Positions 1 through 64,000 of a stretch of 64,000 nucleotides of DNA are shown here, one piece after another. This DNA is from Chlamydoabsidia padenii (Eukaryota > Mucoromycota > Mucoromycetes > Mucorales > Cunninghamellaceae), in contig JAIWND010000040.1 of assembly GCA_025330725.1 (NCBI GenBank), forward strand, positions 62,001 through 126,000, in the 5' to 3' direction. Within the stretch, counting starts at the first letter, position 1. Each line of letters starts with the position of its first letter. The notes beneath the pieces are model-generated. The model was not told where the DNA came from, made no database searches, and was given only the letters and a program-made list of their open reading frames with translations. The translations under genes and the position numbers were made by a program.

Positions 1-319
1 TTTATAATGGTAATACGAGTGCAGTTTTAGCTTTGTTTTATGATTTATTTGAAATAAAAATATGGGTTTGTGATTGATTTATAACATGTTGAAGTTGCGG
101 ACGGAAACGTCCTTATAAAAAAAGGCAACCAAGCGGTGGACTTCAATGCTCTCGGGTGATGCTGCTATGAAGTGTAATATATTTAAATTGAGATATATGT
201 GTTATGAAGGTATAAAGAGTCGTTGTATGTTAATTTAAATGTTTATTGTTTATTGGGTAAGAAGTAGTCTACTGTTAAAGTTGCGGACGTTTCCGTCCGC
301 GGAGCATGAATAGTACTTG
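1..319 (+). mobile_element. piggyBac-type element, 3' terminal region
   Basis: This stretch is a copy of the non-coding region that follows the transposase remnants near 8.2 kb and 16.7 kb. All three share an AT-rich block, a GC-rich palindrome related to GCGGACGGAAACGTCCGC (here near 96-112), the phrase GGCAACCAAGCGGTG, and a block with GTTTATTGTTTATTG. The right edge carries an inverted-loop version of the palindrome (283-300) followed by GTACTTG and a TTAA at 320-323. TTAA is the piggyBac target site. No coding part is visible here because the window starts inside the element. The family assignment rests on the Cys-rich C-terminus seen in the other copies. Confidence 0.6.
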
Positions 320-562
320 TTAATTAATCAAAACCTAAATCGAATGTCACTGTTGGAAATGCTCCAAAAGTGTGGTCAAGTTTACGAGAGAGAGAACAGT
401 AGTACAAAAATAAAAAAACTACTCAGATAGAGGACTGCCCTTGATATAATTCATCTGGGGCTAAGTATTTCAACAGGTTACTTCTTCCTTATTGGAATAC
501 GACAAGGTCGTTTTTTTTTTCCGCTTTTTTTCCCCTCCTCCTTCTTTTGACTTATTTTCGTC

Positions 563-3123
563 ATGCCAGAGATCAATACAACAAAAGCAACTCCGTCCAA
601 ACGTCGATCAGTACTTGGCGATCTTGGCATCAAGCCAGCACCCCGTGGCATACCATCTCCTGTCTCCACCAAACCACCTACACGAGCAACCTCTGTTAGT
701 CGACAATCAACACCTTTACCACCTGCACCCACAAGAGCACAATCCCTTAGTAGAAAACAATCTAATGGAGGAGGAATGACACCACGCACACCTCGTCCTC
801 TTTCAATCCACGGCACCAGTGCTTCCTCCTCCTCCTCCTCCTCCTCCTCCTCCTCGGTCAGTCCTACCACCAGTACTCGTTCTCGGCCTGTCTCCTTGCA
901 ACCAAAACAACAACAATTTCCAACATCCAGGCGGAGCTCAGCGATCGCTTCTTCACGATCAGGCTCACCTCGACTTGCATCCTCACCTGTTGATTCTGAG
1001 CTGAAGACATTACAAGACCAAGTGAGTACTAGAAAAGAAAAGAAAAAGAGGTGGCAACAAGGCAATTATTGACTGACCTCTCATTATTAGGTAACTCAAA
1101 AAGATGCTCTCATAGAAGAACAAGAACAACGAGTCAAGGACCTTGAACACCAGTTGGCTGCTCGGCAAAACCCACCCGAATTGAAAAAGGTAAATAAACA
1201 AGCATACAAACCATGGCCAATTTTGTCCTTAATGATTGATTATTATAGGCAACTGATCAGATCACTTGTTTAGAACAACAAATCAAAGATCTCACTCTTG
1301 TTTTACAACAGCAAAGGAGTATTGTCGAAAAGGAAAAGGTAACTAGAAAAGTCGTGATAAAATGGAATCTTTTAGCTCACCACTCTCAACAAATAAATAA
1401 AGGCGGAACAAACTGATAAAGATGCATTGATAAACGAACATCAAGACAAACTTAAAAAGCTGGAACATGACTATGAACAGAAATTAGTTGATCTAAAGGT
1501 AAAATAACCAGAATAAGAACAAGTAGAAATAAACTTATGGATTATTATTATCAATAGATGGAACTAGTCACCAAAGAAAAACAAGAACATTCAACTTGGG
1601 TACAAGAGAGACAAGACCTGATTACTGAAAATCAGCAAACACTTGAAAAGCTGGAACAAGCACACGAAAAGGAATTGGCGGATTTGAAGGTGATGAATGA
1701 TGTAGAATCTAAAAGATAAACAGATGAATTTGCTAACAGATACTTTATATTTTGGTTTATAGCTGGCATTGACGACTAAAAATGAACAATACGACAAATT
1801 GCATTTAGAACACGAAACCTTGATCCAACGGCATCAGAAATTGGAACAAAACTTTGCAACAATGGAAACGACACTGGCTTCATCCAAAGAAGCACAACAT
1901 ATCCGGGATTTGGAGCATCAATTAGGCACGGCACGACAAGCAACCGAGGCACTCGAACGACGTTTCCGCGACGAAATGCAGCAAACCCAGAATGATCATG
2001 ACGATACGGCTCAGACATGGCTTGAAAAGCACCAGCGATCACAAACGGAGTTAGACCGATTGCAGCAAATTATGGTGGAGACCGAACACATCCACGCTCA
2101 GGCATTGACGCGATTGGAGCAATACCATGTCATCAAACAACAAGGCATCGAAGCACAATTGGCCCAAATGAATGAGGATCGTGATACTCATGCTCAACAT
2201 ATGGATGCACTGGAATCTCAAATTGAAGACTTACAGACTCGCCTAGAAGAAGCTACCCTTAGACTTGAAACCGCTACTTTGAAATCATCACCCAACCTGT
2301 CACCGTCACCTTCCTCGACTGTTGTCACTCACGATCACTGTCGACGGAAACAAATCGAGTTGGAACTCACCCTGGAGGAATTGAAGCAACAACTCGTCGA
2401 TCAGAAACAACACTATATTACCCAAAAACATAAACACGAAAGCCACTCACGAACCGTACAACATGCGTATCAGGATCAGACCAATGAAAAATTAATCGAT
2501 GTGGCCAAACAACACAAGAAGGAAGTCCAGCTGCTTCATGATCAATATCAACAACTTGTCGACCTAAAGGATCAAGAATTGGAAGCATACGCTTATCGTG
2601 TAAAGTCAATAAATGTGGCCAGACAAAAAGAAATCGAATCTTGCCGTGCGGAATTCAACAATCGTATTCATTATTTGGAACATCAAATTGAAGGTTACGA
2701 GGTAAGACCCTAAACCCCTACTTTTCTTCTTTACACCCTTCCTTCCTTTTTTTTTTTGCATTATACATTGGTTGATCTGATGATTTTTTTTTTCCGATTT
2801 ATATACCAAGTATCTTTCACTCATGATTTGATCCTTCTTCTTCTTTCTCTATACCCCTCTTTATCATTATTATGTATAAATATTCCCTCCTCTGCTTTTG
2901 TGTACTTTCCCTTTTCTTCTTATTCTTTTCTGTTTAGGCTACGATACACAACAACAATGATAAACTCAAGACTCTTCAGACTCAATTGGATCAACTAGAA
3001 CAACAAACCAAACAAGATCAACATGCTATTCAGATATTAACCAGAGAAAGGGGCTCACTTCGGGATGAAAATGATCAACTGATTCGGCTGGTCAATCAAC
3101 TACAAAGTGAATTACATCACTGA
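563..3123 (+). CDS. Ser/Pro-rich coiled-coil protein
   Basis: Seven exons joined by phase-0 introns: 563-1021, 1091-1189, 1249-1338, 1403-1498, 1558-1689, 1763-2701 and 2938-3123, giving 666 residues. Every junction has GT-AG ends and keeps the frame. Residues 1 to about 150 are basic and Ser/Pro/Thr-rich with a serine run encoded by a TCC repeat, as in cytoskeleton- or polarity-linked scaffold proteins. The rest is almost continuous Glu/Gln/Lys/Leu heptad sequence, so a long coiled coil is expected. No enzyme motif or membrane segment is visible. Exons 4 and 5 end in similar phrases (LEHDYEQKLVDLK and LEQAHEKELADLK), which suggests exon duplication. An AATAAA follows about 90 bases after the stop. 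The family is not recognised; tropomyosin-like or motor-adaptor roles would be guesses. Confidence 0.82.
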
Positions 3124-3744
3124 ACCTTTACTTTATTTTTACATTCTTATTGATTCCTCTCCCATTCTCATACATATCTAGTGTAGTCACCTCGTCTTCT
3201 TGTTTTCCTCGCAATAAAAACGTACATTTTTATTATAATATTGCGTATTACTCTAAAAAAAGAACATTATTTTATCGACCAATACTTTTGCCATGCGCTG
3301 GTTGGTTTTTCTTCTTTTTTGGGTGGGTGATCATTTAATGCAATATGTTATACAGCGTTACACAGCCCGAGTCTTTTCGTTGGCCTGGGGCGATCTTTAC
3401 TGCCCTGGTCTACAAGCGAAAAAAATAGTCTTGTTCATTATAATATTATAGAATAAAAATCAGAAAGCAATGATAGTAAATGCCAAGCATGTTCAGTTGC
3501 CTATCCTTGTAATTGATGCATTTGGTAGAAGGTCTCTGTTTTTAGATATATATTTACCATATTTGGATGCCAGATCTTGACTCACTGGCTAATTGGTGTC
3601 TTCTGTTTATTTGGTCTTGGCATTATAAGGAATGCTTATTGGATAATAGGCTCAAGCAAAAAGGATTATCATGAATGGGAGGGTACACACGTCCAGAGAA
3701 CTTTTTTGCCTATTTGCCTATGCACATAGATATTTTTTCAACAC
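3124..3744. other. Intergenic, no gene seen
   Basis: This spacer holds the 3' flank of the coiled-coil gene, with an AATAAA near 3213, and the upstream region of the His-rich secreted protein. A short GC-richer patch near 3360-3415 does not match any RNA gene I recognise. Short reading frames here have no supporting features. Confidence 0.5.
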
Positions 3745-3754
3745 CTATATAAAG
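3745..3754 (+). promoter_or_regulatory. TATA box of the His-rich secreted protein
   Basis: CTATATAAAG lies 64 to 73 bases upstream of the ATG at 3818 and is followed by a G-run. The distance fits a TATA-driven, strongly expressed fungal gene with a short leader. It also argues that translation starts at 3818 rather than at the upstream in-frame ATG at 3671, which would lie upstream of the TATA box. Confidence 0.55.
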
Positions 3755-3817
3755 AGGGGGGGGGAGACTTCGTGTTGTTACTACTTACTTACCAACAATA
3801 CACACTTCTTTACCACA

Positions 3818-4309
3818 ATGAAATTTACTGCTTTGATTGCTGCCTCGATTCTGACTTTTGCTGCGCTTGGTCACTGTGATGTCAATGGTGGTGTGGGGAC
3901 AGAATTGGCCGCTGAACATAATGGATTGAACGTTACGCCTGTTCATCATGGTCATAACAACGCTACTCATCACGGTGGAGATCACAAGAAGAAGCATGGC
4001 GACCACAAGAAGAAGAAGCATGGTGACAAGAAGAAGCATCATGATGACAAGAAGAACCATGATGACAAGAAGAAGAATCACGGTGACAAGAAGAAGAATC
4101 ATGATGACAAGAAGAATGATAATGAACACTCCAAGCGTGAACTCGAAGAAGCTATCGCCAAAAAGCATCATGATGGCAAACCCGCTAAAGGGCACAAGAA
4201 GCACCACGGTGGAAAACCTGCTGATGAATCCAAAAAACATCATGGTGGCAAACCCGCTAAAGGGCACAAGAAGCACCACGGTGGCAACCCCACTAAAGGA
4301 TCCCAATAG
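3818..4309 (+). CDS. Secreted His/Lys/Asp-rich repeat protein
   Basis: A single exon of 163 residues. The start is the ATG at 3818 because the protein then opens with a clear secretion signal (MKFTALIAASILTFAALG), and a TATA box lies just upstream. The mature part is extremely hydrophilic: repeats built on HGDHKKK, DDKKNHDD and later KKHHGGKPAKGH (about three copies near the C-terminus). The His, Asp and Lys clusters could bind metal ions or polyanions. A dibasic SKR|EL site near residue 108 and repeated KK pairs between units resemble the layout of Kex2-processed repeat proteins. The family is not recognised; a wall-associated or metal-binding role is inference. An AATAAA lies about 85 bases past the stop. 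Confidence 0.8.
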   Translation: MKFTALIAASILTFAALGHCDVNGGVGTELAAEHNGLNVTPVHHGHNNATHHGGDHKKKHGDHKKKKHGDKKKHHDDKKNHDDKKKNHGDKKKNHDDKKNDNEHSKRELEEAIAKKHHDGKPAKGHKKHHGGKPADESKKHHGGKPAKGHKKHHGGNPTKGSQ

Positions 4310-4456
4310 AATAGTATCAAAGTATTAGTTGACATATCCTTTTCTATGTAGTCCTTCTCATTTTTACTGTTGTTTACTATGTGATCGATAACTAAAATAA
4401 AAAGTGACGCATGTATCATAATTGACAAGTTCTTCTTTATTAGCAGGTACTATTCT

Positions 4457-4478
4457 TGGCGGACGGAAACGTCCGCTG
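4457..4478. repeat. Solo copy of the piggyBac-associated palindrome
   Basis: A perfect copy of GCGGACGGAAACGTCCGC at 4459-4476, with 7-bp arms around GAAA, stands alone about 330 bp upstream of the MITE that carries the same motif at both ends. It is probably a remnant of another member of that repeat family. Confidence 0.5.
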
Positions 4479-4790
4479 CTTTGACATCCATTAACCAGCT
4501 AATAAAAATGCTGTATTTAGTTTTGAAACATGCCCCTAGAATAATTTTGACTTGAAGATCATTACTATGTGTTTTTTATCTTTGGTTGTCTTCCTCTTTT
4601 TTACCAACTGCAGCATTTATGTTTTTTCCGACTACCTTTTTGTCCTATAATCACATCTGTACCAACCCTAACATTTTCTATTATATATTTAGGTCAAAAT
4701 AAAATTTTTATAAATGTAATAGGTTTAATATAAGAATAATGTATGTTTGGAGAAAAAGAATGTCCTTACGGCTGAATGATGCCATGTTAA

Positions 4791-4995
4791 GTTGCGGACG
4801 GAAACGTCCGTTACCATAAAAGGAAGTATAGGGACAGTTTTCAATTCACTCCGCCATACTGTTTACTGTTCAAAAACTGCTCAAATTCATCATTGATGAT
4901 GTATTTGAGGTTTTATTGGAGTTGTAAAATGAAAATCCAATAATCTATTGACGAAGTTGCGGGCGTTTCCGTCCGCGGAGCATGAATAATACTTG
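4791..4995. mobile_element. 205-bp piggyBac-derived MITE
   Basis: The element is bounded by TTAA on the left (4787-4790) and TTAA on the right (4996-4999), the duplication expected of piggyBac transposition. It starts with GTTGCGGACGGAAACGTCCG and ends with a palindrome copy (4959-4976) followed by GAGCATGAATAATACTTG, the same right end as the copy at 1-319. It has no coding capacity, so it would depend on a transposase elsewhere. The terminal bases are not simple inverted repeats; the inverted symmetry is in the palindromes just inside the ends. Confidence 0.65.
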
Positions 4996-4999
4996 TTAA

Positions 5000-5147
5000 T
5001 TAATTAAATGTACCCAAATAATTTCTTTGCTATATAAAAATAGTTCAGAGATATCTTAAAGGGCTGCATTGTGATTCACTTTATTTTGATGGTCACCTTG
5101 GCGATTGATAATTGTATAATCAGAAGTCTTGAATAATAGAGTGTAGA

Positions 5148-5190
<43 letters not shown>

Positions 5191-5858
5191 TGTCCAAGTG
5201 AATGATTCGGGGTGATTTGCCGGAATTGTACCCCGAATTAGATTTTTGCTTGCATTGACCCTACAATTTTCCATTATATCAATTGAGGGATTGATCGTTA
5301 TTATCACAGGTGAGCAGCTTATATTGGGCTAGTGGTATCCCAGCAATCCAGTGAATCACTTATCACGGAAATGGCGCCAATGGTATGAGTCGAAGGAGGA
5401 ACAAAATCACAGATATGAGTCAGCTTCAAGGAGAAATGGATATAGTCTACCGACGTGTCCCAATGAAAATGAAGTGATCTTCTCTACTCACTTGAATAAA
5501 GACGAAAGGATCTATACAAGTCGGATCCAAGTTTTTGATTATTAATTAAATATCATATACTTTATAGACATCAAGAGAAATTGATATAAGCAATTGATTA
5601 CAGAAATAAGAAGGACTCATCTATTTCTTTAATACATAAAGAAGTAGAGCTGGTCAGCGGAGTTTTGTTAAGGAAATTCTATAAATGTAGGATATCATTT
5701 TTAGTTTGTTGTTTACCTAATATATAGATACTTCTGCCTTTGTCCATTATGACTTCAAGTAAGTTGTCGATTGTTTATTCATCTTCCGTCGGACTATTAT
5801 AATCTTTACTCATTGTCCAACTTCTCTCTATCTCCTTTTCTATATCACCTGTTTTATA
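5000..5858. other. Intergenic with a 39-T tract
   Basis: This spacer lies between the MITE and the PFK-2/FBPase-2 gene. It contains an uninterrupted run of 39 T at 5150-5188. A 64-codon frame at 5351-5545 has no ATG at its start and no recognisable motif, so it is not called as a gene. The last 100 bases are the presumed leader of the next gene. Confidence 0.5.
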
Positions 5859-7797
5859 ATGGCGGTTTTTGATGGCGGCTCTCTTGGTAACCTTTTTCGA
5901 TGGAAAACAGATATCAAGTTGGCCTGTGTGGTAAGAACTAGTGAAGAAATTAAGACAATATTTTACTATACCTGACAGTACATGTACTAACATTACTTGT
6001 TTTCACGTTTGCCATAGTTGGTGGGACTACCAGCTCGGGGAAAAACATTTATCTCATATAAAGGTACGCGTAGAAGAAAAACAGTTTTTAACCATGAAAT
6101 ATGGATGGGTTGGAAAGGAGGAGGAGAGGAATTGATGGATTATATACTTCCTTCCTTTATTTTTTATTTTTATTTTTTTATTTCTTATTTTTAGTGTCAA
6201 GATATCTTAAATGGCTGGGGATTAAAACCAAAATCTTTGATGTGGACGAATACCAACGACGGCTAGGCGACGGCGACGGCGACGATAATGACAAGATGAT
6301 TACTGCTGATACGCAATCACTCAATGATATGATGGCCTGGTTACAAACGGACTATAGCAATAAGACAACAATCAATGGACAAGTAGCGATATATGATGGC
6401 ATGAATATCACTAAGAAGAAGCGTAAATGGATAAGAGATACTTTAATAGGGGTGGAGGTGCTTTTTATAGAATCATTTTGCGATGATGAACAACAAATTC
6501 GTGAAAACATTCGGGACGTCAAATTAACTACCACGGACGACAATGACAAGGCCATTGATGACTATTTAAATCAAATCAATACAAAGTACAAGAATTTTTA
6601 TGAAACCATCACTGAACAAGATTATACCTATATTAAACTCATCAATGCTGGCCAACAGTATGTCATTAATCAGGTCCATGGTTATTTGGAAAGTCGTATT
6701 GTTTATTATCTTTTAAATCTTAATACTAAAAAGAAACGAATTTGGTTTAGTCGGGTAAAAAGTATTTCTTCAGTCTCTCTATCTTTTGAAACTAATCAAC
6801 TTCTTTTTTTATTATTTTTATTTTTGTAGCATGGTGAATCTCAATTCAATGTACAAGATAGGATTGGTGGTGATGCAGATTTATCTCCAAGAGGTGAATC
6901 TTATGCTAAACACTTGCCATGTCTGGTATCGAAACATATTGGTGATGATTCTCCCTTGACTGTCTGGACATCGACCATGAAACGCACTATTCAAACCGCT
7001 CGGTATCTTAATTATCCCAAGAAGGAATGGAAGGCACTTGAAGAATTGGATACTGGTGTATGTGATGGAATGACCTATGATGAAATTGCTGTAAGTAACA
7101 AAAGGAGAAGGAACTGCCTGACTTGACTCTACTATGAAATAGGAAAAGTATCCCGAAGACTTTTTACAGCGTGATCAAGATAAATTCAATTATAGATATC
7201 GTGGTGGTGAAGTAAGGTTCAAGGTGTATTAACCTTTTTGTGGTTAACTAGCATGTTTTACTGTATTATTAGAGTTATCGAGATCTGGTATTACGATTGG
7301 AGCCTGTGATCATGGAATTGGAGCAACATGATCGTGTTTTAATTGTAGCCCATCAAGGTAACAGAAACAAAAGATGATGAATATGAATCACTCACATTTT
7401 CTCTCTCTCTGTAATATCTACACATTTAGCTACTATTCGATGTCTCTATGCATACTTTATGAATTTGGATCATGATCAACTACCTTATGCAAGAGTCCCT
7501 TTGCATACTTTAATTGAATTAATACCAACTGCCTATAATTGTGAAGAAAAGTGTTACAAAGGTAAAAAGAAAAAAACACCTCTATCTCCATTATCATAAA
7601 TAAGCCAACCGTTTCTCTTTGTTTTTTTTTTTGTAGTGGACATTGAAGCCGTGGATACTTATAGACCCAAGGCTACAGGCGTTGAAAGTGTGGTTCAGAA
7701 CAAGTCATCTCAAAAGGGCGCTGCTGGTGAAGTGATTGATTCATCTGAACCCATCTTACCTCTTAATCCTCATCCCTCAATCTCCTATTTAAAATAA
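5859..7797 (+). CDS. 6-phosphofructo-2-kinase / fructose-2,6-bisphosphatase
   Basis: Eight exons (5859-5930, 6018-6063, 6195-6754, 6830-7090, 7143-7211, 7273-7357, 7430-7561, 7637-7797) give 461 residues with all junctions in frame. This cytosolic bifunctional enzyme makes and degrades fructose 2,6-bisphosphate, the regulator of glycolysis and gluconeogenesis. The N-terminal kinase has a P-loop (GLPARGKTFIS), an FDVDEYQRR segment matching the family's FNxGxYRR, and YDGMN for the family's FDATN. The C-terminal bisphosphatase has the phosphohistidine motif SRHGES across the exon 3/4 junction, then RIGGD, TSTMKRTIQTA, EELDTGVCDGMTYDEIA and the second catalytic His in VAHQATIRC. Both active sites therefore look intact. 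The N-terminal extension is short, without the long regulatory leader of some yeast isozymes. The stop lies inside an AAAATAAA context that may double as the poly(A) signal. Confidence 0.93.
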
Positions 7798-7834
7798 AAA
7801 CCTTGTTTATATATATACTATCCTCTTGTTGTCA

Positions 7835-8388
7835 CATTGATGCCTCACCTTCTTCTTGGGAATCACCAAAGCAAATGCATTCTCGGCGTTTAAGTACCTC
7901 CATGTGGGTACGGCAAATTCCAGTGGAGGGCTGGTCAAACTTTTTAAGATATACATCAAGGAACTCAATCAAGGCTCTGACGTGGAACCACCTCGTACGA
8001 CAAGTCACTTTAATAGACCAAACGGACATGTTTTGATTATAATGGGGGGGGGAGGAAATGGGACAGGTAATTACAATAAAAGACAATGCAAGGAATGCGA
8101 GCGGAAAACTCAGACAAGGTGCTCGTGTAACAATTTGGCTTTCTGTAAAATATGTTTTGGGTTCCATGTAGCTACAGCAACAGGATTAGTTTAAGACAGT
8201 AATATTCAATATAGCTTTAATTTAATTTGTTTTGTGATTTATTTAAAATAAAAACATGATTTTGTGATTGATTTGACGGAAACGTCTTTCAAAAAAAGCA
8301 GCCAAGTGGTGAACTTTAAAGCACTCGGGTGATGCTGCTATAAAGTGGAATTTATTTAAAGAGACATTGTATGTTTATTGTTTATTGA
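7835..8388 (+). pseudogene. piggyBac transposase, 3' fragment and terminal region
   Basis: Only the last part of a transposase remains, immediately downstream of the PFK-2 gene. It reads LGITKANAFSAFKYLHV, resembling the C-terminal NAY motif region of the DDE_Tnp_1_7 family, then a Cys-rich tail (KRQCKECERKTQTRCSC, CKICFGFH) typical of piggyBac transposases, ending at 8194. A G-run near 8043-8050 interrupts the similarity. From 8195 the non-coding 3' region matches those at 1-319 and 16723-17028, including a damaged palindrome near 8274-8290. Similarity stops abruptly at about 8389 (after TTTATTGAGTA), where DNA of Fanzor-like locus A begins. The upstream catalytic domain is absent, so the copy is dead. 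Confidence 0.72.
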
Positions 8389-8430
8389 GTACGGTAAAGC
8401 TGATCACTACGCGCAAGGGTAACGCGGAAA

Positions 8431-11400
8431 TCAGGGTTTGTAAGACAGTAATAAAAAATGGAAGGTCAGAAAAAAGAACTCATTTATGCGTATGGTTGAC
8501 TTACAACCTTTAACATCACGTATGTTCGCTATACGGAATGGTGAACGAGAAAGCATTGCTGGCCTTGTGTTGTTATTGATGACGGCGAGCCTAAAGAGAG
8601 CATGGATATTGCGGGAAGCATTCGCGTCCCTTTGCCATACAGTATGACAGCTATTGTAAACTAATACTGTATACAAAGGAAAACAGTACTCACCAGCAAG
8701 AGGTATGTTCGTCATATTTTTGCGGCCACAACAAGTGAGATTTGCGAAGTATTGTTTTCGTTTATGTCCATCATGATCAGCCTTCCTTGACCTTCCGCCC
8801 GCTTCAACAAAGTCCGACATTTCGAGGCCAATCCTGTGATAGGTTTCCCACGGTAGATGATTTGATCAAATTGGGCTTCACCAAAAACAAGATGGGGATC
8901 CTTCGACGGTGCTGGTTTCTTGAACTCCCCTATTGTCCCAAAAAGAAAGAAAGAAAGAAAGAAAAAAGTAAGCATTCATACTTTAGCAAAAACCTTCTTC
9001 GATAAAGTAACTTCCTCGAGATTCTTTCTTCGTGGCACAGGTGGCGGAGGTGGTCTTTGTTGAGCCGAAGGCCATATTCTTCGCCGTGGTACCTGCCTTT
9101 GTCTTCTGTTTTGTCTTCTTTCTGGATGGTGCCGAAGCCTGCTCCTAAAGTCCATATTTTCGTGATACTTCATGCCACCATTCACGAGAATGTTTATCAT
9201 TTCAGCATCCATCATTATCGACTATGTAATACATAAAACGCAAGCCCTGGCGGTCCCTGGAATCGTAGAAAGCGGTAGATCAGCCAATGCGTGCAGTCTG
9301 GTCACGATATGATCGGGGATACCATCCATATTGACTGTTCGATTAGTAGCAATATCAGCTTCCAATTCCGTATAGTATCATTCTTTGCGCTATTGATCTT
9401 GTACATTGTTACCTGAAACTCCGCTTTTGTGTAGTATTCAGCAGATGATAACTGCCAAATTTCGTGGCTAGCTAGCACCGGAGGTGGACTAACAGAAAGA
9501 CTTTGAGCATGACCAACAAGAGGATCAATAAAAGGATCTTCAACAGGACTAATAGAAGCAGGCTCGGCGACAGGATCAATATTAGGATCTTGAGCAGGAT
9601 CTTGAGCAGGAATATCGGGGCCATATACAGCAAATTCGCTTCCGTTACTGGCTACGTAGACACTGGTGACACCAGGATCCACTCCCCATGTTTTCAGAAA
9701 CTTGAGCTCCCATTCTTCAAGATCATTAGCCTCCAAACTTGGTAACGAGACATGGCTATCTGGCACAATTTCTTTGGTGAATGATACCGATATTGAGAAG
9801 CCATCTGTATGGATATATCCCTTGAATCCCATTCTATTGTTCACAGGGCTATAATGGAAAAAAAAGTAAGTAAAACAGGGGTGACGCAGAGTTGGTTGAA
9901 TCATCAGGTTTACAAATCATATACTCACCTTCTTGTGCCTTTGATTTTGGTCAAGTTCAAAATCGTATCCAATTCTTGATGAGGGGCACCACGCTCCGAA
10001 ACTTCTGTCGCAAGCATAATCGTTCTCATGGCTGACTTGTCAATCTTGATGTGCTTCTTCACAAAAGACAGATAAAGGACCAGGTTGAAAAGGCGCTGTC
10101 TAGTGATGATGTGATCCAACTCCGGCCTGAAGGTACCATCAAGAAGTTATTCCTGCTCATCAGGATTCTCCAAGTATCGCCTTGATTGACATATTTGTTT
10201 CTGGGCTTCACGGGCGATATCCACTATTCTTTACCAAGCTTTGATGTTCAAATGACGAGATTGATCATGGAGGCCAGGATCCCTTTCACCCATGATCATT
10301 GTACGCAGTATATGAAAGAATCGACTTGCATGCCGTCTACCTTGAGGACATTGTGGAACCGTCTGGATCTGTCTTCTGCACCAAAACAACGGAGGAGTGT
10401 CCTACACTAAATTTGCCGCACGAATTTTAGCCTGATTGTATCTTTCAAAGTAAAAGACAATGTTGTAGGCATACTTGATGAAAACATGGACATTTGCAGT
10501 GATATAGTCGTTGGTGAGAGGAAGCAGCATATCGATATTGGCTCGAGTCATTGCAGTTGGTGACATCAAATTCATCATATTTTAAAAAAGCCCTGAGTTC
10601 CCAACATCGTTGTTTCCATAGTAAAGCCTGGTAACATTGTCTCGGTCGCCCATCCTTGCTATATACTCGTCTAGGGGTTATTGTATATTGTCAAACACTC
10701 TTTGCAACCTGTTGGTCCAGTCTTCGGCCTGATCACGGCTAGCGACTAATCTTGCATCACTATTGTCAATAACAGGTTGCCGATGTGGAAGTTGATTCAT
10801 AGCGTCAATGTGACTTTGCATTCGTCGTTGTCCGGCCTCCATAGCAGCAATTTCAGCATCAATCTGTGCTTCTTCCCAGTGCGCATTAATGATAACGGAG
10901 ACAAACTCATGATTATTAGATGTTGTTCGTATTAGTGCTACACATTGAGCCTGTAGAGGCGGAAGTTCCAACATGGCATTAACCAGCGCAAAACGAGACA
11001 TGCAAAAGTTTATGGTAGGGGACAAAGGGAGGTCTTCTTGGAGTAAGGTAAATACAGATTTTAAGCAAGTTGCCAAACCAAGGCGTCCAGTAGACACGAT
11101 AGCGTTGGTTAATTCCATGTATTGAGTATTTAAGGCGGATCGATAAGGATGGACATAAGCTTTCCACAGGGACATAGAGTTAATCGTCAACAGATCGTTC
11201 GAGACTTCATCTTAAATGCGTTGGATATAAACACCACCAGTGTCAATTTTTCAGAACTCGGATAATTGAGTAGGCAAGTTTACCAAGTTACCCTTGAGAC
11301 GATCAACAATATAGAATCCTAATAAATCCGCATCACGATTGGAGCAGGGGGGGGTTATTTTTTTCAACCCCCCCCCCCGATGTAGATATATACTTTGACA

Positions 11401-12493
11401 AACATATGTACTTAACTTACCAGTCGTTGATCAGCAACTTCTTCACGTAGCTGCAAAGAAAAATACTTCCAATCCAACGTATCATATCTTTCACAATACG
11501 ATTGGTAAACACAATTGTATAATGTGTCATAGTGTCATTGACCGCACCGGAAAAGTTATTACCATGATATGTGGAGGTAACCAGTAGAGTTTGACCATTA
11601 GCATGTAAAATTTCTTGCAGAGCATCAAAAGCTCTTGTTATCTCATCGGCAAGAGACGGGTGTATAACATTACTGGTGGTGATAGGAGTTCCAATAATGA
11701 GCTGAAATACCGCTTTTGTTAAACCATGCTTCTTGTACGGGTTGCTTATTTGTCAATGTATCATAAACGTAATAGGTCATAAACAGATTTACCTTGAAAG
11801 CCACGTTGCGGATATAACCTACCACGTTGTTGATACCACCAATCAAGTTATCCCTCCGCGTTGGTTCCAGATGCAGCAACGACTTGAGACCAATTTTTCG
11901 AGTGACAATGTCTGTTCCTTGGATTGGAGCAGGAGGTTCTCCGCGTGCAGCCCGTGCTTCTTCAGCTTCTTCCTTGTCTTTTGCTTTCTGAGCAAGTAGC
12001 CTCTTGGCATACATATACACACTTGTTACTTGTACTGCGACTATGATGTTCGTCGGTCGTATAGTATCCCTCACGGACACAATGAGAACATTTTATAATA
12101 GAGATGTCTGTTGCTGCTTTTGTTCTTTTGGCTTCAGCGACTTTCTTTTTTGTTTGTCCACCGATGTTTGCTTCCTTTTTCTTCTCCTGGTAGGTCGAGG
12201 GTCGAGGGAGAGCTGCTAAGAGTCCAGGGTCACCATCATCATAGCCATCAGCGCCGTCATCACCTGGTCACCTTGAGCTTGTATTTTTTTTGGGGGAAAA
12301 AAGCCAGAAAATGATACAATACTAATAACAAAATGATTTTTAAAACGACACTTACCACCACCCAGAGGATCTTGTTGCTGTTGCTGCTTCAATTATTGCT
12401 GTTTCAATCGTTTCTTGTGAAGAATAATATCCCTCCTGACATGTTATTAAAGTCTTCTTCAGTTAGAGGTTGGAGTGTGTCTTCTCCCTCCAT
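8431..12493 (-). pseudogene. Fanzor-like (eukaryotic TnpB) endonuclease, locus A, degraded
   Basis: A multi-exon gene on the minus strand, now broken. The likely start at 12493 begins MEGEDTLQPLTEEDF. Blocks at 11670-12080 and 10678-11190 encode helical, charged N-terminal regions. The block 9302-9904 carries the wedge-like phrase YIHTDGFSISVSF and the RuvC-I motif WGVDPGVTSVYVASNG, then LSSAEYYTKAEF, shared with loci C and D. The block near 8880 has the RuvC-II region (MDINENNTSQ), and 8431-8820 has zinc-ribbon remnants (CCGRKNMTN) and the RuvC-III motif WQRDANASRNI. RuvC-II and the ribbon are in different frames, and stops interrupt 9216-9300, so it is a pseudogene. In known Fanzors this D-E-D triad cuts DNA guided by an RNA from the gene's 3' end; activity is not expected here. 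Its 3' side abuts a piggyBac end. Confidence 0.75.
11344..11382. repeat. G-run / C-run inverted repeat
   Basis: A run of G followed by TTATTTTTTTCAA and a run of C forms a potential hairpin with a GGGGGGTT / AACCCCCC stem. It sits inside locus A, between its coding blocks. It may be a replication-slippage product or an intron structure; no function is implied. Confidence 0.5.
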
Positions 12494-12585
12494 TATTGAG
12501 TATGTGTATGTATAGGATTTCCAGTATGAAAGAGGAGAAAAATATACAAGAAGAGCAAAGAAATATTCTTGATGGTATTCACCCA

Positions 12586-12820
12586 AAAGTAAAGCTTTCT
12601 ATTTATCTTCAGTCTTGCCAATTTTCAACACCTGACTTAACTAAAACTAAGACCACTACCGGTTTTTATTAATACCAAACCTGCTCATCAAGATCTTCAA
12701 TAGTGCTTTTCCCAATAGTAAACCTTTCGATTTAGCTTTGTTCTTGATAACTTTCAGCACTTGATCTTACTGAAACCGGGACCGGCTCTGGTTTTTATTA
12801 ATACAAAACCTGCTCATCAA
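12586..12820. repeat. Diverged tandem duplication of about 110 bp
   Basis: Two neighbouring copies, about 12586-12693 and 12714-12820, share the order AGTAAA..CTTTC, then TTTCA.CAC.TGA, then ACCGG or GGCTC, and a near-identical end (GGTTTTTATTAATAC followed by ACCTGCTCATCAA). They lie just upstream of the presumed start of Fanzor-like locus A. They have no coding potential. Confidence 0.55.
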
Positions 12821-13811
12821 ACTACGAGTTGTATGCATACGGTATTGTTAAATCACAATTTGCAAAGCAGGTGTCACTTTGACGTCATACGTCAAGATCA
12901 CATGAGCTGAAAAAAATGATCGAAAACAATGATGGGATAAATAGATTGCCATTGATACTTTTGCTTTGGACAATGAGATTCATCTGTTTGATATAAAACT
13001 TTTAGCATCTGATCCCACCCTTCTTGCCAAGTTGATTACAGAAGGAAGATTTTACAATGATCAAAATAATAGTTGCAACATTAATGAATACAGTAGTATA
13101 AATAATTGTAAGGTTAATTTTCGGAAACTCTGGTAGGATAAAGATGATGTGAATAGCTTTTGCGAATCCTTCTGTCTTGAAAAAGGTATTTGACTGTTTG
13201 TTCGATATCAAAGTACTCTTTCATGCATCAATGCATGGTTTCAATGGCAAATGATTGAACCGTCCATCCATTACAGAATTAGGAAATACAATTCATGCAA
13301 GTCTTTAATCGAATTATCATTTTTATGCTTGAAAATTGATTTTTAAATGCCGACCTTTTTCATGGTGATGATTTACCCTTGCGTGCAGCATTCCCCTTGT
13401 GTGTAAAAGGAATCTCAATTGAGGTTGACCTTGGGTCATCTCTTAAAAGTGGGACGGTGGTGGATTGCAAGATCAAAAAAGCAAAGCCAAACCATAACCT
13501 CCCAACCATGTTACACGGATTCAGTACGAAAGAAAAAGAAACTCAGATTAATATCGTGAGGCTATGTTCGCCTAAAGAGGGGGAAAGGCGATATTGAAAT
13601 TCCGAAATGAATAATTGAAAAGTCTCTTCTTTTTCTTTGTTTCTTTTCTTTCTTTGTAATTCATCCATCCCCTCCTTCATTTGTCCAGCCAGACACGGTC
13701 CCCTTTTCTCTCCTTTCCTTGAACAACCTTTTTATTCCTTGCTTACTTGGAGCAAGCTTCTTTGACCCCATCTCTCATTTAACATTCGATTCACATCTAA
13801 CCTTGTCAATC
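12821..13811. other. Intergenic; upstream region of the Sel1-repeat gene
   Basis: No gene is supported. A consensus ATF/CREB half-palindrome pair (TGACGTCA at 12880-12887, followed by ACGTCAA) is present but far from the next start. The last 200 bases before 13812 are strongly pyrimidine-rich (CCTTTTCTCTCCTTTCC and similar), as is common in fungal promoters. A 72-codon frame at 13379-13597 begins with a non-ATG codon and has no recognisable motif. Confidence 0.45.
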
Positions 13812-15299
13812 ATGTTTAAAAAGCTACAACACAAATCCTCCAACACTTCATTCCAATTTGTCACTCCTAACTCGAGGTAATAAATAATTGATCTTGTTAC
13901 TACTATATGCTCACACTTTATTAAACTATCTAGGACTCTTCCCGCTAATTCAAAGGAACATTACCATCAAAATGTAAGGTGTAACATGAAATTATTTGAT
14001 TCCTCCTATACATTATTATTTACTCATGTTTATCAATATCATTTTAGGTTATGGCCATGGATTATCAACCTTCTACTAGGATGTCTTCTTTACCTTCTGA
14101 AACTGTTTACGATACTTATGGTCGTGAATCACTGATTGATCCTGTGCAATATAATACTTCTCGACAAACATATATAGGTAAGCAGGTAACAAAGTAGTCT
14201 ATTCATACTAACTGCTATTATCATTATAGATCCTAATATGTCGACGACCATGATCCAATCAACGGTGACAAGTATCCATGGTTCCGAACAATTACATAAT
14301 CAAGACCCAAGCCCTTTTGGCAACATGGACTTTTTCCAAAGCAACAGTGATATTGAATCCATGACCAGTGAACTACCGCCCAAACGTCCATCAACAATTA
14401 TCCAACCTCGTATGCAACATGTGGAAATGCCAGTCAAGATCGAACAAGTCAATGGATTTTATGCTCATCAGGCATCTCATGCGACTATTGAACAATATCA
14501 TCATGGTGGAAATGATTTCATGTTACAACCTGCTCCTTTGACTCAACATTGCAACAACAAATCTACTCGCCATCCTCAACCATTGCCACCGCTTGTTATT
14601 CCTCCTACACCTTCAGCCTCTAGCTTTGTATCGTCACCACAACATCATCAACAGCAACGATCTCCTTTACCTTCCTCGTCTTCTTCTTCTCTATTGACTC
14701 CTTCTTTAACTCCTGGTGGCTCATCTCCTTTAACTGGTTCGCCACGCACTCCTTCTAACAACAAACCCGCCGCGGAAGGTGAGGCTCTTTTATTAGAAGG
14801 CATCAAGTACCATGAATCTGGAAAATTAGAGCAAGCAACTTACTACTTTCACAAAGCCGCTCAACTTCAAATCCCTATGGCGATGTTTTTCTATGGTGTC
14901 TCTTTACGCCATGGTTGGGGTTGTGCCAAAAATGAACCAGTTGCTTTCCAATACTTACAAAAAGCAGCCGAGCATGCTGTCCTGGATCTAAATAGTAATA
15001 TGGTGCATAATTCGGCATCTAAAGGTGAACTCATCATGGCGATTTACGAAATGGGGGTTTCCTTCCGTCATGGTTGGGGTTGTCGTAAAAATAAGGAAAC
15101 CGCCGTATACTTTTTCAAGATTGCTGCTGATTTGGGTGATGCAGATGCACAGAATGATTTAGGTCATTGTTATTATCATGGTCAAGGCGTGAAGAAGGAT
15201 GTGGCGGCGGCAGCCAAATATTATCGAAAGGCGGATAAACAAGGTCATGGAATCATGGGTAATTCTTGGATTTGGAAAAAGAAGTACGATCCTAAATAG
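13812..15299 (+). CDS. Sel1-like repeat protein (Nif1/Dsf2-like)
   Basis: Four exons, 13812-13876, 13934-13973, 14048-14177 and 14230-15299, give 434 residues with GT-AG introns. The N-terminal half is low complexity, rich in Gln, Pro, Ser and His, with several SP and TP sites that could be phosphorylated. The C-terminal half (from about residue 255) consists of Sel1-like tetratricopeptide units: GIKYHESGKLEQATYYFHKA, then MFFYGVSLRHGWGCAKN, YEMGVSFRHGWGCRKN and NDLGHCYYHGQGVKKD, closing with GNSWIWKKKYDPK. This architecture, including the closing GNSWIWK phrase, resembles the fungal Nif1/Dsf2 group linked to cell-cycle and morphogenesis control in yeasts. That equivalence is from memory and is only moderately sure. 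The repeats imply a protein-binding scaffold. AATAAA signals follow the stop. Confidence 0.85.
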
Positions 15300-15437
15300 A
15301 TTATATAACCAGTAGTAGTATTATTGTTGTGTTTTTAACTTTAACTAATAAATTAACTAATAAATTAATACATAAACTGATACCTTTGATTTCTGTGTTA
15401 AAACTTTTGTTTTATTTTATGGATAGATATTAGGGCT

Positions 15438-15926
15438 TCAGATCATGGCGACAGTTTCACTAATCAGATCATCACCGAGATTGTAAAATGTAGCTAAAGC
15501 ACGTACAACAGCATAAACGTTCTCCAACTCGACATCTTTGACTCCATTTGATTTCGCACCTTCCTGATGTCCTTTCAATAATGGCAAGACTTGTTGAGCA
15601 AAAATCGCTGCTACCATGATTAAACTGGTTTCTTTTGGGGTGATGATGCTATTTTCGGATACCAATGCAGGATAAATATAGGTTTCGATCGTATTGCCCA
15701 AATCAGGGTAGATCTTGTACATGATTTGGCGAGCTGATTCGGCTTTGTCGCCATAAATCTTATTGAAACAAGCGATTCCGTGTTGTTTTTGATCAGGGTG
15801 CCAGTCTTTCCGGACGGGTTGTTGAGGTAGGCGGGATTGAATTTCTTCAGGAATCACATTACTTAATGTGAATAGAGTGATGATGGTCTTAATAATAAAA
15901 AATGAGTGTCCTTCTTGAGAGTATAC

Positions 15927-15982
<56 letters not shown>

Positions 15983-16342
15983 TTTTATTTATTACTTTGG
16001 GACAACCATAGGCGACAAGACATTTAAAAATGGCTTCTTGTAGTTTTAAGATGACTTGCGTTTTGAAATCTAGTTTGGTTTCAGAGTTCAATCCGTTCAT
16101 AGCATCGATATCGTTACTGATATAGTGGTACACTTCTTTAATGCCTTCAGGTTTGTTCAAGGCCGCCAGGGCTACAGACTAGATGAAAAAAGATGAGTTA
16201 CTTACTTTTTTCTTGTACACACTCAAATGTAAATACTGACTGTAACAAGCACCCATTCATTAGCCAAATAAGTTTCTTTGGTAGTACTCTGGTCTACTTC
16301 GAAAATGGATCGGATTTCTTGTAATGTATCGTTGAGAGACAT
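15438..16342 (-). CDS. AhpD-like / carboxymuconolactone decarboxylase-fold protein
   Basis: Three exons on the minus strand, 16342-16241, 16178-15996 and 15887-15438, give 244 residues, all phase-0 junctions. The all-helical sequence has an N-terminal helix pair, a central AIFKCLVAYGCPKTI segment resembling the YGxPRTINA stretch of fungal AhpD-like proteins, and a C-terminal second half with QVLPLLKGHQEGAKSNG. A single Cys occurs where AhpD-family proteins have their active-site Cys-x-x-Cys or Cys-His, so classical alkylhydroperoxidase chemistry is uncertain. Intron 2 contains a run of 51 T on the plus strand. A cytosolic or mitochondrial redox role is inference; no targeting signal is evident. 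Confidence 0.72.
15929..15979. repeat. 51-T homopolymer in intron 2 of the AhpD-like gene
   Basis: An uninterrupted T run on the plus strand (A on the coding strand) fills much of the intron between 15995 and 15888. It is one of several such tracts in introns of this window. Confidence 0.9.
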
Positions 16343-16638
16343 GAGTTTAAGGATAAATTTTTATTTTTTTGTTTTATTTGTTGTTGATTTGTATTATTGT
16401 AGACGTCCGCAAAAAAGGTAAAAAGTTCGGTTTCTCGACTAGACCTGGAGGAGCAATATCACTCCTTTTTTATGCACACATAATTCAACACCTGCTAAAA
16501 CTGTGGTGGGAATCTCGGCAATATATACGGCCTCCCATTAGGAGTAGATTCGGCCATGATTGAAGGAAGATAAAAATAAAAAAAAACACCTCTACCAACT
16601 CGGTACAATTTGGATGCATTTAGGGGCATCCCCGTATT
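16343..16638. other. Intergenic, no gene seen
   Basis: This is the upstream region of the minus-strand AhpD-like gene, running into the piggyBac fragment. A 64-codon frame at 16369-16563 has no recognisable features. Confidence 0.4.
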
Positions 16639-17028
16639 ACTTGTGCTGCTCGTGTAACAATTTGGTTTTCTGTAAGGTATGCTTTGGGTGTCATGTAGCT
16701 ACAGCAACAGGATTAGTTTAGGATGGTACTGTCGTATTTAATATAGCTTTAATTTTGTTTTAATTTATTTGAAATAAAAACATGATTTTATGATTGACTT
16801 TATAAACATGTTGCGGACGGAAACGTCCTTTTAAAAAAGGCAACCAAGCGGTGAGCTTTAATGCGCTCGAGTGATGCTGCTCTGAAGTGGGATCTATTCA
16901 AATTGGGATATAATTTCAAGAAAGTATAAAGAGACAATGTATATCAATTTAAATGTTTATTGTTTATTGAGTAAGAAGTAAAATTTTGGACGTTTTCGAT
17001 CCGATCGCGGAACATAATAGTACTTGTT
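16639..17028 (+). mobile_element. piggyBac transposase C-terminal fragment plus 3' end
   Basis: At 16643-16723 the sequence reads CSCNNLVFCKVCFGCHVATA up to a TAG, almost identical to the end of the fragment at 8110-8194. It is followed by the same 3' region, with a palindrome at 16813-16829, a decayed inverted copy near 16986-17010 and the terminal phrase TAGTACTTG before TTAT, a mutated TTAA. Nothing upstream of the Cys-rich tail is preserved. Confidence 0.7.
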
Positions 17029-17506
17029 ATAAAAAAAAACTGCTGGGATCGGGGGGGGGGGAAGAGAGAGACAACAGGTGTATCCAGAAAGTTGGCGCTA
17101 TCAGAGTCACAATCACCCATTTCGTATAGACCTGGAAGTAAAGAGTCGTTTTCTTGAGGATTTCCTAACAAATAGTATTGAAAATACAAGAATGAATAGG
17201 GTACTTGCTTACATAAACAATCAGTCTTACCTTGATATTGTAAAGACGGCGTATCATTAAAGCAAATTTCCTAGAGTTCAGGTGAGCTTTGGAGAGAAAA
17301 GTTTTGGGGAGAAGTTGGGCGTAGAGCTCGGGCTAGCTCGGGAAAAAGTGGATTGGGCAAAGAGTTAGGCGTGGAAATCAGGCCAGCTCAGGGGAAAAAA
17401 GGCTGGGCAGAGAAAGTCGCCACTTATATTTTTTTTATTTTAAAAAAAAAGCCAACGCGTGTAAGAAGAATGTAAGGACAATTTATTGAAAAACATAAAA
17501 AATAAA
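17029..17506. repeat. Intergenic with a GC-richer imperfect tandem repeat
   Basis: No gene is supported in 17029-17506. At about 17290-17420 two imperfect copies of a roughly 60-bp unit occur, each with GTTGGGCG or GTTAGGCG, a GAGCTCGGGC or GAAATCAGGC segment, and (C)CAGCTC.GG followed by an A-run. The base composition is clearly richer in G than the surroundings. Confidence 0.4.
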
Positions 17507-18097
17507 CTACTTCTTCACGGGAGCGTCCTTGATTGCAGTTGAAAGAGTTGTAAAGCTTTCAATGGCCCGAGGACCACTGTGTTCCCCAAATTGAGTTATG
17601 AGCACATCACCAAGATGAGCATTTTTCAATGTTGCGAAAAGCGAGTTAAACTCCGCTACTGTTAACTAAAATATAAAGAATTATTTTAAGAAGTTGTTAT
17701 ATTTTGCATAAGTTACTTTGCCAAGTTCGTCGAACCAATTGACAAGCTTTGGAATACACCAGAGGGCCGGGCAATGCTCACTAAGCAAAGCCATTCTCAC
17801 AGAAGCCGCTCTCCAAAATTCCACAGTACGAGGGTGCACTCCAATCTGACCTGCGAATTCCCTGATAGTACCATCAAATTTGGAGAAGTGGATTGCCACC
17901 TTGATGAGCCTGGCAACTTTTTGCCCCGCAAGCATCTCCATCGTTTGATCGATCATTTTGACCTCTTCATAAAGGATGTACGTCTTTTTGGCAGATTTAG
18001 CCACTGGCCCCACCTCACCTACCTTGACAACAGGAATCTTGTCAACAGGAAGAAGGGTACCTCCCTGGACTTCGGGAATAAGGGTACTGTCGTACAT
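17507..18097 (-). CDS. Hypothetical protein, unknown family
   Basis: Two exons, 18097-17717 and 17665-17507, give 179 residues with a clean GT-AG phase-0 intron of 51 bases. No family is recognised. The protein is mixed helical with no signal peptide or membrane segment. The segment IREFAGQIGVHPRTVEFWR has the look of a helix-turn-helix (small residue, GVHPRTVEFW as recognition helix), so DNA binding is possible. The start codon lies inside a dispersed repeat shared with 47183-47292, so the original N-terminus may have been replaced when the repeat arrived. It could therefore be a transposon-derived or truncated gene. Confidence 0.5.
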
Positions 18098-18200
18098 GGC
18101 ATTGGTTTATTTTTATTTTTCATTTTTATTGAAGTGATTGATCTCGAAGTGAGCAATCAAGTCAAGTTTTTATTTTTATTTTTATTTTTTCAGAACCATA
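18084..18200. repeat. Dispersed repeat, inverted copy at 47183-47292
   Basis: The plus strand from TACTGTCGTACATGGCATTG through GAAGTGATTGATCTCGAAG, GAGCAATCAAGTCAAG and TTTCAGAACCAT matches the minus strand of 47183-47292 nearly base for base, apart from lengths of ATTTTT runs. It has no terminal inverted repeats. Confidence 0.75.
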
Positions 18201-18777
18201 TAAATATATACGTATGGTACAGTGTTTCCGAAATTACTTGTCGCACATTTTGAAATCGTTGTCGCACCTGAAAAAAAAACGGACGTCGGATTTCCAAAAA
18301 ACAGACATCGGGATTTTTTTGATCAACCTGTCGCCTTTTTGGTTTTGATTTGACGGCAAGAAGTTGTCGGGATATCCTAATGGTCCATGTAAAGTATAAA
18401 GACAATGTAAAAGACAGTAAAGATACAAAAAAAAAAAGTTTATTGAAAGAATCAAATCAAATCATCCTAAACTAACGGTAAGCGACAAGGTAAACTAAAC
18501 TACACTAAAAAGAGTTTCCATTGAGACAATCATCAAAGCGGGATCAAAAGAGCAATGTAATCCACTGAATCCAATCCATCCACTGACTTGACCATATTCC
18601 AACGACTGAGCCCATCAACATACAAAAGTTAGCAATAAACCAAAGATCATTATCGTTTTTCCCATAGTATGTAGATCCAACAACATGGTATCGCCCTGTA
18701 TAATCATCATCATCATCGCCGCCACCATTGTAGTATCATCCCTAATTCTAACAGCCCCTTACCCTATCGCATCACCA
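18201..18777. other. Intergenic, no gene seen
   Basis: Short minus-strand frames here (18190-18455) may be remains of the region upstream of the hypothetical gene, but I cannot join them with confidence. A CATCATCATC/GCCGCC patch lies near 18700-18725. Confidence 0.35.
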
Positions 18778-20561
18778 TCATTCCCTAATCCCACCATAAA
18801 AGTCAATCCATATAAAAAAAAAAAATACAGTCTTTATTTTTTCATTTCGAAGCACATTAAAACCAGGTGATCGTTTGTGATTGTCGGCAAGGTCAGTGGA
18901 TGAGAATTCGAAGCGTATATTTCTTTCCTGATTGTCAAACAAGGGTTGCAGTGCTGGTAAGATGTATCTTGTGATGAATGTTGTTTCAGATATTTCAATA
19001 TTTGTTGCATCAACAGGAAGGAGTTGTAGGAGCTGTGATGCCGAGACCAGTAGCCTTTTGTCGATAGGATCATCAATGGTGTTTGCCAGGAGAGTGAAGC
19101 GCATGCATTGATTCGATCAGTGGTTTCGTCATACAGGTTCTGTGCAATGATGATAGATTCCAGCAAGACATTTCCAGGTAATTTGAGAGTCATGTTCCAT
19201 TCGCCAAGGTTGTGCTTGCGGATTTTGCTGTAGAGTTTGTCTCCAAAAAAGGGAATCATGGCATGGTTAAGTCGATTGTTGTTTTGCAGCAGAAGAATTG
19301 ATGACAACGAAAGGATAAGATGAGAGTCAGATTCCACTGTCAAGTTGTTGGTTTTCACAAAATCAAAGATATATTGCTGTAATCGATAAAATCTTTCAGA
19401 GATGTCTACACGATCCACGATAAACGGAGCTCCATGTGGTGCTTGTAATGATAATGATAATTGTGAGGTGGATGTGGCTGTGGATTTGTCAGAGGATGAG
19501 ACTGGGGGCGAAATGAGCGGAAGTGTATCAGAGGGACAGACATCGTCGGCATCAGGATGGGTATCAATGGTGTTTGGGGGTGGCTTCATAGTCAAGTTCG
19601 TCGTCGTAGCTATTGGAGGGACTGGAGTTGCTTGTGATATTGTAGTTGGCTGAATTGAGAGGAGGACGACGCACATCGGGGGTAGCTTGACTGGTGGCAT
19701 CTATGAACAATCAAAAAGAAAAACATAAATATATCGATAATATCCAACAATAAAATAGAAATACGTTTGTCTTACCATCTTTCTGAGTGTGGTACGACTG
19801 ATCATCACTATTGCCGTCGGATTTGCCTGTGTGAAAGAATCAAAAAATCAATGTTAATAATCAATCATCAAATAAAGTACGAAATTCTTACCTGAAGATT
19901 GACCTTGGTCATGCGTGTGAATCAGAGTATTGTTGTGGCCCCCCACAATGCTGTCTTTGTAAATGGTAGTTGTCTTGACTAGCTATTGATCATGGTTTTT
20001 TTCCTACAGCAACACAAGAAAACTCATTAGCTTTCCAATACTTTTGTTCACTAACTACCTTTTTATTCAATAATCGGCCAACAAAACCTTTGATGGTATG
20101 AGGACTGCCCGAGTACGCCTTTATCTTGACCAAATCAGAGTGATATTCGTCGTATAGCCTATTCGCTGTCTTCTTGCCATTTGAAACCAAATTTCCGTGC
20201 CAATCAGAATAGTTTTTGAAACGCCAATCAGATGCAAATGTTGTCATGAAAAAAGGAGAAATCAATAGATCCGCATTTTCCTTGACTTTGAACTTGAACT
20301 TGACATCATTGGGATGACACTTTGGAGGAGAAATTGCTGTAGAGAAAAACGCGAAATCAAAGAGGAATTGCTGCTGTCTTGTTCATTCCCAGCTGACCAT
20401 AAAAATGCAAGTCATACTTTTTGGGGTCCGCGGGTGGGAAAAATTAAAAGCTGGGGCGTTGTTTTGCTTCTTTGCTTCTTTAATGATGATGATAATGGCT
20501 TCATTATTGGAAGATCGGACTTACCCGCAAGGGGACACGGCTCTATATTGTTGAAGGACAT
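18778..20561 (-). pseudogene. Hypothetical multi-exon gene, frameshifted
   Basis: A likely start at 20561 (MSFNNIEPCPLA) splices over the intron ending at about 20339 into a clear coding block to about 20064 (phrases DWRFKNYSDWHGNLVSNGKK and SGSPHTIKGFVGRLLNK). Further short exons near 19880-19985 and 19770-19830 are Ser/Asn/Asp-rich. A longer block from about 19700 to 18850 contains DISERFYRLQQYIFDFVK, LSSILLLQNNNRLNHAMIPF and SETTFITRYILPALQPLF. The reading frame changes at a C-run near 19580 and again near 19100, so the gene looks broken unless there are undetected introns. The last block resembles an abundant Mucoromycota family of unknown function that I recall only vaguely. No catalytic motif is visible. 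Confidence 0.45.
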
Positions 20562-21727
20562 GGAAAGGCAGTATACAGCTTGTTCGACTCAGTTCCGTTT
20601 GACTAGACAGCTATCCTTGCTGGGACAAATTCCCTAGTCTTGTGGTGACAATGCTTTCAACATTGCCATTGCTTGATTACGGTAGTCAACGGACTGATAT
20701 TGCCATCTACCTGTTGTTAGTCATCATCCTCACTGCTGACCTTTACTCATTCATTTTTTTTCTTTTATAGGTGAACTTTTCTGCAGCACTCCCAGCAAGT
20801 TTATTTGGCTGTATATCTTGGTACTTGGGTAAGAAATTCAGGATGATGGCCCAACATTTCTAATACTATTGTTACATAGATCTACTTTATATGGCTTCAA
20901 TCGAAAGGATCAGGGAACGGTGCGACAATGAAACTGGGGTTGCTTAAGAGTGATCAATGATGTTGTTGGTATGTTTTGTGTCGAAAGGTAGTAGGAAAGG
21001 CATTAGTTGTATTCTAACTGTATTCAGTTGTTTTTTAGCCCCGTTCGTCACTTTCTGTTGATCAAGCTGCACGCTGGTGGATTGTATATTATGACTGAAT
21101 TGGCCCGTCTTCAATGCCCAATGTCTTATCGACTCGGACCCGATCTTGGCCAAGATGACGATGACGAACGAAGTATTTGACTATTACCAACGTTCGAATA
21201 AACAATGACAATGACAGCAACAACTTACTTGATTGGAACCTTATCATGAAAAATGATAGTATGCTCGGTTGTTGGCCAATTTTTATGATGATGGTGGTGG
21301 TGGACTATTGAAATATCGACAAAGTTAGTGATGGAAGATATGACTTACTTGATTTGATTTGGTTGGTATGCATTTTACTGAACAAAGGAACACTGGATGA
21401 TGTTATTGTTGTGTAAGTAAAAAAAAAAAAAAGGGGGGGGGTATAGAAAATGACTAGTGACTAACACTGAATGCAATATATTTGATAGGACATCTCTCAA
21501 TCAAAAAGCAACTATGTATTATATTTAGGGTGCAATCACCTGTTTCTGGTGTCTCCCGCTTCTCTCCTTTGGGCAACGCACAATGACATTGGAATGATCT
21601 TGGTTTACTGGCGTTTAGATTAGATTCATCAAACCTCAACACACATTGTAGAAATATATTCTTTTGTAGTTTATTCTTAGTATACTTGTCCTTTTATCAT
21701 TGTTTTGTAATCTTATCAATAAAAAAA
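20562..21727. other. Intergenic, no gene supported
   Basis: Short frames exist, for example minus-strand 20944-21153, but none has splice partners, motifs or bias that I can support. The stretch ends at the left terminal repeat of a MULE. An A-run followed by a G-run lies at about 21420-21438. Confidence 0.4.
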
Positions 21728-21751
21728 GGGAATTGTTAAATCGACCACATG

Positions 21752-21782
<31 letters not shown>

Positions 21783-23067
21783 GACCACATTTCGGAAGTC
21801 GAAGTAAGATTTCTTCCTGTTTTTTTTTTTTTTTCTTCCTCTTATTTTTTAAACAATTACAACAATGTCTGACCAACCTCAACAACAAACAATTTACACT
21901 AGCCCAACGCCTGACCTTACTCAGTTTGATGATGCAAGCAGTGTTAAAGACTTTCCGGAACACTTTGGTTATGAACATGGATTTGCAATCACTACGAGGC
22001 GTTCCAGAAGACGGGGTGGACCTACCACTGAAATCACTTCTTTCGATTTTAAATGTGATCGTGGTGGTAGGTACTCCAGCACCCATACTGGTCCATCGAT
22101 TCGAAAAACAACCGGCACACGATTGATTGACTGTCCTTTTTTGTGGAAAGCCTCAAAACTTCGAGGTGGATGGGTGCTCAAGTACAAAAACAACAACCAC
22201 AATCACCAACTCGACGACGATATTTCCGGTCACCCTTCGGCTCGCAGATTGAACGAAACATCACGCCAAACTGTTGCGGTAATGTCGGCTAGTGGAAGTA
22301 GTCCTCGTGAAATCGTCTCCTCTCTTCGCCAATCCAACCCTGGTATGCCACTCATTGCACGAACCGTTTACAACGAACGATATCGAATCCGTCGGAATCA
22401 ATTAGACGGCAGGACCCCGATTCGTGCTCTTTTGGATGAACTGACCCAAACCGACAAATAGCTAGTTGATTTTAAAGTTGGTGATGGAGATAACTTGACC
22501 CACTTACTTTTTTTTGCTCACCGTAAATCTCTTGGCTGGATTCGACGATATGGATCGGTTTTACTTATGGACTGCACTTACAAGGTAAATCGCTTCAAGA
22601 TGCCTCTTTTACAAGTAGTTGGGATCACAAGTTTTTGGACTACCTTCTTCTGTTGTTTTGTATTTTTGGCAGCGGAAACACAAACAACTCTTCGGTACAC
22701 CATGGACTAGACGATTTTTGCACCTTCGGTCAACGACAACCTCACGCGTAGAAAGTGCCCACAGTATGCTGAAATCGTATATCAAGGTATCGACCCGTCA
22801 TCTTCGTGATGTACAGGAAATGATCGCTCTCGCTGTGGATAATCAGGACTCGGAAATCAAGGCAAAAATACAAAACGATCGGATCAGGATTGCGCACACT
22901 CACCAAATTCCTATTTTTTCTAATTTGATTGGTAGGATCTCCGGTTATGCTCTTGCTGGTACCTTGAAACAGATGAACAAGTCGACTGAAGCCAACTTAC
23001 CACCATGCACCAACAGCTTTACAACAACTATGGGTAAGTGAGGTACATGTACAGTATACGGTTTTCT

Positions 23068-23109
<42 letters not shown>

Positions 23110-23726
23110 GTAACAGGCCTACCTTGCGCTCATTTTATCCTTAACATCACCCAGAATTCTATCAACGGAAAACTGACAATGGAAGACTTCCATCGCCAGT
23201 GGTGGATCGATGATTCAGTGGATATACCGGAAAACGAAGTGCAGGAAGGACAAAATGGCCATGGAGATATTCAAATTGTTATGGATCGCCTTTTGAATCG
23301 CTACAATCAATGGCCTTTACCACAACAATTACAGGCAAGACAGCGGTTAACGGAAATGGCTTTTGGACCATCACCTTTGATCCATGATCCAGTAATTAGA
23401 AGGGGAAGGGGAAGACCAGTTGGATCGACGGCACGCCACACCACCTCATCAACCCAAAGGGATCCTTCGTCGTTCGAAATCGTCGAACGTACTGAAAGAC
23501 ATTGCGGAAGATGCAGGCAACCCGGCCACACTGTCAGAACTTGCCCTAACTAATATTTGAAGCCGTATCCTTAAATTTTTTTAGTATAGATTATCCTTTC
23601 CCTTAGTATAAATTATCCATCATATCACAATAAAATGCACTTTTGCCTTGTTTTTATTACCGGCTAAATTCAACTTCCGAAATGTGGTCGATTTAAAAAA
23701 AACATGTGGTTGATTTAACAATTCCC
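21728..23726 (+). mobile_element. MULE element 1 (complete ends, 2.0 kb)
   Basis: The left end GGGAATTGTTAAATCGACCA and the right end are inverted copies of about 55 bp, both continuing through a T-run and the phrase AAATCGACCACATTTCGGAA. The flanks are ATAAAAAAA on the left and TTAAAAAAA on the right, an 8-of-9 match to the 8-9-bp target duplication typical of Mutator-like elements. The element encloses a degraded FAR1-type transposase. Confidence 0.82.
21865..23553 (+). pseudogene. FAR1/MULE transposase, internally deleted
   Basis: The first block (21865-22461) begins MSDQPQQQ and is a FAR1/WRKY-GCM1-like DNA-binding region (EHGFAITTRRSRRRGG, CPFLWKASKLRGGWVLKY, NNNHNHQL). After a stop at 22459 the transposase core survives only as VLLMDCTYKVNRFKMPLLQV, carrying the first catalytic Asp. 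The middle of the DDE domain is missing, and the sequence jumps to TTSRVESAHSMLKSYIK, carrying the Glu. The end has a SWIM-type zinc finger (GLPCAHFIL, after a 37-T tract) and a CCHC knuckle (CGRCRQPGHTVRTC). The deletion and stops make it inactive. The knuckle after the SWIM finger is typical of fungal MULEs. Confidence 0.8.
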
Positions 23727-23774
23727 TTAAAAAAATATAACACTAGGTTCAAATCAAGCTATACCAGTAAAGGA

Positions 23775-25337
23775 TCATTTGAACAAATGAGCCATTTTCC
23801 CCCCAAACAATTGTAAGTCAGATACCAATAAGGATCCTTCTTCCATCGCAGAGAAATGACCACCCTAGATACAAAAGTGAGATGATTAGTGTAAATTCAT
23901 ATGCATTATGCAAAATGACTTGCCATTGGATGTTCTTGGAAAAGAACCAAGTTGGCCGTAGCTTCAATCCATTCTTTGGGTACCCCTGAATACATATGCA
24001 CAAAAGATCAGTCAATCAGTTTATCCTTTTTTTTTTTTGAACTTACGCAAAACTTCATCTTCAAAGAGACTGACGGCAACAGGATTGTTGATATAAACAG
24101 CAGGTGTTAGTTCGTCCAATTGGTGGAAGACTTCGTAATACAGTCGCATAGAAGAAGACATGGTGTTGGTAAGCCAGTAAATAGAGACTTGAGTCAAGAA
24201 TTCCTTGGAGGACACAGTAGAAGGCAAAGAAGCAATAGATTGGAATTTATCTTTGTTCGAATGATAAGTCCAATTATGATACTTTTCCAACATCCATCCT
24301 ATATACAACATAAAGAGTGAGTGAATGTTTTTTCTTTTCCTCTTCAAGTTTACCTAATAAACCGACAGGACTATCGGATAAACCATAGGATAAAGAATAA
24401 GGCCGTGTTCCTTGAATGGCTCTGTAACCAGCTTCACGATCATTGACGACATCGGCAAAATTTCTTCCTTTGATTTTGAGTTTCCCTGGTCCATAGACTT
24501 GATCGAATCCCAAAACAGTAGCGCCCAGTAAGAATTTGGCGACCTTCAAAGGGTGATGATAGAGATTTTTTAATGTAGGCATAGGAGGAGTACAAACAAA
24601 AAGAGTGCAATGGATAGCTAAACATTGTTGATGGTAGCGTGAGACCAAGTACCTAACAACCATCGAGCCCCAATCTGTACCATGGGCAACTATTAAAAGA
24701 AAAGATGGGGTATTAGTGAAGTATATATTGTGCAATCAAGTTCACACTTGCTATATTTTGAATAACCAAGAGCTTCCATAATTTGATGAATGGAATCTCC
24801 CATTTGAGCTATACCAAAGCCAGGGGTGGTGGGTGGATCAGAGAAGCCATATCCTGGTAAACTAGGTGTAACCACATGATATGCCTAATTCAAATCATCA
24901 GCAAACCAACCTATCCTTTTTTTTTTTAGGGGGGGGAGGAGGAGGAGAAGAAGAGTAATTACCTGACCATTGTGAGCACCATCACGTAAAGGATTGATGA
25001 CTTTGTGGAATTCATAAAAAGTGGAAGGCCAGCCATGAAGCAATAGAAGTGGAATAGCATTAGGTTGACTGGATGATTCATGGATAAAATGAATCTTCAT
25101 TCCATCATTGGTGGTAAGCTTAAAGTGGTGCCATTGATTCATCTCATCACGAGCTTGTTCCCAGTCGTATTGATGTCGCCATTCTTGAGCAAGAGGTTGT
25201 AAGGCCCGACGAGGAGTACCATATTTCCACCCTACTGGTGCATTCAGTTCTTGAGGATAGATAGTATGATCAAGTCGATAATGCAGATCAGATAGTTGAG
25301 TTTCTGTAAAGCGTGGAATTTCAAAGGATTCAATCAT
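23775..25337 (-). CDS. Microsomal-type epoxide hydrolase
   Basis: Six exons (25337-24963, 24884-24752, 24689-24354, 24298-24047, 23985-23924, 23864-23775) give 415 residues. It opens the epoxide ring of xenobiotic or endogenous substrates by adding water. The N-terminal EHN region (FTETQLSDLHYRLDHT, WKYGTPRRALQPLAQEW) is followed by an alpha/beta-hydrolase fold: oxyanion HGWPSTFYEF, nucleophile Asp in AHGTDWGS, and catalytic His in GGHFSAMEEG near the C-terminus. Substrate-side tyrosines are plausible in the lid (QVSIYWLTNT, MRLYYEV). No N-terminal membrane anchor is present, so it is probably soluble, like several fungal and bacterial members. Introns 2 and 5 only keep the frame with GC-AG ends, both with donor GCAAGT. 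The start ATG directly precedes the EHN region. Confidence 0.9.
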
Positions 25338-25601
25338 GGTGAGAGAGTGTGTGTGAGAGAAAGAAAAGCAAAAGACAAGGGGCGGACCCTTCTTTATTTA
25401 GTGTGAAAGTCTAATTTTCATGAGTAACTTGAATTTTTCGTCGAATAAAATGTTAGTTAGCGTTTTGCAGAAGAACATATGATGTCTAACTTTTTAACTC
25501 ACCTTCTAAGAGACCCATCTCGCCTCAGAGGACGGGAAACCGAGAGTATTCCCATACCAGGAAGGACGCGACCCAAAAAGATGTTTAACTAATACATTAG
25601 C

Positions 25602-25744
<143 letters not shown>

Positions 25745-26693
25745 ATGATGTTGAGAAAGCAGGATACGCCACATTTGTGGCAGCCAGATGTATACCAATT
25801 TTAATGATGTTAATGGCAGCATTTGTATCTCGACCACGAAGTGAGTATCCAAAGCAATCGGGGTTGATACAGTGGACGACACCAAGGTTGGCGCGACCGT
25901 TCCGACGCTTTGGATGCTGGACACGACTATCACAAAGGCAGCATAGTTTGGATGACAAGTATTCGTTTGTGTCGATCAATTTTGTATTTGATTTCGAATA
26001 CAATGCCATTTGTAGCCGGTCCGTACTTCTTCTTTCTTGCCCATGGATTCTTGAACCAAAACCACGACCAGCATCGCCATAATAAATGGTGGTAGGTGCA
26101 GTGATTTTTTCCCCTTTCCCTTTCCCTTTTTCAGCCGTAGCAGGAGCAGCAAGGGAAGCAGAAGTAGTAGCACAAGCAGCACTAGCAGAAGAGAAAGCAG
26201 GGGCAGAAGAAGAAGAAGAAGAGGAAGAGGAAGGAGCAGCCTTTATGATCTGATTAGCGACGGTGGTGTACGCCTTGTCACGAAAAGGCGGCACACCGTT
26301 TTTTATCTTCTTCATCCAGGGCGATTGGTGATAAAATTGTGTCAAAATGTCTCTTGATTGCTTGTTATAGAAAAGTTTATCAATGAGCACCTCACATACA
26401 TTGTCGGTTTTCCACCACCAAGACATTATCGTTCTTCTTCTTTTCACCTTGCAGTTTGATTCGGTTTTGCAAGGTCCGGGCTTTACTGCTAATGGACTTG
26501 GCCAATATTTCCTTCTTGACAAACTCCAGAACTTTTTTCTTGCATCTTTATTGTTGTCGAGATGTTGTTCCAAAGCTGCATACTTGATAGAAAGTAAGAG
26601 GTACGTCCCTGATTGTTCCGAGTTCATAATCACCGCCGACGCTATGGTCTTGACACCAGGATCGACGCCAATATACTTGCTTCCAACTCGTAG

Positions 26694-26727
26694 GTAGCCA
26701 TCAACAGTAGGTAGCCATCAACAGTAG
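26694..26727. repeat. 17-bp tandem duplication that frameshifts locus B
   Basis: GTAGCCATCAACAGTAG occurs at 26694-26710 and again at 26711-26727. Since 17 is not a multiple of three, the frame upstream (TSSCEPTVDGYL) no longer joins the frame of the RuvC-I motif downstream. Counting one unit only, the two frames join directly. Confidence 0.85.
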
Positions 26728-29535
26728 GTTCACAAGAAGAAGTAGTATCAACGGATTTTTTACCATTGATGTTGTTGTAGATCACCGCTTTCTTCTTGTT
26801 AGCTACATCAATGTCAGCATATACATCAGTAACTTGATGGTATATGCGATTTAAAGATGCTTTGTTGATTTTCCGCTTTTCGATACATGCTTTTTTATCT
26901 TCCATGAGCTGACTGCTGGGTGATTCACGAAAAGACTTGACAATGTTGAAGATCTGTTGATTATTGTCTTTGATAGTCTTTTGCAAACCAGATACGGGCG
27001 CCTTGATACCTTTCAGTCATGCATAAAGGTTGTTGGTTTCTTGTTTCAAAGCGGCTATGTCGTCCCAGTCTTTTTGTTTGTCAGCTTGCTGTCAATGTGC
27101 TTTGTGACTAACCGTCGAAGAAGCAAATGGATGAGAAAATTCCTTTTTGTTATAAGTTACTTGAAGATGGATGATGCCAGAAGATGTAATGATGATCTTA
27201 TTATCGAATTCAACATTTCTTTTGGCACACAATCCTTCAACCTCTTGCATATCAATACCTGTTTCGAAAATGGCTGCAGGATTCGGAGGAGGCCATTTTC
27301 AAACTTGTAATCGAATCGTCTTGTCTGGTTTTTAATATGCTTGTGTTTTTCTTGTTCGAGTCGTCAACACATCGGGTGAATGTATAAAGACCATTGTGAT
27401 TGATATGGAGAGCATGTAGTGTGCCCAGAGAAGGTTCAGGTGTCATCTTACGTGAGTATCGACCATAACCAGTGGATTGCAGCACCGCGTTACACATATC
27501 GATAATGTGAAGATTTACCAATACATGACTATCAACCTCGGCTTCATTCACTTCTTGTAAAACAAAACGCCGAAAGAATGTAAAAACCTTGATGATGGGA
27601 GCAGTTGACTGTTCGTTGATTGCTGGGAAGGTGTCCATAATTTCCTCTTGCGTGAGCGGATCGTCATTTGGTTTTTGTCGTAGATGTTTCATCAAAAATC
27701 CACATAAACGATTGATCATCGCTGCGCTGGGACAATGCTGAAGATCTGAGGTAGTTGCCGAGGTAGTATTCATTACTTCATCATCCATTGCTTCATCATC
27801 CATTGTTTCAGTAGAAGGATTGCCTTGTTCAATAGGAGCATTCTTTTTTTCAAAAAGAGTATGTTCTTTTCTCATGTTTGCGATTTTCGCTTTCAGATCA
27901 TTGAGTTCGGTTTCGAGATTTTCCACCTTGGTTTTTTCATACAGGATTTTTTTCTCATAATGAGCTTTTGGTGTACGTTGTCCAAATTTTCGAATTCTTT
28001 TCTTGCGTTTTCAAAGCCGCAATTCCAGTTGTCTCCGATCAACCATAAGTTTTAGTATTTGAGACTTCTTTTCAGCAGGATCCTTTTTTGTCGAGTGAGC
28101 ACTAAAAAGAGAAGAGTAAACATCAGTACTTTAATTATCTTCATTATAGAATCAGTTGGTTTTCTTTTATTTACCCGCTAATTCTATCATAGTATGATTT
28201 TTCTCTTTCTGGACACAAATTTATCCGTAACAGCACAGTAATAGCCTTTTTAATAACATAGTTCACCCGGTTGTCTGCGTGCATATTTATAATGTTGGTT
28301 GCCATTATCGTGAATTGAGGAAGAATTAATGGATAATATCCATCAGGTAAGTCGTTTAAAAAGCATGCATCAAAGTCTTCGTACGGAAGTATGAACTCTT
28401 CATTGGTAACTTTCAAAGATGACATCCCCATGGAAGAAAATGACATTTGAGAGAAAGACGTAGACATTTCAGTGGAAGAAGTTGACATTTGAGAAGATGA
28501 CGCTTCATCAAGCACTGTGTAGTCTCTTCGTTGTTTTGCACCATAAAACTTGTAAAAGAGACGTTCAAGATGTCGATTTGTAAATGTATCCAATAGTTTT
28601 CTTTTTTGAGAATCCGTTCGTGTTTTCATATTCATTAGTCTATCCTTCATGTCCCGGTCGAGGTGAGCCAGTTTTCTTTCACATTTTTGTCGGAGATGGG
28701 AAGACGGTACAATGTCAGTAACAAATGAATAAGAAGAATGGCTGTCCAAAATATAGTACAGATACATTAGTTGTCTTTAATAATATATAATTTGATGGAT
28801 TTACCTGTCAAGGTAGGACTGTGCGATCAGGGGTACCATGATTGACATCTCGTATACTACATCAGAAACAGTCTTCATCACATCCAAGTATCTTTCTCGC
28901 CATTTTGATTTCATAATTTTTGTATTTACTTGATGGTCTTCACACCTTGGTTCACCTTCATTCGCTTGTTTCCTTTTAATTTTGGCTGGTCATCTGATTG
29001 CTTTCTTTTTGATGAGGTTGAAGCTTTGCCGGTATCTTTCCTGGGTGACGTTACTTCATCATATACTGCATCAACGTTTTCTGCTACAAACTTTCGCCAT
29101 TTCACCTCCAGTGCATAATAATTTTTGACACAGAAGTCCGTCATACTATCTGCAGTCGTAGTTGTTGGCATATCTGCATGTGAAAGAATGATCAGTAATT
29201 AAATTTATATATACTTGCTCACTCTCCCTTTTACCTCCATCTTCCAGCTTCCCGTTGCATTCATTCCACAAGGCTGCGGGTTTTTTATAAAATAAACAAA
29301 AACGAGGTTTCTGTTGATCCTCCTTGTATCTTTCCAATATGACTTCTTTACTTGTGGGGATGTTCTTGAAGTATTTGACAACTTTCTTCAGCTGTTCCTC
29401 CAGTCGGTCCTTAAATGCCATTTTGATGAAATGATCACATCGTTCTGTATACTGGACATGATTATAAAAACTTCGTCCATCCTCAGGTGGAGGGATAGGG
29501 TGAGATGTGTTTGATGAGCCAGCGTCTTCATCCAT

Positions 29536-30130
29536 ATGTATATATATAATATAGCAATGTGGATATGATAAACGGCACCTTCGCTTTGTACTCTACTTGA
29601 CTCTTTCCATTTATTATTGACACGACGATTCTAATCAACATGGAATCTTGACCGATTGTAACTCGAACATGTGAAAAAGTGGAGTAAAAGCAAGCACACA
29701 TGGTGTCTCTTCCTTTTATATATATATATATATTTAATAAAACACATCATCTTTTCTTGATCCCTTGCTCGTTGATATTGTCACTCGCAATAAGACTGTT
29801 GTGTAGTTTAGTTAATACAGATGAAGAAAAAAAGTAACAGGAACATGATTGTGAGGAAACGTAATTAAAGTTTTAGAGAAGAGGTGGTGCACGGACATTG
29901 TGTAACAATGATCGATGGAGAGGGTGATCAAGATGGGAATACAGTCAAGGGTAATAGATAGATAAATACATACACTAGTAAAGCTTTTTTTCCATCCAAA
30001 TAGAAACAGTAGCACCACCATCCACCAATAGTTCACGACCAGAGTAGTAATGAGCAAACCGAGCACAAAGAAACAATACATTCGAAGGCACCCATATTTC
30101 TTGTCTTGAACATAACTTTCTTCATTGAAA
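29536..30130. other. Intergenic with a (TA)n tract
   Basis: This is the spacer between locus B and MULE element 2. It holds a (TA)n tract at about 29717-29733. A hydrophobic 89-codon minus-strand frame at 29812-30081 has no homology that I recognise and no splice partners, so it is not called. Confidence 0.4.
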
Positions 30131-33025
30131 GCCTATCCTGAATTTTGCGCATCATAAGTAGAGAGGTAACTGGGTTTGAAAAATGGAGGGGGGGTTTGAC
30201 TAAAAGTGTTACTGTATTCTCCCAATTTTTTCTCTTTTCTTCCTTTCTTCATCCTACAATCATCCACTCATCATCACAACCATGTCTTTTATCCATTCTT
30301 CCTTAGAATTGCTCAAACGCACGACCGGCCCTGTCGCCCCCTTTGATTCGGTGTGCCCTTCCACCAAGACTATGCCACGCCGTGATTGAGACTTGTTCCT
30401 TCAACGTGAACAGCGACGCACCAATGTCGACTTTTACAAGCGCACCAATGGAGCGGCTAGAAAACGAGACCGTGTCTTCTTGAAATTATTTGGAAACCAT
30501 GACGGTACGGCATATGTGGCTCCTGAAACTCACACGGCAAATGAATTGGATGTAACCAGCCCATCTTCCGCAAGTGATGCGCCTGTCCGTCAAGTGAAAG
30601 ACGTAACGTCAAGAAGGAGTTTTCGAAAGTAAGTCTGGTATATGATAAAAATTAGTACACTAATGATGGCACTTATTGATTTGATTTTAGATATACCAGT
30701 GTCAGCGGTATCCTAAACCCAAACCAACTACATCGACTTCTACCAACGTCAATCGCAGGTTTGATACGATTCCATGTGACTGTACCGCATCTATTAAGGT
30801 GACTTCGACCTCGGATGGTCCATCCATTGTTACTGTCGTATATGATTGGAATCATGTTGGTCACGTTCCCGGCAGTGTGGAAAACATGGCGTCTGCTCCT
30901 ACTAGTCGCGATACTCGCTTGGCCCTAAACCAATTGATGGAAAGCAAGATGAATTGGATTACCATCAAGCACCTGCTCCGTCAAGACACTACAAGCCTTA
31001 GAATAATGCTGGACATGGAGGACGACGCCAATATCGAAGAGTCGATGCGCTTGACATATGACTCAGTGTACTATGCGATGACCAATCATATGACGAAGGT
31101 TGCTCGACTTCACGACAATCTATCAACCAGTCTCGGCAAATGGGACACCAAGATTACTGCATCTGGTAGGCACTGCTTCTCAAAAAACTTGGATGCCATC
31201 GACGAAGGTATGTTTTTGTTTGCCTTCTGCTCTGAGTGGCAACTAAATGTAAGTATTAAAGCAGCAAACAGAAACGCATATCATTGTTGCTAACATTCTC
31301 TTATCTGGTGTATGTGAAATGGAGTGTCTACGAAAAGATGGCAGGGTCCTATGCATGGATTCTACTCATGGTACTTGCGTCTCCAACCTGGGGGTGAAGT
31401 GTCATCTATACACTTTGGTGGTCAGGTCATCTGCGACTGGCAAAGGTCAGCCCGTGTGCTTCATGATCACCAATCATGCTGGCTCTTATCCCGTCAAGTT
31501 TCGGTTGGAATGGCTTCGTCAAGATCTGGACTTCACACCTCGGCAAATCATGATCGACAATTTTGATGCGGAGATGGCTGGGATCAAGGAAGCTTACGGT
31601 GAAGACGTAAAGGTTGTGCTCTGGCATTGGCATATATTGAAGGCATGGAGGCAAAATATCGTCAAGTTGGTGCAGGTGCTAAGTCGTAGGGGTACCGGGC
31701 CGACAGCTACGGAGCGAAAGGCGTATCGTGATGAAGTATTGAAGCAGATGATCGCTATGATGTATACCCGGACGGATGCAGAATTTGAAGACGCTTATGC
31801 CGATTTTAATGATGCAAATGGCACTCCGGATGGCATTTGCGATGTTACTGGCCTGATTGTTTACTTCGACAGATACTATCTTGGGAAGAGGGAAAATTGG
31901 TCTATGGCTTGGAGGCAGGTGAGTTTCTTGTGGGAAGGAGAATGGGGGGAGGGCATAGAACACAGCTTAGCACGTAATACCTTAGTGTAGTTTTATACTG
32001 TATGATGGATTAGTGTTTTGATGTTATAAAAAGTGTGGTATTGACAATAAAAATCTTCCATACATTTAAAACCATGTTGTTTTTTTTATGTTGATATAAT
32101 AGTGCGACTTTGACATCCGTACCAACAACTATGTCGAAAGTTGGCACCGAACTTTGAAGGAAGTGTATCTCCAGAAAATTTGTTCTCAGCGGGTCGATGT
32201 GCTGGTGTACGTCCTGATGGAAATGGTGCTCCCTGATTTTATGGCGGATTGTGTCAAGACTGGTGCTCTTTTCCAAAGTGGTGTGTTGACTATTGCAGAA
32301 AAACGACGAAGAAGACTGGCAAACAACATTGACGGTAAAACAATTGATTTTAACAGCAGAAAAAGATTCTTTTTTTTTTAACAAAGCATTGTCTTTAATT
32401 AGCTGATGATGCCTTGGAAATAATCAACAATGATGTACCTGGCATAATCAAGGTAAAATCCTTCGATTTGGAAAGCACAAGTGTCTACGATATCACCAAC
32501 ACCAACGACGGAAACATGATGATTGGTTGCTCATGCCCATCTTTCATCCAAAGTGAAACAAGATGTAAGCATATGTTTCTTGTGAACAGAATCCATCAGA
32601 TCTTATTCCCTGATATTACTCATCAACAACATGCCATCAACACCAGCGAAGCACCATCCACAAGCGACCAAGCCAATGATCCCAATGAAGTTGCCAGAGC
32701 TGTCATGTAAAAAACCTAATCTTTATTATTAAAAGTCAAAAGCAAATACTATACTAACTAACCTCTATTTCTAGTCTTAAAACCAATAGCGACAGATTGC
32801 ACGATCTAATGTCAAGTATTAGATACGATGATGGGGGTGCTTCTAAAATATTGCGTGCCGCAGCGATATTGGCGAATGCCTGGTTAATGAAGGATGCCGA
32901 ACACCCTATGTGACAAAATAATCACCAAAGACGATATTAGGGGTGGGGTTTCAAGTCAAATAGTATAGCTTTATAATTATTATGTATCAATAAAACAAAA
33001 TAAAACATCAAATACAACTGGGGAC

Positions 33026-33070
<45 letters not shown>

Positions 33071-33729
33071 ATCTACTAGATTGCGATCATCTATATTATT
33101 AATACTGTATGATACTATGACTAAAGTATGTGGGGAAGGTCGATGTAAGATTGTGCATGCTGGAGATATGTCAAGAGGTGGATGTGTGATCGCTATTATG
33201 CTGGTAGGTTATCTAATATAGTTCAAGTGAACGGGCTGATCAACTCAGCCAAGAAGCTCTGAGTTGCTGGTCATACCAATGTAGATAATGGACCTACAAT
33301 ATATAAAAGATAAAAGTAACAGCAGGAGACATTTTGTTAATAGTAGTTATTCATGGCATTCTTACAACGGGTCAAGTTTCTTTAGTGGATTCAGAGACCA
33401 TGGTGTTTTGTTACAAGTTCAAACACGATATTAGTTATCATAGCGTTACCCTTTTCAACTTTCTTTGTTACATTACCTTCTCTTTTGTTTCCCTTTGTCG
33501 TTGTGTTACTATTAATATGTAATAAACTATTAAACTTTGTTTTAACTTGAAGAAGAATGGATAAGAGACATGGTTATGATGATGAGTGGACGATTGTAGG
33601 ATGAAGAAAGGAAGAAAAGAGAAAACATTGGGAGAATAACACTTTTCTGGTCAAGACTCCCCCTTTTTTTCAAATCCAGTTATCTCTATACTGGTAAAAT
33701 CCTCATGATGTGCAAAATTCAGGATAGGC
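30131..33729 (+). mobile_element. MULE element 2 (3.6 kb, long inverted repeats)
   Basis: Long imperfect terminal inverted repeats (30131-30294 and 33559-33729) both start GCCTATCCTGAATTTTGC from the outside and run inward to CATCCTACAATC and ATCATCA.AACCATGTCT. The left repeat therefore includes the transposase start codon. Flanking bases (TCATTGAAA and AATTTTCAT) do not form a clear target duplication. An (AT)n(GT)n microsatellite lies inside at about 33028-33071. Confidence 0.75.
30282..32913 (+). pseudogene. MULE transposase with premature stop
   Basis: The gene starts at 30282 (MSFIHSSLELLKRTTG) but has an in-frame TGA at 30387-30389, and the first splice junction leads into the wrong frame. 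Downstream blocks look well kept: an N-terminal zinc-binding region (FDTIPCDCTASIKV, YDWNHVGHVPGS), the DDE core with Asp in LCMDSTHGTC, Asp in QIMIDNFDAEMAG and Glu in NYVESWHRTLKE, and a SWIM finger (CSCPSFIQSETRCKHMFLV). The last exon, about 32776-32913, ends in MKDAEHPM. Introns are GT-AG. The gene fills its element and was presumably the autonomous transposase of the family. Confidence 0.78.
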
Positions 33730-34179
33730 AATTTTCATACCATCGGAGTTTTGACAGAAGGATGTTAGCAAGTTGCATAATGATCCATTTCTTTTAAAGA
33801 GTTTACCTTGTATCAATGATAAGCTTTATGCTAATCATAAAGTTTGGTGAGGAGATGGTTCAGGGTGACAGTACACAAGGGGGGAGGATGTTGCTAATTC
33901 TCAAAGTGGATATTTTTGGAAGTACTTTTATCCCGTGTTATACAAACTTGGCAGGGTAACGCTGAATGTAATCGAGGATCATCAATTATGTTGGTACTAT
34001 AGAACTAAGGCTCTTAACAAGCAGTTTTGGTCTTGGTCAAGACCGGGTATTGATTACTTTTTATCTCAATACCTTATTAAGATCAATACCAAGTTGAGAG
34101 CCTTAGCTCTATCTCAGGATTTAAAACAATGTGCTAATTCTTTTTTGATTTTAATTTTCATTTACAACTTGCATAACAT
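33730..34179. other. Intergenic with a foldback element
   Basis: This spacer lies between MULE 2 and the F-box gene. At 34003-34110 it carries nested inverted repeats: ACTAAGGCTCTTAAC pairs with GTTGAGAGCCTTAGC (13 of 15), GGTATTGAT (34046-34054) pairs with ATCAATACC (34082-34090), and GGTCTT..AAGACC forms a side hairpin. The rest shows nothing recognisable. Confidence 0.55.
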
Positions 34180-35004
34180 CTATTCTAACAAAGAAGAGAG
34201 AGCCTTGATCAAGTCAGGTTTTACCAATGCCCATTCTTGTTCACTCATCATGATTTTTCTCACCACCTCGTCCAAGCTGAGTGATGAATTACCCAAAAGG
34301 TACAGTTTCGCCAAATGATATTTGTAAACAACAGATGGATCGACAAGAGCTTGATGTAAAGCCTGATAACGACCTAAAGCAGACGTATCACTTGATTCAT
34401 TATCATCGTCAGGTACCACTAGTGAAGAACGAGAGAGAAGCCATGGAATGGATACTCTTGCCGAAACAACGTTTTTACGATTTTCTATTTGAATGCAGGC
34501 TGTCCATTGATCGCCGGCCCAAAACTTGGCCAGTAGTTCAGGAAACAAATAGAGTTGTTGATGCAATGCCACATAAGTATGATGGAAAAAATAATGAGCC
34601 TGTTGTTGAGGAGAAAGACTTGAAGGCGCAATGGTGGAAGTACAAGGCCAACCTTCAAAGACCATACGAACACCTTGAATATCTTTGCCAGAAAGTAAAC
34701 CCGAGGTGATTGGTTTGAATTCAACCCAACCATCTTGACAAGAGGATAAAGTGAGTTCAATGGTGTTTGACTTGTCGAGTTTTGGTGACGAGCAAATCAA
34801 AATCTTGGTTTGACCGATGGCTCGGGATATAGCCACATCACGCTGTTGTCGCCATGTGCTACATACTTGGCCCATCTTGACATTCTCTTTTAGATCCATA
34901 TAGGAAAACACTTCAAGTAAGATTTCATTAGGAAGATCAAATAACATTTGTGGAAAAAATAAAGAATCAGATTCAGGGGCATGATCCATGTCGTTTTTAT
35001 ACAT
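34180..35004 (-). CDS. F-box protein
   Basis: A single exon of 274 residues. The N-terminal F-box (about residues 18-60: MLFDLPNEILLEVFSYMDLK, then CSTWRQQRDVAI) would bind Skp1 in an SCF ubiquitin ligase. The remainder has no WD or leucine-rich repeats that I can see, so the substrate is unknown. Residues 75-185 look like a beta-rich domain (VEFKPITSGLL, GVRMVFEGWPC), and the C-terminus is helical. The start is the first ATG of the frame. The gene is divergent from the Zn2Cys6 gene with about 110 bp between the starts, including a 35-T tract, so they share a promoter region. Confidence 0.82.
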   Translation of the reverse strand: MYKNDMDHAPESDSLFFPQMLFDLPNEILLEVFSYMDLKENVKMGQVCSTWRQQRDVAISRAIGQTKILICSSPKLDKSNTIELTLSSCQDGWVEFKPITSGLLSGKDIQGVRMVFEGWPCTSTIAPSSLSPQQQAHYFFHHTYVALHQQLYLFPELLAKFWAGDQWTACIQIENRKNVVSARVSIPWLLSRSSLVVPDDDNESSDTSALGRYQALHQALVDPSVVYKYHLAKLYLLGNSSLSLDEVVRKIMMSEQEWALVKPDLIKALSSLLE

Positions 35005-35058
35005 TTTTAAAACTCAACGTGCCGTTCACTGATTTGTTCACTGTCTTGCTGCGACTCT

Positions 35059-35060
<2 letters not shown>

Positions 35061-35095
<35 letters not shown>
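35061..35095. repeat. 35-T tract in a divergent promoter
   Basis: An uninterrupted T run lies between the F-box gene start (35004) and the Zn2Cys6 start (35114). Poly(dA:dT) tracts of this kind exclude nucleosomes in yeasts; a role as a shared promoter element is inferred. Confidence 0.6.
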
Positions 35096-35096
<1 letters not shown>

Positions 35097-35113
35097 TTAA
35101 ACAATGTCATATT

Positions 35114-35596
35114 ATGTCTGCGAAAAAAACCCCTTGCGATGGTAAGAAGGAAAAACAAATGACCTTTTCTCTCAAATAAAAAGTACTAAACTTGATTTTC
35201 ATAGAATGCCGTGAACGTAAACGACGATGTAGTTATGACAAACCTTGCCAAAGGTAAGAAAGCCCCCTCCCCAATTCCTTGATTGACTCGACTCACACAC
35301 TTTAACCCCCACTGTAGATGTATCAAATTCAACCTTCCTTGTGTCTACACTGTCAAAACCTCACCAGCGGATGAAGAATATTTGCGACAAATCAAACTAC
35401 TTGACCAGGTCGATCAACTCCATGTCCAACTAGATGCTCTTCAACAAGAATTAGTCTCTCTTCAACTCACCTCACCGCCTGCTTATCCGTCACCTCTCAC
35501 TGAAGACGTCTCCAGTCCATTGACCAGTACCACTAATGAAACAACCTTCTCCACCAACTCTTTATTCTCTGACTATACGAAAATAACAACAACAAC

Positions 35597-35633
<37 letters not shown>

Positions 35634-37484
35634 GCCAACAACAATGACACTCGTATCATCAAACGACAAAGGACTCGACAGGGGTTGGAAGCTATTGTCT
35701 GTCAAGAAACACCTACTAGTTGGACACTCACTGTCAGCAAAGGCAATGTCATTATTCGAACTGATATTCACACTTATACTGAACTCTTGGATTACTTTTG
35801 TAAAAGTGTCAGTAGTGTGGAAATGAACAATATGATTCCAACAGGTGTCCATGACTATACCGTACATCGTAAAGACTTGCTATCTAGTATTCTTCAAGCC
35901 TTTGTATGGAAACGATATGGTAAATCTCGGTATAAAACTATCACTTATGGATATCATCATGGATCACCCACCACGAATGACATTGAGCCATCTCCTCAAC
36001 AACAGTTACAAGACGTTGTTACTATCACACTCGGACTTTTACAAGCTTACTTGACCTGTTGTCACTTGGATCATTTAGCTATTCATGTCCCCACCTTTCT
36101 CAACCATTTTGTCCATTTAAATGTGATGGAATCACCAGCGGTATTGGCTCTTTGTGCTGTGGCCTGTACTTCCTCTTGTCGTCATGTGTCTCACAGTTTA
36201 TCATCATCATCATCATCATCGGTGGCTTCGTATGGTCGATTCTATTTTGATCAAGCAAGGGATTTAGCGATGGATCAATTCGATCAACCATCCTTGGAAA
36301 TCTTTACCACCTTTGTCCTCATGGCTTTTTATAAACTCTTGATACAACAAATAGAGGATAGTCGACGGTATGGTGATATGGCAGATCGGATGGCGTCCAT
36401 TTTAGTTGAACAACAACACATGGACACGGGACAACAAGTGCTATTCAAACGACTGGAAATGCAATTGTTTCGAATTCTCTCGATAACCCATATCACCAAA
36501 CATCATCATCATAGACAACATCCCATCAATAGACGTGTCCTCAACTTGTTTCATGGTGTTAGCGATCTACTCCTACCTGTTCCCGACGATACGGATCAAG
36601 AAAAACGACATATCCTTCTCACCACCTATATCCATCAACTCAACAAGGAATGTCATAACACGGCTCATCAAGCACCTGCAGAAGATACCACCAACTATGT
36701 CGGTATCGTGGGTCATATGGTAGAAATGGCCATGCGACGATGGTATGCTGGCTTACCCGATTCATTCCGCCTGGATATCCCACTGTTTGATGCCTTTTCA
36801 CCGACCAAATGGTCCATGGCGATCCATTCTGCCACTGATATCATACCTTTTTTGGCCACCATGACGGTTTACAATGAATACATGATGATGGCCAAAGCAC
36901 ATATCTGTAAACATCCTGACGAATTGGGAATCCGGGAATCCCTGGCAACTTATTGGAGATCAAATCAAGGTAACATTGATCGGGATTATATCTCGACTCG
37001 GTATGGGCAAAAATGGGTCACTCGATTGGAAAAATTGGAAGACATGATGAAAAAGAAATGGATGGATCGCTACTATGACAACAAAGCTCAGGGTTTGGAT
37101 GATGATGATGGTGATGATGATGATGATGATGGTGATCAAGATGTGGTTGTTAGTACATTATTGGAATCAGGTTATGCTGGATTTGACGATCCTGCTGCTC
37201 ATATCTCGGTGACTGTCGCAATCAACACAATTCAACTCTTACAATATCTAAAGGTGGTATATCCTTGTCATTATAGTCAACGGGTGGCTCTAAACACTTG
37301 GCATATCCTTTTACGTGCTACTCGGTTCGGATTTGGTGATCAAGATGTTATTCATGCTAATCTTCTTTGCTGTTTGGAAATGGTCCGGGATGAATTCAAT
37401 AATAGGATTCCTTATAAAGATCTTCTCAAGAATTATGTGGCGACCATGGAACAAGAATTAGATGAATTGTATAGTGTAAAATAA
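35114..37484 (+). CDS. Zn2Cys6 fungal transcription factor
   Basis: Three exons, 35114-35141, 35205-35253 and 35318-37484, give 747 residues. The short first exons assemble a complete binuclear zinc cluster at residues 8-34 with spacing C-x2-C-x6-C-x5-C-x2-C-x6-C (CDECRERKRRC and YDKPCQRCIKFNLPC). A Leu/Gln heptad linker follows (LLDQVDQLHVQLDALQQELV), likely for dimerisation. Then come an Asn run from an AAT repeat, and a large helical middle region of the fungal-specific type (HVPTFLNHFVHLN, ALCAVACTSSCRH, FDQARDLAMDQFDQPSLEIF). An Asp-rich stretch lies near residue 615. The start at 35114 is preferred over the upstream ATG at 35104 because only this frame joins the zinc cluster. The target pathway cannot be told from sequence. 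Confidence 0.88.
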
Positions 37485-37545
37485 TAAGGGAAATTTAAAT
37501 CACTCTGGCTTTTGAAAGGCGGGGGTTGAATTATTTTTCATATAT

Positions 37546-39355
37546 AAGACAATGATAAAAAAAATGAGACGAAGTACAAAATAATTTGGGATGCTGGGAA
37601 AACAAATTGATATGGGGAAAAAAATTAAATTGGACCGAAGCAAATAAAATTGAGATGAATGATAATTACAGGAACACCAGGAATACCAGAAGCATAAATA
37701 AAAGTTGGTAAATACAAATATACAAATAGATTATCATACTTTTTATTTTTATGTTTTTATATTTATATATATATATATATATATATTAGTAACTTACACT
37801 GTGAACATCGACACGTTTCTACTACGTGAAGCAGGGGCGCGCTAAATTGCCTGGTCTTTTTCCATGTTTCACCGTGTGGAAAAAGAGAGACCGTATGTTG
37901 TGAGGGGAGTTACAACAAACTAATACTGTATATATACGATGATTTCCATCCAAATTTAGATGCTTCATATCCTTCTTCCCACACCCCGAGCAAACATGTG
38001 ATGTATTGAATTCGTCCATATCAATCAATACCAGTCTTCCATCCTTGTCTGCTTTTTGCAATATTTTTCGACACTTGTCCGCCAATCCCGCAGGCTTGCC
38101 TTTGAATGTATTTCTACCAAATGTTGCAGCACCAAATACCACAACAGGGACTTTAGACGAGTTATGGGCGGATGATGCCTTTTTCCATTTCCTACATGAG
38201 AAAGATTGAATATCAGTATGACTATTATAGTATTTTTGATCAAAAAAATTTACCTTTCTTTGATAGCAGGATTTGCTGGGGCAATCGGACTGGTTCGGTC
38301 TTCATCGTCACGTCGTCTTCGTCGTTCTGGCGGACTTTGCTGCTGTAGTCGTCTATGGTTGTATTTCTTTCCACCGTTGATGAAAATGTTCACCATTTCA
38401 GCATTTAATCGCTGGCGACCTTGATAGTTTAGAAACTTTAAACCTTGAATTCCACACTAGTCATAGAATTGCTTCAATTCATCAAATGAGTCCAATGCTG
38501 TGTTAATGTATCGCTAAATACCGTCCATTGTTGTGGTTCGATTCGTATGTATTGCGGCTTCAAGTGCTTGTATTACTGCTGATTTTGATGAATTGATTGT
38601 TGCCATGGATTTTTTGAAACCCGCATTCGTATAATACTGAGCTGTACTAAGCTGCCGGATTTCGTGATTTTCATCTAATAAAAAGGTTAAGAAAGTGTGT
38701 CAGAAAAAAAGAAGAAAGCTCGAATGTAAATATATATCACTTACGCATAGCAGTATCACTGATCATATCATGGGTAACCGTAGTAGTGGTGAGAGTGGCA
38801 ACAATAGAGACATCAGGTGCAGTGATGGGACTGGCATCAGTATCGTCATTGTCACTGTCACTATCGGCACTGTGTCGAAGTTTTTGTCGCGCTATATGTA
38901 TATATATAAGGGAAAATAAATCAGTAATTGTTTAACAATACTGGTTTCATGTATGGTCGTACTTACCGTCATGAAGTTGATTTTGCTGCTTTTTTGAATC
39001 TTTTTTTATACATAATGATTTGATTTGGTGTCATGCCTTGGTAATCGTTTCGTTTTTGGAGTACTGCATCGTGCGTGATTCCCAATAATTGTAATATTTT
39101 GTTGTCAATGATTTGTGCCATTATTTGTTAAGTGAGAGATGGTAAGTGAGAAAGAGTGATTAAAAGATATGGGTTCCATAAAGCGTGCAATGGGGAGAAA
39201 AAGAAAGAAAAAAAAAATTAAGGGAATGTGTGTGAGATTCATAAAAAGGGTCGGGTATTGATTTTTTTCTAGAACAATTTCAATATCCGTCTCAAAAAAA
39301 ATCGACCCCCTCTTAAACTTAATTCACTCTGTCCAAAAAAAGAAAAAGCTGTCTC
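37546..39355. mobile_element. Probable Tc1/IS630-like non-autonomous element carrying Fanzor-like locus C
   Basis: On the left (37546-37660) degenerate AAGACA/GAGAC/TTGGAC motifs recur at about 37546, 37566, 37587, 37608, 37631 and 37652. On the right (39288-39355) the inverse motif (CGTCTC, TGTCCA, TGTCTC) recurs at about 39288, 39309, 39330 and 39350. Both have a period near 21 bp, like the array next to the Tc1/IS630-like transposase at 42575-42750, and the right array matches that one over about 100 bp. Fanzor-like locus C lies between. The right array is clear; the left one is decayed, so the outer limits are approximate. Confidence 0.5.
37822..39123 (-). pseudogene. Fanzor-like endonuclease, locus C, deleted
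   Basis: The start near 39123 reads MAQIIDNKILQLLG. An acidic exon (HSADSDSDNDDTDA) splices into the conserved family-1 block EIRQLSTAQYYTNAGF, which is interrupted by two in-frame stops near 38517 and 38458. Then come the bridging region (FGRNTFKGKPAGLADKCRKI) and RuvC-II with the first zinc-ribbon pair (LIDMDEFNTSHVCSGCGKK). The second Cys pair and most of RuvC-III are lost where locus A has WQRDANASRNI; only a PHNIRSLF remnant and the shared tail NLARPCFT remain. The RuvC-I block is absent, so the copy is inactive. In DNA order it lies inside Tc1-like ends. Confidence 0.72.
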
Positions 39356-39413
39356 AATGTCAACTTGAAAAACAGTAAAATAAATAAAAACTCGGCTTCT
39401 CTGCTTTTGCTTC

Positions 39414-42155
39414 ATGACGCCAACACACAATCTGCCTTACGACGTAATGATTTGCAACCTCTTTCTTTCATTTTCTTATTTATTAAAAACATTCATTGTT
39501 AAACTTTCTTAGCTCTTGTCCTTGAATTGGAATAAAGACCACACTCGTAATGATCAAGCCTTGTATTGTTACTGTGGGAAGGATTATAAAGAGTAAGTGA
39601 ATTGTTATGTTTAAATAAATGAACCAGCTCAACTAAACTTTTTATCATTATTAGACACAAGACAATGGTACGGTGTGGATCTTGTCAACAACTCTTCCAT
39701 CCAGGTAAGTGTCTAACCAAACCAAACCAAACCAAACCAAACCAAACCAAACCATTCACACACACACACACACCTAATCTTTATATAGAATGTATACCTA
39801 GTATCAAGAAACCTTTATTGTACGGTGACATTTATTACGATTACGAATGCTCAGCATGTACCCACCAAGAAGAAAAATACCAACGACAAACAATGAAATG
39901 GAAAGAAGTTGTGGAACTCGTCCTTTACCACATCACCATGCAACGGCGATACTCAAAAGGCAAACAACTCGATAAATTCTTCTTTCGCTTCTCTACGGAA
40001 ATTTGTGATTGTCTTGAACATAATTGGGATACTTTATTATTTGACCGTCATCGTAAATAGAAAAGGAGAGGGCTGCAATAGGTATTAAAAAAAAACTCAC
40101 TTTATGACTTGTAGGATCATCTACTTGGAAGAATACTGTGGCAAGCTCATTATCAACTCACCCTGAACTCTTTTTATCTGGTGTTGTCAAAATGGAAGAA
40201 TATGGAAAAGGTAGATTTTTTGTAAAAACTATAAAAAACGATATTTATTAACTATGACCTTTTTTTGTTTTGTTTTTAGGATGGTGGGCTTTACAATCGG
40301 AAGTTCCTCCCCAGAAACAAATTGATCGACTTGAAAGTAAGCTGTTTCTCTCTCACCTTGTGATCAAGCTAACTCTGACTTTTTCTCCTTTTAACACTAG
40401 GACAATCCATCTCAAAACCCGACGTGATAAAGAAACTGAAGAAACAACAATCTTGTGTGGCGACAGAAGATGATGCCGATTCATCGATAAAACGCCGGGC
40501 TTCTCTACAAAATACATCACCCGTCAGAAAAGTACGCAGATCATCCATCACTTTGGTCAGTGAAACCCACAAATCCCTCCTTCATTTTTTTATTATTTTA
40601 TTTTTATATTAACATGTAGACTTTCTTTAGGAAAAAGTCAACAAGCAGGACAAAAAATCACGCGTGATCAATGAGGAACCAAAGGTAAGCAAAAAAAGAG
40701 ACGTCTGGGACAACAATATCATGTATGCCTTTATTAAATAGGAATCCCTCAATGAAATAATGATGGAGGATAACTGTAAATCGATTAAGGCGAAAAGTGT
40801 CGATCGTACCAAAAAGTCCAAGGTAAAAAGCTCATTTGTTTTACTTGGTGACATCTCTTTTGAATCGCTCAATCACATGGCCTTTTTTCTATTTAGAGCT
40901 CTACCTCCAACCATCCAACATTGATCTTTATGTCTCAACAAGAAGAATGGCAAATCTATCAAACATTGGATCATGTCGAGGATACATTATCTCCTTTAGC
41001 CGCTCGATTCAAACGGAAATTGGCACTTCGAAGAGTAAAAACAACAACAGCAATATCAACTACATTTTTGATATGGACTAATCACCCATTCGCCTCTCTT
41101 GTAGTTAAAACGAAATATGAACTTGAAATTATCCGATATTGATCAATCAGTAACACAGCATTTACGATCCACAAAATCCAACATGGAACCAATGATCAAA
41201 ACAACACCGACAACACCAACATCATCATCAGCAGCAGCAATCGAACAATACCAAGCATCATCTACTGAAATAAAAGCCATTCGAAACCTAACATCGACTC
41301 CCTATCATCACTCTTTCGCCTCTCGATTACATGGTCGATCTACTATTTCTTTAACAAATGACGAATGTTGGTTATCCGCTTGGAATGGACGGAAACTGCG
41401 ACCTTATATTCGACGGGATTATGAAAACAAACCGGTTAGACTGCGATTATTAAAAGAAATCAAGGCAGCACAAGGACGTCCACGAAAACAAGTTGCCCCA
41501 TCATCATCATCATCATCATCAGTACTTGACATGGCCACCAGCATCGATTATGTTTATTTCCAACGTGAGCATTTGGAACAAGCAAACCAATTGTTGGCCC
41601 GGTGCTTCTGGGATGGTGTTGATGTATCTGAATCTCTTCAATTTCCTGAATTCAGTGTCATTGCTTTGTATAAACGATGTGTGATAGGTTGTGCTTTTAT
41701 GACTCCTGAAGCTTATATCACTTATTTTGCTGTCATGGCAGGATGGGAACGGGCGGGTATTGGACAGTAAGTATTTATCTCATTAGTGTAAATAGTATCA
41801 TTTGACTAAAAGTCTTTATGTATTCTTATAGATTCATGCTCTATCATTTATTCCAGGTAACAAGCAAGATAAAGAAACAAAGAAAGAAAGGAGCCTAATC
41901 TGATCATTATTTTATTTACTATATAGACCGCCATCAGTAAAGACATTACTCTTCATGTGTCGGCAAATAACAATGCAATGGTGAGAAACTATCCCCGTTT
42001 TTTGTCGGTTACGAAACTAATCAGCTCTTTTATAGATTCTTTATCAAAAGTTTGGTTTCAAACCTGAAGAATTCATTGTTAACTTTTATGATAAATATTT
42101 ACCAGCAGAAAGTAGTTTTAGTAAAAATGCATTCTTTTTACGCCTACGGCGATGA
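39414..42155 (+). CDS. PHD finger + GNAT acetyltransferase (KAT14/CSRP2BP-like)
   Basis: Fourteen exons (39414-39443, 39513-39592, 39655-39704, 39789-40052, 40115-40210, 40280-40336, 40401-40555, 40631-40684, 40742-40822, 40897-41034, 41105-41766, 41832-41856, 41927-41980, 42036-42155) give 621 residues with every junction in frame. Residues 22-75 form a PHD-type zinc finger (YCYCGKDYK, VRCGSCQQLFHPEC, YECSAC). Residues 150-190 have a winged-helix-like segment (STWKNTVASSLSTHPELFLS, then GWWALQSEVPP) as in Ash2/KAT14-type proteins. The C-terminus is a GNAT fold with the acetyl-CoA site GWERAGIGQFML and the end LYQKFGFKPEEF. This order resembles metazoan KAT14, a subunit of the ATAC histone acetyltransferase complex, so a nuclear chromatin role is inferred. 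The very short first exon is the least certain part. Confidence 0.82.
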
Positions 42156-42572
42156 TATCCCCCTTTTTTTTAACATGATAAATAAAACATTTTTTTACTT
42201 GACTTAACTTGACTCTTCTTTATGGGCATTGATATCTGTGGTTGTCAAGTGCCTAAAGGGAAAAAAAAAAAAAAAAAAAGTTGGAATTCGATTCTGCGTG
42301 CGCTTTTGAATGCACCTCACACTATTTGAAAGCCAATAGGTTGGTTTGGTCGACAAAAGGTTAGAAAAATAGGAACAACCCTGTCTATCCAAGACCACCG
42401 ATAACAAGAGCATGAAAAAGTGAATACGTCTCTCTCTCCCAGGCAATGGGGTGCGGCAGGGTGAGCAAGTCTTGTAATCAGTTCATCTACGAGAGATTCT
42501 TGAAACATTTGTAGTTGGAACACCTCTTTAAACTATTAGGAGATGGAGGTTGTACAGTATTTTAACTTGAAT
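42156..42572. other. Intergenic, no gene seen
   Basis: This is the 3' flank of the acetyltransferase gene, with AATAAA near 42181 and an A-run at about 42261-42279. Short frames have no support. The stretch runs into the Tc1-like terminal array. Confidence 0.4.
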
Positions 42573-42750
42573 TTGAGACAGCGTCATTGTTTTTTAGACA
42601 GTGTGAATTAAAGTTTTAGATAGAGTTACATAATTTTTGAGACAGAGTGGAGATAAATTTTAGACACTGAAATTTATTTTTAGACAGATGATTATGCAAA
42701 GTGGAAGCCAAGAAAAAAATCGAGACAAGGTACAAATAAATTTTAGACAA
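42573..42750 (+). repeat. Helically phased array at a Tc1/IS630-like terminus
   Basis: Eight copies of a K-A-G-A-C-A motif (variants GAGACA, TAGACA, TAGATA) start at about 42575, 42595, 42617, 42639, 42661, 42681, 42722 and 42744. The spacing is 20-22 bp, with one double gap of 41. The array directly precedes the transposase start at 42804 and the outer end reads TACAGTATTTTAACTTG. Such arrays could be repeated transposase-binding sites on one face of the helix. Confidence 0.72.
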
Positions 42751-42803
42751 GACTTTTTAGAATGGTACTTTTTCCCTTTTTCTTTTGTTCTCTGTACTAT
42801 CTA

Positions 42804-43693
42804 ATGGATTTCATCAATTACATTCCATCAAATGAAGACTGTTCTGATACGGAAGACGAGGTTGATGTATCCCACGATCTTGGCGATATCGAAATGCTTG
42901 TTGATTTTAACACCAAATCGAGAAAGACTGCAATGGCAGGTGTGATCGACGATATTACCATTGGAATGGGTGCTGTGACGATAAATGCTCCGGAAAAGTA
43001 CAAGAAATACGGCCCCGATCAAATCGAACGGTTCATTAATATCATCCAGAAACATGGTGAATCAACCGTATCGGCTGCAAAGACTTGTGGTATTCCATGC
43101 ACCACCGCTTATAAGCTGTTGCATGAATTCAACCAAGGGGATGGCACGATTCTACCCGGCAACTCGAGAAAAAGCAAACCTGTCCCAAAAAAATTATTCC
43201 CAGAGCATTCAGCCTTCCTGATTCAACTATTCGATAACAATCCGTCGATTGCTTTGGGGTTGGCAAAAGAAGAATTATACAAGAACTTTGACGGGCTGAA
43301 TGTGTCACTTGTCGGACTATACAAGCATCTTCAAGAAAAATGCTGTCTATCTTTAAAACAAGCGTCTAAGTACACATTGGGAAAGTGATACCCCAAGGAC
43401 TCTTGATTTACGCTACAATGTTATTACCAAATGGAAGGAGATAGGCGTTGATTTCCAAAAGAATTGCGTTTTCGTAGATGAAGCTGGCTTCAACTCTTAA
43501 TTGATTAGAGGTCGTGCTTGGTCAAGGATTGGTAATCCTGCTGTCGTAAAGGTGCTCACTCAAAAAGAATCAAATCTCAGTATGATAGGATGTATTTCGC
43601 CATTTGGTACCATCAATTTCTCCCAAAGTCATACCATTGAAAAAAGAAGATGCTGCCCTGATTGAAAAAGAGCTCCCTCAACCTCACGAATAG
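42804..43693 (+). pseudogene. Tc1/IS630-like transposase, truncated
   Basis: The frame from 42804 (MDFINYIPSNEDCSDTEDE) has an acidic leader, then a helix-turn-helix (YGPDQIERFINIIQKHGEST, AAKTCGIPCTTAYKLLHEF) and a second DNA-binding part (PKKLFPEHSAFLIQLFDNNP). A stop falls at 43386-43388. The DDE core continues in other frames with VFVDEAGFNS (first catalytic Asp), an in-frame TAA, then IRGRAWSRIGNPAVVKV and CISPFGTINFS. It ends at about 43690 where the left repeat of MULE element 3 begins, so the second Asp and the last acidic residue are missing. The frameshift, stop and truncation make it inactive. Confidence 0.78.
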
Positions 43694-43828
43694 ACTAAAT
43701 GCCCGTTAAAATCAAATGTCACGTGGCGGGTATTAAAGTAAAATTGATCAAGAACTGTTTTGTTTTTTTCCCTTACTCTTTTCTTCCTCCCCTTTTTATT
43801 CAAATCACTCTCGACAACTATAAACATC

Positions 43829-46237
43829 ATGCTGGAATACATTGAAAGGTACTTACCAAGCTACCCCGAAGAAAAGGTCCGCATGACCTTCAACAACGAA
43901 GTGGAGTTCAACTACTGGATGACTACGGAGGTCGCCAATCATGCAACATTTCGTATCGATAAAAAGTACAAGCCTACCAAGCCAGATGCGTCGCCTACTG
44001 GAGGTGCTTTAACGAGTGTATTCTATGAGACCATTCGGGACAGCCTGCAAAGAGGAAGACGGATAATGGTGAAAATTTTCTGAAACGCCCTCGCCAGACA
44101 TACAAGCCGTTGATCAAGGTCCAATGCACGGCGAAGTTACTGCAAAAGGTCCTGAACAATCGCACAATTATGGTGGTCTACAATTTGGTTCACGTCAATC
44201 ATAACCCCACTTATTTGCACGAAATGGCGACCGAACCACTCGACAAAGATGTCATCGCGTGGCTAGAGGACAAGGTGATGGGCCAACGAATGGACTGGGA
44301 CACGATCAGTGCGCTCCTTAGGTACAACGACAATGAATTCGATGTATTGGTAAGAAGAAGAAGAAAAAAAGGATATCATCATTGCCCTCGCATTATCTTT
44401 TTATTTATTGAAACTGATGTAGACAAACCAACTGGAGGAACAGCAAAGATTCCCCAAGGCGTTAAAAATCAACTACCGGGTTGTCCAAAATATGATCCAA
44501 GCAAGACTAAACAAGGCATCCAGGAAACACACCTTGGGCAAGGAAAGCGTGCGTCTTTAGTTGGAAGACTTGACGTCGACCAAAAAGTATACTACATTTT
44601 TCAAAGTGCATCCTGGTGTAAACGCTCCTCTTTTGGTGTCCTGGTTTGCGCCCTGGCAAAAAGAGGTAATATATTATGAACTTGCCATTTGTCATTTGTA
44701 TATTAACTATCTTTTCACTATTGTCTTATTATTGCAACATTAGCTTTTGGAAAATGCTGTTGAATGGTCTCTGGATAGTACTCACAAGACTTGCAAATCG
44801 TTTATTGATGGTACTGATTGTTATCTTTTTTATGATCCTAGTTGTCAATCCAATCACCAGGCGTGGCGTCCTTACGTGCTTTTTTATAACAAATGCTGAA
44901 GTCACGACGGTGCTTACTGAATGGTTGGAATGGGTCAAGACGAACAACAATCTGAATGTCAAACGAATTATGACTGACTGTAGCGCTGTCGAAATGGCGG
45001 CTATTCGAAATGTTTTTGGTGCGAACTGTGCCATACTTTTAGTCACTGGCATATCAAACGTGCTTGGGATGTCAATCTCAAAAAACTTTAAGTATAATTT
45101 GTGATATCATAGTCATCTTACACCCATCTAATATTTACTTTTACGTTTACAGATCAAGGTACCGAATGCAAGTGCCGCATCACAATTGGCGCAACGATCC
45201 GCGTACTCGATGCTCAATGAAATGATGTACTCCTCTCCCGTCTCTGCATTTGACGCTCACTGGTTTCAATTCAATGAATCCTTCTCACAATATGATGGAT
45301 TTATCAGATACTTCGACAAACAATGGATTCCAAAAGCTCAACTATGGGTTAAGGTCCACAGAATGGTAAGAAAGAAGAAAAATGGAAAAACAGTATACTC
45401 ATTACTGTCTTTATATATATGTCGGATGCAACCTTTGAAACCAATAACTTCGTCGAATCATACCATAGCAAGTTGAAAGGCAAGTATTTAGGTAAATCAA
45501 GAAACCTGCATGTGGATCGCATCCTTTTATTTTGACAACACAAATGTGCCCGGATTACCGTTGTGATGCGTTGATGGTAAATTATGGTACTGTTGCTGCT
45601 GCTCTTCGTCCTCATGAAAACAAAACTAGGAAAGTTATCAGCAAGATGGATGAACAGGATGTGAATCGAATGATTACACCAATTGATGAAAAGGTAAGAG
45701 CAATGCATTTATGGGACACAGTGTTAATGACTGACCTAATTTTATTTACTCTAGACTGTTTCATGTAGGTCATTCACCTATCTACATATTGCTTATCAAG
45801 TTTTTGTTGAAAAAAAAAAAAAAAAAAAAAAGACCACCGTTGAATGCTCTTGTCCGTACAATAAAGGAATATGTCGGCACATGTTTCTTGTTGCTCGTGC
45901 ATTGAATATCTCCTTTTGGCCGACCGTTATGTCTACTTCTCCGGCAACAAGTACACCATCTATCATCGCTACTACTACTACCACTACTACTACTGACACA
46001 ACCGCTGTACCAACCACTGACGATGAAACAGTCTCTCAAAAATTCAAGGACTCTCTTCTTCTTGATAATAGAGAACAGTGGGACAAGTTGGAACGACTGG
46101 CCTTTGCGGAAGTACGACAAGCAAGAAATTCATCAAGCAATGCCGATATTGAATATGGTATGGTGCAGCTACGACGCCTCATCACTGAAATGCAAAGAAT
46201 TAACAACCCCAACGCAGGCCCATCAAAACAAAGGTAG
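43829..46237 (+). pseudogene. MULE transposase, frameshifted
   Basis: It begins MLEYIERYLPSYPEEKVRM and has a DNA-binding N-terminal part (EFNYWMTTEVANHATF), then VKVQCTAKLLQ-like and DWDTISALLRYND segments. The DDE core is spread over frames: Asp in SLDSTHKTCKS, Asp in IMTDCSAVEMAAI, then CHWHIKRAWDV in another frame, and Glu in NFVESYHSKLKGKYLG. A SWIM finger (CSCPYNKGICRHMFLVAR) and a Thr-rich, helical tail to 46237 follow. Several frame changes between 44760 and 45100, and a stop near 45540, show that it is inactive. It is a different subfamily from the transposases of elements 1 and 2. Confidence 0.75.
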
Positions 46238-46640
46238 GTAGTTAAGACATAGAAGCATTAATTAGAATAGTGTTAAAATAGTTATATAAACTAATTATAG
46301 ATTAGATATAGAATAGTTATAAAGTAGTTATGGATTTATGAATTAATGAATAAAAATTATATTCTTTTGGCTAACTGCCAAAATAAATTTGTTAAATGTG
46401 GTGATTTGGTTGTTTGTTTCATGCATCTCTGAATATCTTGGTCCCCTACATGCTAGTTTTCTCTCAGGGTTTGAAACCATTGTATCTCTTACATTATTGA
46501 CGGGAGCACTTTGTTAGATATATGAATATCTCAATTACTTAACTGCTCCACATACTACTGATCTTCAGTGTCATATAATGAGAAATAGACAGACGATTAT
46601 CAAATAATATAGAAAAGGTACGCATGGATAACAACTTGAA
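46238..46640. other. Non-coding 3' part of MULE element 3
   Basis: AT-rich sequence with repeated ATAGTTAT-like words at 46270-46330. No gene is visible. At 46642-46670 a GC-richer patch (CCCCGCCGCATGAATGCGGG) resembles the inside of the element's terminal repeat, and 46680-46700 holds an AAGCC-TTTTTC-GGCTT hairpin. Confidence 0.4.
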
Positions 46641-47182
46641 ACCCCGCCGCATGAATGCGGGATTTGAAATACTTCACAGTAAAGCCTTTTTCGGCTTTGC
46701 ATTTGCATGTTTACTCAAATACAATCATAAACAATATATGTTCAAGCTAGATTATGTTGGTTACTATGTACCATTTCTATGTAAATGAAATTTATGTATG
46801 TTTATTTCCACTATTCATTGGCAAAAGTCATTTAAAGAATGTGAAGTAAAATACTGAGACGCCCTTATTCAACTTGGTTCGAACAAACTTTTTTTTTTTG
46901 AAACTGCCATTCTTTACACCGTGTTTAAGTAAATACATCGTTTGTTGTTTCCTGCTATGACTCTGTAAACTTGAATATGTACAATCACTATCATTTATTT
47001 TGTAGAGTGATTTAAGATTGAGATGATTAGACGGGATTTCAAAACAAGTGTGGCTTCAACATACTAGAAATTTTTAAAAAGACATGATTGAATACCCACC
47101 GCATGACATTTGGTTTTAAAGGGCATTTATCGGTGGTCGATAATCTTCAACTACTGTATTACCCTACGTATATACTTGAATG

Positions 47183-47292
47183 GTTCCTGAAAAAATAAAA
47201 ATAAAAACTTGACTTGATTGCTCACTTCGAGATCATTCACTTCAATAAAAAATAAAAAAATAAAAATAAACCAATGCCGTATACAACAGTAG
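47183..47292. repeat. Dispersed repeat, inverted copy of 18084-18200
   Basis: The minus strand from TACTGTTGTATACGGCATTG through GATCTCGAAGTGAGCAATCA to CAGGAACCAT matches 18084-18200. In locus D it begins exactly where the Fanzor-like coding similarity stops, after the residues equivalent to the TMDGI of locus C. Confidence 0.75.
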
Positions 47293-49285
47293 GTACATTA
47301 GTTTCGAGCTGCTTTATGCAATGTTTAATCTTGCGAGCATCTTCTTTCTTCATTCTGTTAAGAGCCCCAGACATATGATAGTATTCAGCAGTAGTGAGCT
47401 TTCTGACTTGATTTCCACCATGATATGAGACAAACGCATCTTTACTTCCAGGGTCAACAGTACACATCCGAAACGTTTGGTCCACTTCTTCTTCAGTAAA
47501 ATCATCAAGAGTCAGCTCAACAGCATCCAAAGGATTTATAACCACCTTGCGAGCAAAAAGAACACGGCAGGTATGACCATCAGTGTAGACGGAGTTCATG
47601 AACATACGGTCCGGAGTTGCATTACCTTAATTGTCAGCTCTATTGCTATAAGAAAATAATATGCATCAGTTTATAATTCGAATATAACAATTTGTGTTTC
47701 CACTTACTATTTAACTCTCAAATTATCGAAATTGAAGTAGTGGTCAAAAATTTGTCGTGTATGTGCTATGTCTGTACCGCCCGCTATTCTAGTAGGTATA
47801 TTCTCTGCTGGAAAGAAAAAAAAAGAACGTTTTGAGAATCCATTTTTATGAAGTGCCATTTAATACTAGAGCTAGGAAACAGAGAGAACAACCTTGGTTG
47901 AACAGGTTTAGCTGGTACTACAGGGACGCCTTCTTCAGGCAGTATAGGTACGCGCCGTTGAGCATCACCTTCTTAAGTTTCACTTTGCTGAGCTTCACCT
48001 TCTTGAGCAGCTGAAAGTCTGATATTGGTCTCATAAGTTTCTAATATATGTCTAAAAACAGACATGACACTGATAGGGTTTGCAGAAACGGTAACTTTTG
48101 TGATAGGCTCTGCAGGTAGTCTGTTCGTGATAGAACTAATGAGCCTAGCAACTTGACGTTGGAGTTCAGGAATTATAGCATGACTGTTAGGGAACATTGC
48201 TTCAGTAATCTCAAGAGGCTGTCTTTGCAGAAAGACTCGGTCTAAAATATGATCAAATACAAGATTCTTGATACGTCCCATAGGCAAAGTCTACATAATA
48301 TCATAAAACAATTAGTTTCAACCTTTTTAAGAGAATTCAAATCATATGTACCTGATGTTCATTCTTGATGGAGTTGATGAATTAGTTTGCAACAATGCTT
48401 TCAAAGTTTTCCACATAATAGTTGTTATAACAAGTAACAAGAGTAACACAAGCAGTGGAAACAATTTGACCGTAATTACGCAGATTATTCAGGGGCACCA
48501 AAAGATTTATATTGTAAGTCGAAGTAAGCGTGTCATAGGAATGTTGAAGGCCAATAAATCCAGGGTACCTTGTTTGAGCATCGTCTCGTCTACAGTAATT
48601 GATCCGTATATTATTCGGCACATAGTGTACCAAAAGTTTTGATCGCAAATGTTATTGGAAATAGCTGTATGTTTTTGAATTACATTAAAGTTAACCAAAA
48701 CTGAGCCTTGAAAATAACCTCATGAAGAAAACTTGAAAGAGCAGTAACTTTTTCTACTATCGGTGGTAAAAGATCTTGATTATTGAGAAATGAGGACAAA
48801 GGGATAGAAACGGTGTAAGTATCATAAGGACCATCAAAGGCGTTTCTTATCGTCTCATCCAGGGTAAAATTGTGATTTGGACAATCTTTGCTTCTACTAC
48901 TACCATGGCCAAGTTGTTTGCAAGATTTACATGGTCCAACATTTGTATTTGCTTGCTTTCTTGTTGCCCTTGCAGACGTCTTCTGTTTCTTGATGGCTTT
49001 TGTTTCTTTAGTCTTTTTACCTACAAGATCGACAATATCTCAGTACAAATTCTAATAAAACGATTATATTCAAAACTTACGTTTTCGTTTAGCAGGAGCG
49101 GCGGAAGTTTCACCTTGATTTTCATTTTCATCTTCACCATCAGTATCTTGTTCATTTTCAGCTTGTTGTTGTGCGAGTTTTAGTTGCTTTTTTCTCGGAT
49201 CAAACGGATCGCCTGATAGTAAGTAGTACGAGCCAAGACAGAAGAACACCCTCCAACAACGTGGCAGAGAAGACACTATCACCAA
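47237..49285 (-). pseudogene. Fanzor-like endonuclease, locus D, 3'-truncated
   Basis: The N-terminal block (49285-49080) is Lys/Glu-rich with a KRKRKF nuclear-localisation-like end. Next is a zinc-knuckle-like segment (CKSCKQLGHGSSRSKDC), then FTLDETIRNAFDGPYDTYTV and a helical region parallel to locus A (IPLSSFLNNQDLLPPIVEKV). After stretches with stops around 48300-48700, the block 47605-47290 has VYTDGHTCRVLFARKVV, RuvC-I (CTVDPGSKDAFVSYHG) and KLTTAEYYHMSGAL. RuvC-II, the zinc ribbon and RuvC-III are missing: the locus is cut at the dispersed repeat 47183-47292, next to the right end of MULE element 3. It belongs to the same family as loci A and C. Confidence 0.7.
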
Positions 49286-50258
49286 AGAGTTACTTGCTGA
49301 TTAGAAGAAAGAGAGATAGAGAAAAGGATATATATATATATATATATTGAACAGAAAGAAACTTGGTGTATTTATATCTTTCACTTTTTTCAAATGATTG
49401 AACGAATATGAACACAAATCTTTGTTCGACAAATTTGGACAAAGTTGTAACAACCGTGAAGATTACGTTTTCTTTATTTCAAATTGTGCTTTTATTTTAT
49501 AATTTTTCTGATTCGGATATAATGTAATAAAAGGGGTAGTTGAGATAAATATATATGTTTGAGCTATCCATACTTTTAGTGAAGTGGAAAGTAAGTGTTG
49601 TAGTAAATGGTCAAGTAGGTTGATTAATCAAAAAGTGTCAGAAGTGTGCGGCGATCTTTTCCTAATTTGTCACAAAGGTTGTGTTACACTTTTCTCTTCG
49701 GTTTCGTAGGATAATGTCCTGAATTCATTTACGAGTTGAATGTTTCTGTTCGACATTTGTAGAAAAAAAGAACAGCACAGAAGTCAGCCAATGTTGTTAT
49801 TTGACAGTGATGCATGGCAAAGTCATCACTGTCCATCTCATCTGTACCTCCTTCTTTTGCTAGAGATACTTTAGCAATAGGTTTGTAGTTGATGTACTTA
49901 TTCTAGAAAAAGTTTACATTTCAAATCTCGAATAAAACTTCCCTTTTCTACAAAAAGTATTTTTTAGTCTAAACTTGAAGGACCATGCTGTTTAAAAAAT
50001 AATAATTCGAGTCTACAAAAAAGAAATCTCTGGTCTTTGTCTCAATCTCAAGTTTAACTACTGTAATGTCAAAAGAAAAATTGGCCAATGAGATTGCACC
50101 ATTGCCGGGAATCGAAATTCACCAATGTAAGAACACTCGGACTTGCTCCATTTTATAGGCTTCGACACTGCATGTTGCTCTTGTCAGGTTTACTTTGTAT
50201 ACATGATTTATAATCAAAGAAAAAAGTGACTTTTTTTTTTATTTAGTTGATTGACTGA
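49286..50258. other. Intergenic with a hairpin
   Basis: No gene is supported. It holds a (TA)n tract at about 49329-49347 and a perfect 10-bp inverted repeat, GACAGTGATG at 49803-49812 with CATCACTGTC at 49824-49833. The right 100 bases are the 3' flank of the TLC gene. Confidence 0.45.
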
Positions 50259-51161
50259 TTAATGTGTAGGGTGATTGGGTACAAAAGAGCCAGGGAAAAC
50301 TGGTGCGTGACAGACTCGACGGGTCGTCAATCCTTTGGATTCAAGAGATCGACGTGGCGGTGGAGATGCAATGGCAGTCATTGTTGTCTTTGGCTGATAC
50401 ACTTGTTTCTCTTGATACAATCGTTTCTGCTGTTGAATGAATCCTTCATCATCCACAAAAGAAATTAGCTTTTCTTTCTCTCTCTCTTCTCTCTTTTTAC
50501 CTGTGAACCAATAAATATGAACAGGTAAGACAGCCGCCAAAGCAAATGCAATGGAAGGTGACACAAACAATGCACACCCCAGAACATAACCATGAAATCC
50601 GATCCGTGTGATTACAAAAGCCCCCGCAAATATATAGTCATGACGTAAAGGTGTATGAAGCGATCCGAGTGAGAGGAACCAAGTGGGTAATTCCATAACG
50701 CACAGCGCCATAAACAACCCCGCATAATGTCGATCCAGCACCCAAGTCAACATTCCCATATAAGTCGCATGATGGACCCAGCCTGTCAAAGGATCAATCT
50801 TGGATCGGTATCGACAGACACCGACAGATAGATCAAGGATTAAAAACGTCAAGAAGAAACTGGTGAGAGCGACGGCAATGAAATCATTGGGTTGTAACAT
50901 CTTGTCGAGATGACTGGCTTGGAAGAGAAATGTGTACAAATAAGGGAGTGAGCCTAATGTCATTATGGTACTGCTCAACAGACACAAGACATAGGCTCGT
51001 TGTTTCTCGGTATGGACCAGATAGAGATCACAGATCGTGTAGATGCCTAATTGGAACACTATACTGAATCCCACTGCCCATTGAATCACTGCCCATTCCG
51101 CGTCGGTTGTTCCTGATAAAAGCGTCATGTTTGTAAAGACAGAAGAGACATGAAAAAACAA
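50259..51161 (-). CDS. TLC-domain membrane protein
   Basis: A single exon of 300 residues with about seven hydrophobic segments between residues 25 and 220. The segments and the phrases DLSVGVCRYRSKIDPLTGWVH and HHATYMGMLTWVL, with the conserved pair of histidines after a helix, fit the TLC (TRAM-LAG1-CLN8) fold. The ceramide-synthase Lag1 motif with its HDxxD is not evident, so sphingolipid N-acylation is not implied; TMEM56/TLCD-like lipid-related roles are more likely. A basic linker (KKREEREKEK) and a Gln/Pro-rich cytosolic tail follow. It probably resides in the endoplasmic reticulum or plasma membrane. An in-frame ATG 33 bases downstream (51128) could also serve as the start. Confidence 0.78.
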   Translation of the reverse strand: MFFHVSSVFTNMTLLSGTTDAEWAVIQWAVGFSIVFQLGIYTICDLYLVHTEKQRAYVLCLLSSTIMTLGSLPYLYTFLFQASHLDKMLQPNDFIAVALTSFFLTFLILDLSVGVCRYRSKIDPLTGWVHHATYMGMLTWVLDRHYAGLFMALCVMELPTWFLSLGSLHTPLRHDYIFAGAFVITRIGFHGYVLGCALFVSPSIAFALAAVLPVHIYWFTGKKREEREKEKLISFVDDEGFIQQQKRLYQEKQVYQPKTTMTAIASPPPRRSLESKGLTTRRVCHAPVFPGSFVPNHPTH

Positions 51162-51335
51162 AGCAAATGTAGTTTTTATAAAGAGACTCCCTTTCTCCTT
51201 TCAAAGCAGATCCTCACCCCCGATCTATCTCTATTTTCAAGTCAAATCTTTTTTATTTTATTTCATAATACAATAAGGGTAATAGTATGACTGACTAATT
51301 AAAAAAAAAAAAAGGTTTAAGGAGTAGTAATCAAA

Positions 51336-52080
51336 CTAGTTGTTATCTAATAAAAAGTGTGTTGCCCTGACCAGATCATTTTCATTCTTCATCAAGGCAT
51401 CGGTTGCTTGAGCATGAGAGAATCCCATATTAGCCAATTCTTGCACTAGAGCATCATTAGTAGAATGTTGTTGTTGTTGTTGTTGATCTTGTTGTGGAGA
51501 AGATACTGAGGAGACTGGCTGTGGTGGTAAAGGAGGAGGTGATTGTGGATGGTTTCTATTGACAGTTTGTTCATTCGGATGGTCCTCCTTGAATAATTTG
51601 GGTGGAATGGCCGGAGCAAAGTACGGGGTACTAGAAGAAGTCGAGGGAAGAGGAGGCGGAGGAGGTGGAGGAGGTGGAGTATGTATCGAGGGTGGTGGTC
51701 GTATCCAAGGACCTACACAAAAATTCAAAAAAGAAGGAAACATGAGTTTTAATGCATTCCTTTTCCGTTTTGACCCCCCTTACCATCAGGAGGATAAATA
51801 GTATTGCTGTTGTTATTGATAGCATGATAATGTTGTTGTTGTTGTTGTTGTTGATAAGGTGAATTGTATTGATTGGTTGGCATACTACTGTTTGCAGGCA
51901 TAGAAGGTGATGGATGATGCTCTTTTGTTTCTTGACTACCAAGAATCGATCGAAGAGCTACCATGTCATTTTCAGGTGTATCCCAGGGATCCGGAGGTGC
52001 CAATCCTTGTTCAAATTTAAGGTAGTCAAAATGAGATTGTGCTGATGCCTATAAAACAAAGGGTTTAGTTGTTCATCTTT

Positions 52081-52113
<33 letters not shown>

Positions 52114-52965
52114 CATCTATTCCATTCCAACTTGCCCTTTTTTCTTGAGGTATGTGACTCACAGGAGGTGATCCAAAGTCAGGTGGGTTAGAAGACGATC
52201 GAAATCTTTGATAAGGTGACAATCGTTGTTGCTGTTGCTGCTGTTGCTGTTGGTGTTGCAAATGGGGTGAGGAATGAGTCGAAGAGAGTCGATCTTCTTC
52301 AGGCATCATCATCCTGCTATTATCACTCTTTTCAGAATCACTATCCGTCCCAGAGTCAGTGATTAATGTTTTGTTGGATTGGTAAGGTTGAGGGTGAAGA
52401 ATCCTGGTGTCTGTATCCAAAAAGCCTGGTGCGATTTTCCTTGCTGCTGCTCGTTTTTGTTGCAACTTTTCTGTCTTGTACGTTTCCAATCGTTCCGTTA
52501 AGATTTTTTGTTCCATGGCTTGTTTTTCGCGTAATCCCACCACATTGCTGATAGCTTGTCGTTCTACCGAGAAAGAATAAGGAGCCTAACAAAAATATAC
52601 GTCAGCTCTTTTTGTACTGAAGTATGTTTGTGGTTTGTGGTTTTTATTTTTATTTTTTATTTTTTATTTTTATATTTTTATTTATTTTACCAATGCCAAG
52701 GCGTCTTCGGGAATAGTTAGTAGTTCGTGGTCAATGACTATCTATTTATAAAGAAAAAAGTAAAAGAGTAGATTGAGTGAATTATATAAGAGTTATCTTG
52801 TTCATACACCATACCTGTTTGGGTAATCTATATTGAGGGGATACCATGACAGGAATATCCTGTAAGACAGAGTAACTTGAGCCTATCAATATACAGTAAA
52901 AAAAGAAGATGAGCTGGATGACCAAACCCCATTATTATCTTTTACCCACCTTGGTCACCCATCAT
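51336..52965 (-). CDS. UMA + UBA domain protein, ESCRT-I UBAP1-like
   Basis: Six exons, about 52965-52950, a 68-base and a 51-base exon between 52880 and 52690, 52585-52163, 52048-51784 and 51712-51336, give 399 residues in frame. The N-terminus (SSYSVLQDIPVMVSPQYRLP, then PYSFSVERQAISNV) parallels the UMA motif of metazoan UBAP1 (SYLDDVPF, then YDFSLE), which binds the ESCRT-I core. A helical segment (MEQKILTERLETYKTEKLQQ), a Ser/Asp/Gln-rich middle and a long proline run follow. The C-terminal 40 residues are a UBA domain (LVQELANMGFSHAQATDAL), which binds ubiquitin. This order suggests sorting of ubiquitinated membrane proteins at endosomes. The UMA match is by eye, so the name is tentative; the UBA domain is clear. 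Confidence 0.7.
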
Positions 52966-53361
52966 CAAGTAGTTTATAAAAAAAGAAAAGACTGGGGAAG
53001 TGGGAGATAACCCATAAATTTTTATTATAAAAAAAGAAGCGGGGATTGAAAAATAACACCCATCATGTGTTGTTCTGAGGTCAGTAGGTTCGTAGAGAAT
53101 TTAGACAATACAATGATAATCACCCTAAGCTGATGTGTACAGTCCAGAGAAAATAAAAGAGAATAAGATGTGTTTTATTGAATTCAACGACCGCTGACTG
53201 TATATCAGGGCGGCCGCGAAAGAGTAAAAATGATATAAAAAAAAGGTAACATGATTGAGCAAGCGTTTTGGGAAAACTCCGAAGAGATAAAAAACCCAAA
53301 AGCCCGACCCACAAAAAAAAAAAAACCACTACATTACAGTGTCCTCACCACAATCACACTA
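52966..53361. other. Intergenic, no gene seen
   Basis: This is the upstream region of the UMA/UBA gene and the 3' flank of the SET gene, both on the minus strand. It is A-rich with several short A-runs. Plus-strand frames here have no support. Confidence 0.4.
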
Positions 53362-53811
53362 TCAGCCATCCATAACCGTTTGCATCCAAGCCATTTCATC
53401 TTCACTATCAGGAGTATCATCACCATTAGCGTCTTCAAACCACAAATTCGATCCATATGAGATACATAGTTCTTCACCTACACCAACATCACGTAGTGTC
53501 ATATACTTGATCAATTGGTTGTCATAGTCACGAATAAATCCCACATTGGGTTGCTTGTCGTGGTTAAACATGGAGCCCAAACCAAGTGCTAATGCCATAT
53601 CACCATGTTGCCATTTGTAAGTATAATGATCCAGTTGAGTGTATTTGCCGTGCTGATCGTATTCGGAGGCGGGGAAGAGTAAGACGGGTGAGAGGTCAAT
53701 GAGGGTGCGCCGTGGAATGGTTTGGGTCGTAAACACACCTCGTCCTTTGACTGAGTCCAACCGAAATTCAAGGCCTAGTTGATGATGAGGGATAGAGATT
53801 GGCTCGGCCAT
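53362..53811 (-). CDS. Small SET-domain protein
   Basis: A single exon of 149 residues that is almost entirely a SET domain. The start (MAEPISIPHHQLGLEF) leads into the SAM-binding GRGVFTTQTIPRRTLI. The middle lacks a large inserted domain, and the C-terminal half has SMFNHDKQPNVGF, matching the family's FxNHSxxPN, and ELCISYGSNLWF, matching GEELxxxYG. The catalytic Tyr of the ISYG motif is present. It would be a SAM-dependent protein lysine methyltransferase with an unknown substrate. No pre-SET or post-SET cysteines are seen, which argues against a classical histone H3K9 enzyme. The acidic tail (DANGDDTPDSEDE) is unusual. Confidence 0.82.
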   Translation of the reverse strand: MAEPISIPHHQLGLEFRLDSVKGRGVFTTQTIPRRTLIDLSPVLLFPASEYDQHGKYTQLDHYTYKWQHGDMALALGLGSMFNHDKQPNVGFIRDYDNQLIKYMTLRDVGVGEELCISYGSNLWFEDANGDDTPDSEDEMAWMQTVMDG

Positions 53812-54457
53812 ACCATGTCAGAAATAAAAAAAAACGTCAAGCGAGGGCGAATTCAATTTTTTATAATGGCCTGTGAGCGCAAGTCTTTTTGTAGACAGTC
53901 CGCTCTGACTGAGTTCTAAAAATAGAGATGATATAAAAAAATCCCAATTGTGCAGGTATTAAAAAGGGGAAGGGAAGTGAGAGAGAAGAGTGATGGACGA
54001 GTTGTTATCGATGTAGAGTGTAAGTAGGAAAATGGGGGAATTAAGCTAAATTAATCTAATCTAAACAATCTTTGTGGATTGTAAGGAGCATCTTGAGGAA
54101 GTTGATTTTGGGGTCATCGAAAGTCAAGTGAGAAAGGGTATTGTTTTTGTTTGCTCCGATGGAAAATTTAAGAAAAATTCCTGAATGACGATATCACAGC
54201 TGTTGAAAAGAAGACGGTTGTATAAAAGAGGATATTGAAGAGGGGGAGTGTTAAAACGAAGTTACATTAACCACGCTTCACCCTCTCTCTCTTTCTCTGT
54301 ATCTATTTTTATTGTTTTTGGTCGTTGTTGAAACGTGTTTTTTTAAAAGGATGTTTTCTATAATCTACAATAGCGAATGAAGTCTAAACTAAAAAATAAT
54401 AATGTTGAATCTAATAACAAATGTAGTGTAAAAAATATATCTACGAAGAGGGGATAT
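53812..54457. other. Intergenic, no gene seen
   Basis: This is the upstream region of the SET gene and the 3' flank of the permease. CT-rich runs lie near 54280-54300. No frame with any support is visible. Confidence 0.4.
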
Positions 54458-56244
54458 TTAAGCGACTAAAGCCAAAACTTTTTTCGAGATTCGTTTCCAT
54501 AGAGGCCATTCCCTTTCATCAGGGTAGAGTTCACCATCACCATTGGTGTCAAACACTTGTTCAATCTTGAGCGTACCAGTCTCAAAATCCATTTCACAAG
54601 TCTTTACGAAAGCAGGACGCCGGATAGCCTTGTGACCCACATAGAGCACGACAGCGAGGATCAACCCAATATAAGCGCCAACCACTTCACCACCATTGAT
54701 AGGAGAAAAGAATGATTCATAGCCTTGACCAAAGATGACGATTAGACCAATGACGATGACAAAGATATCACATAGTGGGAAGAGCGGAGCGACGTACGGT
54801 AAGTCCCTGAGCGAGCGCCCTTGAGCAAGGTACCCCATACGGAAGCGCACATGCGTGATGGCAATGATAACCCATGTGATTAGACCAGCCAGAGATGTCA
54901 AACGAGTGAGCCAGTTGAAAACGACACCAGACCCAAACAAGGAGGTCAAGAATGCCAGGCAGCCAACTGCACAAGAAGTCAGCACGGCATAAATAGGTAC
55001 CCCCCAACGATTGACACGACAGAAGATCTTGGGCACATATCCATCTTCAGCAAGTCCCATCAACGTTCGGCTGGAGGAATACACACCAGAATTACCCGCT
55101 GAAATCATGGTCAAGAGAATGATAGCATTCATGATATCCGCCGCAGACTTGGCACCGGCTTTTTGAAAGACAGTGGTGAATGGACTGACTGCGACATTGT
55201 TGGCACCATCGAGTAAGGTTGGATCAGTGTAAGGAATGATGAGGCCAATGATGAGCATGGAGAAGATATAAAAGAGAATGATACGCCAAAACACCTGCTT
55301 GACTGCTGAGGGTACCGTTTTATGAGGGTTTTCTGATTCGCCTGCAGTGATACCAACAATTTCCACCCCGTTGAATGAGAATGCCGCCGTGATAAAGACG
55401 TTGAATACCCCGAGGAAACCTTTAGGGAATGCACCCCCTTCAAGATGGAAATTACGTGCACCAATGTTATCGCCGCCCAATGCACCTGTATCGACACAAA
55501 GACCAATGATGATAAAGGCAATAATGGTAAGAATCTTTATGAAACTAATCCAATATCTATTATTCAAACAAGAGAGGGAGAATGAGAATGAGACTTGTTG
55601 TTACCCCCCCCTTTTCTGTTACTTACTCGACTTCACCATAGCCTTTGACAGCAAATACGTTGATGAGGACGAGGATGACCAGACAGATCACACTCCATAC
55701 CACACTGTTGACACTTTGTACCCAGAATTCCATGATGAGAGCCACACCAGTGAGTTCAACAGCCACACCGACGGCCCAATTACACCAATAGATCACCGAT
55801 ACACAAAAGCCAAGAGAAGGATCAACAAACCGAGTAGCAAAATGACCAAAACTACCACTGACAGGGATATATGCCGCCATTTCACCCAGACTCATCATGA
55901 CAGAGAAGACAAGAAGACCAACAATGGAATAACCAACAAGAGCACCACCTGGTCCACCTGCTGAAATAGCTTTACCTGATGCCATGAATAGACCAGTACC
56001 TAAAAAAAGTGTATCAGTTAACTGTTCATATTCGTTTTTTTTTTTTTTTTTTTTTTTTTTTTTGATTTTTTCGTCTACACATACCAATAGTGCCACCCAA
56101 GGCAATCATTTGAATATGACGTGCTTTGAGTCCACGAGAGAGATGGTGAGATTGTTGATCAATGTTGCTGGAAGTGCTGCCATGATCTGATTCAATCGAC
56201 GTGGTTGTAGTGTAATCGTCTTCTTTTAAAGTTTTTTCGTTCAT
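54458..56244 (-). CDS. Amino-acid permease, fungal YAT type, with C-terminal EF-hand-like loop
   Basis: Three exons, 56244-56085, 55999-55627 and 55556-54458, give 543 residues. It imports amino acids with protons across the plasma membrane. The cytosolic N-terminus is Ser/Thr-rich and leads into LKARHIQMIALGGTIGTGLF, the hallmark of transmembrane segment 1. About twelve membrane segments follow, with GEMAAYIPVSGSF, FNGVEIVGITAGESENPHKT and AGNSGVYSSSRTLMGLAEDG as further family signatures. The C-terminal tail contains DTNGDGELYPDE (about residues 514-525), which fits an EF-hand calcium loop (Asp-1, Asn-3, Asp-5, Gly-6, Glu-12) and is not a usual part of this family. Intron 1 holds a long T-run (56036-56063). 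The substrate cannot be told by eye. Confidence 0.92.
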
Positions 56245-57391
56245 CGTATTGCAGAGTTAATAGAAAAAGAAGAACAGAGAGAGATAAGAGGGGAGGTGGT
56301 GTAGTAATTAGAAGGGGGACGGAGGAGGAGGAATAAAATACTTGAAGATCTGTTGTATTTGTGGCCAGGCGCCCGGATAGTTCGAATGTATATATTTAAA
56401 GGGAAGTGACTGACAATAATGAAGAGGAATGAGGGGGTGCTTTTTCAGAAAGTTTACTTTATAAAGTGGTACAATATAAAAACTAAAAAAGAAAAGTTAA
56501 AAAGGGCTTGTTCCTATTGTGTAAAAGTTAAAAGAGATAAAGAAGAGAAGGAGCAAAGGTTAGAAGGGTTTTTTAATAACTTTTTTAGCAGCAATATTTT
56601 AAAAGTCCGACATGTCAATCGTTTCAATCGTTTTGGGTCTTGGCTTTACCACGATCAGTAACAAAAGTGATTACCTATACATAAATATTCCTACAGCTCT
56701 CTCTGTTTTACAGAATTCGAGGTAGAAAACTCGATTAGGTTTGTAAACTTTATCGAGTAGAATAGTTACATTGAACGAGATGATGATGTTGAAAAAGAGA
56801 GATCAACAAGCGATGGTGTCAACATACTCGTTTATGATTGGTCAAGACAATGGTGGGATCTTGCTTCAAAATTCTGGAAAATGACTGATTGGCTGACTGG
56901 TTTACTAGTTAACTCCGCTTCTTCTCTACTCTTTTTTTACTTCTCTCATTTCAACTATATCATTGTTATCCCTCTTATACTCTATCTTTATCTTTTATCC
57001 AAATAGCTGCTGAATTGTGATTCGGTATGTATCTAACCATAACACTGAATGAAATAAAACTCACTCTGACCTACTTTTAGGCGGTTATTATCTTTTTTTA
57101 AAAATTACCTAGAACAATGACAATAAGAGGAGTTTAGATTCTTTCGACCAATGATGGATTTTGGCTCAGGGAAAATGTAAACCCCTATGTAAAAGAAAGA
57201 TGGTCATTTAGAGGGAAAGTGCGCACGGAATTTTGGAAAGATCACTACTCGCTCAATTGTCAACAGATACTAATGATTAAAGTGGCCATGTGCATACTAT
57301 GGCATATTTCCAACATACGTTACCGCAAATGTCAAGCGCCAAGACCCTTATGTCAGTCAGTTTAAGCTTGCGATGACTTTTGCCTGTCCTT

Positions 57392-57396
<5 letters not shown>
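56245..57396. other. Intergenic, no gene supported
   Basis: This stretch includes the permease promoter, with a TATA-like word at about 56389-56400 on the minus strand. An 80-codon plus-strand frame at 56419-56661 is Lys-rich with no recognised motif. The stretch ends at a 51-A tract. Confidence 0.4.
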
Positions 57397-57449
<53 letters not shown>

Positions 57450-58019
57450 GTGTGAAGAGAGAATCTCACTTCGTTTCAACAACTCCTGGAAAGCCTTCAA
57501 ACCTAAGCGATACCGTGCTCACCTCTTGAAGTCTCTAAAACAATCGACTACTCCACCTTCACTCTCACCTTCTCGATGGAACTCTTCTGGGCTCTTCCTT
57601 GTCACCCTCAGGGTCGGAATATTTGGTGCCGTCTGCTTGGTAAACTCTACTCTAATGACACATTATCGAAGCAGGACGATCACCACACTCCGTCTTGTCA
57701 CTTCTCTCCTTCACTAGCGGAATCTTTAGATTATCTCTTTGTCACTAGTCCTCGGAAATGGGAAATTTGGTCTAGTGCTTTCCAATCCATCATGCCCACG
57801 ATCAACATTACTCAAGATATGCTATCAAGAACCATAAATCACCTGGATGCTCCCCAAGACTGGCCACAAGACAATAATATCTGGCTTCTCTGCGAATGTG
57901 GCATTCAAGCAATCTGGCGATACCATTGGCAATACAAGATTAATAGCTTCCCCTTTACAAATAAAAGTCATCGCAAGTTCGGACAGATTGACACAAGGAA
58001 CTTGGTGCTTGGCTTTTAA
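57397..58019 (+). pseudogene. LINE-type retrotransposon fragment (RT zinc-binding tail) after a poly(A) tract
   Basis: A run of 51 A (57397-57447) is followed by sequence that reads, across two frames, FNNSWKAFKPKRYRAHLL, then LFWALPCHPQGRNIWCRLLG, LDYLFVTSPRKWEIWSSAF and IWRYHWQYKINSFPF to a TAA at 58017. This order resembles the zf-RVT region at the C-terminus of non-LTR reverse transcriptases, where a Trp-x3-Pro-x-RNxWxRLL segment precedes a Cys/His cluster and a W-x-IW segment. The expected Cys residues are partly replaced, and no reverse transcriptase core is present, so it is a dead 3' fragment. The family call is by pattern and moderately sure. Confidence 0.55.
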
Positions 58020-58666
58020 CCTATATACCATAACAATTTGACGTCTAATAAAGACTCCATCTTTTTGTATCACTTATTTTTTATTGATTTGATTGCTGAC
58101 CACCTCCTATCTTTGAGACATTCTTATCCATTGTTGGAATGATTGGCTCACCACCAATTTTTACACGCTATCATTTTCCTAGCACTAATCAACAACTTTT
58201 TATCACTTCCTATATCCTATAAGAAGGCTCTACTGTACTTCATCTTTGTTTCCATTCCTTTGTCTATGCCTAGTCCACTCCTTCTATATGTTCAAGTATT
58301 TTCCAGGGAGTGACCGCTTCCACAACACCACTGCACTTTGGTGGTAAGTTTTATCATTTCCATAGACAAAAGGGGCTGATCACATGTGCTAACTGACTGT
58401 TTGATTTCTTTTCCTATGTATTAATGCTTTTGCAACCACTTTCAAACATTGTATATTTTATCGTTGCTTTTATTTAATAAAACTAGTAAACACATCTTTA
58501 CATACACAAATGAAAAAAAAAAAAAAAAAAAAAAAGAGACTAGAGGCAAAACCAATATTTTTCATGAGTCTGTCGATTAACTTCCAGTTAGCATATAGTG
58601 GATATTATTATGTATCTGGCTTTTTTGACTTACCGTTGGCCATGAAGGATCCCGAGCTCGTCCGCC
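58020..58666. other. Intergenic with a short A tract
   Basis: This holds AT-rich sequence after the LINE-like fragment and an A-run at about 58512-58535. No gene is supported. The right end borders the last coding block of Fanzor-like locus E. Confidence 0.4.
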
Positions 58667-61600
58667 TCAAGGGACGGATGTCCCGCATTCTCTTAACCGA
58701 GAGATGGGCGGAGACACTATTATTTCAGCCAAGTTAGTTGTTGCTACTGCTGATGTTTTTGCTATTGGTCTGTAGGAAAATACGGGGTGATCAATCAAGG
58801 CAATTTTCTTGTACAATCCAATCTTGAGTTTGTTGCTTGCTGCATTGGTGTCCCGACCGCACGCAGAGTAACCCCATTTATGGCCGAAGCAATCTTTGTT
58901 GATACAGTATACGATGCCGAGGTTGGTTTTGTTGTTGGCCTTTCTTGAATGTTGTAAACGTGAATCACAAAAGCAGCACAATTTTGAAGATAGGTATTCA
59001 TTGGTTTCTGTAAGTGCACATACATCCTTCAGTTTTTTTTGTAATGTTTTAGTGTTACGTTTGTCGTACCCTTTGATTCTTGAGCCAAACCCTGTTCCGG
59101 CATCCCCATAAAAAATGGTTGTATCCCTTTTTGTCATGCCCTTTGGAGTGAAACAGTATCGTAAGCTTTGCTTGTGAATCTGGATTGTCCTCCTCCTTGC
59201 TTTTTCGTCCAATTGAATTCATGATAGAATTTAACCAAGTCATCCTTGCAATGTTTTCCAACGTTATGCTTGTTTTCAATACTTAATTTGGCCGCTTCAG
59301 ATATAGAACTTTCCAATGCATATATGCTGGTACCACCACCATCGCTGTCTTCTCTTTCCTTCTTGTTTTCATCCTTTTTATGTTGAAGTTGGTGACGATA
59401 AAAAGTACTTCTTGACTTGCAGTTGATATTGCTTGCATTTATTTTCATAGTATGGAATTTCATGAGCCATTTGACTTTTTCATGATCATTTTCCAATTCT
59501 TGAAGCAAAGGTAAATACTTGTTTGCGAGCAACAAGGTCGAATAAGCTTGGCCACAGTCCATGGAAACAGCACTTGCCATATTTTTCACTCCAGGATCAA
59601 CGCCAACACAACTGCCTTTTTCGATCAACAAATTAACAGTTGGAGGAGAACGATTTTGCTTTCTACCATGAATCGTATCATATATGCTTGCTTTTTGCTT
59701 GTTCAGTTCATCGATTTGATGGTACAGATCCAGAATATTCCTATTTATATCTTCCAGATTTTCGGTAGCTATCTTGCGTTTTTCAAGGCACTTTATCTTT
59801 TGAGCAACGAGCTTGTTAGGATCAGCGGTAGAGGTAATATCATTCATTTCATCCATGATGTTCTTGACTTCTTTTTTCTTTGTCTTGACAAGTGTTTTAA
59901 AACCAGGTATACGACACTTTGCTTTGGCGATCAAGGAGTGAAGCTGTACAGTCTTTTTCTTTGGCTCCTTCAAAACGTCCCATTGACTTTTTTTTTTTTT
60001 TTCTCGCAGCTCCACTGGTTGATGAAGTTCGTGCAACATTGCTTTTGATAAGGGTTTTTTTCATATAGGCCTTGGATACGTACAAATCCAGTAAATGTTA
60101 TGGTGATGTTGTTGTTGAAAGTCACTTTTCCACGCTTACATAGATTTTCAATACCCTGCATGTGAAAAAATTCTTCAAGGAAAGATTTCTGTGTCGTCAA
60201 GTTTGCTTTGAGCTCATGTATTTCTGTCACACTTTTGATCGAGCCTTCAGGTTGATGAGTGCGCGACCGGTGTATATTCTTTTCGATGATGCTAACATTG
60301 TCAAATTCTTTGTTTATGTCCGTTTCTGTAAGCTCAAAATTTTTTGGCCGGTTTCGCAACAGATTCATAATCCACGTACACATTCGATTGATTTTGGCTG
60401 CACTTGAGCCCACAGAAGTAGTTGGATGGTTGGGAGTAGTATATAAATTGGTAGCATCTGGTTCATTGTCATCGGTTTGCAGTTATTCCGCCATCAGTTC
60501 GTCCTCCAGTAAAGTATGGCCAGTTGTAACGTCTTCAGTGGTTTGAGCAGGGGAAGTGACTGGTATTTCATTGTCCGCATACAGTGCATATTGAAGTTCC
60601 ATGATTTTTTTGTTTTCATAGTAAAGCTTTTGGCGTATTTGTTCAGTTTGTATCCGACGTTTCAAGTTTTTGATGTCTTTTTGTCGTATCACGAGATTAT
60701 AGTCTTCAATAAAAAGTCTTATTTAGGATCAAAGGAAAAGCTTAACAAAGATGTTTGCATGATATCGGTACTTGAATATGATACTTTTAAAACCCGCACC
60801 GGCTTTGATGATGACAAGTGAAGTGTCAGGTTTAGTAGGAGAGCTAAAATATGAAAGAGCAAAATGTGAGCATCCTAGCTCAAGGCATACATTTTTTTCC
60901 CTTTTGAGGCACCTTGTTATTCTTCGAAAATACGCCTTTTCTCGTTTTGGAACACAGTAAATCTGCAAAAGAATGGTGATGGCCTTTGTTAAAAGTACTC
61001 GAGCCGGTTATCAGCATGCATATTCAGGATATTTGTTGCCAATATAGTCAGTTGTGGGGTAATCATGTCTCTATAACCAGCTTCAAGATTCGTCAAATTC
61101 AATGTGTCACGTACTTCACCAGGGCTGATGAACGGTGTGTTATTATCGAGGCCCAACGACGATAGTCCTAGTGATCTAACCGTTGATATTAATGATGCTG
61201 CCAATGATGGCACTGATGATGATAGTGCTGGTGATGATGATACTGGTGTAGATGGTACTGGTGTAGATGCTGCTGCTAATTTTTCAATGTGGCTTTTCGT
61301 TGTCGTTCACCGAAATATGATGTATATAATGAATTTAAATGGTTTATTGAAAATGCGTCGAAACAATCTTCTACCACCAACGGCTTTACTCAGCTTCTGA
61401 TTTTGTAGTAATTCTTTGATGCTTGTGGAAAGATGATACAATAGTCTGTCACAAGTTTGCCTGCGGTAATCTTCAGGAACAATTTCATCAATACTGCTTG
61501 AGGTCAGTGGGCTTTTTTAAAAAAAAAATAATCAATAACCAGACCTCGCATATAGAATGGATGATGTTTTGATTGACATACCTTTCCAAAAACTTGCGAG

Positions 61601-62288
61601 TTTAAAGTTCAATGATTGTCATCATATCAAAAACAGCGTGAGAAACTGTCTTCATCCAATCCAGATAATTGTCTTTTATGAGAGGCTTCAGCACGTTTGT
61701 TTTGTGGTCACCACTTTCACTTCTCGATTTGACTTCAACCGCTTATTTTTTGAGGGGGCTTCTTGCTGTACACTTTGACGTTTCTTTCCTTTGGACCTTT
61801 CACCATGAAATTCATCATACGCTGCATCGCCACTTTACTATTGTTGGATAGTTTTCTGTGGTCAGTACTTTCGACACATATGCGTGATTGGTTCTAGATG
61901 GTCTCTCTATAAAGTTATAAATAAATGATACATAAGTAAAGATATACCTTTGATCATGTTTTTTTTTTAGTTTACCTTGCTGATGGCCACGAACGCCCAA
62001 GTTGTTATTCCATAAAGTTGCAATATGACTGTATATCTTGAGAGACTTTCTTTCCCCTTCGTTTTTATTCAAGAACTGTAAAAATTTATCCTTCGTTGGT
62101 ATCATCTTCCCATATCTTTTAGATAACTGTTCTATTTCCTTCACCAAGCGATCCGCTAACACCTTATGTACAAAGTAGACAAACTGCTTATCATCATCGT
62201 ATATAGTATGGGCCTCCGCTGGTTCAACGGGATCGATGTTCATATATTGGGCTGCTTCCATCATATGTTTATACTTTTTGATATTCAC
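58667..62288 (-). pseudogene. Fanzor-like endonuclease, locus E (second family)
   Basis: The start at 62288 (MNIKKYKHMMEAAQYMNIDP) and the first exon parallel locus B: VYFVHKVLADRLVKEIEQLS, then KMIPTKDKFLQFL, against HFIKMAFKDRLEEQLKK and NIPTSKEVILERY. The exon 61213-60989 (ITPQLTILATNILNMHADNR) also matches B. Then come 60413-59970 (KINRMCTWIMNLLRNRPKNF), a helical block with RuvC-I (CVGVDPGVKNMASAVSMD), and LESSISEAAKLSIENKHNVG. After a frame change near 59150 follow TTIFYGDAGTGFGSRIKGYD, RuvC-II and zinc ribbon (ETNEYLSSKLCCFC, VYCINKDCFGH) and RuvC-III (CGRDTNAASNKLKIGLY). All three acidic residues are present. Damaged reading near 61220-61800 adds to the frameshift, so it is inactive as read. 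Confidence 0.75.
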
Positions 62289-62779
62289 TCACAAAGAAAA
62301 AAGAAAAAAAGAAAATGGTGAAACTGAAAAAGACACGTTAATATCAAGTACGAAACAGGACAGAGTGTTTATCGTTTGAGATTGAGGCGGCGCTTAAAGA
62401 TACTGCATTAACTATACTACTGTAGTTTCTTTTTCTCTCCTCGTCTTGCATACAAGAGATGATGGCATATAATTTATTGTATTTTAGTCACATATCTCTC
62501 TTCCTTTGACCTAATGACAAGATCAAACAAAAGTCTATGTTTCGATTCTACTCTCGACGATGTGTGATCACACTTGTAAGCCATAATGTTTGAGGATGTA
62601 AAAAAGGTTTTTATTGTCAATAATCAACATACTTCATATCACACCATATACAGTCCATACTAAATTAATATATACTAATCTATACTACCTTCACCACCTC
62701 ACCATTACACATATCCACCAGATCTACACCACAGAAAGACTTCCCTGTCTATAAGCTAGGCACCAGTTTTCCCTTTTCC
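62289..62779. other. Intergenic, no gene seen
   Basis: This is the upstream region of Fanzor-like locus E, then AT-rich sequence. It shows no clear similarity to the upstream region of locus B, so the two loci probably do not share a recent insertion end here. Confidence 0.4.
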
Positions 62780-63480
62780 CAAGGTACTCCCGGTCAAAGT
62801 ATACTATAGCGCGGATGTATCCCAAGTGTCGTTAGGCTGATTGTTGAAGTCTTTGAACTTTTGGTAAGTAACTTCAACGGCCACAATGGTTTCGGCAGGG
62901 GGATCCAGCATGGTTCGTTATTACTAAGCACATAGACACACCTTTCCTCGTGGTGGAGGACTGAACAACCAAAGTGTGCATGGAACAATAGTTTCTTGGA
63001 CCAGTAATACATATTTTGTGTGTTGAAATCGAGACATACAATCCTGCTATCTTTATGAAGACACTAATCACAAAGAAGAAGAAGAAAAAAAGTTGGTGCA
63101 ATAAACAAGACATATTTACTTACGTCTAATTGCCAGTTTGACATGAAAGCAAACATAAACATCCTGTTGTTCACGGCGTCGCTGTTTTTTTTGTAAAGCA
63201 GTGACCACCCGAAGATATGATCTTGTCCCTCCACAAAATCAAACTTTGTTACACAAGTGAATGCAGTTAAGAAGTCCATTTTTGTTTTTCTTTTCTTGTC
63301 AGTACAACTATAATTGTTTGGAGGCTTGCTGTTGGTTTCGTTGATGGAGCGTCCAGGACAATTGGCATATGCAGTTCCATCAAGATAATCAAAGTGTTGT
63401 AAACAAAATCTTGTTCTTGATCACCCAGGGCCCAGAGGTTATTTTGTAAAAATAACATCCAATCCTGGCGAGGCACGGTG
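62780..63480 (-). pseudogene. MULE transposase fragment
   Basis: On the minus strand the sequence reads TKFDFVEGQDHIFGWSLLYK, then NSDAVNNRMFMFAFMSNWQL and, after an intron-like gap and frame changes, HTLVVQSSTTRKG and CLVITNHAGS. These match, in order, the segment of MULE element 2 at 31170-31490 (NLDAIDEGMFLFAFCSEWQL, YTLVVRSSATGKG, CFMITNHAGS). The catalytic second Asp, the Glu and the SWIM finger are absent. No terminal repeat is visible. Confidence 0.65.
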
Positions 63481-63680
63481 CGAGTAGCTGGACAAACATC
63501 TATCGCACCATCTATCCGTTGGTTGAGTAATTTAACAGCTGGTCGAATTCATAGTAAAAGAGAATGTTGTATAAAGTGATTCAAGGTGTAAAGAGAGAAA
63601 GACCGAGGAGCAATTTTTTTTTTTTTAAAAAAAAAAAGGTTCCCACCAATTAACTTCCTTTTCTTTCGCTTTACCAAAAG

Positions 63681-63856
63681 ATGGATATTATTGAACCAAT
63701 TGATAAAAAAGACGAAGTGCGCATTTCAAAAACCATCTCGTACATTCTTCGTCATGGCGCTGTCAAGGAAAAGCTGACCATACGACGAGATGGATTCATC
63801 AAGGTATCCGACCTGGTAAGGCCCTCCCCCCCCCCCGGTATCCTGACTTGTCTTGA

Positions 63857-63896
<40 letters not shown>

Positions 63897-64000
63897 CATA
63901 ACAATGTAGCTTACTCGGCCTAAATTAAAAGGTGTCACCATGGGTCAACTTGCTTATATAGTATCCAATAGCGAAAAACAACGGTACTGTTTACAACAAC
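63681..64000 (+). CDS. TPT1: tRNA 2'-phosphotransferase (Tpt1/KptA), 5' part
   Basis: Exon 1 (63681-63815) and the start of exon 2 (63910 onward) encode the N-terminal 75 residues; the gene continues beyond the window. Tpt1 removes the splice-junction 2'-phosphate from ligated tRNAs using NAD+. The start MDIIEPIDKKDEVRISKTIS leads into the family motif ISKTISYILRHGA, matching the catalytic SKxLSxxLRHxA with its Arg and His, then IRRDGFIKVSDL, RPKLKGVTMGQLAYIV and KQRYCLQ, which matches the conserved KxRF/Y region. The intron carries a C-run and a T-run of about 37 bases. A T11/A11 palindromic tract lies about 50 bases upstream of the ATG. Confidence 0.92.

Follow-up and report, generated by a model that had tools for sequence, protein, structure and literature searches.

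Known Fanzor-bearing transposons

Fanzors of the Mutator-like (MULE) type were known before this work, as were gene-less 'ghost' copies of Fanzor elements. By description, the closest known counterparts of the elements reported here are the MuDr-type Fanzor1 elements ROr-4, PBl-3 and MCi-4 (Bao and Jurka 2013, PMC3627910). These have mucoralean hosts, MULE-type terminal repeats and Fanzor cargo, and the cited sections give 9-bp target duplications for Mucorales MULE-type elements. The three elements encode no transposase as described there, whereas our Fanzor block is joined to two MULEs that appear to bear one. The same source describes MCi-2 and the Sola2-Fanzor chimeras, in which, as here, a constant Fanzor part is combined with varying partner parts. 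However, the duplications are of 11–12 bp and 4 bp, and the partners are of Crypton-fragment and Sola2-transposase types (PMC3627910).

The best-studied fungal case is Spu-1/SpuFz1 of Spizellomyces (Saito 2023, PMC10432273), which resembles ours in having gene-bearing and gene-less loci (42 versus 134) with ends in common, and a conserved block lying between the stop codon and the element end. As portrayed in the sections cited, Spu-1 differs in that it has no transposase within its ends, duplicates TA rather than 9 bp, and has a demonstrated guide RNA. The Fanzor1 of ascovirus SfAV (Yoon 2023, PMC10711439) shares the DPG motif and the shifted glutamate, and likewise lies in a DNA transposon whose terminal repeats and duplications the cited portion places in the guide RNA scaffold. 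Among published reports, we found none of transposase-bearing Fanzor composites and none of motif-adjacent, oriented insertion.

For Fanzors, it is an open question what leads transposons to retain a nuclease guided by RNA, and which transposase is responsible for their movement. Because a Fanzor block and transposase-bearing MULEs lie here in one duplicated target site, and many gene-less copies have the same ends, the partnership becomes testable.

Five decayed Fanzor loci in two families

The window (the whole 64-kb stretch of DNA analysed) contains five loci that the initial annotation had described as Fanzor-like, decayed and on the minus strand. All five are indeed broken and on the minus strand, a statement about strand that holds within the window and is restricted to it. 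We put at about 85% the probability that these are decayed Fanzor genes of two families, with the B/E family carried as MULE cargo in composites that moved as units. Within the window, this machinery is dead.

Loci A, C and D form the first family. Locus A (8434–11211) retains an N-terminal part (10681–11211), TDG (9779–9808), VDPG (9671–9682) and RD (8614–8631). Locus C (37548–39127, upper limit approximate) has a zinc ribbon (37981–38016) with NTS and has lost the RuvC-III RD, while locus D (47154–49300, limits approximate) is a broken Fanzor-like gene with TDG (47555–47584) and VDPG (47447–47458). The block formed by NTS and the zinc ribbon is clear in C, frame-shifted in A (∼8715–8866) and absent in D. 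The phrases said to unite this family are only partly common property: AxYY is found in all three loci and TDG and VDPG in A and D, with neither of the latter in C.

Loci B (25509–29540, 5' limit approximate) and E (58584–63617, the extent of homology) are broken genes of the second family; E also includes element remains, with terminal repeats missing at both ends. The phrases proposed as common to this pair were all located in both loci, namely GVDPGVK (DPG at 26655–26666 in B and 59590–59601 in E), YGDAG (GDAG at 26070–26081 and 59099–59110), NEYLSSKLCC.C (25932–25952 and 58967–58987) and RDTNAA (RD at 25815–25832 and 58838–58855).

Expansion and past selection

Repeated Fanzor expansion, as suggested earlier from the window, is evident across the genome of Chlamydoabsidia padenii (Mucorales), which has at least 72 B/E-type and at least 41 A/C/D-type loci, or at least 113 altogether, a count built from 269 match coordinates. 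Searches of this genome returned 128 matching fragments for locus B, 50 for E, 35 for C and 24 for A; locus D was not recovered by those with C and A. Four of the five window loci are among the 113 (Poisson P = 7e-5 for at least four in 64 kb at the genome density), and we regard this clustering as a sign of a transposon-rich contig. Intact relatives outside the window, as the initial annotation expected, may exist: some copies elsewhere (L002, L013) have uninterrupted C-terminal stretches, and the genome search for relatives identified no full unbroken Fanzor gene. Values of dN/dS for the core were below 0.5 in 17 of 23 usable pairs, which indicates that the core was formerly under purifying selection between subfamilies. 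Such selection implies that the protein did something.

Element ends, ghosts and the guide RNA

B/E genes ride in MULE transposons. The elements have imperfect terminal repeats, with the left end reading GAGTAACTTGAATTTTTCGTCG, and the Fanzor gene runs toward that end. Nine B copies, the window copy included, begin at an identical point and have differing left flanks. Twenty insertions were examined, and among the 14 with both ends, 9-bp duplications were perfect in 7 and had no more than two mismatches in 11. A duplication length of 8 bp was rejected, as an element start at GAGTAA gives 9 bp. For loci A, C and D, a brief search for element ends and partners found none.

The terminal block of the Fanzor element is present in 123 copies in the genome. 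Among the 100 copies listed, 83 are distant from B/E genes; the ones among these 83 that were read are gene-less ghosts of ∼0.4 kb, with both ends kept and no room for a Fanzor gene. At the right end, a ghost and the C39 element match at 92% over 53 bp.

By analogy with the family, these elements may work as follows. The MULE transposase would act on the element ends to move the element; a guide RNA would end in the conserved terminal block and read into flanking DNA; and the Fanzor protein with this RNA would cleave the copy of the site that lacks the element, whose repair would then retain the element. The left terminal block is conserved between copies. Nevertheless, RNA stability of the terminal 150 nt gave no signal in six sequences (z-scores from −0.76 to 1.71), and nor did covariation in the terminal block, where both bases were altered in 1 of 15 consensus pairs. 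Hence, we do not claim a structured guide RNA.

The same lack of an RNA-structure signal is what one would expect if the Fanzor genes were passive passengers, with the MULE transposase mobilising whatever lies between ends that suit it, the terminal block kept for transposase binding rather than for a guide RNA, and the ghosts being ordinary MITEs. The right end, where no guide RNA would be expected, is conserved as well, which points the same way. However, the purifying selection on the core between subfamilies is hard to square with passive carriage, and in Spizellomyces the corresponding 3' block, as reported in the cited part of PMC10432273, is a guide RNA, at ghost loci too. We consider passive carriage a real possibility, albeit one we lean against.

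A Fanzor block joined to two MULEs

An 8.3-kb composite (25422–33729), made up of the Fanzor block and a complete MULE, has locus B at one end. The composite is flanked on the left (25413–25421) and right (33730–33738) by the 9-mer AATTTTCAT. Its left terminal block (25422–25447, minus strand, beginning GAGTAACTTGAATTTTTCGTCGAAT) is where the 3' side of the Fanzor gene ends, and part of it has been lost in the window copy. The MULE-type transposon, which we call type i, occupies 30131–33729 on the plus strand, with terminal repeats within 30131–30301 and 33552–33729, transposase-like ORFs at 30691–31293 and 31253–31990, and a SWIM-finger ORF at 32399–32707. Elsewhere in the genome, a second MULE (type ii) is attached to the same Fanzor block, and both partners were also matched at sites without a nearby Fanzor match. 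Transposase profile matches were all below cut-off: MULE at E = 0.013 (type ii), ZSWIM RNaseH-like at E = 0.01 and 0.0046, and SWIM at E = 0.0014 and 0.0018.

Among the five composites with a placed right end, the 9-bp duplication is perfect in four and carries two mismatches in the fifth. These data suggest that two distinct transposase-bearing MULEs have been joined to the Fanzor block and that the composites moved as units. Could the pairs instead be chance neighbours, formed when a Fanzor element landed beside a MULE and never mobile together? All three type i pairs have one junction in common, type i retains an internal terminal repeat, and C13 has no matching duplication, all of which would fit such a history. 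On the other hand, the window pair is flanked by a perfect 9-bp duplication, as are type ii pairs at three of four sites, and at C25 the 9-mer AAGTTGCAT lies crosswise at two inverted copies, as after inversion between them, although the reciprocal 9-mer pair was not found. Chance adjacency thus seems improbable to us, and joint movement of the composites remains our preferred reading.

Membership of the Fanzor/TnpB type

The published Fanzor fingerprint, as given in the cited part of PMC10711439, combines DPG with a glutamate placed six residues ahead of the zinc finger. It is present in both families, and this, together with above-cut-off matches of A/C/D relatives to PF07282 (TnpB/Cas12f zinc-ribbon) and with L79 as the best PDB match of the B/E profile, supports the assignment of both to the Fanzor/TnpB type. 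In the A/C/D family, DPG is present in loci A and D, and across eight cores the glutamate and first cysteine are invariant, with RD or RN in seven and loss in window locus C. GVDPGVK is present in B, E, P0007 and L015, and the B/E glutamate (NEYLSSKLCC) is at least 90% conserved among 17 cores, with K, V or D in some decayed copies.

Across the genome, PF07282 gave 32 matches, 30 of them over cut-off, and A/C/D relatives exceeded that cut-off in four of four tested. Locus C itself falls under the curated cut-off (E = 0.00014), while a relative 88% identical to it scores 7e-13. Locus B likewise falls under it (E = 0.0013); the pieces searched of A, E and the rest of B did not match, nor did any of four other B/E-type proteins at 0.01. 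Against the PDB, single proteins found nothing relevant, and matches came from profiles only: IS605 OrfB proteins, Cas12m and L79 for A/C/D, and for B/E two matches with E up to 1, the better being the TnpB-like protein L79 (E = 0.0065, with no single stretch significant alone). AF2 models of P0007 and P0013, built on alignments of each with the other proteins found and the window ORFs, had pLDDT values of 47 and 44 on a shallow alignment, and the RuvC fold was not recovered.

That B and E encode a transposon protein unrelated to Fanzors, its zinc ribbon being a look-alike, would fit the absence of above-cut-off Pfam matches for this family, the weak PDB match and the poor model, but is very unlikely given that DPG, glutamate, CxxC and RD occur in Fanzor-like order and spacing, that the B/E and A/C/D profiles align with each other (probability 78%, E = 1.8e-5), and that L79 is the best PDB match. 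We therefore read B/E, on sequence grounds, as a divergent Fanzor-type family. By context only, namely a DNA transposon in a mucoralean fungus, it would be Fanzor1 rather than Fanzor2.

Oriented insertion near a host motif

The sequence GCGGGATTTGAA occurs 1,880 times in the genome. It does not belong to a longer repeat, as flanks diverge at once both beside elements and at five element-free sites; the same divergence rules out a tRNA B-box. An apparent strand bias of the motif on C1, among the matches listed, is consistent with the extent of that list and was not used as evidence. In 18 of 25 insertions, GCGGGRTTTRAA lies 13 bp outside the recognised right end, in a single orientation.

We tentatively propose, at somewhat short of even odds, that integration is addressed and oriented. 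Composites and ghosts would insert with the same end toward GCGGGRTTTRAA, 13 bp off, as though a motif-bound host factor anchored the transposition complex or the Fanzor RNP, or as though the motif side were the nuclease's adjacent-motif signal; the ∼100 ghosts might then form a guide-RNA library used in trans. That elements insert in one orientation and at a constant spacing from a host motif is a specific, countable statement on target choice.

Two Fanzor families, broken in the window and abundant in the genome

The initial annotation placed five decayed Fanzor loci of two families on the minus strand of the window, and all five were found there, at their positions and strand, each of them broken. 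Several reading frames are needed to follow loci A, B, D and E; locus C has lost the RuvC-III RD, judged against a relative on contig C53; locus E is without either terminal repeat; and the Fanzor frame of locus B contains, in its 3′ part, a TGT microsatellite of ∼50 units (25602–25753), read as poly-Thr. Loci B and E share GVDPGVK, YGDAGxGFGSRI, TNEYLSSKLCC.C and GRDTNAA, as described. The phrases attributed to A, C and D proved less uniform: AxYY occurs in all three, but TDG and VDPG only in A and D, and the N-T-S and zinc-ribbon block is present in C and frame-shifted in A, with the zinc ribbon missing from D. The remains of locus D also contain one arm (47160–47291) of an inverted repeat of ∼135 bp, 87% identical to the other (18085–18219).

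Yoon et al. 2023 (PMC10711439) name two Fanzor fingerprints: RuvC-I contains DPG, and the catalytic glutamate lies six residues ahead of the zinc finger. The B/E and the A/C/D families each have the two. Among the B/E cores (n = 17), conservation of the glutamate is at least 90%, with the CCxC block almost as well conserved; in the A/C/D cores (n = 8), neither the glutamate nor the first cysteine varies. The 34.2-Mb, 95-contig assembly contains 32 matches to PF07282, 30 of them above the cut-off. The profile search against TnpB/Fanzor families proposed in the initial annotation gave weaker results for B/E: all four A/C/D relatives exceeded the PF07282 cut-off (7e-13 for a close relative of C), but locus B scored below the Pfam cut-off, and none of four other B/E-type proteins matched Pfam at 0.01. 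In the PDB, the A/C/D profile matched Cas12m, IS605 OrfB proteins and the TnpB-like protein L79. The last of these, a mimivirus Fanzor2, was also matched by the B/E profile (E = 0.0065), over two short stretches (at NEYL..K.C and RD.NAA), neither significant by itself. Alignment of the B/E with the A/C/D profile gave a probability of 78% (E = 1.8e-5). On these comparisons we take B/E to be a divergent Fanzor family, and its context points to Fanzor1.

Genome-wide, there are at least 72 B/E-type loci (178 matches from B and E searches, merged within 4 kb) and at least 41 A/C/D-type loci (91 matches from PF07282, C and A searches, merged likewise); altering the merging distance gave 72–74 and 39–42, respectively. 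These counts are lower bounds because the searches missed locus D. The window's contig (222 kb) has seven counted loci, of which A, B, C and E are inside the window (Poisson probability of four or more per 64 kb, 7e-5). Between subfamilies, the RuvC-II/zinc core bears the mark of purifying selection in the past. We compared 91 pairs, 23 of which had pS <0.7; among these 23, dN/dS was <0.5 in 17, 0.5–1 in three and >1 in three, and the six pairs with higher values belong among the closest.

Composites of a Fanzor block and a MULE

Including the one in the window, nine B element copies have an identical start point and unrelated left flanks. Each of the five composites with a placed right end is flanked by a 9-bp duplication, perfect in the window (AATTTTCAT) and on contigs C23, C55 and C32, and with two mismatches in one of two copies on C41 (C41b). 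Because of these duplications, we delimit the element of locus B as 25422–33729. It consists of a Fanzor block (25422–30130) and a MULE-type transposon (30131–33729) that has ∼170-bp terminal repeats and SWIM-finger as well as transposase-like ORFs, none of whose profile matches reaches the cut-off. This MULE, type i, also adjoins the internal border on C13 and in one copy on C25 (C25a). A second, related MULE, type ii, is found at that border in C23, C55, C32 and C41b, and in C25b and C41a the border is followed by an insert of ∼0.4 kb and then by the type ii start. Judging from the coordinates of end matches, both MULEs also occur with no Fanzor match nearby, type i on C15, C71, C89 and C41 (at 146k) and type ii on C73 and C68.

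No matching target duplication was found for the C13 composite. On C25, two inverted Fanzor element copies (L018/L063 and L017/L062/L072) lie ∼16 kb apart and share a AAGTTGCAT duplication crosswise, the pattern expected from inversion between two copies; a reciprocal duplication match was looked for there and not found. A single internal deletion (window 26156/28145) is common to four copies (two on C25, and those on C13 and C32), indicating that damaged derivatives multiplied too.

A shared terminal block and gene-less copies

The cores of the B and E proteins are 42–54% identical. Their elements have a left end in common, with most copies 88–98% identical to one short gene-less copy, or ghost, over 44–64 bp. 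This terminal block (31 bases, ≤3 mismatches) is present in 123 copies (70 forward, 53 reverse), 48 of them exact, compared to 0 for the reversed control. Among 100 block copies listed of the 123, 17 have a B/E locus within 2.5 kb and none has an A/C/D locus that close; at 10 kb, the numbers are 19 and 2. On contig C5 (60419–63766), a type i terminal repeat, a B/E Fanzor fragment and a terminal block occur within 3.4 kb, perhaps a further composite.

As ghosts, we sampled 15 exact block matches away from known Fanzor loci. The right end was recognisable in nine and unrecognised in six; the element length in the former is 362–408 bp, which leaves no room for a Fanzor gene. The right end of a ghost is 92% identical over 53 bp to that of a Fanzor element on C39. 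These copies resemble the ghost loci of Spizellomyces, for which PMC10432273 reports 42 gene loci and 134 ghosts and describes the corresponding block as guide RNA. By analogy, the Chlamydoabsidia padenii block may be guide RNA; no RNA folding signal was seen in it. Read in the direction of the gene, a splice-donor-like GGT(A/G)AGT and then a branch-point-like CTAAC/TTAAC precede the element end by 80–100 bases. As these signals are kept in most of 28 aligned Fanzor and ghost copies (e.g. L011:1310–1459, L079:199–348), there may be a 3′ intron close to the putative guide RNA.

Insertion beside a host motif

The sampled elements insert beside a host motif in one orientation. In a first set of 20 insertions (5 composites, 15 ghosts), both ends are known in 14. 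Target duplications are perfect in 7 of the 14 and have ≤2 mismatches in 11; L085, L087 and L091 have none. The sequence GCGGGRTTTRAA (≤2 mismatches) begins exactly 13 bases beyond the right end in 9 of the 14, a distance equal to the 9-bp duplication plus 4. At that offset it has 3 mismatches in C32 and 4 in the window composite; it is found one base earlier in C55 (4 mismatches) and at offset 21 in L085 (2 mismatches), and nothing was found beside the right end of L091. In the left flanks of this set (30 bases, both strands), it never has fewer than 3 mismatches.

A second set comprised the right-end regions of 20 further exact block matches, selected without sight of their flanks. Eleven had a recognisable end, with 4, 4, 2, 1, 0, 0, 2, 0, 2, 1 and 2 mismatches at offset 13 (≤2 in 9 of 11); the first value reflects a called end shifted by one base. 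Shuffled flanks gave ≤3 mismatches in 7 of 5,500 cases. By eye, three of the nine copies without a recognised end (L104, L107 and L109) have the motif 13 or 14 bases beyond TTTACTC, and the other six showed nothing clear. A reverse-strand match lies near in two right flanks, L084 (2 mismatches) and L111 (1 mismatch).

Genome-wide, the 12-mer GCGGGATTTGAA has 1,880 copies, compared to ∼3 expected (a rough estimate from base composition) and 0 for the reversed control. The window contains 15 motif matches with ≤2 mismatches versus 5.4 expected, and an exact copy at 46657–46668 faces a near copy at 46636–46647. This exact copy is the exception among the 11 distinct GCGGGRTTTRAA matches in the examined sequence, the other 10 adjoining element ends. 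Five motif copies on C1 have no element end in the preceding 40 bases and no further bases in common, and hence we regard it as a short host motif. Our guess is a promoter motif.

Known systems and proposed mechanism

MuDr-type Fanzor1 elements of Rhizopus, Phycomyces and Mucor are described as having 9-bp duplications and no transposase, and MCi-2 as a case of exchanged partners in known Fanzor elements (Bao and Jurka 2013, PMC3627910). The transposase-bearing partners of the Fanzor block are the new part. Among the papers listed from the Fanzor/MULE literature, including that on target choice and covering few subscription papers, titles and abstract openings mention neither transposase-bearing MULE–Fanzor composites nor motif-adjacent insertion.

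Acting on the two dissimilar ends, a MULE transposase would cut and paste the element, and the motif, or a factor bound there, would set the element's place and orientation. If the Fanzor family is a guide, the gene would be read towards the left end, with a guide RNA that ends in the terminal block and runs on into the flank; the Fanzor protein would cleave any copy of the site that is empty, and repair would restore the element. The Fanzor1 guide RNA scaffold described in PMC10711439 includes the terminal repeat and duplication. In the window, this machinery is a fossil.

More MULE-like remains lie at 21853–23553 and 44029–46237, where one ORF has a sub-threshold FAR1 match and another a SWIM finger over the cut-off. 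An ORF at 42747–43388 looks by eye like a helix-turn-helix transposase, with no Pfam match at 0.01, and is 95% identical in DNA to L031:2474–3158, located on contig C54 next to a Fanzor locus of the B/E type.
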